DNA of 64,000 nucleotides from Paratrimastix pyriformis (lineage: Eukaryota > Preaxostyla > Paratrimastigidae), in NCBI GenBank assembly GCA_027972325.1, contig JAPMOS010000051.1, forward strand, positions 186,001 through 250,000. Direction: 5' to 3'. The notes under the pieces are model-generated. The model worked only from the letters and a program-made list of their open reading frames with translations. It did not search any database and had not been told where the DNA came from. Shown here one piece after another: positions 1 to 64,000 of the stretch; within the stretch, counting starts at the first letter, position 1, and every line of letters starts with the position of its first letter. The position numbers and the translations under genes were made by a program.

Positions 1-3000
1 TCCCTGCCCAACGGCAGCCCGAGAGAAAGCCGACCGGATGGGCATGATGGTGGAAGGGCGGATGGTGCGTGGTGGTGGTTGTGGGATGGTGGTGGGTGGT
101 TGTAATGGTGGTGGTGGTGGCGGCGGCGGTGAGCGGACGGTCAAGGCTGTGATGTTGGCCTCCAACTGGCGGGCCGCCGCCTGGAACTGGTCGTACTGCA
201 GGCCCGCGGCCAGGGCAGCCTGCAGAGTGGCCGCCAGGTCGACGATGCGGCTCCGGTTGGCGGCCGCCTGGCGGGTGGCCTCGCCCTGGAGCCAGCTCAT
301 GGGCAGCATGGCCTGCAGGACCGGCTCCAAGGTGGCCCGGCTCCCCACAATGGCCGCCAGCGAGTCCAGCGTGGCGTTGGCCACCGAGCCGGCCGTCAGG
401 CATTCTGGCCGAGGGGGACGTGGGCCGATGGAGGGAAGATTGGTCAAGAGGCGAGCAAACAAGGCACAGGGGGGCATGAGTGAGGTCGTGAGAGTGGCTC
501 GTGGCTCTGGACAGGTGGCTCTGGTGCGGAGGGGCTGGGCTGGGCGAGGCGGCCTGCCGTGGTGCTTGCGGACCGTCGCGGCGGAGGAAGGTGCCAGCGA
601 TCATGTCGCGGGCCGCGTCCTGGATGATGCCCATCGCCTGAGTGGGGCTCACCCCCGCCACCCGGGCCCCCGCAGAGGCCAGGGCCTCGAGGCGGCCGCG
701 CACCGGGGCCAGGAAGATGGCCTCGATCTGGGTGGCGAAGGCCGTGGGGACCAGCTGCCGCAGGGCCGCCAAGGCGGCGGCCGGGTCGAGCAGCGTGGCG
801 CCCGCCTGCTGGAGGGCGTCCCCGGAGGGGGCCGTCCCCAGGGCCCGGGCGGCGGCCAGCTGGAGGGAGGCCGCCAGGGCGGCCCCGTCGGCCTGGATGG
901 AGCCGAAGAAGAGGCGCACCCGCGACTCGGAGACCATCCCGCCCAGGATGGCCTCCAGGGCCGAGGTGTAGACGGACAGCAGCCTCTCCCGTAGCCAGGC
1001 GGGGTACTGTGGGGGCGCGGCGGGGGAGGCGCGGGGTGAGCGCGATCGGACCGAATGCCGGTCGCTGAGCGGGGGGCACGAGGGGCTGGGGCAGCGGACC
1101 TGGGAGAGCGGGCCATGGGCCATCAGCTGGTTCATGACGCTGGTCCGGGCCGCCGCTGCGGCCGTGCGAACCGTCTGGGGGCTGCGGGCGGACTCGAGGG
1201 ACAGGTCGGCGTAGAGGCCCACCGTGGCCACGAGCCGCTTGGCCTCCCGGACGCGGGCGAGGGCGAGCACCGCCGCGGCGACCCGCTCCTGGAGCCGGGC
1301 CAGCCGGATGGGCAGGGCGGCCCCGACGTCGAGCGGCTGGCGGACCAGCGATCCCATGAAGAGCGGCACGGGCGCCCCGGCACTGCGCGGCATGCGAACC
1401 GTGGCGAAGAGGAGGAGGCGACCATGAGGGAGGGTGTCATCATCCAGCCATCCAATCATCACCCAGGGCGGGGGCGTGTGCGGGGGCGAGGGAGGGCGGA
1501 GGCGGCGGACTTGGCGGATTCGAAGGTGGCCACGAGGGCGTCGCGGATGGTGGCCGCGTTGTAGATCGCGTCCAAGGCGGCCAGGTCGGGCAGCAGGCTC
1601 GAGACGTTGGCGATGAAGCCCTCGTAGATCTGGTCGCAGGCGGCCGTGTAGTTCGCCACACGCACCTGCAGGAGGCGCAATCCACCGGCAGCAGTCCGCA
1701 CGAACGTGAGCGCGGGCCCGTCCAGTGTCCCCTCTTGGATTCCCGGGAGGCGGGTGGGCGGGCGGACCTCATTGAAGCGGGTGGTCAGCCAGGCGGCGGC
1801 CTGCTGTTCGAGCTGGTCGGTGGCCTGCCGGGCCAGCTGGGCCGCCTGCTGCTGGGCGTAGGACCCGAAGGCGGCCATGCGGCCCTCCATGCAGGCAGGC
1901 ACGGCCGCCCAGGCCTCCATCCGCAGGCCCACCCCGGGCAGGGGCAGGGCCTGGTCCATGCAGCCCGTCAGCAGCCCTAACTGCTTCTCGATGGCGGCCG
2001 GGGTGACCACCGACCGCCCCAGGGCCAGCAGGGCCGCGCCCAGGGCCGCGTCGTGGGTGGTGGCCGTCACGTTGGCCGCGGCGGCCTGCAGGGCGGCTTC
2101 GCCCGTGGCCGAGGCCTGGGCCGCTGGCGGGTGCCACAGGAGGAATCCGAGCAGGGGGTGAGCGACCACAAGGCGCCGGCGGGCGGGACGGACCGACGGT
2201 CTGGACGAGGGCGCGCACCCGCTGGGCGAGGATGCTGGCCAGGGTCTGGGTGCCCAGGGCCATGGCCCGGTTCTTCATCTCGGCCCCCAGTTGGGGCAGC
2301 TGGGCCGCCAGGACGGCCTGCAACTGGGCCGGGTTGCCCAGCGTCTCGATCAGCCGCCCCATGAAGCTGCCACGGACAAGGAGCGAGCCAGAACAGAAGT
2401 GAGCAGCAGGGGCATGGGAGGCAGGCGGGCGGACTCGTTGAGGCGGGTCAAGTTGAGCGCCTCCGAGAGGGCCGCCCCAAGGAGCGGGCCCCAGAAGGGC
2501 CCGAGGGCGGGCGCCTTGCCCAGGGCCACCGTCAGGTTGGTCAGGTAGGGCTGGATGGTCTGGCGGGCCCCACAGAAATGGGGGGCAGGGTGTGAGCAGA
2601 CTGCCGTGGGAGGGGCGACAGGACGGGGAGCCGAAGCGGGACGGACCGGCAGCTCGTCTGCCCAGAGGCGCCTGAGGGCGGCCTTCCCGGCGGTGGCGGC
2701 CTCGGCCCGGACCTGCTCCAGGACGGTGGCCATGGAGGCGGCGGGGTCGCGGAGGAAGGTCTCTGCCAGGCTGCCCAGCCGGGCCGCGAGAGCCGTGGGG
2801 GGGAACTCGACCGCCCCGATGAGGCCGTCCGCGGCCTGCTTGAGGGAGGCCTCGTTGGTCACGTATGGCCGGACGGCCGTCTCGAAGGCCTGCGTCGCCC
2901 AGGTCGGGAAGCCCCTGCGTGCCGGCAGCGATGCGCGGGGGCGGAGGTGGTGAGTGCTGAATCGATGCGCAACAAATCCCCCACCAGAACGTGAGTGCGC

Positions 3001-3314
3001 GTCGGAAGGCAATGAAACATCCGAGCCGCCGTCCCGTCCCGCCAACGCCACAGACTGGGCGGCCATGCGGGCCGAGGCGCGGGCGACGGCGTCGCGGCCC
3101 CGGGCGGTGGCGTTGCCGATGAGGTTGTAGGCCATGGGGCGCAGCAGGTCGTCCTGCAAGTATCCCGTCAGGTTCTTGCGGAGTAGGGTCTCCAGCCGGG
3201 CCCCCGCGTTCTGGGCCAGGGCCAGGCTCCCGTTGGCCAGCAGCCCCGGGACGGCCGCGAAGTCGAGGGCGAACAGGGCGTCCGAGACCGGGGTGATGAA
3301 TCCGAGCACGTCCT

Positions 3315-3348
<34 letters not shown>

Positions 3349-6300
3349 GGAGAAAGAGAGCCAGGTTTCCGGTGGTCAGCCGGCAGGTCCCTTTGGTGGG
3401 AGGCAGGTCAGCGGCAGGGGTGGGTTGGCAGGTCAGCGGCAGGGGCGGGTTGGCAGGTCAGCGGCAGGGGCGGGTTGGCAGGTCAGCGGCAGGGGCGGGT
3501 TGGCAGGTCAGCGGCAGGGGCGGGTTGGCAGGTCAGCGGCAGGGGCGGGCTGGCGGACCGCTTCGGTGACGAGCTCGCGGGCCGCCTGGACGAGGGCCTT
3601 CCGGGCGGTGGCCAGGATGGCGGCCGTGTCGACCCCGAGCAGGTCCGTGTTGCGGGCCCGGGCAGCCATCAGCTGCGCCTGGTTGGCCGGGTCCACGGCG
3701 GCCGTGAGCTGGTCCACCTACAGCCCCCAGCAGACACAAGGAGCGAATGCAATGAGCAGCCGAGGCGTCGAGCTCTGGGTCCCATGGAGAAGAAGCGAAC
3801 CCTGACCCGCAAGGAGCGAACGCTGAATGGTGGGCCCAGATGGGGATCATCTAGGGCCTCGCTCCGAAGCAGGGCTCCTTCCTCCGATCGATGGGAGCGG
3901 CAGCGGGGCGCGGACCAATGCATTGGTGGCTGCCTCGAGGCCGTTGATGGCCTGAGTGCGCAGGGACGTGACCACCGTGCGCAGCATCGCCTTCCCGATG
4001 GCCGCGGCGCGCTCGAGCAGACCCGGAATGGCCTGCATGCGTGTGCCCATGAGTGGATGGCACAGGGGTCGCCAGGTCAGTCCGAGAGGGCGAGGCATCA
4101 TCATCCCATCATCCAGGAATCATCATCCTCATCATCAACACCATCCAACGTCCCAGGCGGCGATTGGAGGGGCCGCAAAGCCATTCGGCGAGGTGGGCGG
4201 GTGGGCGGGTGGGCGGGGTGGCGGGTGGCCGTGGGGGATGGCGACCTTGTACTTGACCCAGTCCGAGGCCTGGTCGAGGAGGGACGCGTCCAGCCGGACG
4301 GCCCGCAGGAAGTCGAAGACAGTCGTCATCATGGCGTCCGGGTCGAACAGGGTCACATTCAAGGCCTGCCAGTCCGCCACCACCAGACCAGATCGCCATG
4401 ATGTGTGAAGAATGGGCCAGGGAGGGACGTCAAAGGGGACGGCTGGCAGGGGGCAGCAGGAGCGGACCCCAATCATGACGGCGGCGCCCTCTTGGGACCC
4501 GGTCAGGTCGACCAGGGCCGGCTTGAGGGCCGCCAGGGCCCCCTGGAGGGCCCCCTGGGCCTGCCCCACGGCCGCCTGGACCAGGGGGGTCAGGGCGGTC
4601 TGCACCCGGGCCGTGACGTTGGTCCGCAGGTATGCCTCCATGTCGGCACCCGTGTCGGTGGCCAGGGCAACCAGGGACGAGGTCACGGTGGCCCCGAAGT
4701 CCGACGTGTGCAGCAGCCGCTCGACCAGAGTCGAGAAGAAGTCCACCTGCGCACGGGGAGGGGGACAGGGGTGTGTGGATGATGATTGGATGATGTGGTT
4801 GATGTGGTTGATGACGATGACGACGATGACGACGACGCTGATGAGGATGATGAATGACGCTTGATGGTGAGGATGTGAGGATGAGAAGTGATCACGGACC
4901 AGCCGGGTGGGGTCGATGGCCGTGCGGAGGGCCCCGTCGGCCAGGTCGGCGGCCAGGTCGGATGTCGTCGCCTGACGGACGGCCGCCCGGGTCTGGACGA
5001 AGAGGCCCTCGAGCAGCGGGTCCACGTTGTCCAGCAGCCGCCGGGTGACGATGGTCGCCGCGGTGCGGCCCATGTCCAGCAGGCGGCCCATGTCCTGGCC
5101 GTGGGTGAAGGCCGCCACGAGCTTCTCGAAGAAGCTGCCCTGGCCGTCGAAGAGCTGCTTCAGGGAGGCCAGCAGCCCGTCCACCCGGGCGCTGAGGCCG
5201 GCCAGCGAGTAGGACGTCTGGGGGCCGGTCTGCTCGACGGGGATGACCCCGTTGGGGGCCGTGGGGCAGATCTCGTTGGCCGAGACCAGGCCCCATGCCC
5301 GCATGATGTCCTCGGCCGCGGCCGCGGCCTTGGGGCCCAGCGGGGAGCCCGTCATGGGGATGACGGCCTGCAGGACCTCGAGCACGGTGGGCCCGATCTT
5401 GGCCAGGAAGCCCAGCCGGCCCTGCACCTGGGCCGAGACCTGGGCCACGAGGTCCTTCTGGAGCAGGGTGGCCAGCAGCCAGTCCAGGCTGCCCTCCTGC
5501 AGCACCAGGGCCGGGCTGCGGGCCGGGTCGGGGTCCATCAGGCCGGCGAGCTGCAGGAAGGCCGTCGCCGAGGTGCGCAGGAGGGGCACCAGGTCCACCT
5601 GGACGCCCCCAAGCCGCAGCACCAGCGGCTCCACCAGGGCGCCAATGTCGGGCATCTGCGCCGCCACCGCCGCCCGAGTGAGGGCCAGCACGCACGGGCC
5701 CGGGGGGGAAGCACGGCAGAGGTGAGATGAGCAATGCGTCGGGTGCCGCGCCCACGATGGGCCGCCATGTCAGGCCCAAGTGGAGACGCTGAAGGCCGGC
5801 CGGTATGGGCATGGGAAAGGCAGGGCATGGGCATGGGCATGGGAAAGGCAGGGGCAGCGGACCGTCAGGCCGACCATGCCCGCCAGCCGGGTGACCAGCT
5901 CCCCGTGGCGGATCAGGGCCCGCACGATGGGTTCCACCGCCACCTGCTGGCCCTGCAGGGCCGCGTCCAGGGCCAGATATGAGGCCTGCGGGGGACGGGG
6001 GGAGAGGATGGTGAAGGGTGAAGGCAGGGCCAGGCCAGTGGGCAAAAACGGGACAGAGGGGTACGGGTACGGACGTAGAGGCCGTTGAGGAGGGTCTGCA
6101 CGTCCGTGATGCCTGGGGGGGGGGGGGGGGGAAGGGGAAGGATGGCATGAGGCCGACCGGTCGGCACAAGGCGCGGCAGGGACGGGGGGTCGGCATGGAG
6201 GTGGGTGGGTGGGGTGCGGACCGAGCCAGGAGCCGGTGGCAGCGCGGATGACCTGCTCGACCTCGGCCAGCGAGCTCAGGTCCAGCGTCCGCAGGGCCCC

Positions 6301-9300
6301 GCCCAGGGTCGAGTAGGGGCTCGGGGCGGCCCCCGTCGGGCCGCCGTATTCAACCTACGGGGATGTCGCGATCAGATGAGGCACTGTGGGAGCGGCGGGG
6401 GCTGCGGACCTGGGCGCGGGCGAGGATGGCCTCGAACCCGAAGGCGGGCAGCTCGTGGGCGATGGGGCCCTGGGCCGTCAGCCGGGCCGCCAGGTTGCCC
6501 AGCGCGTCGAAGGCGCCCACCGAGGTGTCCTGCAGCAGTTGCAGATACACCTGCCCAGCCACCCCACGGAAGGGCCAGGGCCCCCGACACACGCCAGACC
6601 ACAGACAGGTCAATCCACCGCCGTGCATGGGGATGGGGAAGGCATGCCTGGTACGCATGTCCCGTCGCCCGCCCCCCTCCCTCGGCGCACCATGCCGCCC
6701 GGGGCGGACCGAGTAGTTGGCCGAGGCGGCGAGGTAGCGGGCCAGCGGGTCGGCGATGACGTGCCGCACGGCGTCCTCGAAGAGCCCCCGCAGGTTGAGG
6801 CCCAGCGCCTCGCCGCTCTGCACGGCGCACTGGAGGATGGTGAGGGGAGGGGGGGAGGGCGGAGCGGGAACAAGCTGAGCACCGCGGAAAGGTGGGCGTG
6901 TGAGGCGGACCTGAAGGTCATCCGCGGAGTCGGTGAGCACCATGATGGGCCCCACCACGCTCGCCTGGATGACATCGCTGGCGGCCTTGTCGAGGGTGCT
7001 CCTGGCCAGCGCCTGGGCCGCCTGGGCGAACTGGGCCGGACCGGGGGCCGCCGTGGCCGCGGGCAGCGCGCGAGCCAGCAGCTGGGCCGGGCTCAGGGCC
7101 GCCAGGGAGGCCAGGGCGGCGTCCATGCCCCGGATGATGTCCCGCACGCAGGTGTCCATCCGGGCCGCGTCGACCTGGCCCCGGATCAGCGACTCCAGCG
7201 CGGCCTCCTGCAAGGTCCCAGCAAGCCCAGCGCCCCACAGACCCCGCCGGCGGTGAGCCCAACCGGTCGGCCACGCGAGGCGAGGGTGGCAGGGCAGCTG
7301 GCGGCGGCAAGGGGCTTGGCGACCTGGCCATCGGGCATGCCGCTGTCCAGGAGCAGCCCGCCCAGGGTGGCCAGGGCCTGGTTGAGCCGCTGCGGGACGG
7401 CGGCCCGGAGGGTCGGCAGGTCGGCGATCAGGGCCGGCTGCAGGGTCTGGCGCAGGGTCGTCCCCACCAGGGCCACCGCTCGGGGCCGCGCCGCCTCGAG
7501 GAGGGACTCGTACAGGGCGGCGCTCAGCGCAGGGACGCCCTGTCCCGGTGCCCGCAGAGATGATGATGATTGGATGATGCCTGTGCTGGTGCCTGTCCGG
7601 TGCTGGTGCTGATGCTGATGTTGTGGATGATATGGATGAGCGGGGATCTGGGGATGGCGGAAGGGTGGCGCGGCGGGCGGGGCAGACCTCGAACGACACG
7701 AACTGGGCCGTCAGATCGCTGAAGAATTTCTCGACGATGGACGGCCGGACGACCCCCATGCGCCCGGCGACCGAGTCGGCCAGTGGGGGCAGCGTCTCGG
7801 GGCTGCGGTCGGCCAGCACGGACATGGCCACGGGCAGGGTGGCCGCCAGGGGCCCCGCGTTGAGCAGGGCCGCCTGGAGGACGTCCCCCAGGCCATCGTC
7901 CAGCAGGGCGCGGGCCACCTCGGCCGTCACGACGCATGTCGAGGCGGTGGCGTTGAAGTACTCCGACTGCATGGGGCGGGGCGCGCGGTGGATGGTGAGA
8001 TGAGCCGAGGTCACGCGCGCCCATCTCATCCCCGTGCCATTCGCACATCACGACACCGACCTGGATGGTGGCGAGGTCGCCCAGGAAGCGCGCCTGGGCG
8101 GTGCTGTTGTACGGGGCCACGAAGCCGGCCACCAGGGCCCGGGAGAGGTTCAGTCGCTCCAGCAGCAGGGGCGCGAAGTGGGCCCGCACGGTGGCGATGG
8201 CGTCCGAGCTGAACCGGTCCGCCTCGGCGTAGAGGCACTCCGCCCCGCTGGTCAGGGCGGCCTGCAGGCGGGCCAGGGTGGCCGCCCAGTCGAAGGTGAA
8301 GGTCTCCGAGAGGCGCGGGGTGGTGGAGGACACCACGGCGCCCACCCCGGACAGGCAGCTGCCCAGCCGGGCGAACTCGGCGTCCAGAACGGCCGCCGTG
8401 AAGATGCTGCGCCCAGGGGAGATCGGGACACATGGCGGGGTGAACAGGACGCCGATGATGACGATGCGGATGCGGATGCGGATGACTGGATGATGATTGG
8501 GTGATGGGTGACTGGCTGATGATGGATGATGATGGCTGGATGGATGGCGGTGGATGGAGGGCATGGCATGGCGGGGGGCCGGGCAGACCTCTGCAAGGTT
8601 GCCGCGACCTCATCGCCCAGGGGGACGGAGGCGGTCAGGGCCACAACCCGGGCCCTGATGGCGGCCCCCATGCGGGCCGTGGTGTTGGCCAGGTCGCCCT
8701 TGATAGAGGCACCGATCGAGGCCAGCCCCGCCCGGAGCGTGGCCGAGAGGGACCCGTCCACGTAGGCAACCTGCCCCCCGCCAACACAGACACGGCGGTG
8801 AGTGGGAGGCGGCAAGGGGACCGAGTCGGGGGGTAGAGGGGAAGGGAGAGGGCAGGGCGGGACGGAGGGAGGGACGGACGATGCGCTGGCTGATCTGGTC
8901 CGCGGCCCGGTTGGCCATGGTCGTCAGGAAGCCGCCCAGGGCACCCAGGTCGCGCACCTGCTCGCACCGCCCCACAGTAAGGCACGAAGCAGAAAAGCAG
9001 GGGCGGGGTGAGCCGCCACTCGTCCGCAGGGACTCCGAGACCACTCAGTCACAGGGGGCGAACGCAACCGGCGTGCGGGGTCTTTGCGTTTTGGATGCTT
9101 CTTGCCTGCCATGACAAAGGCATTCCTCATAGCGCGCCAAGGGGCGTGCCTTCCACGGCTAGGGCCCTTGGTAAGCATGTGAACGTTGCTCTGTTTCAGG
9201 GCCGACCAGTGGTGCACTTTCCGGAAGTGGGTTGCCCCAAGCCCCCAGGTGCCCACTCAAGGCATATGGGACCCGCAGCGGAAGCCGTTGGCCGACCTGG

Positions 9301-12300
9301 ATGCCATCGGCGAGGCCGTCGAGGAGGGCCTGCACGCTGCCGTTGGCCGTGACCTGGCCCCAGGCGTCCTGCAGGGCCCCGACCAGCGAGTCCACCAGGG
9401 CGTCCGTGGGCACGTACTTGGCGGGGGCCGCCTGGGCCGCGAGGGCGTTGCTGGCCGAGGCAGGCAGGGGCATGCCGGCGAAGTCGAAGGCGCCCTCGAC
9501 CCAGGCGAGCATCCCCGCCCGGGCATCGGCCACCAGCTGGGCCACCATCGACCGCAGCGGGGCCGTCAGGGCCACCGGGTCGTAGGCGGCCCACACTTGG
9601 CGCAGGGCGGCCTTGAGGGTGCCCACCGTGGCCGACCCGACCCGGTCCAGGGCCACCGCCAGGCTGTCCTCGGCGGCCGCCTGGAAAGACCCGAAGTGGG
9701 GGCGGTGAGCACGATGATGGTCGGGAATTGGGGGCAGGGGACGGGCCTTGATCTGGGCCACCAGCTGGTCGATGGCCGTCTCGACGCCGCTGATCATCGT
9801 CTCCACGCTGAAGCCGTCCTCGCCCGGCAGGGGCAGGTCGAACCGGTCCAGGGCCCCGCTCACCAGGGCCATCAGCTGCCCGGCCGTGACCAGGCCCGGG
9901 GCCAGCACCTGCTCGGCCTGGCCCACCATGTCAGCCGCGAACTGGGACCCTGTGGGCAGCGCGGCAGGGGGGAGAAGAACAGGAGGGAGGGTGAGCGGTG
10001 CGTGAGAAGATGAGGGTGATCTTGGCGGACCGGCGGCGGCGGCCTGGCGGAGGGGCTGCAGGGCCGAGTCGGCGGCCAGGGCGAGGCTCGCGTCCAGCTG
10101 GCCGGCCAGCTGGGTGCCCTTGGCCTCCAGCCGGGTGCGGGCCGAGGCCAGCAGGTCCTTCCGGACGGTCGCCAGCAGGCGGGTCTTGAGGCCGCACCCG
10201 TAGCGGGCAAGGCCGTCCATCAAGGTGTCCCAGAGCGAGTCCCCGCCAAGGGTCAGGCTCTCCAGGGCATCCAGGAACACCTGTCGGGCCAGTTGAGACA
10301 GGAGTGAAGAGCTGTGGGTGCCGTTCTCTTCCACTGTGGACCACCGTGGCACGAGCGGCGGGCGGCCGGACCTGGGTGAGCTCCTCGGGGACGATGAGCG
10401 TGCCCAGGGCCGCCTGGTAGAAGCCCAGCACGGTCTCGTCGTCGACCACCTGGCCCAGGGCCCGAGCGGACTGCAGGCTGAACGTGGTGACCAGCCCCTG
10501 GGCCTGCGAGGACACCCGGTAGATGACCGGGTACAGGGCCCCGCGCGCCGTGGCCGTCACGTTGGACACCAGGGTGTCCGTCACATTGGCCACCGTGGCC
10601 GCGACCTTGTGCGGTGGATGGGGGCGGGGCAAAACAGGACAGGGCGAGGGTCAGAACGAGGGCGGCACGGGTGGCGCTGGAAGGAAACGGGAGGCCTGGA
10701 CAGCTGGCGGACCCTGGCGGCCAGGATCCTGTATGCCCGGGTGGCCTGGTCGAGGATGGGCGTGCGCAGGTCGAGCGAGTCGGCCAGGGCCCCGAAGAAC
10801 CCGCTGACCAGAGTCGCCGGGTCGCCGATGGCCCCTCGCAGGACGCCCTCGGCCCAGGGGGCCAGGTCGGCCCCCGCCGCCCCGCCCACGGCCAGCATCC
10901 CGTCCAGGGCGCCCGTCAGCAGGGACTCGTACTGGCTGGCGGCCGCCTGGCCGAGGACCTCGCCGATCCGGACGAGCCCCGTCCGGGTGAAGTTCAGCAG
11001 CCACCGCTCGGCCGCCGCCTTGACAAGCGGAACCTGGCGGCCACCACCACCCCCAAGGGACGAGCGAGGCGATTGCATGAAGGGCACGGTCCAACACCGG
11101 AAACGGTACGGGGGACGAGGCAGGGGCGCCAGGGGCGGCGGGGGGACGGACCTTCTCCGAGACGAAGTTCTGCAGGCGGGGCGTGACCTGGGTGGCCACC
11201 AGGCCGCCGATGCCGTCGAAGAGCCCGCCGACGGAGGCCCCCATGAGCTTATCCTCGACCCAGCCGACGGTGCCGTTGACCAGGCCCTCGAGGAAGGCCC
11301 CAAGGGCCGTCGGGCTCAGGACCTCACGCAGGGCGTCCTCCACGGCCACGGTCAGCTCGCGGCTCTCGGCGCCCAGCAGCCCCATGAGAGCCGACCGGGA
11401 GCTGGCCACCAGGGCCTCGACCGAGGCGTTGCTGAGGGCCACCAGCCGGTCGATCCGGTTGAAGGCCGCCTCGCGGGCCATCCGGGTGGTGTTCCGGACC
11501 AGGGCCACCTTGAGCTGGGTCAGGTAGGCCGAGCCCTCCTGCACGAAGACCCGCACCCGCTGCTCCAGCGAGGCCAGCATGCTCGGGCCGCTCTGCGAAG
11601 AGGGATGGTGGCGGTGGTGCCCGGGGTCAGAGGGGATCGAGCGGGGCGGCGGGGCGGCGGGGCGGACGGACCGTGTTGAAGAGCATGTCCAGGCTGAAGC
11701 CGGCCACGAAGTCGTCAAACATGGCCTCGATGGCGCTCGGCTGCAGCATGCCGCGCATGACCCCGGCAACCCCACCCGCAATCTCTTCCATTCCTGTGGT
11801 GGTGGGAGCAGGGTGGAAAAGACGGATGAGAAAAAGTTCGCAACCTCCAGGGATTGAACCTGGGCGGGACAAGTCCCACCGCCTTAGCAGGGCGGCGCCT
11901 TAACCACTCGGCCAAAGTTGCTTAATGCTTCCTATAGAAAGGGGCGTGCACAGACCACCGGTGAGGTTAAAGAGCTGGTCGTGGGCCACCTCGGCGAGGG
12001 CGTCCAGCTTGTCGGCGGCCCCGTCGAGCAAGGTGGCGATGGCGGTGCGCATGCTGTCCTTCATGAGGGCCGTCAGGTTGGTCCGGAGGAAGGTCAGCAC
12101 GTCCGCCTGTGGGGCACCAAAGGAGGCGACCATGAGAGGCTGTGAGGGGAGGGGAGGGGAGGGGAGGCGGGACCTGGGCATCGGCGACGAATGTCTGGCC
12201 CTGGGCCAGGAAGATGGCCAGGATGTCGGACGGGTTGGCGATGAACGCGTCCATGACGCCCTCCAGGAAGGCTCGCACCCGGGGCGGATCCACCTGTCCC

Positions 12301-15300
12301 CAAGGAGATGATGAGGAGCGCCGGGTGGTGACGGGGGCGGCACGGACCACGGTGCGCACCGCCTGCTGGAGGGTGCCCACGGCCTGGGCGCCGAGCTGCT
12401 GGCCCATCCAGCCCTGGGCGCCCGCCAGCAGCCCGTCGATCTGGGCCGAGAGGCCCGCCAGGCGCGGCTCGAGCAGCCCCATCACGTAGTTGGACACTGC
12501 CCCAGCGCCGCCCAGCAGGGGGAAGGATCCCATGGCGAGGTGGTGAGATGGTGGGATGCGGGGGGGCAGGGCTGTGGGAGGGCTTGGGCGGGCGGGGGGC
12601 GGAACTGGTCCTGGTGATGTTGGCCAGGAAGGCGCTGCTTGCGTTCTGCAGGTGGCCCTTGGCCGTGGCCGTGAAGTCGTCCATGCTGGCCTGGTAGACG
12701 GCGCTCAGGGGCGTCGTGTAGTCGAACCGGTCGATGAGCCGGTTCAGGAACTCCGTCACAGTGGCCGGGGCTGTCGGGGTGTGTGTGGTGGGGTGTGGTG
12801 GGGTGTGTTGGCAGGCCAGTTGGGGGAGAGCAGCAGGGCCGGCCAGAGTCGCGAGAGATAAGCAGCATCCTTCGTCAGGACCCACTTCGGGGGCGAGGAG
12901 GAGGGGAGGAGGGACTGACCCGTGAAGTCGCGGACAGTCCGGCCGAAGAAGGCCGCCAGCTCGGCGCTGCCCGAGACCCGGGCCACCTGGGCCTGGGCCG
13001 GCACCACCAGCCCCTCGATGGCGCCCGACATGGCGGCCCCCCAGCCGGCCACCTTCTCGTGCAGCACCCGGCGGGCGATGGCGGTCAGGTTGTACCGGAC
13101 CCGGTCAATGACCGCCACCTGGATGCGGGCCGTGTACTGGTCCAGCAGGGCCTGGTAGACGTCCTGCCAGGTGGTGGTGCCCCCGATGGCGGCGCTGATG
13201 ATGCCGTCGAGCAGCTTGTCGAAGAAGGGCGCCAGGGCGGTCGCGTTGAGCATCTCACGGAGGGCCCCGCCGCCCAGGGCGGCCACCTCGGACGAGCGGG
13301 TGGCGATGGTCAGCTGGCGCTCGGCCGTGTCCGCCAGCTGGGCCACGAGAGGCGCCAGGGCCGCCAGCTGGGCGTTGGCGAAGTCCATCAGGGACTCCTT
13401 GGCCGCCAGGGACAGGTTCCGCACCAGCTGCCACCCATGGGGAGAGAGAACACAAAGACCAATGAGATGAGGCCCCTCGATCGGAGTGGGCCAAGGGACG
13501 GATCACAAAGGGCAAGGGGGCGAAACTTGAGGTTGACGTGAACGCAAAGCAAAACTCGGTCCGAACTTCGAGTCATTCTGGGTGGCCCTCAAACGCATCA
13601 AGAGACGCACTTTGGGGTCTGTGTGGGGGCAGGGGGGCAGGGGCAGGGGGGCAGGGGGGCAGGGGCAGGGGCAGGGGGGCCACGGACGTCCTGCTTGAGC
13701 TGGGCCAGCTGGGCGCCCAGGGGCGCCACGAAGGTCGCGTAGGCCGAGCGGTAGGCCTTCTCGAGGGGCGAGGCGTCCAGCCAGTGGGCCGGGTCCACTT
13801 GGAAGTTCTCGATGAGCTCCGTGAAGAAGGCCTGCAGCTTGTTCGGGTCTGCCGACGGACGGGCACCCCACCCGCCACCGCCACCACCACCATCGCGTTA
13901 CGGGACCACATAGCCACAGTCGGGGTGAGGGGCGATGGTGAGGCCATCGCGAGCCGAGCAGAGAGGAAACTCGAGCGACCGGGAAGATCGGCTGTGGACC
14001 CGACCCCCACTCCTCTCGGAAGAGGCTTGCCTGGCTCAGGCTGCCCCATATCCCGGAGCTTGCTCAGGGCGCCGAACCCGAGAACAGGTTTCCTCTTCAA
14101 GGACGGGAGCCCATGCAAGCAGAGGGCGGGCGGGCGTGGACGCGGACCAACGAGGGCGCGCACGGTGCCCTCGAAGGTGGCCGCCAGCTGGCTGTTTGCC
14201 GTCTGGGCCTCGATCTCCCGGCGGGCGGCGGCGATGGCCTTGTTGGCGGCGGGGGTGAGGGTGTTGATCTGGTCCAGGGCCACCTCGCCCAGCCGCGTCT
14301 TGACCGCCACCACCATCTCCCCGGCAACCGTCGTGTACAGCTGTGGGTGGGCGGACGGGGGCGCGCGATGAGGGTGAGGATGAGGAGGAGGAGGAGGAGG
14401 AGGAGGGCAGCGCGGCATGGCGCGAGGGATGGCGAATCAGCAATGGCACAGGGGCCTTGCGCGGCATTGAGGGGGCATGGCTGTGGTGGCCGTGGTGGTG
14501 GCCGTGGTGGTGGCCGTGGTGGCGGCCGTGGTGGCCGTGGTGGCCGTGGGGGGCAGGGACCTGGTCGAGGAGCCGCGAGCCCAGCTGGCTGATGATCCGG
14601 TCGAAGATGGCCGGCATCGAGCCGAAGTTGATGAAGTTCTCGGTCACCTCGGCGATCATCCAGTCGGCCATGTTGTTGACCGTGTCCGACAGGCACTGCG
14701 CCCACCGCACACACACACACACATAGAACAGCATCCCAGACGGGGTCAGAAAACCGGGGAGGGAGACGCGGAAGGGGTGTTTTCGACGGGATCGCTGCGG
14801 GTCCGCGCACAATTCACAAGGGTCAGCGTGGCAGGGCGCGGCTGTGGCTGAGATGGGCGGGCGGTGCGGACCTGGGCGAAGATGGTGGCGAAGCGGTCGC
14901 TCTCAGTCGTGGGCAGCCTGACCAGGGCGGCCAGGGTCCGCGTCTGGGCCACCAGGAAGGGCGCCAGCTGGCGCTTGGTGGCGCCCTGCGACGCCCCACA
15001 GAGCAGCCAGGCACACGAACCCCCATGAGCCGCCGCAGCCATCGGGTGGAGGGGCCAGGGGGGCCACAGGGGCCGGGTGGCCGGGGGGCAGGCAGACCGC
15101 CAGCATGTCGTCAATGGCGTTCGAGGCGAACCGGCCCGCCAGGGAGACGGCCTTCTGCAGGGCGATGTCGATGCAATCGTCCAGCGACTTGACCTGCCCG
15201 TCGGCGGCCACCATCTTCCCCATCACGGGCCCCACCTGCCACCCCAACCCCAACCCACCACCCAGCCCAATTGGAACGGCGGCTGAGACCGGGCATGGGG

Positions 15301-18300
15301 GATCTCACGGGCTGGGCGCGGGCTAGGCGAGAGGGAGGTTGGGTGTGCAGCGGGTGCGAGGGGTGCGGCGGGACCTCGTCCATGACGGTGGTGAAGGTCT
15401 GCATCCTGGCCAGGACCTCGTCGGCCTTGGCGAGGGAGGGCTCCACCACGGCCAGCAGCTCCTCGATGCCGGTCAGGAAGCGGCGCAGGGCGAGCATCGG
15501 GCTGAGGATCTGCTGGCCGGTGGTGTTGGCGAAGAGGCGCAGGGTCTGGTAGCTGGACCCGCACACGGCGTACGGATCCCCGGCCGCCAGGGACTTGCGC
15601 AGGTACGTGGCCTGGGACATCTGGCTCGCAAACCGGTCCACCCTGCGACGTGGGAGGGGGACGGGCAAGACCGGAAGGGCGGATGAGGGATGGGGATGGG
15701 GATGCGGGACAATCAAAGATCGATCGGGCACAGCAGCCACCACCCGTTGTTGTCGCTCCGCACGCACGGGAAGGATGGGTGGGTGGGTGGCGGACTGGGT
15801 GGTGGTGAGGGTGGTCATTGCCTGGGCGCGTGCGTTCATCTGGGCCATGCCCTGGCGGAGCATGGCGAAGGGGGCCTCGGTCAGGAAGGTCCCCACCAGC
15901 TCGCTCGCCTGGAACTGGGACGCGTCCACGACTGCCTCGACGTCGTCCAGCTTGGCCAGGGCAATGGCGTCCCCGACCGCGCTCACCGTGTCCAGAATCT
16001 GTCCCGCCCGCCACCCCAAATGAGACAATGATTTGTGTGCGCGGCCGGGCGGGAAAGGGTCTGTGATGCTGGGATGCTCATGCTGCTGCTGGTGCTCATG
16101 CTAATGCTCATGCTCATGCTCATGCTCATGCGAGTGCTGATGCTGGCGATGGTGCTGGTGGGTGCGCGGACCGTGTCAAAGACCCGGACGGCGGAGGAGA
16201 CGTTGGCCAGGGCGTCGACGATGGGGTGCAGCTGGGCCTTCATCCAGCCCGAGAAGGCCTCCCCGCTGGCGATCAGCGAGGTCACCTGCTTGGCCGTGTC
16301 CAGGCCGGCCTCCACCTTGGCCACCGTGTCCACCACGAAGGTCACCGTGTCCGTCAGGGTGGCCGCGTAGGGCAGCAGCTGGGCCCGGGTGTCGGCCGCG
16401 AAGGTCTGGAAGGCCCTGCCCAGCAGCGAGACGCCCTGCCCACATCAAAGCAGACGGTCAGCGGGTGCGGATGGGGGGCGGGAGATGGGAGTGCGGACCG
16501 TGGTGACGGGCCCGAGGGGCTCGCAGGTGCGGGTGAAGTCGAGGAAGGTCCGCAGGCCCGTCCGGCCCAGGGCCACGTAGTCGGTGACCTGCTCGAGGAC
16601 GGGGCCCATGGTCGACAGCAGCCAGCCGATCCCCTTGCTCACCTCGCCCAGCAGCGGCGCCAGCGCCTCGTAGATCTGGTGAGGGACCCCAGCCCCCAGC
16701 CCCCATCCGCGGTTCGGTCGAGAAGATGAGATGGGCGGTCAGGTTTTTGGGCACCATGTGGGGCAGCAGGTTGGCGGGGCAAAGGCAGGCGACGATCGGA
16801 GAGCAACCGGAGATGGGCGGGGAGGGACGCCGCCGACCTGGCCGACGATGGTCTCGATGTTGGAGAAGGGCGTCTTGAAGCTGAGGCCCCCGGCGAACTG
16901 CAGCCGGGCCTCGAAGAGGTTCATCGAGATGACCAGGGCGTTCACCTGCCCCTGGGCCAGGTTGTAGGCGTTCACTGCGCCATGTCGCGCCACCCCCACG
17001 CGGGCCCGAGTCACAGTCAGCAACCGATTCGCCGACCACACCGCCTGCCCGCCGCCACCGCCCCCCCGCCCGGGGCAGAGGGAGGGAGGCGAGACGAGAG
17101 GAGGCGGACCGTCGAAGAGCATGCCGAAGATGTCCAGCCAGAGGCGGCCCTGGTCCTTGAGCACCAGGCTCGCGTCGGCCCCCAGCTGGGCGTTGCCGAC
17201 GGCCTTGGAGAAGTCCCGCTGGAAGCCCCCTGAGAACTCGACCCCCACCAGCGAGCGCCCGTTCGCCATGCCGTTCGCGGGGGCGGGGCCGCCCTGGGGC
17301 CGCTCGGCGAGGGCCCGCCAGAGGCGCTCCCGCACCCGGCGCAGCTCGGGGTCATCGTGGGCCCCCAGCGGGTCCTTGGCCAGCGCCTCGAGCTGCGACA
17401 GGACAGCCTGCTTCTCACGGGCCGCCTGACCGGCGCTGAAATGCTCCGGGCTGCGGGCAGCAGGGTGGTGGGCAGTTAAAATGACGAGGCGCTCGGTGCA
17501 CGGGGGCCCATCGCACCACCAAAAGGTCGGCAGGCCGCCACGCTTCCACGTGTGGCCGTCAACCGCAACCAAGTGAGCCGGAGGGAGAGAGGAGGGAGGG
17601 GAGGAGACCCCACGGACCGCTCGACGAAGGCCATGAGCTGGGCGAGGTTGGCGTCGGTGAGGCCGAACCGGACAGCGTCCCGGGGCACCGTCAGGCCGGC
17701 CGTCCGGACGCGGGGGTCCTGCAGCAGGTGGGCCGGCAGCCCCTCGAGGCCCCGGGCGGCCAGTTCCTCGCCCCCGATGGCCCGCAGGGCGGTGCGGAGG
17801 GCCACCTTGCGGTGCTCCGACAGGGCGGCCCCCTGGTGCAGCCCGGCGAGGTAGCCCAGGCAGACCGACACCAGGCCCGTCGTGTTGGCCGCAATCCCTG
17901 GTGGGGGCAGGGGGCAGGTCATGCGGGTGAGGAGGGCGAGCGGCAATGGGGCACCTCGGCCCCACAGGCCCCCCGGCCTGGGGAAGGGGCGGATGGGGGC
18001 GGACCCGTGTCGAAGGACCCGTCGGGCAGGGGCACGGTGCCGCCCCGGCGGAAGTAGTCCTGCATGAGGGCCACCTGGCGCCCCAGGAAGCCCCGCACGG
18101 CCGCGTCGGCGGCCACCAGGGCCGGGTGTGGCTGCAGGGGCACCTCCCCGTCGGCCTGCTCGCCCCGGGCCACGGCCGCGCTCAGGGAGCGCTGCGCCTG
18201 CGAGGAGAAGTCCGTCACGGCGTGGCGCAGGGCGTCCAACGAGGTCATCCGCACAACCTGAGGAGGAGGGCGAGCGCCCCGACAGCCGGACCCCAACCCC

Positions 18301-20894
18301 AACCCGGAGGGAGCGTAGGCGATGAAACCGGGGCAACCGGATTGGGAGGGTCATCATGACGGGTGCTGGGTGGCGGTGGAAAGGGCGGACCTCGTGTTCA
18401 TGTGGGTCGGTGAACGAGGCCACCAGGGCGGCCACGACGGGTCGTGGCGCCCAGACGGCGGCCCGGCGGAGGGCGAAGTGGGCCATGGCGCGCACCTCGG
18501 GGCTGCCGTCGCTGGTCAGGGGCAGCAACACCTGACGGACTTCGTCGGGCAGCGGCCCTGCGTTGCCCAGGGACGAGAGGGCCCCCGTGCACACGTAGAT
18601 TTGCTCGCCCACCAGGTGGCCGGCTTGCTGGCAGGCTGCCACGGCCCGGGCCACGAGGGCCTCGTAGGCGCGGCGGGTGTCGGCGTCCAGGCCGGCCGCC
18701 TCGGGCACGTTGGCCGTGCGCAGCTGCGGGTCCACGTCAGCCGCCGCTGGGTGCCGATCGGGGGCGAGGAGGAGGGTCAGTCGGTGCTTGATGACGGGGC
18801 GCGGTCAAGATGATGATCGGATGATGATGATCGGATGATGATGATCGGATGATGATGATCGGATGATGATGATCGGATGATGATGCTGATGATGATGTTG
18901 TTGTTGTTGTTGATGGTGGTGGTGGTGGTAAGTGGTGGCAGGTGGCGGACCCAGGTTAGCAGCGGGTGCGGGCCAGGCGAAGAAGTCGTCATCGAAGGGT
19001 GTGCCGGCCCCATTGGCATTGGCATTGGCCAAGGCGCGGTGGTGTGTGGCGAGGGCTCGGGCCAAGTGGCGCAGCCTGACGCTCGCCATCCGGTCGTTGA
19101 CCATGCTGCCCACCGCGTGCAGGGCCAGTCCGCTCAGGGACAGCCCCCGCTGGGCCCGGGCCCGTCTGCCGGCCTCGCTGGTGTCCTCCGCCGCCGCGTT
19201 GGCGCCGGCTGGGGGCTGGTCGAAGCGAGCTGTGGTGCCCGTGTAGGGCCAGGCCGGGGCCGGGGCCGGGCCCAGGTGGGTGGCCACGGGGGGCATGGCG
19301 GCCGCCTGGGGGCGTGGCGGCTGGGGCGCCGGGGCCGCGTAATCGTTGGCGGCCGAGGGGCGGGCCGGTCCGGCCGCAGGATCGGACAGGGTCGGCTCCA
19401 GGTCGCCCCGGACGGCCGTCCGGTTGCTGGCCTGGTTGCGCCACCCCGAGTAGTACGCCTGCAGCCGGAACACCGGCGGGACCCACACAGGGTGAGCCGC
19501 CGTCCATTGGGGCGTGCGGGGCGAGGGCGAGGGCGAGATGCAATGGCAGGGGAGGAGCGGGGTCGGACCTGGTCGATGACGGTGGCCATGGGGGCCGTGT
19601 AGGCCGGGGCCTCATTCGCCCCGTCGGCGGAGGCCATCGCCATCAAGGCCGCAGCGATCTGCCATCATCACCATCGTGCCGCGTAGGGGAGGGGAGTGTG
19701 AGCGGGATGGCATCAGGGGGGCGGCATGCGAGACAGCGCCACCTCATGGGCGGGCAGCGTGCAGACCGAGGGGGCGTTGCGGATGGCCTGCAGCCTGCGC
19801 TGGGCGGCTGCCTGGGCGGCCTCCCGTTCGGCCTGCTCCTGGGCGAGGGCCCGCTGGGCCAGGGCCTCCATGGCCCCCAGCAGGGCCGCCACGGGCCGCT
19901 GGTTGGCGCCCAGGGTGTGCATGGTCAGCACCACCTGCCGCAGGTGGGCAGCCTGGCGGCGGGGTGGCGGAGTGCAGCGCGGGTGCGGCGGTCAGTCCAG
20001 AAGGAACGGGCAGAGACAGAGAGTGAGAGAGAGGCAGAGGCAGAGGCAGATGGCAGAGACAGCAAAGGGTGGCGACAAGGTGGGTCAGCGGGATCATGCA
20101 ATGCGCTGGGCGGCGGCGGGGGTGGGCAGGGGGACCTCGAGGTTGGCGGCCAGGGGGTTGGCCGGGTCGAGCAGGGCCGCCACGCAGCGCTGGGCGGTGG
20201 GGGTCCCCAGGGCCGACAGGGTCGCCAGCATCATGTCGAACCGGCCCAGCTCGAGGCTGCTCCGGGGCCGCCCGGCCACCACCTCACGCAGCAGCACACA
20301 GGCCTCCTGGCTGCCCCGCTGGTGGGTTGGACAGCAGGGAGGGGGCAGCAGGCCGGGGAGGAGAACGGGTGAATCACGGTCGCCTGGTGTGGGGCATTCC
20401 TGGGCATGGGTCTGACATATGTTGGGTGGGTCCGTGGGGGCGTGGTGTGCGAGGCAGAGGGACGTAAGGGAAGCGGAGGACAGAGGACGGAGGACGGAGG
20501 ACGGGGGCGGAGGACGGGGGCGGAGGACGGAGGACGGAGGATGGGTGCAAGATGGGCGCAGGATGGGCGGAGGACGGGGGCGGAGGATGGGCGGAGGACG
20601 GGGGCGGAGGATGGGCGGAGGATGGGCGGAGGATGGGCGGAGGATGGGCGGAAGATGGGCGGCGGATGGGCGGAGGATGGGCGGCGGATGGGCGGAGATG
20701 GGCGGAGGATGGGCGGAGGATGGGCGGAAGATGGGCGGAACCTGGCGGCGGATGGGCGACCACTCGGCGACCGGTCGACCAGCGCTCTCCCGGCAGCCGC
20801 AGCGGCGTTGCTCTGCCGCAGGACTTCCGCGCACCTGTTTGTGTGTGTGTGTGTGTGTGTGTCGTGTAAAGAAGGAACGAAGTAACGGGAAAAT

Positions 20895-20927
<33 letters not shown>

Positions 20928-22707
20928 GGGACGAGGGTCAGTTGTCGTGGCCGCTCAGCGGGCGGGGTGGGCAAGGCAGGGCACAACAAGGGAGGGTGCG
21001 GGACCGTTCGAGGAGCATCCACGACTCGATGCTGATCGGGCTCTCGCCCTGCTCCTCCTCTGCGGCCCGGCTCATCATCTGCTCGACGCTCAGCTCGCCC
21101 GCCGCGGCGCCCCGCTGGGCGGCGCCCACCCGGTAGCTGGCCGGTCCCTCGGACGGCTCGCTGGGATCCTCAGGCGGCTCGGCGCCGTCCTCAACCCGGT
21201 TGCTGCCCAGCGAGCGGCCCGCCGGGCGGAGCAGCATCCCGTCCGCCCGGAAGCCCAGCCGCGAGAGGGCCGACCCCACCCCGCGGGCAGCGGCGTTGGC
21301 GCCGCGGGGCCTGGGCAGCTCGATCCAGTGGGCCTGGGGGTCGTTGGCCAGGGTGGTGGCCTGGTCGGGGCGCAGCTGGCTGGGGGCCTCCACCAGGCGC
21401 AGGGTGGCCCGGCCCCACATGTTCCCCAGGGCCGCAAAGCCCGCGGGCAGGTCGGCCGTCGCTTGGGCCAGCAGGCGCTGCTCGCGTGCGAAGAGCTGCT
21501 CGGGGTCGCTGGGGTGGCGGGTGCATACGGGACGCAGAAGCGGATGGAATGAGGGGCTGGAAAAGGGACGTGGGGGACGTGGGGGACGTGGGGGACGTGG
21601 GGACGTGGGGACGTGGGGACGTGGGGACGTGGGGGACGTGGGGACGTGGGGACGTGGGGACGTGGGGACGTGGGGGACGTGGGGGACGTGGGGGACGTGG
21701 GGGGAGTGTTCAGGCACAGGCCGGGAGCAGGTGCGAGACCTCTCCTCACCACCATCCGCGGCCGCGTTTTCCATTGAGCCCGCGAACTCGGCACCGGGGG
21801 CCGACAGGCCAACCAGCCGCGGGGCCGCCGAGTCGGCCAGCAGGCGGACCATCTGCCGGCTGACCACCTCGGCGGGCACCAGCAGGGCCGGCACACCCGC
21901 CCCCTGGTTGGCGGCGGGCCGGGTCAGGGTGGCTGTCGTGAGGACGGTCCCCTTGAGGCCGCCGTCCCTCAGGTGGCTCGAGGCCCGGCTGAGCTGCAGC
22001 ACGGGGGCCGAGGACCCTGCGGTCGGGCCGTTGGCCGCGGCGGGGCCCCACTGGGCCCGGTAATGGGTCTGGGCGCGCCCGTTGGGTCCGCTCTCGGCGG
22101 CTGTGTAGCGGGGCATTGGGTCGTTACGATCCGCGGGCGGGAGGCGGTACTGGAACAGATCGGCAAGGGCCTTGATGAAGCCCTCACCGAAGGAGCTGCA
22201 CTCCTCGGGGTAGTAAATACTTATGATTTGGCCCTCTCTGGGGGCAACGTGAAAAGGAGACATCGAAAAATGCGGTAGCGGTAGAAGGACACAGACTTCG
22301 AAAACTCAGCGAAGAAATGGGCAGGAATTTCGGAAGTGATCTTGTCAAATCCAGGATATAATGCTGGAGGTGCTCCAGAATACAATCTAAAATGGAGACA
22401 TGATATGTTAAAGATAATAGACAGCTTCGGACCTTGGGGCAAGGATTCGAAATTCGGTGAGAGTCGTATTCGAATTATCACTCAACCGAATGTCAACAAA
22501 TGAGCGAATAAAGATGTGATCCCCGTTATCGTTGCCCTACGCTCCATGATGTCACGAGTGGGCAGAGCGATTGGTCCAGACCAGGTTCATTCGAAACCCA
22601 TTCAATTCCACTTCGTGGGCATAGCGGGAAACAGCATCGGGCTGATTTAAATTGTTAGCTGCAACATATACTGCAAGGAAGAAAACGAGAAGGGGAACAG
22701 TTCCCAT
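1..22707 (-). CDS. Gene A: giant large-lipid-transfer-protein-like secreted protein (5' part, runs off left edge)
   Basis: Starts at ATG 22,707-22,705, the first in-frame ATG, opening a hydrophobic signal peptide (MGTVPLLVFFLAVYVAA). About 4,698 residues are encoded in 61 exons before the window ends; bases 1-138 are intron and the gene continues leftward. The first ~1,270 residues resemble the vitellogenin/apoB/MTP N-terminal lipid-transfer module. The blocks are 'FIKALADLFQYRLPP' near 22,140-22,185, '[19 protein letters not shown]' near 20,190-20,245 and '[18 protein letters not shown]' followed by 'FALRRA' near 18,470-18,600. The rest is a long helical array with many N-x-S/T sites. Family knowledge: such proteins bind and move lipid in extracellular fluid or the ER. 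The frame is open across every junction and it aligns with gene B from end to end, so it looks functional. The lipid role is inference; the paralogy is seen directly. Confidence 0.83.
3317..3357 (+). repeat. 41-base G run in an intron of gene A
   Basis: An uninterrupted G homopolymer (C on the coding strand) directly upstream of the acceptor CTCAG of the intron 3,313-3,558. It acts as an extreme pyrimidine tract. Its true length may be uncertain because such runs are hard to sequence. Confidence 0.9.
3402..3551 (+). repeat. 25-bp minisatellite, six copies, gene A intron
   Basis: Unit GGCAGGTCAGCGGCAGGGG plus CGGGTT, nearly perfect, in the same intron as the G run. On the coding strand the array starts a few bases after the donor GTCCGCC and fills about 60% of the intron. 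Near-identity of units points to recent expansion. Confidence 0.93.
9681..9746 (-). other. GC-AG intron in gene A
   Basis: This 66-nt intron lies between exons 35 and 36. Its 5' junction reads AAG|GCCCGTCC and its 3' end is TTTCCAG. Removing it keeps phase 0 and joins '...DQLVAQIK' to 'AAAEDSLAV...'. The donor is GC instead of GT; the same hexamer GCCCGT opens the three GC introns of gene B. Confidence 0.78.
11831..11835 (-). terminator. RNA polymerase III terminator of the tRNA-Ser
   Basis: Five T residues on the minus strand begin four bases after the discriminator base. This is the usual Pol III stop and supports transcription of the tRNA as its own unit inside the intron. Confidence 0.85.
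11839..11921 (-). tRNA. tRNA-Ser (anticodon GCU), nested in an intron of gene A
   Basis: On the minus strand an 83-nt class II tRNA folds cleanly. The acceptor stem is GCAACTT with AGGTTGC (one G-T pair). The anticodon stem is CCGCC/GGCGG around the loop CTGCTAA, giving anticodon GCT (plus positions 11,886-11,888). The long variable arm has a GGGA/TCCC stem, the T stem is CCAGG/CCTGG, and the discriminator base is G. All of this is typical of serine tRNA. The internal promoter boxes are present: A box TGGCCGAGTGG, B box GGTTCAATCCC. No CCA is encoded and no tRNA intron is visible. The gene lies in the 162-nt intron 11,794-11,955 of gene A, on the same strand as the host. Confidence 0.96.
13625..13680 (+). 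repeat. GGGGCAG-type short tandem repeat
   Basis: Irregular repeats of GGGGCAGG inside intron 13,428-13,687 of gene A, next to the donor. The other half of this intron (13,510-13,620) is non-repetitive and AT-richer. Confidence 0.75.
14483..14549 (+). repeat. GTGGTGGCC minisatellite
   Basis: Tandem 9- and 12-base units made of GTGGTGGCC and GTG in intron 14,341-14,560 of gene A. A GGA/GAG repeat lies in the same intron near 14,383-14,406. Confidence 0.8.
18808..18900 (+). repeat. 14-bp minisatellite (ATCGGATGATGATG), about five copies
   Basis: Tandem array in intron 18,747-18,950 of gene A, grading into GAT and GTT/GGT trinucleotides toward the donor. GATGATG-rich satellites recur in introns of all three genes. 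Confidence 0.85.
20468..20752 (+). repeat. 11-bp minisatellite GATGGGCGGAG with related 7-8 bp units
   Basis: About 285 bp of imperfect GGACGGAG and GATGGGCGGAG units fill most of intron 20,311-20,771 of gene A. All six reading frames are open across it only because the unit lacks stops; there is no coding support. Confidence 0.9.
20840..20924 (+). repeat. 36-nt shared intronic element between two (GT)n tracts, copy in gene A
   Basis: In intron 20,835-21,004. Positions 20,861-20,896, read on the minus strand, begin TTATTTTCCCGTT and end CTTTACACGAC. They match 45,977-46,012 of gene B at 35 of 36 bases, in the same orientation relative to transcription, and both copies are followed by a CA repeat. 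The two host introns are not homologous in position. Confidence 0.85.
21571..21702 (+). repeat. 9-10 bp minisatellite GTGGGGGAC / GTGGGGAC in an intron present only in gene A
   Basis: About 14 units fill the intron 21,509-21,739. Gene B has no intron at this place: its exon 4 runs straight through the aligned residues ('...[19 protein letters not shown]...'). Confidence 0.9.
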
Positions 22708-22951
22708 CCTCTGTTTTCGGCGTCCAAACGATCCAAAGAAAAGTATAACCTGCCACACCTGATTTGACAGTGGCGTTTGACAGGAAATTCGGTTTCTGGC
22801 CACCCAATCTCTTTTTCATGCACAAATCGAATGCACACACGCGGCCGGAAAGGAAGGAAACGCGAAAATAAATCACAATTGGTAGATTGGAAGAAAACAA
22901 AAAAAAATCTGCCTCGCCAGGGGGTCACCCCCGCTCCGTGGGGCCCGTGGC
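22708..22951 (-). promoter_or_regulatory. 244-bp spacer between gene F stop and gene A start
   Basis: This must hold the 3' end of F and the promoter of A, both on the minus strand. It is AT-richer than the coding DNA, with a T-rich tract on the minus strand near 22,883-22,911. I see no clear AATAAA on the coding strand and no certain TATA box. The extent of each untranslated region cannot be read from sequence. Confidence 0.5.
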
Positions 22952-25900
22952 TCAGCCGAAGAGCGTCCGGCCGAAGCAGCGCCCGGCCCGGTCGCAGTAG
23001 GCCAGGTCGGCCCAGTAGGGGCACAGGGTGGTCCCGTCCGAGGCCGGGGCGGCCCCGCCGACCAGCCCCAGGGGGAAGGAGACCCGCCCGGTGGCGTCGG
23101 GCGAGGGGGCCACCAGGGGCTGGGGCGAGCCCACCTCGGGCAGCACCCGCCGGCCCAGGGCGGCCCCCGTGGGCCCGTCGAAGAGGGCGACGGTCAGGTT
23201 GGCCACGCCGCTCTGCATGTCGAAGAGCTCGCGCCAGCCCACGGCCGCCACCCAGCCGCCCGCCGCCTCGGGGGCGCACTCGAGCCAGGCCTCGCGCAGC
23301 CCCGGCTCGGTCCGCTCCACCCGCAGCCAGGCCGCCGTCCAGGCCTGCAGCCCCACCCCGTTGGCGGCCACGGCCGCCACCCAGACCGACTGGGCCGTGG
23401 GGTCGTGCAGGAGCTGACTGGCCAGGGCGGCCGGGGCCACGCAGGTGCCCGTGGCGGTCCCGTTGGCCGGCCATGGGGCCGACAGGGGGCACTCCGTGTA
23501 CGGGAGCAGGTCCGTCCCGTTGGGCCGCGTCCCCAGGGCCCACTAGCAGCACACACCGCGCAGTGCAAAGGAGAACGGTGAGTGGGCGGCGCCAGACATG
23601 ATCATCACTCCAGGAGACGAGGATGGGTGGGCCCACAGACCCGCATGGAGCTGACGGCGCTCTCGGCATCGGTGGCGGTGAAGGCGCACTGCAGGGGCAG
23701 CTGCGAGCTGGCCTCCCGGGCGGGCCACCACTGGCCCTCGGCGAAGAGGCACCGCAGGGTCAGGGCTGGGCCCGTCGTGTCGATGGTGAAGCGCGGGCTG
23801 GTGGCGGCCGGCAGGGCGACCACCTCGGGGGGCGTCTGGTCGGCCGGGGTGCGGTACTGGGCCCGCAGGGTCACCGCGCAGGCGGCCCCGTTGGCCAGCT
23901 TGAGGGCGGCCAGGCTGGGCAGGGGCAGCACGAAGGCGCCCCCGGACAGCAGCCCGAACTGGGGCTGGGTGGACACCGTGTAGGCCCGGGTGGGCTCGGC
24001 CAGGCGCTGGCCCTCCAGGACGGTCACCAGGGACCCGTTGGCGGCCGGTGCGCAGGCCAGGGCCAGCTGGCCGTCGACGTAGTGGAAGGAGCTCAGCGCC
24101 CAGGTGCCCTCGACCTGCTTCTGGGCCGGGTTGTAGGCGGCCGTCAGCGCGATGGTCGGGCAGAGCTGGAACTCGCCGCTGGGGGGCCGTCGAGGGGTGG
24201 GTGGTGCGGGGTCGGGAAGGTTGGTCAGCGAAGAAGGGCGGCAGGACAGACCTGGACAGTGTGGCCGAAGTGGCCCCGAGCTGGCTGCTCAGGGTGACGT
24301 TGGCCATGTAGCGCCGCCCGCAGGCCAGCCCAGCCCGGAAGGGCCCCAGGCCGTAGGTGTAGCTGTACCGGCGCTCAGTGGCCGTGGCCCCGGTGGCCGT
24401 GCCCGCAAGCCCGGCGATGGAGAGCTGAGCCTGGGTCACCACGGCGGGGCTGCTGCTGGTCCCGGCGGCGGCGGTGACATTGACCTCGAGGAGAACCAGT
24501 CGCATCCCCGCCAATTCGTCGGCCAGCAGGCCGGCCTCAGTGAAGGACACCTGCAAGGCGACCTCCTCTGCAGCGCCGCAGCCGGCCCCGGCCAGGGTCG
24601 AGGCCCCGCCGGGCAGGCAGACGAACTGGGCTTCAACCGCGGCCGGCTCGGGGTCCCGGCGGGCAAGGAGGGTCCCGCGACTGAGGGCCGTCCGGGCGCG
24701 CCCGTCAGCCGTGGTGCCCGTGACCTGCACCCAATAGGCTTCGCCCTCAGCCAGCAGCCCGCCCGCGTCGAAGTGCACCTGGCCCGTGGCCCCGTCCAGG
24801 GTGGCCGTCAGGCCCTCGATCGCGGGGCCGCCCGGGACCCGAGTGACGGCCACCCCATAGCGGGCGGGCGTCGCTTCGGTCAGCTCCGCGGCGTCCTCGG
24901 ACCCGTCAGCAGCGAACTGGGGCGTGGGCGCGAAGGTCGAATCCCACCGGGCGCACAGCTGGCCGGGGGTGGCCTGCAGGCCCATGGTCCCGTCGGCCGT
25001 GGTCCGGCCAGCGGCAGGGTCCCCGGCACACCCCACGCTGAGCAGGCCCGCCCCGGGCAGCAGGGCCCGGCGCACCTTGGCCGTGGCGGTGGTCTCGAGG
25101 CCCATCGCGTTGGTGGCCGTCAGCGAGGCGTAGAGCGGCTGGCGGCCCACCAGCGGGTTGGTCATCACCAGCGGGCCCACGCAGGCCCGGTCGGCCAGCC
25201 CAGCCGTGCCGGTTGTGCTGTTGTTGTTGACGTTGCCGGTGGCGGTGGCAGTGGTGGTGGTGGTGGTGTCGGCTGCGCTGCTGCTGTTCCACTGGCCCAG
25301 GTCGGCCAGCCCGGGGGCCGTGCCGAAGCGGAGGACCACCTGGCGGACGCGGCTCTGCGGGTCGGCGGCCGCCCACTGGGCGCAGAGCAGCCCCGTGAAG
25401 CGGGGCACGGCCGAGGCGTTGGCGGCCATGGCGTAGAGGTCGGCCTCGGAGAGGGCCTCCTGGCGGGCCGCCAGGGTCACCGTCGGGGGGCTCTGGTCGT
25501 AGACGAAGCTGGCCGTGGCCAGGCCCGCCGCCCCCGGGGCCGTCGAGTAGGCCCACACGTGCACCTGCAGCCGACCGGGGAGGAGAAGGAAGAGCGGGCG
25601 ATGTGAGCGGTGACGGTGTGGGGACAGAAGGCGGGCCGAGGGCAGATGGCGGGCGCAATAATGATGGGCGGCGCGGACCTCGTAGCGGCGACCCGAGACC
25701 AGGGCCAGGGCGCCCGGGGCCGGGGTGACGCTCTGGGCGGTGGGCCCGACGGCCCCGCTGGTGGTGGCGCCGGTGACGGTGTCCCGGAGCTGGTAATGGT
25801 GCGCCCCGATGGGCACGTCGGCCGTGGCGCCCCAGGCGGGCCAGGACACGGTCACGGCGCCCGGCTGGCTGCTGTCGGCCCGGACGGTCAGCCCGCCGCT

Positions 25901-28900
25901 GCCCGCGGGCAGGGCCGGCGCGGCCCGGATCAGGTGCAGGGCGACCGTAGACCGGCTGGCGGTGCCCATGCACGAGTAGGCCTCGAGGCCCAGGTAGTAC
26001 CCGCTCAGGTCGGCCCGCAGCGGGATGCTCACGTTGACCAGCGGGCTGCCCGCCCCCTGGTCCAGCGCCACGGCCGTCGGGGCCACCAGGTCCTGCAGCA
26101 GCCGCCCGCTGCCCACCCACCACCGGGCCGCGCAGAGGCCCTCGGGCAGCGACCCGTCCAGGAAGACCTCAGCCACCAGCAGCCCCGACGAGGCCCCAGG
26201 CGCGGCGTCCTGGGCCAGGCGGGTGGTGTTCAGGGTCTGGTTGAGGGCCAGTCCACGGCACACCCACTCGGGCGGGCTGTCGCTCGCTCCGCCCGCCGTG
26301 GCGCTGGCGGCGGCGCAGGCCAGGGCGTTGGTGGGCGTGTGGCCGGCCACGTTGCGGATGGCGGGCAGCCCCGGGGCGAGCAGGGTCACGGCCCGGGGGC
26401 TCGAGCCGCACGCCTGGCGGCCCGCGTAGTCGTACGCGCAGACCGTGGCGTAGAGGGGCTGGCCCAGGGGCAGCCCGCAGGCCGTGTGGGGCGGCCGGAG
26501 GCCCACCGTGACGGCGGGGACCAAGTTGGCGAGCCCCAGGCCCGTGCCGAAGCCCACCCGGTACTCGGCCACCCCGGCCTCGCTGTCGGCGAAGTCGGCC
26601 CAGCTGACGGTCAGGCAGCGCTGCCCCACGGCAGGCAGGATGCTGGGGCTGGCCGGGAAGGCCTCGGGCAGGTCCGCCGCAATGTCCGGGGCGGGCCACT
26701 GCAGCAGCCCCAGGGCGGCGCTGGGCCGGCTGCCCTCGATCCGGACGGACCCCACCACGGGGGCGGCCCCGTCGTACTGGGCGCCGTTGGTGCAGAAGAC
26801 CGTGGTCAGGTCGACGTTGCTGGTCGCCTCGACGGCCACCACCATCCGGCGGCTGTCCAGCAGGATCTCGCCCGCGGGGAAGACCACCCCCTCCGCCGAG
26901 CCGGCTGGAGACCCCAACCAAATGTCACCCATCCATCACAGCCCGTCAAGATCATTGTGAACATCCTCATCATCCTCATCATCATCATCATCACTCACAG
27001 GGGCAGGGGCGGCAGACCGAGGGTGGTCCAGTCGGTGAGGGCGGCACCCGCGCACGAGCCCTCGCGTACCTGGGCCCGGTACTGGGCGATTCCCGAGCCG
27101 GCCGTGAAGGACCACACGGCGGCCACCTGGCGCTCGGTGGTGTACTCGAGATCGGCCCCGGCCATGCGCCCGTCCCGCAGGAAGTTGACCCTGGGCGGGG
27201 CGCTGTCGACCACCACCCGGCTCGAGGTGGCCACGGTCCGCAGGCCGGCCTGGTTGATGGCCGTCACGGTGGCCGTCAGCACGTCGAAGCAGGCCAGGCT
27301 GAGGCCCGTCACGGCCAGCGAGGCGTTGCTGGCCAGCCCGGTGGCGTTGTACAGCGGGGCCGCCAGGCGGTTGTTGACCAGCAGCAGCACCTCGTAGTGG
27401 ACGGCGCCCCCGTAGCCGTCCGTGTCGGGCATCCGCGTCCAGCAGACCCCCGTCCGGTCGGCCTCCCGCTGGAAGGTCTGCACCACCCCCTGGGCGCAGT
27501 CGGGGCCCACCCAGACCGTGCCCGCTGCGCCACGCCAGCCCCCACCACCCAAAGACAGCCGCTCGTCAGGACCGCGGGCCAGCGCCACCGCCCATCTGTC
27601 TCATCCCCACCAGAAGCCGCATCGGCCTGCCCCACCCTCCCCCTCTCGGCAGCGGACCGGCGGGCGGGGTCTCGTCGACGGCGAATGCCGAGCTGTTCCA
27701 CTGGGCCGCGTAGCCGACCCCGTTGGTGGCCACCAGTCCGATGAAGTAGCGGCCCGCGGGCAGCCCGTCCGTGGCCAGCAGCGCGCTGTGGACCAGCCCC
27801 AGCTCCCGCAGCGGCTCGACCTCGCGCACGGGCGCCCCCTCGGCGTAGACGCGCCACTGGTACCCCGCAATCTGCGCGCCCCCACACACCCACAGACACA
27901 GACACAGACACAGACACAGACACAGACACAGACACAGACACAGACACAGACACAGACACAGACACAGACACAGACACAGACACAGACACAGACTGATGAA
28001 TCAAAAGGCGGGCGCGCGGTGGGTCTGATCGAGATCTGGCCGCTTTCCTCCCCAGGACCCCAGGAGGGCAGCGGGGCGGCGATTGTGGTGGTGGCTGTGC
28101 TCGGGTGTCCGGTGAGTGAGGTTCATTGGTGGGGCAGATGGTGGGACGCTGACGCTCATGATGAGTGGATGGTGACGCTGGCGATCATGACGATTGGGTG
28201 GTGGAGATTGGGGGCGGGGCGGGGCGGGGCGGACGGACCCCCGACTCGGGGTCTGCGAAGCCCGACCAGGCCACCAACAGCGAGGCCCGCCGGGCCACGA
28301 AGGCCGGCATGGTGGCCGCCACGGCGCCCGTCTGGGGCGGGCTCAGGTCCACCACGATGCCGTCCGAGGTGGCGTTCCGGGCCAGCCCCGAGGCCAGCGT
28401 CACAACCACGGTCGTGTAGTAGCGCGTCCCTGGCCGGCCAACCCAGAACACACAGACACAAGTCAAGGAAAATGACGATGATGATGATGCTGATCGGATG
28501 GTCGAATGATGATGTCGAGCAGGGGAGCGGCGGGGCAGGCGTATCGCCAGGCGCGGACCGGAGGCCAGGGTGAGGCCCGTGACGGTGACCCGGCTGGGGG
28601 CCACCGAGTCGGCCGTGAGCCCATCGGCCAACACGGTCAGCGGCACGAGGCTGTCCCACCCGGGGGCCCCGGCCGGGGTGCCCGTCCCCACGGCGTACTC
28701 GACCCGGGCCACCGGGTTGTGGGCCTGGTCGGGGCTGTCGAGGCCGTCCCACGAGGCGCACAGGGTGGTCGGGTCGGTCTGGGCGGCCTGGTCGGCCCGG
28801 TCCTGGGCGCACCCGTCGAAGACCAGGCCCTCGCTGGGCGCCTGGGTGGTCACCCGGAAGGCGACCGAGTCGGCGTCGGTGTAGAGTCCGGCCCCGTTGG

Positions 28901-31900
28901 TGCAGCGCACCCGGAGGAAGTGGTCCGCGGGCGAGGCCAGGTCCAGCCCGGTGAAGGTGTGGTTGAGTGTGGCCGGGCTGAGGTCGTCCGTCCAGGCCAC
29001 CAGGGCCGGGTCCGACCCCTCGCCAAGCACCCGGTAGAGCGCCACCCGGTAGCCCGTGATCGGGGCCTGCCCGTCGGTGAAGCCCGACCTGCGGCCACCC
29101 CCACCACACCAGCACCCCAGCAGCAAGAGGGATGAGACGCGGTGGGTCAGCGAGGCAGTCAGATGTCCCTGTTGGCTCTGGGCGCGATGCTGATGGTGGG
29201 GCGCTTGGTGGTGGTGGTGGTGGTGGTGGTGGTGGTGGTGGTGGTGGTGGTGGTGGTGGTGGTGGTGGTGGTGGTGGTGGTGGTGGTGGTGGTGGTGGTG
29301 GTGGTGGTGGTGGTGGTGGTGGTGGTGGTGGTGGTGGTGGTGGTGGTGGTGGTGGTGGTGGTGGTGGTGGTGGTGGTGGTGGTGGTGGTGGTGGTGGTGG
29401 TGGTGGTGGTGGTGGTGGTGGTGGTGGTGGTGGTGGTGGTGGTGGTGGTGGTGGTGGTGGTGGTGGTGGTGGTGGTGGTGGTGGTGGTGGTGGTGGTGGT
29501 GGTGGTGGTGGTGGTGGTGGTGGTGGTGGTGGTGGTGGTGGTGGTGGTGGTGGTGGTGGTGGTGGTGGTGGTGGTGGTGGTGGTGGTGGTGGTGGTGGTG
29601 GTGGTGCGTGGGTGCTGGCATGCGGGCGGGCGGACCATGACGCGGCCAGGGTGTGGTTGTCGGTCTGGTAGTGGCGCACCACCCCGCCCGTCCCCAGCAG
29701 GACGGTGCCGCTCGAGGGCGGCGTCGTGTCCGCCAGGGCCGCCAGGGGCCCCACGTACGTCTCCTGGCCCATCCCGTTGACGACCAGCGCCTGGCCAGGG
29801 ATGCCGGGGATGCCGCACGACGCACGCGATGGCGGAGGATGGTGAGACTCGTGCCCCCGGGTGAGGCCCCCCGGGCCCCCCAGGCACACAATCGCCTGAC
29901 CGACGCGGACCGTGATGTAATACGTGCCGCCGTCGACCAAGGGCGGGCTGAGGTCGAGCAGGTCGCTGGTGGTGGCCGGGGCGTAGGTGCCGCGGGCATG
30001 CTCCCATGTGCCCGGCTGGTCGCCCAGCATCCAGGTGACCGCGCTCAGGCCCGACTCGGGGTCCGCGAAGGCCCCCGCCCAGGTCAGGTTGAGGTGGGTC
30101 AGCGAGCCCAGGTACCGGGGCACCGCCAGCCGGCCGCTGTCCACCAGGGGCGGCGTCCCGTCCACCGTGACCGCCGCGCTGATCGACCGGCACTGCAGCC
30201 CGGCCCGGTTGGTGGCACGCACTGCGACCAGTCGATGAGATGCGGTGGTGGCCTCAGTGTGAGCGAGGGTGCAGTGCATTGGCCTGAAAGATGATGCCCC
30301 GATGGAAGAAGATGTACGCAGGCGCGAGGACCCGTTCATCTCTTGGACTGGTCGCCTGCCACCCCTCGCAAATCCATGTCATGACCTCTCTCTGGGCGGG
30401 CCGAAGTGGGCCAGCTCAGGCAGACCTCGGACGTAGTAGGGCACGCCCCCGGCCAGCTCGAGTCCATCGAGGACGGCCACTGCCGAGGTGGCGTTGAGGG
30501 GCCGCCAGGGGACCGCCATGGTCGTGTCGTCGGCCGGGTCGGAGGCGTTCCGGGCGATGGAGACCTCCAAGGCCGCCAGCCCGCTGTGGGGGTCGTAGTG
30601 GCGCCCGTACTGGATGCCCAGCGAGCTGTGAGGGGCCGCGGGGACGGGGAAGGGTTGGTAAGGTGAGGTCACAGCCACAGGCGCGGGGTGCGGTGCGCGG
30701 CCGATGGTGGCTGGGCGGGCGGACCTGTTGGACGAGGCGAAGGAGGTCGCGGCCCCGATGCCCACCTGGACGTACTCGCAGATGGGCGGGCTGGTGTCGA
30801 TCGTGTTGGCCCCGCTCGACAGCTGGTTGAACTGTTGGGGGAGGCGGGAGAGACACGACAGATCCGAAAATCGGAAAAGGCGGGTCAGCGATTTCATCCA
30901 GAATGGACGAGGCAGAGCAGCGGAAGGGTGAAGGGAAGGTGAAGGGAAGATGAAGGGAGGTGAAGAGGAAGGGCGCAGACCATTCCCAGCATGTTGGTCG
31001 CCCGGATGGTCAGGTAGAACTCCGTACCGTCTGCTCACAGAGGCGCAGAGATGTCGGCGCGATGAGCGGCGAGGCACAGTGAATGTGGCACCATCATCCG
31101 ATCATCATCCGATCATCATCCAATCATCATCCAATCATCATCATCCAATCATCATCCAATCATCATCCAATCATCACCGCCATCAGCACCATCACCGCCA
31201 TCAGCACCATCACCGCCATCAGCACCATCACCACCAATCTCATCCGGTCATCTTCATCCATCGACATCAACAGACACATCGTCCACCAAAATTCCCGGGG
31301 CGAGCGTGGGCCAGGGCGCGGACCGGTGAGGTTGAGGCCTGTGGGGGTATACGACCGGGGGAAGCTGCCCGCGGTGAGGCTGGTGACGGTCCAGTCGAGG
31401 ATGCTGGTGCCCCCGGGGACCGTCCCGATGGCCAGCTGGTACTTGGTGATGGGCTCGACGTCCTCCGTGAACTTGAGGTGGCTCACGGTGATGGTCGGAC
31501 TCGTTTGGTAGCACACCTGCCCCCGGGGGGGACGGGAGGGAGGTGAAGCCCAAGGATGAGTACCGCGAGGACCGCTGGTCGGCAGAGGCAGCTAGGCCAA
31601 GGCAAGGGAGGCCAACGGACCCGAGATGTGTTGTAGCCGGTGCAGGTGGTCTGGGGCGAGGTGTTATTGACCAGGCTGCCGCTGGCCGAGGGCGGGGTCA
31701 GGTCGATGACGATCTTGGTGCTCAGCCTGGTCGTGGACAGCCCCGCACGGTTGTACGCCTTGACCGTCTGGGCCAGGCGGGCGCAGGGGGGAAGGGAAGG
31801 CGGAGGGAGCCGAAGGAAGGTGAGAAGACCATGTCGCGGCAGGGGTCCCGCCAGGCGGGAGCCTTATGTGGGTCGCAGACGTGTTGGCCGTGATGATCGC

Positions 31901-32004
31901 ATGATGATTGGGTGCTGATGATTGAATGGTGATGCTGATTGGATGATGATGATTGGATGATGATGATGATTGGATGATGATGATGATTGGATGATGATGA
32001 TGAT

Positions 32005-32060
<56 letters not shown>

Positions 32061-35000
32061 GCCCGGCCAGGTCAGCGGGGCCGGGGGCCAAGGCCACGGA
32101 CCACGTAGTATCCCTTGCCATGGACGAGGGTCGCAGCCATGGTGGCCGTGCTGAGGAGCCCCACGGCGGTCAGCTGGCTCTCGTCGGTGATGGTCGCGTT
32201 GACCGTCCCGAAGCCCCAGCTGCGCCACACCACACACAGCCGAGGCCAGGCGCCGGACAGGATGAGGATCGAGACGACAACGGGCCGGGAGGGGCAGGGG
32301 ACGGGACGGAGCATGGGACAGTGCAGGGCGGGGGGGGGGAGGGGGGGGGGGGGGGGCGGACAGGATGCGGTCGAGGTCGGACTCGGGGTCGCTGATGGCC
32401 CACCGGGCGGCCATCTCGTCGGCCACGTTGCTGTACAGCTCCGACCCGGCCGGGTCGTGGCCAATGTAGAGATGATCGACTGACCGGGGCGGAAATGGAA
32501 AAATCAGAATTAAGCACAGGACCGCGCATGAGTCGCAGTGACTGCTCACTGAAGGTGGGCGCGATGCTGATGCTTGGAAGGTATTTGGATGATGCTGATG
32601 ATTGGATGATTGGATTGATTGGATGATGCTGCTGTTGTTGCTGTGGCATGATGATTGAATGATGATAGTGATGATTGTTGTCACATGATGATGATCGGGG
32701 ATGATGGTGCTGCTGCTGATGTTGCTGGTGGATGAACCCGGACGGTCTGTGGGGACGGAACTGATGGGCGGGGTGGCGTCGAACATGATCTTCCGCCTGT
32801 CCCCCAGCACGGAGGCCCCGGCCTTGTCGACGGCGCGCACGTAGAGGTACACCACCTGGCCCGGGGCGAAGGCCTTGATGGAGGGGGTCGTGTACTGGTC
32901 GAGCTGGATCCGCAGGCAGTCGGCCGTGGTGTGGCCGCACCGGTCGGCGGTGGTCTGGCTGATCTGGGCGCAGGTCATCTGGTTGGTGACCTGGTAGGGC
33001 ATCACGTCGGGCGTCGCCACTGTGGCGGCCGGGACGGACAACCCGCGGATCAGGTCGGGATGAGCTTCTGAAGAAAAAAAACCACGGGCGGGGGGGGGGG
33101 GGTAGGATCGGGGCTGGGGACGGACGCGAGTCGTTGGAGCCGAGGCCGACCTCGTAGTAGCTGATGCCCGACTGGTGGTCCGTCGTGCCGAAGGTCGCCT
33201 ATGCGCCAGCGTCCCACACAACCAGCCCGATGAAGCGGGCGGCCCCAAAGTGAGCGAAGGCCGGCGAAGCGGGCGGGTCGGAAGGGGGCCCCAGAAGCGG
33301 AAAGCGGGCGGGCGGCGGGGGCGGACCACGAGCCAGGTGAGGTCGGTCTGGTAGAAGGTCTGCGTGGCGGCGCTGAATGTGGTGCACCCGGTGGTGGGCG
33401 TGAAGGCGTCGGGCGGGAAGTTGTCGAACATGACCCGCGTCGAGTTGACGTAGCACAGGGCCAAGGTGGGGTCCGCGTTCCACGCCTGGCCCATCCCGTT
33501 CTGCAGGTCGGCCGACACAGAGGCGACCCCCAGACATCGGTCAGCTGGAGGTCAAGGGGGCGGGCGGGCGGGTGGTGAGCACGAACCTTGAGCTCTGCAG
33601 ACACGACGAAGGTGTGCCCCGGGGGGACGGCGCCCAGCTGGGCATCGACCACGCTGATGGTCTGGCCGCTCCAGGTGTTGTCGGGGAAGTCCGCCCAGGC
33701 GGGGAAGTACGAAGGCGAGAGGAGCCACCGGGTGTGGATGGTGCCGCAGTTGATGGCGGCGTCGTTGATGTCGAACGACAGCGACGTCGTCGAGATGAAC
33801 TCCGCGCCTGAGCGCCCGCCCGGGGGAGTGGATGGGGGAGTGGATGGAGGAGTGGATGGGGGGAGTGGATGGGGGAGTGGATGGGGAGTGGATGGGGAGT
33901 GGATGGGAGTGGATGGTGGAATGGAGGGGGGAGTGGAGGGGAGGAGGGCAGAAAGGCAAAGTGTGAAGAATTGATGCATCCTCTTTCTGACCTCGGGAGA
34001 ATCGAACGAAAAGACGAGGGACTTGATCCGCTTTCAGGGACATCAGCAAATGGGGAAGTGGAGTGGAGTGGAGTGGAGTGGAGTGGAGGTCGGGCGGGCG
34101 GGGTGGCGACGGACTGGGGACGACCGTGACGGCCGAGCAGTCGATGACCGGCTGGGTGCCCGCGTCCTGGGGCAGGTCTCGCCGTCTTCGTTACAGGACT
34201 CGGCCGTGTCGCAGTCGTCGACGGCCGCCCGGCAGACGGGCGGGCGTCCATGCGGTGGTGCTGGTCTGGATCGCAGACGCGGCACTCCCCGCTGGTGTTG
34301 CCCGCCCCGTAGCAGACCCCGGAAATCAGGCAGTAGCCGGCCTGCCAGAGCCACACGGGAACGTGATGAATCAAGTGAATGAGGACGGGCAGGCAAGCTG
34401 GGGTGGGGTGGGGAGGGGAGGGGGGAGGGGGAGGACCTTCATCTGGACGGTGGCTGTCTCGTCGAACTCTGAGGAGGGACGAGTGTGGAAGCCGCGGGGG
34501 GGGGGGGGAACGAACACCATCAGGGAAGGCAGAGCAAGGAAGGAACGGGGCAGATCGGGCAGCGGTGCGGCTCCGACCTTGGCATGATAGCTCTGGGGAC
34601 ACACAAGGGGACGGAGGAACGGGTGAGCGGGTGGAGAAACAACCGAGCCAGACTGTGCTTGACTGTGTAATAATAAGTTTCGGTCTACCGAATCCGCCCG
34701 TGTGAACGGTGTGCCCGACCGGGGGGAGAGACGGGCCAGACCACATAATAGTTCGGCGGCGCTTGGGCATCGGTCCAAATGCCCGTGTCCGGGGATTTCA
34801 GGGTGGTCAGGACCCCGGCATTGAACTTGCAATCGACCTGAGTTGGGTTCCCATCCAGGGTATCCCCTCCTTCCCATAACACGGCGTATTTGGTCTCGCC
34901 GTACCATTGAGGAAACCCACTTCGGAGCGAACGCCCGAGGCAAACCGACCCACATTGAAGCTTGCAACGATCAATTGCTGGTGACCCATACCCATCCGGG

Positions 35001-35268
35001 ATGGCGACCGTCTTCGTTGGATCTCTAGTATAGAGGACTGAGATGAAAAAGGCCGTGAAAATCTTGTCAAAAAATGGGGAAGATGAAACGCCGGACCATA
35101 ACATGTCACACCGTTACTGTTATCTCTCGGATCCAGGCAGGAAAAAGTGTGATCATCGAAGAGATCGCCAAAGTCATGTTCGCTGTCACATACAGTGTCA
35201 GTCCAAGGGACAGAAAGGCAGGAAAAAACTAATAAAAGGAAATGGAACAGCCAAGCAAGGTGTCCCAT
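22952..35268 (-). CDS. Gene F: large secreted protein of fibronectin-III-like modules
   Basis: Runs from ATG 35,268-35,266 to TGA 22,954-22,952, with 26 exons and about 2,670 codons. The N-terminus is a signal peptide (MGHLAWLFHFLLLVFSCLSV). A cysteine-containing region of unknown type follows, with 'IDRCKLQCGSVCLG' near 34,950, and then a cysteine-rich module at 34,115-34,341. Most of the rest is a series of ~100-residue modules with the signature 'W-gF-D-eSGi--Y---iGt' and linkers like 'DxTPP'. Clear examples are 'VSWADFADSEAGVAEYRVGFGT', split across 26,530-26,605, 'WSGFADPESG' near 28,240, 'WSGFTDGQAPITGYRV' near 29,050 and 'DHQSGISYYEVGLGS' near 33,150. This pattern is known from fibronectin-III-like domains of adhesion and surface proteins. 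No transmembrane segment or anchor follows the last module; it ends '...DRAGRCFGRTLFG'. It is probably secreted. Partners are unknown. Confidence 0.85.
27891..27992 (+). repeat. (CAGACA)n hexanucleotide repeat, 17 copies
   Basis: A perfect hexamer array near the acceptor of intron 27,872-28,238 of gene F. On the coding strand it reads GTCTGT, the same letters as one of the donor variants used in this region. No coding role. Confidence 0.95.
29206..29606 (+). repeat. (GGT)n microsatellite, about 133 copies
   Basis: About 401 bp of uninterrupted TGG/GGT (ACC on the coding strand of gene F) inside intron 29,089-29,635, which has donor GTCCGCCC and acceptor GGCCGCAG. Flanking exons join in phase ('...TLAAS' to 'WSGFTDGQ'), so the poly-His/Pro/Thr readings are not protein. 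The G-rich strand could form G-quadruplexes. The assembled length may differ from the true length. Confidence 0.97.
31087..31246 (+). repeat. ATCATCCAATC and ATCACCGCCATCAGC satellites
   Basis: Two adjacent tandem arrays in intron 31,031-31,323 of gene F. The ATCATCCAATC type also occurs in gene A introns (near 4,095-4,125) and gene B introns (41,745-41,900 and 61,937-62,012). Confidence 0.85.
31905..32058 (+). repeat. GATGATGATTGG / (GAT)n satellite
   Basis: An imperfect array that ends in about 18 pure GAT units, inside intron 31,768-32,101 of gene F. It is the reverse-strand form of the ATCATCATCCAATC satellite seen in the other two genes. Confidence 0.9.
33823..33950 (+). repeat. GGATGGGGGAGT minisatellite
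   Basis: About ten 9-13 bp units in intron 33,808-34,114 of gene F. The same intron has six GGAGT pentamers at 34,056-34,088. Confidence 0.85.
34115..34341 (-). other. Cysteine-rich disintegrin-like module of gene F with frame changes
   Basis: One frame gives 'GYCLISGVCYGAGNTSGECR' followed by VCDP. A second gives 'TSTTAWTPA', a third 'VCRAAVDDCDTAESCNEDG' followed by ETCP, and another 'QDAGTQPVIDCSAVTV'. Together these follow the order of a known extracellular cysteine module ('CxxCDP-STTAWTPA-GTVCRAA-DxCDxAExC-CP'). The frame moves between about 34,232 and 34,270 and again near 34,155-34,165. With the strong donor GTCCGT at 34,114, the last of these frames enters exon 6 in correct phase. 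Single-base assembly errors or real decay could explain this. A continuous frame is also open, but it loses most of the cysteines. Confidence 0.55.
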
Positions 35269-35360
35269 TTCTCACCACGCGGCCCGTGGGAGTCGATTGA
35301 ACCAACAGATCCCTGTGGAGCTTGACACCAGTCGCTATTTCGGTGTCGAATACGGGCGTG
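35269..35360. promoter_or_regulatory. 92-bp bidirectional promoter region between genes F and B
   Basis: The start codons of F (minus) and B (plus) are only 92 bp apart and diverge. Both encode signal peptides in their first exon, which supports the two starts. No TATA box is evident. Either the 5' untranslated regions are very short or they overlap the opposite gene. Confidence 0.7.
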
Positions 35361-38300
35361 ATGATCCGACGAGCACATCTTGTGCTCATCGGCAGCCTGG
35401 TGTTATTTTCATTTATTGGTAGAGCTTTTTCTGCGAGTACCGATTTTTTAAGATATTCCTTTGAAGCCGAGACTCATGGACTTGCTTATGGCCAACAGGT
35501 TCGCAGGCCAGATGAATTCACGATTGATTACCACTCGGGTTTGCTAGGGAAATGACCATATTGTTCTTCGAGCGACAGTGGACGTTCGCTTCCTCTCGAA
35601 TTTTTCTGCCCCCACCGCAGAATTTCGAATTTTGACCCCGAGGTCCGCGTCGCGCGGCTGGGAATGGTCCTGGCTCAAAATCTCTTTCAGGTTATATTCT
35701 GGAGAGCCTTTGGCCCTCCAGCCAGGTCAAGAAGATGTCGTCTCCGACATTCCGGCCCACATTTTTGCCGAGTTTTCTTCGACGTCTGTTCCCTCCGAGA
35801 CATGCGCGCACGCACGTGCCCACCTTCTTCACCCGCACAGACTTACGGGTTCTCCCCTCTGAATGACACGCATTCCCACAGGACGGGCCTCTGCACGCGT
35901 GTCTGGTACCCCGACGGGGCAGCCCCATTCGGGGAGGCCACCGTGAAGCAGCTCGTCTCCCTGTTCGAGCACCGCCTGCCCCCCCTCACCTCGGGCGGGA
36001 GCGGCCAGGGTGGGATACCCACCCTGTACCGGTCGGTGGACACGGGCCCGCAGGGGCAGGCCGCGGTGCATTACCGGGCCCAGTGGGCGGAGGCCGAGCC
36101 GGGCAGCGGGAGCAACGGGCCACCCCTGCTCCGGCTGGCCCGGGCCTCGTCGCACCGCAAGGGGACCCACATGCGCACCACCGTGCTGACCAACCAGCTG
36201 CTGGGCCCGTGCCCCCTGCCCCACGCGTCCAACGCGGCGGCGGCGCGGGTGCTGGTGCCCCGGGAGGCCGAGGCCGCCCAGATGGTGCGCTTCGCGGTGG
36301 ACACGGCCCTGCAGCAGCTGGTGGGGGTCCCCATGGGCCCCGAGGATGCGACCTTGGCCCTGGACGGGGCCGCCCAGGCCAACGGGCCGCCCGTGGACCC
36401 GGAGGAGCTGTACGGGCGCGAGGAGGCCCTGCTGGCCCAGACGACGGCCGACCTGCCGGCCGGCATGGAGCGCCTCACCCGGATGCGCGGCCGGGCGGCC
36501 CTCCGGCTGGTGGACGGGCCCGGGATGAACAGCCTGCTGGCCCCCGAGCTGCAGCTGGCCGCCGCCAGCGACCCCAACGCCCACTGGATGGAGCTGCCCC
36601 GCCCCGCCCACGCCGCCAACCACAACACCATCAACGGGCGCCCCCGGCTGGGGGCGGCCCTGCGGCGGCTGGGCTTCCGGGACGAGGGCCTGGCCATCCG
36701 GCCCAAGGCCCGCGACCCGGCCCGGAACGGGCTGGCCGAGGGGGCCGAGCCGCCCGCCGACGAGGAGCTCGAGGCCCAGGCGGCCGCCTTCGCGGCCAAC
36801 GGAGCCCCCTGGGCGGCCGGGCTGAGCCTCGAGCAGATGATGGCCGCCGCCACCGAGGGCGACGACAAGCTGGCCGAGGGCTGGGCACACCTCGAGCGGT
36901 CCGCCCCCCCAGGCCCCGCACTGCCTTCCTCCCTCCCCCGGGGCTGGGATGGCTGGCCTGGGCCACTTCATGATGGCGCCCTGGGCCTGCCTTCTCCTGC
37001 GTGCGTGGCCGCACTGGGGGGCGGCGGTGCGGCGGTGCGTGGCTGCAGGTGCGCGGACCTGCTGCGGCTGAGCAACCAGGCCGAGGGCATCTCGCCCCTC
37101 GACCAGAACACCTCGTACTGCTTCGCCGACATGCAAAAGTTCTTCGCCGCCGACCCGGTCCGCCCTCCTCCGCCCCCGCCTCCTCCTCCTCCTCCTCCTC
37201 CCTCCTCCTCCTCCTCCTCCTCCTCCCTCCTCCTCCTCCTCCTCCTCCTCTTCCTCTTCCATCCCCTTCGTTCCGTCCGCCATCGCATGCTCACCACCAT
37301 CGTTCCATTCCCCCTGTGCCCATCCCCCACCTGTCCTGGGGCGGGTAGCGCGGCTCGCGGATGGCCTGCCGGCTGCTGGAGCTTGTGGCCCTGGGGCGGC
37401 CCCGGAGCGCGGTCGAGCTGGCCCGCTTCGACGCGGCCCTGGGGCTGCTCAGCGCCCTGGGGACGCCCACCGCTCAGCGGTGCGTGGCGGGGCTGCTGTC
37501 GGCCGAGCACCCGGCCAACGGGGGCCTCGAGGAGCCCCACCTGCGCCAGCTGGTGCTGACCATGCACACCCTGGGCGCCGGCACCCAGCGGCCCACCCGC
37601 GAGCTGGTGGCGGCCCTGGAGGCCCTCCAGGCGCGGGCCCTCGAGGAGGACCGGGCTGCCGAGGAGCGGGCCCGCGACTGGGAGGCCCGCCGACGCGACC
37701 TGCTCGCTCGGGCCCCATCGGTCCGTCCGCCCGGCCAGCCCCCAGCCCCCCACCCATCCCATCCCACCCCATCACCCATCCCATCCCATCATCCCATCCC
37801 ATCCCATCCCATCACCCATTCCATTCTGATTTCCTTCTCTGATCTCCCGGCGTCCCATCGGGGGGGCAGATCTCGGCTGCCCTGCGGGCGCTGGACCCCC
37901 AGCTGGCCGCGGCGGGGGCCAACGCGGATCCCACCCAGCCGACCCCGCTGAGCGAGGCCTACGCGACGGTCATCGACCAGGCCTTCTACGACGGCCACCG
38001 GGCCGACCGCCGCGCGGGGGACGTCGAGGGCCCCGAGGCCGTCCTGACCGACCCCGACCGGCCCCTGGACGCCCCCGGCCGCGCCAACGGCAACCCCAAC
38101 GCGGCCAACGACGGGGTGCCGCCTCCGCTGCCCCCCCAGCGGCGGGCCGACCCTGTGCCGCGGGCCCCCAAGCACGTGGGCGGGGGCCCGGCCCCGTACT
38201 GGCCGTACAAGGGGACCGCCCCGACGGTGGCCGAGGTCAAGGCCATGATGAACACCGCCCCGGAGGCCTACGAGGGCGACGAGAGCGAGCTGGGCAGCCG

Positions 38301-41300
38301 GGGCCGGGCCCAGCGGGCGCTGCCCCTGAGCGGGCTGGCGGGGCTAGCCCTGGGCAGCCACCTCCACGACCGCATGGCCGCCGTCAGGCTGCGCCACCTG
38401 GCCCGGGTCGCCATCGCCCACCAGGTCCGCCCCCAGCTCCCCTGACCCTGACCAAGCCCCCTGCCCAAGCCATCCCAGCCGGCACATCTGCTCATCCCCG
38501 GCCCGCCACATCCTCTGCCGCCCTCCGTCTTTCTGCGCCTGCCCCGCGCCTTGTCCGGCAGCGGGTGGAGGCCCTCCGTGCCGCCAACGCCAACGAGGTG
38601 GATGCCGAGGCCCTGGCCGCGGACGACTTCTACCAGTGGCCCCTGCCCCTGCCCGCCGCCGACGCCACGAATGCCAACGGGTCCCCGGCCCCGGCCGACC
38701 GGCAGCTGGCCAACGAGGCGGTCCCCGAGCTGGCCGGGCTGGACGAGTTCACCCGGCAGGCCTACGCCCGCCTGGCGGCCCGTGCCCGGGAGGCCTGCCG
38801 GCCCGGGGTGGACCTGTACCAGTGCACGGGCGCCCTGGCGGCCCTGGGCAACGCGGGGCCCCTGCCCGCCGAGGTGTCCGGGCTGCTGCTGCCCCTGGCC
38901 GGCCACCGCGCCCCCGAGATGCGCACGGCGGCCCTGTTCGCCCTCCGGCGGGCCGTGGCCTGGGCGCCCCGGCCCGTGGTCAAGGCCCTCCTCGAGGCCT
39001 ACGCCGACGGCCACGAGTACGAACCCGGTCCGTGCCCCCGCCTCGCCCCGCCACGCCACGCCACGCCACGCCACGCCACGCCACGCCACGCCACGCCACG
39101 CCACGCCACGCCACGCCACGCCACGCCACGCCACGCCACGCCACGCCACGCCACGCCCCGCCACGCCCTGTCCTACCCTGTCCTGCCCTGTCCTGCCCTG
39201 CCCCGCCCTGCCTGCAGTCCGTGCGCGCCTCATCTCAGCCTCTGCCCCGCGGTTGGTTGGGTTGGGTTTGGCCCACAGTTCGCATGTCGGCCCTGGAGGC
39301 CCTCCGCAACGCCGCCAAGGACCTCGCCGCTCAGGTCGGGCCCCTTGCCCTGCTATTGCCCCCCATGAGCGGGCTCCTTGCACCGCCCAGGGTGGTGACC
39401 TTCATGAGCATCACCACGGCGCTTGCTCATCGACCATCCTGATCGCTTCTCGTTGTCTGGTTCTCTGGCCCTGCCCGTGCCGCAGACGGCCGAGGCCCTC
39501 GACCAGGCGGTGGCCCGGGGTGAGCTTGCCGAGGGTGAGGTGGCCCTGCGGGCCCACCCGGCCCTGGGGGCGGTCGACGATGCGGTGCGGGGCCTCCTCG
39601 GCCGCCACGTGGCCAACATGCGCCGCGCCCAGCGGACGGGCGGCCTGACCCGGCTGCCCAGCGGCGACCTCGAGATGGCCACCGGTCCGCGACACGCCCC
39701 ACACGACACACACACACCACGCGCCCAGACACATGCCGACCCGCTTCGGGCTCCCCACTTCGTTTTCCTTGTCTTCTCGGCGCAGAATCCTTCGTGCCCC
39801 CACCTCATCGTCCTCTCCGCACGGCATTCCTTTCTGCTTTGGGGTGGGTGGGGGTGGGATGCGGGCAGGCGTGCTGGCCAACGAGACCTCGCTGGTCTCG
39901 ATGTCGCTGTCCTTCCTGGGCGACCTGCAGCGGACCAGCGCCATGCCCTTCCACCTGGGGCGCTCCCTGCGGGCGGCCCTGCTCGAGCTGGGCGGCGAGG
40001 AGCTGGCCGGCCTGGGGGCGGCCCACCTGCCGGCCGACCTGGCCAACCACCCCCGGGTCAAGACGGCCGGCCTGGCCGCCCCCCGGGACGCCACCCGGTA
40101 CGGGTTCACCGACCGCGACCTGGCCGACCTGCTCGCCCTCATGGAGCGGTCCGCTCAGTGCCCTGCCCCTGCCACCCTCGCCGGAAGATGCTCTCTTGAA
40201 CCATGGTGGCGGTGATGATGATGATGATTGGATATGATCTGGATGATGACTGGATATGATCTGGATGATGACTGGATACGATCTGGATGCTGTTGGTGCC
40301 GCGGACCCCTGCTCACCACCGGACCGCACGCTCTTCTCCACCACAGGCCGGAGCACTACGACTACGACCGAGCCGCCCGCTCGGTGATGGCCCGGCTGGA
40401 GGCCCTCATGGCCCATCCGATCCCCTCTCCGGACAACGAGGACCAAGAGGGCGAGGCCGATGACCCCCAGCTGCGGGCCGACCGGCAGCGGCTCTACGCG
40501 GCCCTCAAGGAGCGCGTCGGCCGACCCGCTGCCGCCAACGGGCTGGGACCCGACTTCACGGGGCGCACCCTGGTGGGCATCGAGTTCACGGGCGGTCCGC
40601 GCGGTGTCCCTCCCATTGTCATTTGTCGCACACGGGCGGGTTTGCCTGGTCAGAGCTCGACCTCCTTCTCAAAGCCATCACACCGCGCGACCTCTTCTGA
40701 TCACCTCTCCTGTCCGGCCCTGCTGGCCTGGCTGTGCGCAGGCTTCATCCGGGACTACATGAAGTCGCTGGGCAACCACAAGGTGGGCGCCGAGGCGGGC
40801 CTCTTGCTGCGGGACCAGGCCCGCTTCATGGCGGGCCTCTTCGGGGTCCTGTTCGACGGTCCGCCATCTGCCCCTCCCAGTCCCCCGGCCCCCCCGGTCC
40901 AGTCCTGCGGGACATCTCTTCACATGAACCGCTGCCCGCGCCCCATCTCTGCCCGCAGCGAACGCGGAGAACGTTGCCCAGGGCAAGCTGTACGCCCTGA
41001 TCGTTGACATCACCCTCTTCGAGGGCCGCGGCCAGTTCGCGGGCGGGTTCTCGTGGAAGTCGCCCTTCGCCTCGCTCGAGTCGATCGTGGGCAAGATCTT
41101 CGAGGTGCTGGCGCCCCTGCAGGCCCTCCTGGGCAGGACGGTGGGCACCTTCATGGACAAGGCCGTCCCGCTGGTCGACCTGGTGGACCTCTGGATCCGC
41201 CGGGCCAAAACCGGGGTCGAGGGCTTCTTCAAGTTCGCCGAGAACTGCGATCCGCTGGACCCCATCACAAAGGCCCGTCCCGCCCTCGCCCGACTCTGCC

Positions 41301-41765
41301 CCGCAAGTGGCAAGCCTTACCGACTCTCCGCTGCCTGTTTTCGGCCTTTGCCTGGCCCGGCCATCTGCTCCCCGTTTGGCTGACTGGGCCTGACCATCTG
41401 CTCCCCGTTTGGCTGACTTGCTCCCCGTTTGTCTGACTGGGCCTGACCATCTGCTCTTCGTTTGGCTGGTGGTGGTGCAGGGCGTTGCCCTGATGGGGAA
41501 GGCCTTCGAGAAGTACGCCAACGGGACCCGGGCCAAGATGCTGCCCTACGTGGGCCGGCTCAACACGACCGTCTCGATGATCGTGACCGGCTTCGACAAG
41601 ATCGACAAGGGCCTCCAGCAGGCCGACCGCCTGACGGCCATCCTCTCCGATGGCGAGCTCTTCAGCGGTCCGCCCGCCATCCCTGCCCACCTCGCTCCAG
41701 CCCGCCAGCCGCAGCATGCCAATCACCATCACCAGGTCATTCATCATCCAATCATCCAATCATCC

Positions 41766-41812
<47 letters not shown>

Positions 41813-41816
41813 ACAG

Positions 41817-41903
<87 letters not shown>

Positions 41904-42708
41904 ATCATCATCATCGCCATCACCCAATCGTCACCGTCACCGTCACCTCGTTCTCTCCCCACAGGCTGGCTGCAGCAGCAGATCAAGCCCATCACGGACC
42001 GGGTCTTCAACATGTCCAGCGGCCTGCGCACCGTGAAGAAGGTTCTGGACGTGGTGGGGATGGTCCAGGACGTGGTGGCCCAGGTGGACATGGACGGGCT
42101 GCCCGCCGTGACGGACGCCAGCCAGCTGCAGCTGGACGGGCTCATCGCCGGCTACACCGAGGACGCCTTCCAGATGTCCCGCGACGCCATCGCCACCGTG
42201 CGCCTCCGGGCCGCCAACCTCAGCGAGGCCCCGATGGGAAAGTCCGTGCCGCGCCCACCCCATGGACCACCCGCCACCCCAACACCGCCCCCGCCAAGCT
42301 CATTCATCGGGTGGAATCCCCCCGTCCCGTCCACCCTCATCCTCATCCCTCGGATGGAATCCGTCATCCCGGCAGCCTGACGGCCTTCTCGACCCAGATG
42401 TCCCTCGCGGCAGCCCTGAAGGTGGCCGTCCTGGCCAACCCGCTGGCCGTCTGCCAGGCCCAGTACGCACCCCTGCTGCTCTACGGCAACGAGAGCGGGG
42501 CCGTCCTGCTGGACGCCATCGGCCAGGTGCAGGCCTTCCTGGCCGGCATGGACGCCCTCCTGACCCAGCTCGAGCCCTCCCTCGACAAGGTCCCCGTCCC
42601 ACCCAGCCTTCCCTGGCCGATTCGTCTGCCGTTCGCTGATGCTGGTGATGATGGTTGGGTGATGCTGGCGATAGTTGACGATGAGGATGGGATGATGGTT
42701 TAGTCCCC

Positions 42709-42739
<31 letters not shown>

Positions 42740-45700
42740 ACCACACCTTGTTCACGCCAACTTGTGACACACCCAGGCGGACGCGGTCATGGCCAAGATG
42801 GACCAGTTCGCCAAGCTGATGAACTACGTGGGGCCCGTGCTGGACATCTTCATGAGCGCCGAGGGCTCGCTGGACGACCTCGACGGGCTGATGGACTCGC
42901 TCCTGACCCAGGCCGTGGGGGCCGCGGGCAGCTTCTTGCAGACGGCCCTCAATGGGGTCATCCAGGTCCCGTCCCGCCTTCCATCTCATGCGGGTGAAAG
43001 GGCCGCCTCTTCCATCTCCTCATGTGGGTGAATGAGTGTGCTGGAAGCAGAGCTGGGCCCCAGACCCGTCTGGGGGATGGATCGCTGCTCATGCCGCTCC
43101 ATCCCAAACCCCCACCCAGCGTCAGCCGAGCACCCGCTTCATCCTCTGCGCACCTGGCTGCATGCTCGCTTTGCGCTTCTCCTTGTCTCCACCTGCCTCG
43201 TTCCGTCATATGATGGCATGGCACTTCATTCGATCATTATTATTCTGGCATGTTCCTTTGTCCGGGCAGAACGTCACCAAGCGCTACGTGGCGCCCTTCC
43301 TGGTCAACACGACCCTGGCCATCGTCAAGTCGCTCAAGCTGAACAGCTCCTCCGAGCTGACGACCTTCGTGGGGGTCTTCTCGACCTCCATCCAGAACTG
43401 CCTCACCAACCTCTCCAGTCCGTGCCCCTCCCCTCCCCCTCCCCCGATCCCTCCTCGCCCTGTTCTGCTCGTCTGCTCATCGGTGGCATGGCGCGGTCAT
43501 CCCTCGTCCCTCGTTGCAGGCTGGCTGATCAGCGAGGTGACGACCAACTTCAAGGGGGTCGACTCGATCGGGCCCATCGTCAGCAGCCTCGTCTCCCAGC
43601 TGGGCGCCAAGGTCCAGGACACGGTCCGTATCCGCCGCCGCCTTGCCATCAAACTTTCTATCACCCCCTCACCGAATCACCCCCCTCATCACTATCACCC
43701 CCTCATCCATCCCGTTCCGTCACTGCTGGTTGTGGTTGTGGCAGGTGATGCGGACCATTGTGGGCGAGACGCTGGGCTACGTCAAGCAGCGCCTGACGGC
43801 CGTGGCCACGGCCCAGATCAACAAGATGACCGCCACCGCCAACGGGGCCATCGCCACCGTCAGCGCGGAGATCCTGGCCGTCACCAAGAACCGGATGCTC
43901 GCGGCCACCTTCGACAGCACCGTCCGCGTCCTCGCCGGTCCGTACCCCGTCCCCGGCCCCGCCCCGCCCTGGTGGGCATCGCCACGCACCCTCATCCGAT
44001 CATCATCACAATCATCATCACCTGCCCTGTGATTTCTGGCTGCTTGATGGCCCCCCAGACCCGAACCGGCTGCAGAGTTTCTTCACCAAGCTGATCAACG
44101 ACTTCAACGGGCTCAACTCGATCACCTCCCTGTGGGACGACCTCTACAGCGGCCTCATCGCCCCCGTCCGGGCACGCTTCGACACCCTCGGCCAGGAGAT
44201 CAAGGTCCGGCCCCCCGCCCTGCCCCCGCCGCCTCCACCACCACAGCCACCACGGCCACCACGGCCGCCATCACAACCACCCGGCGCTCACATTCGGCGG
44301 GACCATTTTTTCGGGGGGGCCAGACCAACCTGACCCTGGCGGCCAAGGAGAGCCTGATGTTCGTCATCAACGCAACCCTGGCCAAGGCGGACCCGCTTCT
44401 GGTCAAGCTGACCTCCGCCGCCGAGACCCGCATCGCCGTCCTGACCAAGTCCACCGAGCTGGGCGCCCTCGGCGGGGCCGCCCTCAGGGTCCGTTGTCCG
44501 ATGCCTCACTGGCCCCCCTGCCTGCCCTGACTTTGCACCACGATTGTACCCCCTGTTGCCCGCCTAACCCGCGCCTGCATGCGACTGGCGATAGGACGTG
44601 CTGGACACCAAGTCGTTGGAACCCTTCTTCAGCAAGCTGCTGGACGCCATCCTCGGCACGGGCCCGAGCTCCTTCCAGGACGTCTACGATGGTCCGTCCC
44701 GCCGCCCACTGCTGCCCTCGCCCCCACTCCCCCCCGCTGGGCCGGCTGCCACGATCGGATGGATGGATTGGCGCCTGATCCTCTCCTGGCTGGCGCTCAC
44801 TCACTCCACCCGCTCCTCTCTGCAGCGCTGGTGGTGGAGTACACCCAGCGGATCGAGGTGGGCGTCATCGAGCGGGTGCGGACCAACCTGACGGCCATCG
44901 CCAAGCGCTTCCTGCAGGGGCAGTTCGCCAAGTGGCAGACCGGCATGACGGCCGCCCTGGACAAGCTCCTGCTGCCCGCCCAGGCGTTCATCCTCAGGCA
45001 GACCGGTTCCGACGTCCTCGCGAACTTCTTCGTCTCCTCCGTCCGCGAGTTCGCACGTCCGTCACGCAGCCCCCTGCCCCTCGAAGTCCCAGAGATCGTC
45101 GGTGGATTCACATTGCGGTTCCTTGCCGCCTCTTTCCCGCCCCGTCCCGCCCCGTCTCGCCCCCGCAGAGCCTGCCGTCATCACGGACTTCCTGGGCCGG
45201 CTGATCGACCGGTTCGACTTCAAGAGCTCGCTGGGGGCCATCTACCGGGCCACGGTGGACGACTTCACCGCGACGGCCAAGGGCCACCTGAGCCAGGCCT
45301 CGCAGAACTTCATGAGTAACCTGACGGCCACCGCGCGGACCTTCGTGCTGTCCCTGCTGGAGCCCCGGCTGGCCAACTTCAGCCTGATGATCGACGGGGC
45401 CCTGGGCAGCGCCCGCGGGTGGATCAACAAGACCACCGGCTCCACGGCCCTGACCCAGGCCTTCGAGGGGGCCGTCCGCAGCGTGGTCTCGGTGGACCGG
45501 GTGCGGGCCTTCGTGGTCGGGTTCATGGACGACTTCATGGCCCACCCGACCGACATTGTCGCCATCTTCCTGACCCGCGGCAAGGCCTTCCTGAAAGACA
45601 CCCAGGACAGCGTCGTCACCTACCTCAAGGTCCGTCGGCGCCATGGGCGCTGCCCTATTTGTGCTGCCGCATGCTGTGTTGGGGCGTGGGGCGACCCGTC

Positions 45701-48700
45701 TCAATCGCCCACTCGGACCCGCGCCGGCCCGCCCCGCTCACATCCTCTGCTCACATCCTCCTGCGCACATCCTCCTGCTCACATCCTCTGCTCACATCCT
45801 CTGCTCTCGGCCTCGCTGGGACCCCCCAGGTGAACATGACCCAGCTGGCCAAGGACATGATGCGCTCCGGGGTGAGCAGCCTCATGGGCAAAGCAGACGC
45901 CAAGATCGACCAGTCCGCCCCGCCCTCCACGCCGCCCATCACCAGACCGCCCTGCCACCCACCCACACTTTTTGTTTTATTTTCCCGTTCCTTCGTTCCT
46001 TCTTTACACGACACGCACACACACACACTCAAATGCTCATGGACATCCACTTCACGGGCCGGGCTCCCGTCCTGTTGCAGGTTGGCGACGCTGGCCTACC
46101 GCCAGCTGCTCAACGTGACCGGGTCCGAGACGGTGGCCTCGGCCTTCGACGGGGTCATGCGCGGCCTGCTGCAGCCCTCGGCCCTGTTGCCCCTGCTGGA
46201 CGAGTTCGTGGACTCGTTCCGCGTGGACATGCTGCTCTCCACCTCGGGCCTCGCCCAGGTCCGGGCCGCACCCACCATGACGCAGCCCCTGCCCCTGCCC
46301 TTGTCCTGTCCTTGTCCTGTCTGTCTTACCCGCCAGCTGCCACTCATCCGCGCCCCCGTCTTCCTCTGCGCCGCCTTCCATCGGGCCTGCAGTTCCCGAC
46401 GATGCTGGAGGGCCTGGCCTCGAACTTCATCGACCTGGGCAAGGGCGCCCTCAACAACCTCAAGGTCTCCCGCCCATCCGCGCGCCCACCAGAGCCCCGT
46501 CTAACCACCCTCACCCCCCACCACCCCGGCAGGTGCAAATCCTGCGGAACATGACCCGCTGGGCCCGCACGGCCGCCAGCGGGCGGGTGGAGAAGCTGGT
46601 CAACATCAGCACGGTGGCCCTCAACGCCACCCTGGCCAAGAGCCGCGCCAGCATCCAGAAGCTGGTTGGCGAGAAGGTCCGCGCCCGCCGCCGAAAGGCC
46701 TCGACTCGATCCACCCGGCTCATCTCCACCGTGTCATGTTGGCGCAGGCCAAGGACCTGACGGAGGGCCTCGAGTACGCCATCCGGGCGACCCTGACACC
46801 CGAGGCCATCCGGGGCTTCCTGCTGGGGCTGGTCGACCAGGCCGCCGGCTGGATCGAGCGCCAGCTGGGCATCGCGGCCCGCACCAACGGCATCTTCGAC
46901 GGGCTGGGCGGCCTCATCGAGGGCCAGGTCCAGCCCCGCCTGGTGGCCTTCGTCGACGAGAAGGTGCCCCTGATCAAGGAGGCCCTGCTCCAGTGGGTAC
47001 TCGACTTCGCCAAGAACGGTCCGCCCCCCCCCCCCCCCCCCCCGCCCTGTTCGCTGAGGCACCCGTCTGACGGCTCGCCGCCCACCCCCCACCCAGGCCT
47101 CAACCGGATCGGGGACATCCTGGGCCCGGCCGCGTCCCGGCAGCTGCCCGTGCTCATGTCCCGTGCCATGGGGTCCCTCCGGGCCGTGGGCTCGGTCGGC
47201 TCCGAAATGGGTCCGTACGTGCGGCCCTGGCCTGCAGCTGGCCCTCACCAGCGGTTGTGGGATGGTGGGCGCTGATGATGAAACTGCCGGACAGACCGCA
47301 TTGGCTTCCCCTTCGGGTGGTCATTTTGTGTTTCCCTTCTGTGGTGCAGCCCCGGCGGTGGAGGGCCTGCTGGTGGGGGCGATCGGGGACCCGGCGGCCC
47401 GGGTGCGGTCGGTCATCGGGGCCCTGGCGGACTCGCTGAACCTGGAGGAGCCCATCCTGGACCAGATGCAGGCCGCCCTGGCCAACGTCTGGGCCGAGAT
47501 CAAGGGCCAGCTCGCCCAGCTGGGCGACACCCTCGCCGCCAACGCCACCCAGCAGGCGCGGACCCTGCTCTACCCCACCATCTACGGTCCGCCAGCTCAC
47601 GAGCCGCCATGCTCTGGCATCCCCATCCCCCCCACGCCCCCCTTGCGCCCCCATCTCCCGAGCCCCCGCCTCACTGGCCCCTCTGCGCTTGACGGCCCAC
47701 GGCAGGCATTGCGGCCCGGGCGACGGACACGCTGAACGGGCTCATCATGCGCTCGTCGGAGGCCGTGCGGGCCGCGGTGCCCAGCGAGGCGGTGGTGGGC
47801 CTGTACCAGGAGGCCCTGGCGGGGCTCATCGCCCCGGACGACCTGACGGCCCTCTTCCTGGACGCCCTCGAGGGCCTCACCCTGGGCGGGCAGTCCCTCG
47901 AGGAGGCCCTCCTGGGCAACCTGGCCCAGTACGGGGCCCGGGTCAAGACCCAGCTGCTGACCAACGTGCGCACCTCCCTAACGAGCAGCCTCAACGAGAG
48001 CCTGACCGCCCGGGCCGTGACCCTGGCCGCAGCCCTGGACACCTCCTTTGCCCAGGCTCTGAGCGCGGCCCTGGGGCCTCTTCGGCTGCAGGCGGCCCAG
48101 GGCCAGGCCCTGGCCGGCCAGATGGTGGCCCAGGCCGAGCGCATCCTGGGTGCGGGCCTCGTCAGCGGCGACCAGGTTGTGGCCCTGGTCCAGACGGCCT
48201 GCTCCACCTTCGTGCTGCCCCTCCCAGGTCCGTCCCCCCCGGGCCCGTCCATCATCATCATGTGCCGCCAGATGCTGTGAGGAGACGAGCGAGGGAGTGA
48301 CTGAAGACATGGCAGCGGCCCGCAGTGGGTCACAGAGCCACCCCCGCTCCCGTGTCGTGTCCGGCAGGCGACTCGGGCTTCGACCTCGAGGGGGCCCTGG
48401 GCGACGTCAAGGAGGCCGTCGCAGGCATCCTCGAGGACACCCGCCTCATGGCCGCCGCCAGCCTCGACGCCGCCATGGCCGCCATCCAGAACGCGGCCGT
48501 GGGGCTGGTCAGGGCCGCCTTTGCCCAGGTCCGCCTTGACCTCCAGACACATTGATTTGTGGGCGGAGGGGGCAGTCCAGAGGTGAACGATGCACGACGA
48601 CTCCCTTCTCGCTTTCCCCTCGCTCGCTCAGGCCTGGAATGTCAGCGACGCGGTGGCCCTGTTGGCCCCTGCCCAAGACCTGCTCGCCAACGCCACGAGC

Positions 48701-51700
48701 CGGGCCCAGACGGCCCTGCAGACGTGGCTCGAGGGATCCATGGAGCTGTCGGGGGTCCCCATCCCGGTGGCCTTCAACGGGGCCCAGCCCTGGCTCCCGT
48801 CCGCCTTCGCCCCGACGGCCGCCCTGACAGCCGACCTGCTGGCAGGCCTCCGGGCCGGCCTGCAGGGCGCCCTGGGCGAGGACTCGGTGCGGGGCGCCAT
48901 GGGCGAGATCGCGGCCGTGGTGGGCCCGCAGTCGCTCGGCGACCTCCAGGGTGCCCTGGCCACGGCCTTCGACCAGGCCACTGCCAAGGCCCGTCGGCCC
49001 CCCACCACCCTGGTGTGCCCGCTATTTCATTCGTCATCGCGCCTTCTCTTCTCATCCGTGGCGCCGTCCCATTCATTGTGCGCTCCGTCTCCGCACCGTG
49101 TGCCCTCTCTCATTCATGTGTCCCCGCCCTTCCTCTCTCGACGACAGGCTCTTGCCGGGCTCGTCTCCTCGCTCGAGGGCCGCCTGGCCGGCCAGCTGCG
49201 CGCCACATTGCAGTACACCGCGGCCGCCTCGCTCGCGACCCTCAACCAGACCCGCGACCGGGTCGCCGCCGCGGCCAAGTCGCGCGTGGTCGCCCTCACG
49301 GCCAGGTCGGCTCGCCCCATCCTCTTTTGCAGGTGGGCCCCTAACCCACCCCCACCCCCGCAGCGTCGCCCTGGGCAACCAGGTGGCGGACGCGGTGCGG
49401 ACGCTCTTCAGCCGGGAGACGGTTGCCACCCTGGAGGAAGACATTGCGGCCTGCCTGGCCCCGCTCGGGGCCGTGGTGCAGGTCAACGAGACCTTCACCT
49501 GGGCTCAGGGCCGCACCGCCCTGCGGGCTGCCACCATCACGGCGGCCCAGTGCATCTACGAGGAGGTCCAGTGGGCCGGGTTGGACGCCGGTCCGTCGGC
49601 AGCTGCCCGCCCACGCCCACCCACCCGCCGGGGCTTTGCTCCTGGCTTGGTGATGATCGAATGATGATGTTGATGATCGATCACCTCTGCCTTTTCTCTC
49701 CCACACGTAGCGAGTGCTCTCGAGGACGCCTTCGCGACCATCCTGGCGGAGCGCGTCGAGTGGTCCCGCGGCCAGCTGGCGGCCTTCGTGGCGCCCTTCA
49801 GCGCCAGCGCCCCGACCCGCTTCGAGGGGGCCGTGGGGCGCATCCAGGACCAGATCGCCGACCTGCTGGCCGCCTCGGACCCCGCCGCCAACGCCACCGG
49901 CCCCGCCGGCCGGGTGCTGGCGGCCAACGTGACGGCCGCGACGGTGGCCGACCTGGGGGACATCCTCAACGCGACCCTGCTCAACGCGGGGCCCCTGGCG
50001 GCCCAGCTGCAGACGGCCCTGCAGAACATGACCGACCTCTGGCCCGCCACCCTGCCCACCCCGGCCGGCTCGGTGGCCGCGGGCCTGGGGGTGGTGGCCC
50101 CGACCCTGCTCGAGGGCTACTTCGGCCGGCTCGTGGCCGACTTCGCCACCTTCGAGAGCCTGCCCGCCCTGGCCCAGTCCCTGGCCGGCACGGCCATCGC
50201 CACGGCCCGCATGCGGGCCATCGCCCTGGGCGGGGAGGCCGTCCGGCTGCGGCTGCTGGCCCAGACCGAGGCCGCCATCGCCGCCTACGAGGACACCCTC
50301 GTCGACCTGCTCGAGGTCCGGCCACCGCACACCCCCGGCCCCCACCGCCCTCCTTGCACCACCTCACCTCCATCCCATCCCGACCTCGCGTCCATTTCAT
50401 CCCATCTCCAATCCCCTTCCCCTTCCAAGGACGCGCTGGGCCGGCTGAGCGGGCGGCTGCAGGCGCGGGGGCTGCCCGAGGGGTCGGTGGCGGCCCTGGA
50501 GGGGCTGCTGCGGGCCCAGGTGGACACCACCCGGGCGGCGCTGTGCCTGCGAGCCCTGGCGGGCCGGCTGGGCGAGGTGAGCGCCCTCTACGCGCCCCTC
50601 GACGGGCCCGCCCTGGTGGCCCGCGTCACGCCCGCCGGCGCCAACGGGCTCATCACGGCCGCCAGCGAGCTGGTGGCCCTGGTGAACGGCTCGGTGCAGG
50701 CGGCCCTGGAGGGGCTCGTCACGGCCCAGCTGCGGGCCTCCTTCGTGGGGCCCCTGGAGGCGCTGCTGCTCGGGGCGGGCGGGTCGGCGGCCCTGCAGGA
50801 CGCCCGTCAGGAGGCGGCCGACCTGGGCATCGACGTGCCGGCCGCCTTCGAGACGGCCCTCCGCGAGGTGCTGGCCGACGCCCTGGGGCTCGCCCGCGCC
50901 GCGGCGGGCAACTTCTCCGGTCGGCAACACCACGCCCCCCATCCCCCGCCCCCCATCCCCCGCCCCCCACACGTGCCCTCGAGCCGCCCAGGCGCTTGGA
51001 TTGGCCCTCGCGGTGCCGCCTCTGCTCGGCCTCACCTTCCTCTCGTCCTCACCCGCCCCTCCCCTCCCCTCCCCTCCCAACCTCACCTCCCTCGGGGCGG
51101 GGCCGCGCAGTGTACGTGCAACTGTTCCACGAGGCGGACGTTGGCGGCTACGGGGCCCTGGGGACGCTGGTCGCGGACCTGGCCGCGGTGGGTCCCCTCG
51201 GCCAGCAGGCCCCCGCGGCCGGCTACGTGGCCCTGTGGAACCGGACCCGGGCCGAGAACGCGGCCGAGGGCGGGGCCGACCTGGCTGCGGGCCTGCCGGC
51301 CTCGCCCACGGCCACCCTGGGGGGCGGCGGCGGGGCCACCCTGGACATGGCCAGCTTCGCGGGGGTCGACGAGCTGGTGCGGGCGGCGGTGGGCGAGGCG
51401 GCCGGGCTGACCAACACCAGCACCGCCCTCGACCGGTTCTGGGCCGGCCTGCAGGGGCTCGACGCGCTCCTCGCCGACGGCAGCCTGCTGGGCCTCCGGG
51501 CGGCCATGGGGGCGGCCCTCCGCGAGGAGGAGCTCGGCCGCACGGTGGCCGGGCTGGTGGCCGTCCAGATGCCCAACCTGACGGACATCCTGGGCGACCT
51601 GCTGGCCAGCGCCACGGGCCTCGAGGCCGACATTCTGCCCGCACTGCGGGTCGGGGCGACGGCCTTCATGCAGCTGATGGGGTTGGCGGACCCCGACCCG

Positions 51701-54665
51701 GACCGGGCCGCGGCTGGGATGGACATCGAGGGCAGCTTCGACTGGCTGCTGGGCCAGCTGCTCCAGCGCGACCTGGTGGCCACGGTCTCGGCCCAGGTCG
51801 CCCAGAAGTTCGGCTTCATCTCCAAGATCGCCCCGGCCGTCCTGCAGATCATCCAGGTCCGCTCACCCCCGGCACCACCACCACCACCATCATCATCCAA
51901 GCATCAGCATCGCCATCACCGTCACCCACTCCCACCATCCCAACAAGCCGGGGTGATGGTGGTCCCCTTTTCCTGACCGCGCTCCTCTCCCCCTCTGGGC
52001 GGCGCAGAACCTGATCCCGCTGGGGGACTCGCCCCTGGGCGCCAAGGCCTCCGGGGCCCTGGGCCAGATCGCGGAGGCCTTCCAGCTGGCCGACAGCAAC
52101 ACGGTGGGCGCCCTCATGGCCCAGGCCAACGCCGCCAACGGGGACGAGCCCCAGACGGGCTTCTCCGTCACGGCCTTCAGCGGCAAGGTGCAGGTCGGTC
52201 TCTCCAGCTCCCTGGGAGTCACTCCATCATCCATCATGGGCGCCGGCCAAACTCACATCCCCTCTTTGGTCTGGTCTGGGCTCTGGCGCTCGGGCTGGCT
52301 GTTTGCAGGACTTCATGTCCGCCGTGACACGGCTCTTCGAGGGCGACGTGGTGGACAATCTGGTGAGCAGCCTCTCGGGGGGCCTCGAGGTGGGCAAGCT
52401 GCTCGACATGGGCCGCTCCCTGGTCACCCTGCTGGCCAACAAGCTGCTCACGTCCGCCGACCGGCCATCGCCCTCCCCTCCCGGCCCTGCCTGCACCCAC
52501 CTCTCCACTCGGGTGCTCATGTTCGTGTGTGGCGGCGGGCCGCTCTTTGGTGGGTGGCATGCAGTGGAGTCGAGCCGCGCATGGATGCGCTCTTCGTCAA
52601 GGCCCATGGGCTGGTGTTCAACGCCACCCACAGCGACCTGGCCGCCGACCTGCTCGACGGGGCCCTCCGCACGGCCGTCGACCCATCGTCCGTCCCCCCC
52701 CCCCCCCCCCCCCCCCCCATCCATCCATCCATCCATCACGAGCATCCATTCACCATCGACGGCACCATCATCATTCTCCGATCGCGATGCGATGGCGCTT
52801 GGTTGGGGGCACGCAGCCGGGTGACGGGCTTCTTCTCGCAGCTGGTGGAGGGTCTGCTCCATCCGGGCAGCTTCGTCGAGACCCTGATGGCCTCCCTGCG
52901 CGACCTGGCCACCGACACCAAGGACGACATGATCGGCTTCCTCAGGGTCAACGTCACCGGCCGGTCCGCAGCCCCGCCCGCCTTGCATGCGCTGATCTTC
53001 GCGGTGTTGTTCTGGCCCTTGACCTGATGATCTGGGTGCGATCGGGGGCGTGCGGGGGGCCGGATCAGCATCAAGGACGAGCTGAGCGGGTACGTCATGA
53101 CGGCCGTCAGCAACTCGAGCGGCTTCCTGCAGACGGGCCTGGTCACCCTCCAGACCAAGCTGGCCAACATCACGGGCAGCCCCGAGGTCCCGCCCCTGCA
53201 CCTGCCTCTGCCTCTGCCTCTGCCTCTGCCTCTGCCTCTGCCTCTGCCTCTGCCTCTGCCTCTGCCCATCGCCGTTCACCATCGCCGTTGACCATTGGGT
53301 TTTGTTTTCCATCAAACGACCTTGCCTTTCGCCTTGTAGGGGGCGGCCGTGCTTGTGGGGGCGCTCAACATGACCCTGTACGACGCGGACGACCTGCTGG
53401 ACGCCCTGTTCGGCTTCCTGGAGACCGTTCGCCTCGACGGGTCCGCTCCCGCTCCCGCTCCCGCAACCCCCCGCCCTCCCCTTCTCAGCCTTCCGACCGC
53501 GAATCTTTCTCCATGCGACGCCCATCCCGCCAACGCCCATCCCCCCATGACCATCCACCCAACGCCCATTTCCCCCCATGACCATCCACCCAACGCCCAT
53601 CCCCCCCCATGACCATCCACCCAACGCCGCTTCTGGCGCCACGTCCACTTGATGCCCATCACCCTGCAGGTCGATTCTGGACCAGGCCTCGGACATGCTC
53701 ATGGAGAAGGTCGTCCCGCCCCTGCTGGACCGGGCCAAGACCCTTGGCAAGGAGCTCCTGGCCGTCCTCGTCGACAAGGTCCGTCCCCGCTGCTGTCCCC
53801 CGCCCTGCCCCCATTCCTTTCATGTGATTCTGGACGTTCAATGGGTCATCAACCGCCCATCCGCCCGTCCCGTCTTCTCTCCCGTCCCGCAGCTCCGCGA
53901 CAAGGTGGTCGGTGGCCTGGACTCGGCCCTGGGCCTGCTAGTCACCAAGGTCACCGCCGCCACGAACGCCTCCAACTCGGTGCACGTCGGGCAGCTGGCC
54001 CTGCAGACCCACCTGCCGGGGCACTCGGGGGAGAACGCCCTGTTCGCCGTCAACACGACCCTCGTCCTGGCCACGGCCCGCGAGGCCCTCGTCCGGGCGG
54101 CCGGCCAGCTGGTCACCACGGTCCGCACCTCCACCCCCGTCCATTTATGATGGTGATGATGATGGTCGAACGGTGGTGGCGGGTGGCGATGGAATGATGA
54201 TGGTCCCTTGGGCGACCCTCACCCCGCCTTGATGTGGGCCACCCACCTCACAGGAGGACCTGCTGGCCTTCCTGGACCCGGTGACGGAGTCCCTCTACGC
54301 CCTGGACTTTGACGGGCTCCCCGGGCTGCTGCTCAGCCAGGCCAAGACCCTGGGCCTGACCGCAGCCCGCCGGCTGGAGACCATCCTGCGCACCAACCTC
54401 ACCGAGTGGGCCAAGGCGACCCTGCTCAAGCCCCACCTGGCCAACCTGATCAGCAACGCCACGGCCCGCGGCCGGGCGGCCGTCGAGAGCATGTCGGCCA
54501 AGCTGGTCAACATGTCCGTCCCCGAGGCCTACGTCGCCAAGTTCGCCGGTCCGTCCCTCGACCGCTCCCCACCCCTCCCCCTCCTTGCCCCCGTCCCACC
54601 AACATGCCCCCTCCTCCTCCTCCTCCTCCTCCTCCTCCTCCTCCTCCTCCTCCTCCTCCTCCCCC

Positions 54666-54698
<33 letters not shown>

Positions 54699-57600
54699 AG
54701 AGGCGGTGCGGCCCTACCTGACCAACGACCAGCAGCTGGAGGACATGGCCAACGCCCTGCTGGACTCCTTCCAGCTGCCTTCCCTGGGGCTCTTCATGGC
54801 CACCAACGCCGACCCCATCGACGGGCTCCTCAGCCGTCTGCAGGTCCGCCCAACCTCCCGTCCATTCGCCCATTCTGAACATGATCCAAAAATCGATTCT
54901 CGCATTTCGTCTCACCCATTCACCAACCACCATCACTCCTGGCTCCACAGAACATTGGCCTGACTGCTCTTCGCGACCCTCTGGCGGCCGTTCGAGCCCT
55001 GGGGGCCGAGGCCAAGACGACCCTGCTGCCCCTGGCCCAGACGGCCCTCCGCAACCTGTGGTCGTCCCAGGTCGGCTGTCGCCGCTGCCACACGCCGAGG
55101 GAGAGCATGCAGGCATCCACGGTGACCCCCACCCCACCCATCCAGGCCGTGAGAAGTGCCATCATGCGCGTGTGGATCAGGTGGGCGGGAGTTGGATGGA
55201 GGGGGGAGATCACGAAACCCAAATGCTCTTTCAAAGCTCATCCCTTTCTGCCCCATCCTCTCCCTCTACCCCATCCTCTACCCCATCCTCTACCCCATCC
55301 TCTGCCCCATCCTCTGCCCCATCCTCTGCCCCATCCTCTGCCCCATCCACCCAGCGGCCGGCCCTCCAGCGTCGGGTCAACACCTTCGCCCAGAACGTGA
55401 GCCGGTCGGCGGCGCTGGGGCCGTTCATGGGGCCGGTGGTGGGGTCGGCCATGAGCGCTGCCCTGGACCTGTCCCAGCTGGACGGGTTCGTGGGGGCCCT
55501 GGTGGACACCCTCGACACCCCCGACCAGCTGGCCGCCGCCATCACGGTCCGTACCCCCGGCAATGAGGGTCCCCTTCATGAGGCTCATCATCCTCTCGCC
55601 TCTCTTCTCTACCGGCTCAGGCCCAGCTGCCCGCCCTGGGGGAGCGCCTGAAGGCTCGGGCCCTGGCCTACGCGACGGGCACCCTGGCCACGCTGCTCGA
55701 GCCCCGGCTGGCCCCGCTGGGCGCCCTGGCCGCGGCCAACACGACCGCGGCCTCCCAGGCCGCCCTGGCCGAGATGAGCGGGTGGCTCGTCTCGCGGACG
55801 GGCGACGCCACTTTGGCCGCCTCGATGCGTGCTGTGGTGGAGCCCCTGCTCGTCCCCGCCCGGACGCAGGCCTTGCTGGCCAACCTGACGGCCTGCTACC
55901 GGGCGGCCCTGCCCGTGGCCGGCTCGTCCCTGCAGCCGGACGCCTGGCAGGCCATCCTGCCCTGCATGGAAGGCCGCCTGACCGCCTTCGCGGCCGAGGC
56001 CCAGGCCGGCACCCAGGCGGCCGCCGAGGCGCACTACGCGCTGCTCAAGACCCAGACCCAGGACTGGCTGGGCCCCCAGTACGCCCAGGCCCGCTCGGCA
56101 GCCACGGACCTGTTTGCCCAGGCCGAGGCAGGCCTGCGGACCGACGTTGCGGCCCTGGTGGACCCCGCCATGAGCGGCGCCGAGGTGGCGGCCCTGGTGA
56201 CCCGGGTCGGAGAGGCCGCCCAGGCCGTGCTGAGCAACGCCAGCAGTGCCGAGGCCCCGCTGCCCCTCTTTGTGGCGGGACTGCTCGATGACCCGCGCGT
56301 CCTGGCGCAAGTGCTGCCCGCCCGGCTGGAGTCCCTCTACGCCCGCGTGGCCAGCGCGTCCCTGCACACCCTGCGGACCGCCGCTGCGGGCCGGGCCCTG
56401 GAAGACCTGGCCACCATCGAGGCGGACGCCCTGGCGGCGCTGGATGACCTCGACGGGCGCGATGCGGCCATCGCCCAGGCCCGCGCTGACCTGGCGGCAG
56501 CCCTGGTGGCCCTCTCCCCAGACACGGCCGTCCGGGACGAGGCCGCCCTGGCCCAGACCGTGCTGGCCCCGGCCCTGGACGGATTCGAGGCCCTGATGGA
56601 CGACGCCCTCTCGGCCGACCAGGTGCGGCTCTTCTTCGGCGGCCTGCGGGATGACGCCCGCTTGGCGGAGACCGTCCTGGCCGGGGCCCGCGACCGGTCC
56701 CTGGGCCTGGTCACCCCGCCCGACGCCCTGGCCGAGGCGGGCCTGCCCGATCTTGAGCCTGCCCAGGCCGCGGCGGCCCTGGCGGGGCTGGTCGGGTCGG
56801 CCTACGCGGCCGTCGAATCGCGCTTCGTCGGGCCCATGGCAGCCGACCTGACCCGCATCGGGCAGCAGGCCGCCCAGGCCCTGGGCGCCGACACGGTCGA
56901 CGTGGCCCGGGTATTGCGGGCCAACTGCACGGCCCTGATCGCGTCGTACTACCTGCGCCAGGCCCAGGGCCAGGCCCTGGCCGACCAGCTGGCGGCCAAC
57001 CTGACCGCCTACGCGGTCTTGGTCAACGCCGAGGTGGCGCCCTTCCAGCAGATGGTGCGCATCCACGCCCGGGCCGACTGGCTGCAGGGCGCCGGGCTGG
57101 CGGGCATCCAGGGCATCATGGCCCACTGGGCCGCCCTGGGCGACCTCGTTCCCCGCACCTTGGGGACGGCCGTCCGCTACGACGAGTACCGCGGCCTGGT
57201 GGCCAGCCTGCAGGCCAACGTCACCGCGGCCACCGAGCTCATCGCGGCCCTGTTCGGGGGCAACCTGGACGGGTTCCTGGGCTCGGGCACGGCCGCCCAG
57301 TCGGGCCTGCTGCGGGCCCTCATTGGGACCGACAACCTGGTCGAGCTGGCCGTGACGCGGCTCTCGGGGGCGGCCCTCGACCTGGGCGCCTACGTGTGGC
57401 CCATGCTGCGCGAGGTGCTGGGTGTGGACGAGCTGCTCGCCCAGGCACGCTCCGTCTGGGAGGCATTCAAGGTCCGTCCCCCGCCCTTCGAATATCACCC
57501 CACACTCCATCCTCTGTTTGGTTGCCTGTCTCCCGCCCCTGCAGGCACACGCCCTGTCGGTCTTCCCCGGCGGGACCAGCGGCACCAACCCGGTCACGAG

Positions 57601-60573
57601 CGTCCTGGGCCAGCTGGTCAGCGTGGACACGGTCCTGGCGCCCATCCGCAACCTGACCAAGATCCTCGGCCCCATCCAGGTCCGCCCGCAAAGACTCCTG
57701 GGATGCTCACCTCATTCTTGTTCCCCGTGCCCCCTGCCAGACGATTGTGACGAACATGCTGACGAGCGGCGTCCAGACGGCCCTGGCGGGCGGCGGCACG
57801 GCGGGCTTCGACCTGCGGGCCATGGCCGACCAGATGATCGGCACCCTGCGCCAGGCGCTGGGCATCGACCGGTGGGAGCGGCGCTTCGACGACCTGCGGC
57901 TCCTCTTCACCGACATCGCCGCCTTCGCCACCCCGGCCCGCCTGCAGGGCCTCATCGGGGACGCGGTCGCCCTCGCCGACGCGGCCGGCACCTCGCCCGA
58001 GACCCAGCGCATGCTCACCCGGGGCCTCGAGCTGGCCGCCTACTTCGCCACCCACGCCCGCGAGATGGTCCGCCTCCCGGCCCGGCCCGCTCGCACCGCA
58101 TCCCATCCCATCCCGCCATGGGGTCTCATCATCATCGTCGTGCTGTCCTTTGCGTCCCTTGCATAGGTCGACGTCAAGTACTGGCAGAAACTGGCCTCGG
58201 ATGCCCTGTCCAAGTTCACCGGCCTGATGGACACCGTCTCCAGCGGCGGTTTCGCGGACCTGGTGCAGTCGCTGCTGCAGAGCGACATCGTCCGCATGGC
58301 CGCAAGCAAGGTCTCGGGCAACCTGACCAAGTACCTCGGTCTGCCGCGCCTCCCCCTCCTGCCTTCTTGTGCTCTGTGTGTCGCTGCCTGCCGCGTCCCC
58401 TTCCCGCCTCATCCCGCTGCGGCCGCTCCTGGTGCCTGTGTGCAGACATGGGGCTGTACTTTGTGGAGCTGTGGAAGAACCTGACCCGGGCCGACGAGAT
58501 CGACAGCCAGTCGGCGGCATACGACAAGACGGCCGGCGGGCTGACCTCGATCGGGGCCCAGGTGCAGAACCTGCTCCGCTCGCTGACCGACCCGGAGACC
58601 ATGAAGAAGGTGACCAACTCGCTGATGACCAACTTCCCCGTGGCCGACTTCATGCCCTACGTCCAGAAGGTCCCTCCTCGCCGTCCTTCGTCTCATCCCC
58701 GCCCATGCCCAGCTGCGGCCTTCAACCACAATTTACATGCCCCTTCTTCTCGCGGTGGTTCGGTGGCTGCAGGTGCTGAACAACATGACGGCCAACAGCG
58801 ACCTGGTCAAGATCGGCCAGAACTTCTTCAGCAACGTCAGCAAGTACCTGAACATCTCGGGCGACTTCATGGCCATGGTCGACAAGGGCGTCACCCCGGC
58901 CGCGGTCAAGAAGCTCTTCGTCACTTGGGCCAAGACCATGGCCACCAGCCCCGAGGTCCTGGCCACCGTCGAGAAGTACCTCACCCAGGGCAACCACACG
59001 GTCTGCCCGTGCCGCCTGTTCCCCTTGAGCCCGCTTCACCTGTCCCGCCCTGCCTGGTGGTCCCCCCCCTCCTCCGCAGAAACTGGCCGGGATGATCTCC
59101 AAGTACCGCCAGTCCTTCGTCAAGAACGTGGGCAACATGACCGACCTCGTCCGCTCGCCTTCCCATCCCGGGGACCTGGATGATGGACGACCAGTGCAAG
59201 ACGCGTGCTCACGCAACCGTCTCCCTCCTCTCCCCCCCCAGAATCAGGTCAACAAGACGGCCACCCAGCAGGTCAAGCAGGTCGCCACGGCCGTGGCCAA
59301 GGCCGCTTTCAAGGCCCTGGACGAGATCCTCTTCCGGTCGACCGACCTCAAGTCGTACCTGGTCCGCCCCCTGCCCGCTTTGCCCTGGCGCGCCTCCTCA
59401 TACCCCCGTCTGCACCTCCCCGTCTGCACCTCCCGCCCGCTGCAGAACACCAAGCTTGACCTGGTGGGCCTGGTCGACGGCCTGATCGCCAACCAGACGA
59501 CCCTGCTGATGGGCTACGCGGAGCAGCTCACCCGGAACCTGTCCCGGGTGGCCCTGGGCCCCATCCAGAACTCGTCCATCGTGGGGGTCATCAAGCAGGT
59601 CGTCGGGGCCATGGACGCCGTGCTGCCCGAGGTGGTCAACATCACTGGTCCGTCACCCCCGGCCTCCCACTGGGCTGGCGGCGGCCGATTCGCATTCGCA
59701 TTGGATCTTCCGCCGAGGCAAGGCAGTCAGCACAGGCAGACTGACAGACAGACAGCACTGACTAACAGGCAGTCGGCGCAGGCAGACGGACACGGGGGGA
59801 CAACAGAGAGAGATCCGCGGATGATGGGCGGAAAAGGGTCGGAATCGGGTTGTCTGGTTTCAGGGCATCCCCTTCAGCATCCTCATGTCCCGCTGCCCCC
59901 TTTCCAATGAATGGCTGCCCAGACACGGCCAGCCGGATGATGAGCGCCGTGCCGAGCGACTTCCCGGCGAAGGACTCGATGGCCAGCTTCCTGGGCAAGG
60001 TGAAGGAGATCGTGGGGACGGTGGTCGAGTGGCGCAAGAAGATGGGCAACGTCAACAACAAGACCAGCGACTTCATCGACTTCAGGTCCGCCACCCCCTC
60101 GCACCCCGCGCCACCACCGCCACCACCACCTGTCTCGCCATTCATACCCTTCGCGATCACCCAGTCTCATCATCATCTCAGCAGCGGCATCATGCGACCT
60201 TCATCGGCATCATTCATGTCGCGACCGTCATCACCTTCGTCATCATCATCCACTCGAATCGCCTCATCGCCCCTCTTTCTTCCGTCCTCTCGTGCCGCCG
60301 CAGCCTGCTGCTGGTGCCGCTGAACCGGACCATCCAGGACCTGATCCGCAACTCGCTGGGCGGGGTGCTGACCCAGCCCCTGAAGGACTTCCAGAACATG
60401 ATCGTCACCTTCGTGGCCGAGGACATGCATCTCGAGGACCTCCGCACCTGGGTCGTCCGTACGCCCCCCGCCCCGCACATCGCCCTCCATCTCTGCTCTC
60501 CTCCGACTCCGGGTGCATGTCGCCTGCACTGATCGAGGACCTCCGCACATGGATAGAGGCCAGGCCGCTCATG

Positions 60574-60613
<40 letters not shown>

Positions 60614-63600
60614 GGATGCTGTTGTTGTTTTTGGAAGGATGGTGCTGGTGGTAATCCCCCCCCCCCCCCCCCCCATCGTGGCGACCTCACCGACATTCTG
60701 GGCATCCCACCCACCCACCCACCCACCCCCCCCCCCCCCACAGCTGGAGATGAAGAACAAGGCCATCGAGTTCGTCAACTCGGGCCTGGAGAAGCTCACC
60801 TCGATGGTCACCGACGCCGTGGTGCCGCCCGTCCAGGCCGCCTCGAACGCCATCAAGGATGCCATCGCGTCTGCCCCTGCCCCCATGCCCCATGCCCCCA
60901 TGCCCCCATGCCCCCATGCCCCCCTGCCCCCCTGCCCCTCTGCCCTTTTCCATCGCATGGCATATGGTGGAGTGATCGGATGAGATTTGGATGAGGGGGA
61001 AGGAGAATGGGCTGATGGATGAACCGCTCGGCGGCATTCGCTCGCATCCACTGGGGGCTCGGGCAGGACGGCCATGTCGCCCTTCAAGGAGATGCTGGGC
61101 TTCCTGAAGTCCATCCTGGGCATGGCCGGGGCCAACGAGTACCTCGAGGACGGCACCAACCGCATCTACCACCTGCGGGTCGCCTTCGGCCGGTCGGACA
61201 TCGCCCGCCTGCGGGCCCTCATGGCCACCGTCCGGGCCGAGCTGGCCCCCTTCCAGAAACTCTACGCGCCCAAGGTCCGCCACGTCGGCACAGCCGGGTT
61301 TCGCCGCCGCCCCATCGGCTCCCACCAATGAGCGGAGAAATGCGGTGTCTTGGCATGATCAGCGGCGGACTTGAAGATTTGCATGACCGAGAAGCTGGTG
61401 TTCCTTCCGTCCTTCCGCCATCCCATCCGCCTTCCCCCAATGGCGGACGACCTCCTCACACTGCCCGATTGCCCTCGCTCGCGCCCAGGTCCCGGGGTAC
61501 CTCTCGAGCCTGCCGGCCGTCTCGCTGGAGCTGCAGCACCAGTGCGGCACCCTGACGACCCTGCTCGCCGCGGGCGTGGTGACCAACGGGACGGGCACCT
61601 CCAGCACCGGCACCCTCGCGGCCGGGGCCTCCCGGTCGCCTTCCATCGGGACGGCCTTCGCCAGCCGCCTGCGGGCGGCCACCAGCAGCCTGCTCGATCT
61701 GATGGTCCCTCTGGACGAGGCCGCGGCGCCCGTCCGCGGGCCCAACGCGACCCTGCTCTGGACCATGGCCAGCCACTTCGACACCCAGGTCGAGGGCCGC
61801 CTGCTGGTGCCCCTCACGGACGGCCTGCAGAACGTCGACGTGTACCGGCGCAACTTCACCGAGGTCATGCGGCCCGCCCTCGAAGGTCCATCTCCTGGCC
61901 CCTGCTGCCCTCCTCGTCCCCCTCCAGACCTCCCCGTCCATCATCATCATCCAATCATCATCATCATCCAATCATCATCATCATCCAATCATCATCATCA
62001 TCCAATCATCATCATCCAACCGCCTCCCAGCCTTCGTCACGGGCCTGAAGAGCCTGGGGCCCTTGAACACCATCCTGGACGTGCTGGCGGACCCGCTGAG
62101 CGCCCTGGACGGGATTAAGCCCCTGCACGACTTCATCGTGGACAAGTTCCGCTACATTCACATCGCCGTCGACCAGGTCAGTAGCTCGCCACCCTCTCGC
62201 CACCTTCCTTCACCTGGCTGTCCCTTTCTTTCAGATCAAGACGGTCTTCGACAAGGTGAAGGAATACGGGCACATCGAACAGGTCAAGCAGGTCGTGGCC
62301 GTCGTCAACGGTGTCATCGGCGCCTCCGACGTGGCCCGCAAGCAGCTCCCCGACATGGTGGCGGTCTGGCCCTGCTGCCTCTGCCCCTCTGCCCCTTTGC
62401 GCTATGCCCCCCTGCCGGCCGGTTATCCTCGGGGCATCGCCTGGCCCGACCGGCATCCTCCGGACTGACATCCCGTCCCGCCCCTCGCAACACAGGCCTT
62501 CCTGAAGGGAACCGGCCTGGCCGACCTGCTGAAGCCCATCAAGGGGTACCTGCAAACCTTCAGGTCCGGGCGTGGTCGCTGCCTCCTCTCCTGCCATTTC
62601 TCATCACCTGCATCTCGTTGTTGATTGCTGTTTGCTGTTTGCTGTTTGCTGTTTGCTGTTGCTGTTCCGCAGCGGGGTCATCAAGGGCCCCGTGAACAGC
62701 TTCCTGGAGATCGTGCAGATGATCATCGGCAAGATCAGGCAGGTCTTCAGCTGGCTCGACTTCGGCCTGGAGAAGCCCGCCCTGGCGGCCCCCGCGACCA
62801 TCCCCCAGTGCAGCGCCGACCTGTGCATGCACACCCTGCCCCGGTCGATCGACTTGTACAAGGACTACCTCTTCATGATCAAGGTCCGCACCGCATCGCT
62901 TCGTGTGTCCTCAGTGAAAACATCCTGCTGGATTTGCGAGGGCCTCCCTGGCCAGTGCAGAAGGATTCACGATTCACCTGTGGCCTCTGCTCCCCTCCCG
63001 CCCCGCCCGGCAGTACCTGCACTTTGCTGACCTGGCCTACGGCAGCATGGACTGGTACGGCATCGATGGGTTCACCTCCGTCCCGCGCGCCCTCACCCTG
63101 CCCGGCCTCTGGGACGGGTCCGCGGCCCTTCTCATCTGCCCACCTCGACCCGGCTGCCCACTTGAACCCCGCACTCATTTGAACCCCTCACTCAACTTTG
63201 TTCGGGTCGGTGGTGGCGTGGTGGGTGGTGGGTGGTGGCGTGAGCAGCCATGTGCCGCAAGGGGTGGGCACCATGAAGATCAACAACAAGGACGAGTGGA
63301 TCGTGCAGTACTACCAGGGCGGCCGGCGGCTGTCCACGCCGCACCCCTCCATCCTGGCCTTCATGGGGCCCAAGGACGGGGCCCTCAAGAAGCTCATCAG
63401 CCTGTACGACCCCGAGGGGCGCCCCTTCGCCAACGCCCACGGCATGCTGGTCGTCAAGGACTTCGTCTACGTCATGAACGGGACGGGCCACATGTGCCAG
63501 TACAACACCTCCATCATCCGGACCCTCCGGATGGCCGGCGGTCCCCCGTCAGCCGCCACGGCCGGGGCCATGTACCGCCTGGACGTCTCGCCGGGCGGCC

Positions 63601-64000
63601 CGCTGGCCTTCCAGGACGACGAGAAGGAGCCCATGCTCTGGGCGGCCGACTCCCACGAGGCCGGCCACGCCGACGTGCCCACCCACCACGGCACCTCGGT
63701 CCGGTCGACCCTGGGCTGGATGGTCGGCTACCCGCTCGGCCCCTCGGGCGAGATGACGGCCACGGCCACCTACCAGGTGGGCACCGCCACCGTGCTTGCC
63801 CCATCGAAGGCCCGTCTCCCCCCCAACACCACCGCCCAACCACCCCCGCCCCCCGCCGCCCCCGTCGCCTCACGTTGCCCTCCCTCCGTGCGCACGGACA
63901 GGTACACTACGTGGGACCCGACGTGCGGGGCATCAGCTTCGTCAAGCAGCTGGGCTTCGAGTACGTGGTCCTGACGCGGTGCTTCAACAGGCCCGGCCGA
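35361..64000 (+). CDS. Gene B: giant large-lipid-transfer-protein-like secreted protein (5' part, runs off right edge)
   Basis: ATG 35,361 opens a signal peptide ([18 protein letters not shown], probable cleavage after 'GRAFS'). The window holds 74 exons and about 6,133 codons with no frame break, so it is already longer than human apoB-100. Residues 1-~1,340 are the lipid-transfer-like module. Residues ~1,340-5,880 are a helical array rich in N-glycosylation sites. The last ~250 residues in the window look like a beta-propeller. It aligns with gene A over all of A's visible length and reads the opposite way. Shared blocks include '[11 protein letters not shown]' and 'GTLNGL'-type helices, 'LNAGPLAA' and 'DLAADLxDGALRTA'. 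The lipid-binding role is inferred from the N-terminal family pattern. Confidence 0.85.
37165..37262 (+). repeat. CTC/TCC trinucleotide tract
   Basis: A pyrimidine-rich imperfect (CTC)n in intron 37,158-37,348 of gene B, following the donor GTCCGC. Confidence 0.85.
39051..39155 (+). repeat. (CCACG)21 pentanucleotide repeat
   Basis: About 21 perfect copies in intron 39,028-39,278 of gene B. Open frames through it are artefacts of a stop-free unit. Confidence 0.95.
40203..40292 (+). repeat. GATATGATCTGGATGATGACTG satellite
   Basis: About three 22-bp units after a GAT tract in intron 40,149-40,346 of gene B. Confidence 0.8.
41273..41480 (+). other. GC-AG intron in gene B (intron 14) with 33-bp repeats
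   Basis: The 5' junction is AAG|GCCCGTCCC and the acceptor is GGTGCAG. The aligned A intron starts GTCCGC. Positions 41,358-41,475 hold imperfect ~33-bp repeats built on CTCCCCGTTTGGCTGACTGG. Confidence 0.78.
41745..41902 (+). repeat. (CAT)n tract with ATCCAATC interruptions
   Basis: In intron 41,668-41,964 of gene B. Long poly-His and poly-Ser readings come only from this repeat. Same satellite family as in genes A and F. Confidence 0.92.
45977..46012 (+). repeat. 36-nt shared intronic element, copy in gene B
   Basis: Lies in intron 45,913-46,080 and is followed by (CA)n. It matches the reverse complement of 20,861-20,896 at 35 of 36 bases. Flanks outside the element and the CA tract differ. 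Confidence 0.85.
48989..49147 (+). other. GC-AG intron in gene B (intron 36)
   Basis: The junction AAG|GCCCGTCGG and acceptor GACGACAG give phase 0 and join '...AFDQATAK' to 'ALAGLVSSL'. The intron also stays open in frame for its whole length, so retention would not introduce a stop. Confidence 0.7.
53203..53264 (+). repeat. (CTGCCT)n hexamer repeat
   Basis: About ten copies in intron 53,187-53,339 of gene B. Confidence 0.92.
53518..53628 (+). repeat. ~28-bp minisatellite (CCATGACCATCCACCCAACG core)
   Basis: About four imperfect copies in intron 53,441-53,669 of gene B. Confidence 0.85.
54607..54700 (+). repeat. (CTC)n then (CTG)n next to an acceptor
   Basis: In intron 54,549-54,700 of gene B. 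The CTG run ends directly in the acceptor CTGCAG, so repeat length sets the distance between branch region and acceptor. CTG runs can fold and expand. Confidence 0.9.
55246..55351 (+). repeat. 12-bp minisatellite CCCCATCCTCTG
   Basis: About eight to nine units in intron 55,071-55,354 of gene B, forming the pyrimidine tract before CACCCAG. Confidence 0.9.
60569..60740 (+). repeat. Three long C runs in one intron
   Basis: Intron 60,455-60,743 of gene B has C homopolymers near 60,576-60,608, 60,656-60,673 and 60,726-60,739. Run lengths may be inexact. Confidence 0.85.
61937..62012 (+). repeat. ATCATCATCATCCA satellite
   Basis: In intron 61,886-62,030 of gene B; the same family as 31,087-31,246 and 41,745-41,902. 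Confidence 0.9.
62621..62663 (+). repeat. (TGCTGTT)n heptamer repeat
   Basis: About five units before the acceptor TTCCGCAG of intron 62,564-62,672 in gene B. Confidence 0.88.
62673..64000 (+). other. Probable beta-propeller-like region at the right end of gene B
   Basis: From exon 71 the composition shifts from Ala/Leu helices to Gly, Tyr, Trp and His with short strands. Examples are '[20 protein letters not shown]' with 'YVMNGTG' (near 63,395-63,490), '[12 protein letters not shown]' and '[19 protein letters not shown]' (63,633-63,745), and '[17 protein letters not shown]' at the edge. Repeated 'GxxFV...YVVL' strands suggest propeller blades. The domain is cut by the window end, so the family is unresolved. 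Confidence 0.4.
63810..63901 (+). other. GC-AG intron in gene B (intron 73)
   Basis: The junction AAG|GCCCGTCTC and acceptor GCACGGACAG join 'TVLAPSK' to '[10 protein letters not shown]' in phase 0. Confidence 0.75.

Follow-up and report, generated by a model that had tools for sequence, protein, structure and literature searches.

Introduction

To our knowledge, the 5' end of U1 snRNA is nearly constant in eukaryotes, few eukaryotic features vary as little as the base-pairing between the ACUUACC of U1 and the donor, and the pseudouridine sites at U1 nucleotides 5 and 6 are near-universal. These two nucleotides are described as pseudouridines in human and yeast, and the Giardia U1 is given as ACUUAC (PMC3510501). 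Across Saccharomycotina the donor preference at +4 shifts between A and U, an adenosine at U1 position 5 is named as a possible compensation, and ACUUACC is reported as invariant wherever a U1 was found (227 of 230 yeasts and nine of ten outgroups; PMC10581693). The oxymonad Streblomastix strix, the nearest relative with published donors compared here, is described with +3A, +4U and +5G (GUAUGU, as in yeast), and that account takes its U1 pairing as conserved (PMC1501061). Fritillaria is described with two U1 versions of identical 5' ends, an account that reports no divergent U1 for its odd donors (PMC13326754). In the diplonemid S. specki, a conserved U1 is reported to be accompanied by one alternative copy that has a C-stretch at its 5' end and is about as complementary to the canonical donor logo (PMC12621601), and in Cyanidioschyzon merolae the U6 box is reported to carry an A-to-U change and the U1 snRNP to be lost (PMC10581693, PMC6679479).

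Paratrimastix pyriformis, an anaerobic and intron-rich flagellate, shares GT-AG introns, the U1 cloverleaf, U2 GTAGTA and U6 ACAGAGA with the major U2-type spliceosome (U1 AUACUUACC, donor GTRAGT), but has AG instead of UU at U1 nucleotides 5 and 6, C at donor position +3 and a pyrimidine at +4. As in the yeast and oxymonad GUAUGU, +4U is allowed and +5 is G, whereas +3 is C here and A there; as in Saccharomycotina, the +4 preference has moved, whereas U1, invariant in those yeasts, carries A at nucleotide 5 and G at nucleotide 6. Its donors are odd like those of Giardia and Fritillaria, but the Giardia U1 letters are canonical and the Fritillaria U1 is reported not to have diverged. An altered U1 5' end also occurs in S. 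specki, whereas in P. pyriformis all copies found are altered and the donors as well; C. merolae likewise shows a natural change in a donor-reading snRNA, but in P. pyriformis it is U1 that changed and not U6. Our searches of open-licence papers turned up no earlier report of a rewritten donor code with a matching U1. From the sequences described below we infer, with high confidence, that the donor code of P. pyriformis was rewritten together with its U1 snRNA.

GTC-type donors in the window

The window is the whole 64-kb stretch of DNA analysed. Its introns were derived with a Viterbi gene model, applied to the two gene strands and then trained anew on the introns it had predicted, whose starting input comprised CCT3 codon usage, a GT start and an AG end with no further donor preference, GT-AG thus being a model assumption here. 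In the first, unbiased pass, +3 was C in 96 of 133 introns, while C follows 43-44% of all GTs on the same two strands (binomial P = 1.7e-11). The converged model contains three genes with 166 introns:

22952..35099, minus strand: gene 1 model, 28 introns, 2470 aa, +3C in 26 of 28; self-trained from a flat donor
141..22590, minus strand: gene 2 model, 62 introns, 4436 aa, +3C in 58 of 62; self-trained
34144..63974, plus strand: gene 3 model, paralogue of gene 2, 76 introns, 6050 aa, +3C in 71 of 76; self-trained

The ends of gene 1 are uncertain, its 5' part overlapping the start of gene 3, as are the 3' end of gene 2, near the window edge, and both ends of gene 3. The donors start with GTC (155), GTT (4), GTG (6) or GTA (1), and include 104 GTCCG, 19 GTCTG and two GTCAGT; GTAAGT and GTGAGT are absent from all 166, and exons most often end in CAG (29), AAG (16) or ACG (16). 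The earlier note on this DNA had listed 159 introns (150 GTC, 104 GTCCG, 5 GTT, 2 GTCAGT), none with GTAAGT or GTGAGT and many with AAG or CAG on the exon side, a description that our re-derivation reproduces closely. GTC-type donors in the window are thus confirmed as a real observation. Representative introns are given below (slash, exon-intron junction):

33199..33326, minus strand: donor gtg/GTCCGCCC, acceptor CATAG
33808..34114, minus strand: donor cca/GTCCGTCG, acceptor CTCAG
12294..12347, minus strand: donor gtg/GTCCGTGC, acceptor GACAG
11794..11955, minus strand: intron enclosing a tRNA-Ser gene, donor gtg/GTCTGTGC, complementary to U1 from +1 to +6
33501..33586, minus strand: rare GTT intron, donor aag/GTTCGTGC

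Genes 2 and 3 are 42.7% identical over 4364 aligned residues and have 13 of 62 intron positions in common, phase included (random placement gave 0.66 on average and never more than 4 in 500 draws), with +3C in both copies at 12 of the 13. U12-type donors read RTATCCTTT; the sole GTA donor of the 166 is GTACGA, under a model that excluded AT donors. CTRAY occurs near the 3' end of 30 of the 166 introns, with no clear branch-point motif, and none of ten long window exons reached a Pfam cut-off, one giving a sub-threshold DUF826 match.

On the antisense strands the model settled on no donor word in three training passes, and decoy donors (GA, CT, TC, AC) scored 6425-6700 versus 7198 for GT. When GC donors were also allowed, 17 of 170 introns started with GC (score 7314; the earlier note had four), and when all 16 start dinucleotides were allowed (score 7190), 111 of 178 introns started with CG, most commonly CGTCCC, which is the same word shifted to one base before GTC. 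Because the free-dinucleotide model slides by one base, the exact window junctions lean on the GT-AG assumption, and some of the 166 may be wrong, above all the 11 non-GTC ones and those at gene ends.

We compared donor positions with local composition in 161 introns of at least 45 nt, leaving out five of the 166 that were shorter, in a window of about 70% GC. At +3, C exceeds T beyond composition (P = 1e-12), as does T over C at +6 (P = 5e-4), while C:T at +4 (120:25) matches nearby intron sequence (1596:455, P = 0.18) and purines are avoided there (P = 1e-8). The +4 ratio follows local intron composition in the conserved genes Prp8 and CCT3 also, so a selected +4C was dropped. Since only purines are avoided at +4, the code is not GTCCG but GTCYGY, with the exon most often ending in CAG or AAG; the GTCCG(C/T) proposed in the earlier note holds at +3, while its +4C becomes a pyrimidine at base composition.

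Donors in conserved genes outside the window

Prp8 was aligned to plant Prp8 with a motif constraint acting only as a 0.01-point tie-break. The alignment contains 18 gaps, including 13 exact GT..AG introns (12 GTC and one GTT), three gaps displaced by 1, 2 and 9 nt relative to a GTC donor and two 21-nt gaps that are non-introns. In CCT3, removal of nine introns (eight GTC, one GTT) yields the deposited protein exactly. Taken together, 22 of 24 Prp8 and CCT3 introns start with GTC. Seven CCT paralogues, aligned to CCT3 proteins in a +3-neutral manner, gave noisy alignments (92 gaps, 68 with GT), from which 36 introns of the form GT..YAG and under 500 nt were kept and 56 rows dropped before counting. 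In these 36, +3 is C in 22, T in nine, A in three and G in two, looser than in Prp8 and CCT3 and showing that +3C is not absolute; +4 is T in 21, C in 13 and G in two (T:C versus composition not significant, P = 0.15). Neither GTAAGT nor GTGAGT was found among them, and the GTRAGT consensus is thus absent from both the 166 window introns and these 36.

Two further attempts were set aside: self-training on nine other loci, which took the two strands together, predicted too many introns (735 in the last pass, 350 with +3C), and a codon-usage model with or without window donor weights gave incomplete proteins at eight loci that were not counted. On Prp8, a version with window donor weights misplaced one intron that the version without weights placed correctly.

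U1 genes and their U6 and U2 partners

Eight U1 snRNA genes on eight contigs match RF00003 over its full length (model positions 1-166, E 3.7e-13 to 2.0e-10). All eight begin with AUACAGACCUUG instead of the canonical AUACUUACCUG, with AG in place of UU at nucleotides 5 and 6; where the major-class U1 reads AUACUUACC they read AUACAGACC, a signature of sequence and not of function. Nucleotides 1-58 are identical across the eight genes, while the sequences at a distance of 200-400 nt show no relationship (26-27% ungapped identity), and a CCCATAA element lies 59-60 nt upstream of each, as it does at 58-60 in the seven U2 genes inspected of nine full-length ones. Their scores fall below the Rfam gathering score (50.8-60.2 versus 69.5 bits), so we base their naming as U1 on the E-values, the fold over the full length, the promoter element and the match to the donors. 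RNAfold, which treats the RNA as naked, has the U1 5' end base-paired to the Sm region.

A canonical U1 was not found in the assembly by RF00003, pattern or DNA searches: the pattern CCCATAA plus ATACNNACCT gave nine matches, of which eight are the U1 genes and none carries ATACTTACCT, and a DNA search with U1 nucleotides 10-156, the 5' end omitted, returned the same eight genes and one 32-nt fragment. The ninth match, the locus L063 (ATACGGACCT), would as a possible second U1 have matched GTCCG perfectly, but was dropped: at E<=1 Rfam gave it no U1 match, and it resembles the reverse complement of a donor. In other sequence collections the U1 5' 19-mer was absent from viral contigs and present in one Desulfosporosinus contig, which we judged to be chance.

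The partner snRNAs are unchanged, with ACAGAGA in all four U6 copies found and the branch-site sequence GTAGTA in all seven U2 genes read; together with the GT and AG ends in Prp8 and CCT3, these features mark the introns as U2-type. A changed U1 end, which the earlier note had predicted and proposed to seek by a genome search, is therefore supported; the U6 box, for which it suggested a possible change of pairing, is unaltered in the four copies. Its predicted U1 end, GCGGACCUU, was right at nucleotide 6 (G facing +3C) and on the exon side (CUU facing AAG) and wrong at nucleotides 5 and 3, both A and not G.

Computed U1-donor pairing

Mean duplex energies favour the real U1 end over the canonical one for the 166 window donors (-6.8 versus -3.7 kcal/mol), 15 Prp8 donors (-8.3 versus -4.4 kcal/mol) and nine CCT3 donors (-9.2 versus -4.3 kcal/mol), compared with -4.5 versus -3.1 kcal/mol for 600 random GTs. 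Ranked among the 16 combinations at nucleotides 5 and 6, AG comes 3rd, 2nd and 2nd and UU 15th, 16th and 13th (window, Prp8 and CCT3). Two ends absent from the genome pair more strongly in the same three sets, namely AUACGGACCUU (-10.9, -12.2, -9.8) and the earlier note's GCGGACCUU (-12.8, -13.4, -10.6). The real end is complementary to its host's donors at a mean of 5.7-6.5 Watson-Crick pairs of nine, versus 4.8-5.3 when the canonical end is used and 3.8 when the real end is set against random GTs; by this count it is the best of four ends tested only for CCT3 (6.4 of 9). In 124 of the 166 window donors +4C forms an A-C mismatch with U1 nucleotide 5 and with the U6 box.

Proposed mechanism and alternatives

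If these U1 genes are in use, two uridines would have been exchanged for A and G at nucleotides 5 and 6, giving the first letters AUACAGACCUU. G6 would then pair with +3C; A5 with +4U, tolerating C but not purines; C4 with +5G; A3 with +6U; C8 and A7 with GU; and C9, U10 and U11 with the exon end AAG. U6 retains AUACAGAGA. In the canonical-spliceosome register U6 ACAGA is the complement of UCUGU at +2 to +6. Because the U1 start, AUACAGA, has the same letters as the U6 box, UCUGU is exactly complementary to the two alike and the donor GUCUGU would be favoured by both, and since U1 would prefer the same word as U6, the hand-over from U1 to U6 would need no compromise between two complements. 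In other eukaryotes U1 wants +3A and +4A while U6 would pair with +3C and +4U, pulling the donor apart; here that conflict may have been settled by changing U1 and giving up both pseudouridine sites. Whether U1 reads the donor with U6's word in this way we consider an even question.

That proteins (Prp8, LUC7, SNRNP27K or U1-bound factors) mainly choose the donor, with the U1 change neutral or following, seems very improbable. Such a choice would fit the tolerance of +4C opposite A5, and U1-C was not found, the sole zf-U1 match being in a protein with an additional WW-like stretch (below the Pfam cut-off), a combination also seen in WBP4. Other metamonads are reported to have almost no U1-associated proteins (PMC6679479). 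However, the U1 change sits exactly opposite +3 and supplies a G that makes a Watson-Crick pair with the recoded C, the change is common to all eight copies found, and the window preference for +6T is what U1 A3 predicts.

We give equally little weight to full GUCCG pairing through deamination of A5 to inosine or through a G5 variant gene missing from the assembly. A G at nucleotide 5 would strongly raise the computed pairing, most window donors have +4C, and at a BUSCO value of 76.3% (PMC10703272) the assembly could lack parts of the genome; yet in the window, as in Prp8 plus CCT3, +4 C:T is that of the surrounding intron sequence, T outnumbers C at +4 in the seven CCT genes (21:13, not significant against composition), and A5 stands in all eight genes, with no further full-length copy found in the assembly. 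Least tenable is an artefact in which GTCCG reflects a GC-rich window and misplaced junctions, a reading that GC content, composition-like +4C and the one-base slide might invite but that is refuted in the main by the Prp8 alignment, CCT3 and the U1 genes carrying the complement, +3C being also enriched over all same-strand GTs, an enrichment that the antisense strands lack, and recovered by independent homology in Prp8 and CCT3 and more loosely in the CCT paralogues.

A joint rewriting of donors and U1 would mean that a splice code can be rewritten in an intron-rich organism, and the covariation of the two would constitute natural evidence for U1-donor pairing. The U1/U6 match would make the U1-to-U6 hand-over testable; if U1 does read U6's word, this naturally rewritten code offers a direct test of why donors usually compromise.

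Annotation and spliceosomal proteins

Donor models of other eukaryotes may misread the P. pyriformis lineage, and the earlier note expected standard gene finders to fail on its genome. Its annotation is described as made with Augustus re-trained with RNA-seq hints (PMC10703272), and for CCT3 the splicing derived here reproduces the deposited protein without a difference. The best 120 matches listed for our partial Prp8 model, mostly from plants, share 79-81% identity with it; because P. pyriformis is not named as the source of any of these 120 and a search with the gene 2 model retrieved no protein from the database, the annotation may lack some genes or contain them in broken form. Genes of the METTL16 family and for SNRNP27K occur in the genome despite the rarity of +4A, contrary to the trend reported for yeasts.

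Donor preference in the window and elsewhere in the genome

Introns in the window were located with a self-trained Viterbi gene model that took its codon usage from CCT3 and whose sole splice requirements were GT and AG, applied to positions 1-35400 on the minus strand and 34001-64000 on the plus strand. In its opening pass, before any donor preference had been learnt, intron position +3 was C in 96 of 133 introns, against a background of C after GT in 43-44% of cases on the same strands, and the top donor words were GTCCGC (29) and GTCCGT (18). The converged model comprised three genes and 166 introns (GTC in 155, GTCCG in 104), close to the counts of the earlier note, which had been read from the sequence alone. 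The antisense-strand control did not converge within three passes, and each of four decoy donor dinucleotides scored below GT. With any dinucleotide permitted, the donor word shifted one base early (CG start in 111 of 178 introns), so the exact window junctions lean on the GT-AG assumption. With GC donors permitted, 17 of 170 window introns started GC, and GC-AG introns may be common here. Genes 2 and 3, which are paralogous, have 13 intron positions in common compared to a random mean of 0.66, with +3C in both paralogues at 12 of these 13.

Relative to local intron composition, 161 window introns displayed enrichment of C (1.73-fold) and depletion of T (0.12-fold) at +3, and enrichment of G at +5 (4.4-fold) and T at +6 (1.9-fold); at +4, purines were avoided and C versus T was unselected. 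The +4C of window donors reflects composition. On the exon side, 190 donors gave C84 and A53 at -3, A76 and C66 at -2, and G151 at -1.

Beyond the window, alignment of plant Prp8 (P0137, 81% identity) to contig C456, motif-free bar a 0.01-point tie-break, yielded 13 exact GT..AG introns (12 GTC, 1 GTT) and 3 further gaps lying 1, 2 and 9 nt off a GTC donor; 15 introns (14 GTC) entered later counts, the intron at the stretch end being left out. Two 21-nt gaps were rejected as introns. CCT3, spliced by hand on contig C1, was identical to the deposited Paratrimastix pyriformis protein P0001 at all 564 residues, which assigns the genome to that species, and its nine introns comprised 8 GTC and 1 GTT, giving +3C in 22/24 and +3T in 2/24 for the two genes pooled. 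In 36 clean introns of seven CCT paralogues, +3 was C22 T9 A3 G2, +4 was T21 C13 G2 (the excess of T over C not significant, P = 0.15 versus rounded composition) and +5 was G in 31. In these less GC-rich genes GTCTG and GTCCG are therefore the commonest donor words, beside some GTTTG; in the window it is GTCCG.

U1 snRNA genes and their pairing with donors

Rfam RF00003 detected eight full-length U1 genes in assembly G000 (56.06 Mb, 495 contigs; the window is G000:C443:186001-250000). All eight start with ATACAGACCTTG, compared to AUACUUACCUG in the family consensus, and are identical over nt 1-58, and the sequence 200-400 nt from the genes is unrelated (26-27% identity, ungapped). The changed U1 5′ end predicted by the earlier note is thus present in the genome, with letters that depart at some positions from the predicted GCGGACCUU. 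CCCATAA lies 59-60 nt upstream of each U1 gene and likewise upstream of 7/7 U2 genes inspected (9 full-length U2 are known in the assembly), and is probably an snRNA promoter element of this lineage. The U1, U2 and U6 genes read, at 19 of loci L001-L020, share it upstream, at -58 to -60 for U1 and U2. Searches with the promoter element plus ATACNNACCT, or with the U1 body minus its first nine nucleotides, recovered the same eight genes; neither turned up a canonical U1 or any further full-length variant in this assembly, which may lack some genes. A stretch of 32 nt that matches the 3′ end of U1 perfectly (G000:C234:346835-346866) is probably a fragment.

U1 5′-AUACAGACCUU-3′ would pair with 5′-AAG/GUCUGUAU-3′ (slash, splice site). 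Donor +3C would follow from G at U1 nt 6, G-U pairing with which may explain the +3T minority; +4U and purine avoidance at +4 would follow from A at nt 5, opposite which +4C would be a tolerated mismatch. With real donors, the real U1 end gave roughly double the mean duplex energy of the canonical one. Among 16 options for nt 5-6 ranked by energy, the actual AG came 3rd, 2nd and 2nd in the window, Prp8 and CCT3 sets, respectively, and canonical UU 15th, 16th and 13th. Against a best fit, GG tops the options for the window, Prp8 and CCT3 alike, and energies are lower yet with GCGGACCUU; no U1 gene with either was found in the assembly searches. At the level of genomic sequence, the donor preference described in the earlier note is real, and the U1 genes carry a matching change.

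U6, U2 and spliceosomal proteins

U6 is canonical (...GAUACAGAGAAG...) in all 4 copies found, and the suggestion of a perhaps-changed U6 is not borne out. By direct reading, its AUACAGA is identical, letter for letter, to nt 1-7 of U1. In the register that we take to apply, ACAGA against donor +2 to +6, mean Watson-Crick pairs of five were 3.2 (window), 3.7 (Prp8) and 4.1 (CCT3), and GUAAGU gives 3. U2 retains GTAGTA in 7/7 genes read. The assembly has a METTL16-family exon with NPPF (L070), which also matches the bacterial RlmF model far under cut-off, and an SNRNP27K gene (L071) with a methionine that is presumably the counterpart of human M141. In yeasts, an association of METTL16 and SNRNP27K with +4A has been reported, to which P. 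pyriformis is an exception, with the genes present and +4A rare. LUC7 has two loci. The sole zf-U1 match (L069, 1477-2041) sits in a presumably WBP4-like protein that also bears a WW-like stretch, itself scoring under the Pfam cut-off; U1-C is therefore counted as not found in the zf-U1 search of the assembly, where an intron inside the finger could hide it.

Comparison with published systems

P. pyriformis belongs to Preaxostyla in Metamonada. Its genome paper describes 633 scaffolds, 56.6 Mb and 60.9% GC, annotated by Augustus after re-training with curated models and with intron hints from RNA-seq; the parts examined make no mention of splice sites, and the word 'snRNA' is absent from the main text (PMC10703272). 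No prior report of this donor and U1 change appeared in the titles or abstract openings of the open-licence papers listed, those on Paratrimastix and splicing included. In Saccharomycotina, U1 ACUUACC is reported as invariant wherever U1 was found (227/230 genomes, plus 9/10 outgroups), and the authors name adenosine at U1 position 5 as one change that might compensate (PMC10581693). Reported elsewhere are +3A, +4U and +5G in Streblomastix donors (PMC1501061), U1 ACUUAC in Giardia (PMC3510501), Fritillaria U1 versions that share one 5′ end (PMC13326754), a diplonemid with an alternative U1 (PMC12621601) and scarce U1-associated proteins in metamonads (PMC6679479); intron convergence is covered in PMC2483917 and the Monocercomonoides genome in PMC8767320.

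Other features of the window

Positions 141-63974 hold two very long paralogous protein models (4436 and 6050 aa) in opposite orientation, plus the third gene. A search with the gene 2 protein found no relative, and none of ten long window exons reached the Pfam cut-off. Two gene 2 introns hold further features:

11839-11921, minus strand, tRNA-Ser(GCT) gene, inside intron 11955-11794 and on the same strand
3313-3558, minus strand, intron with a long G-run (on the plus strand) and a tandem repeat of about 25 nt
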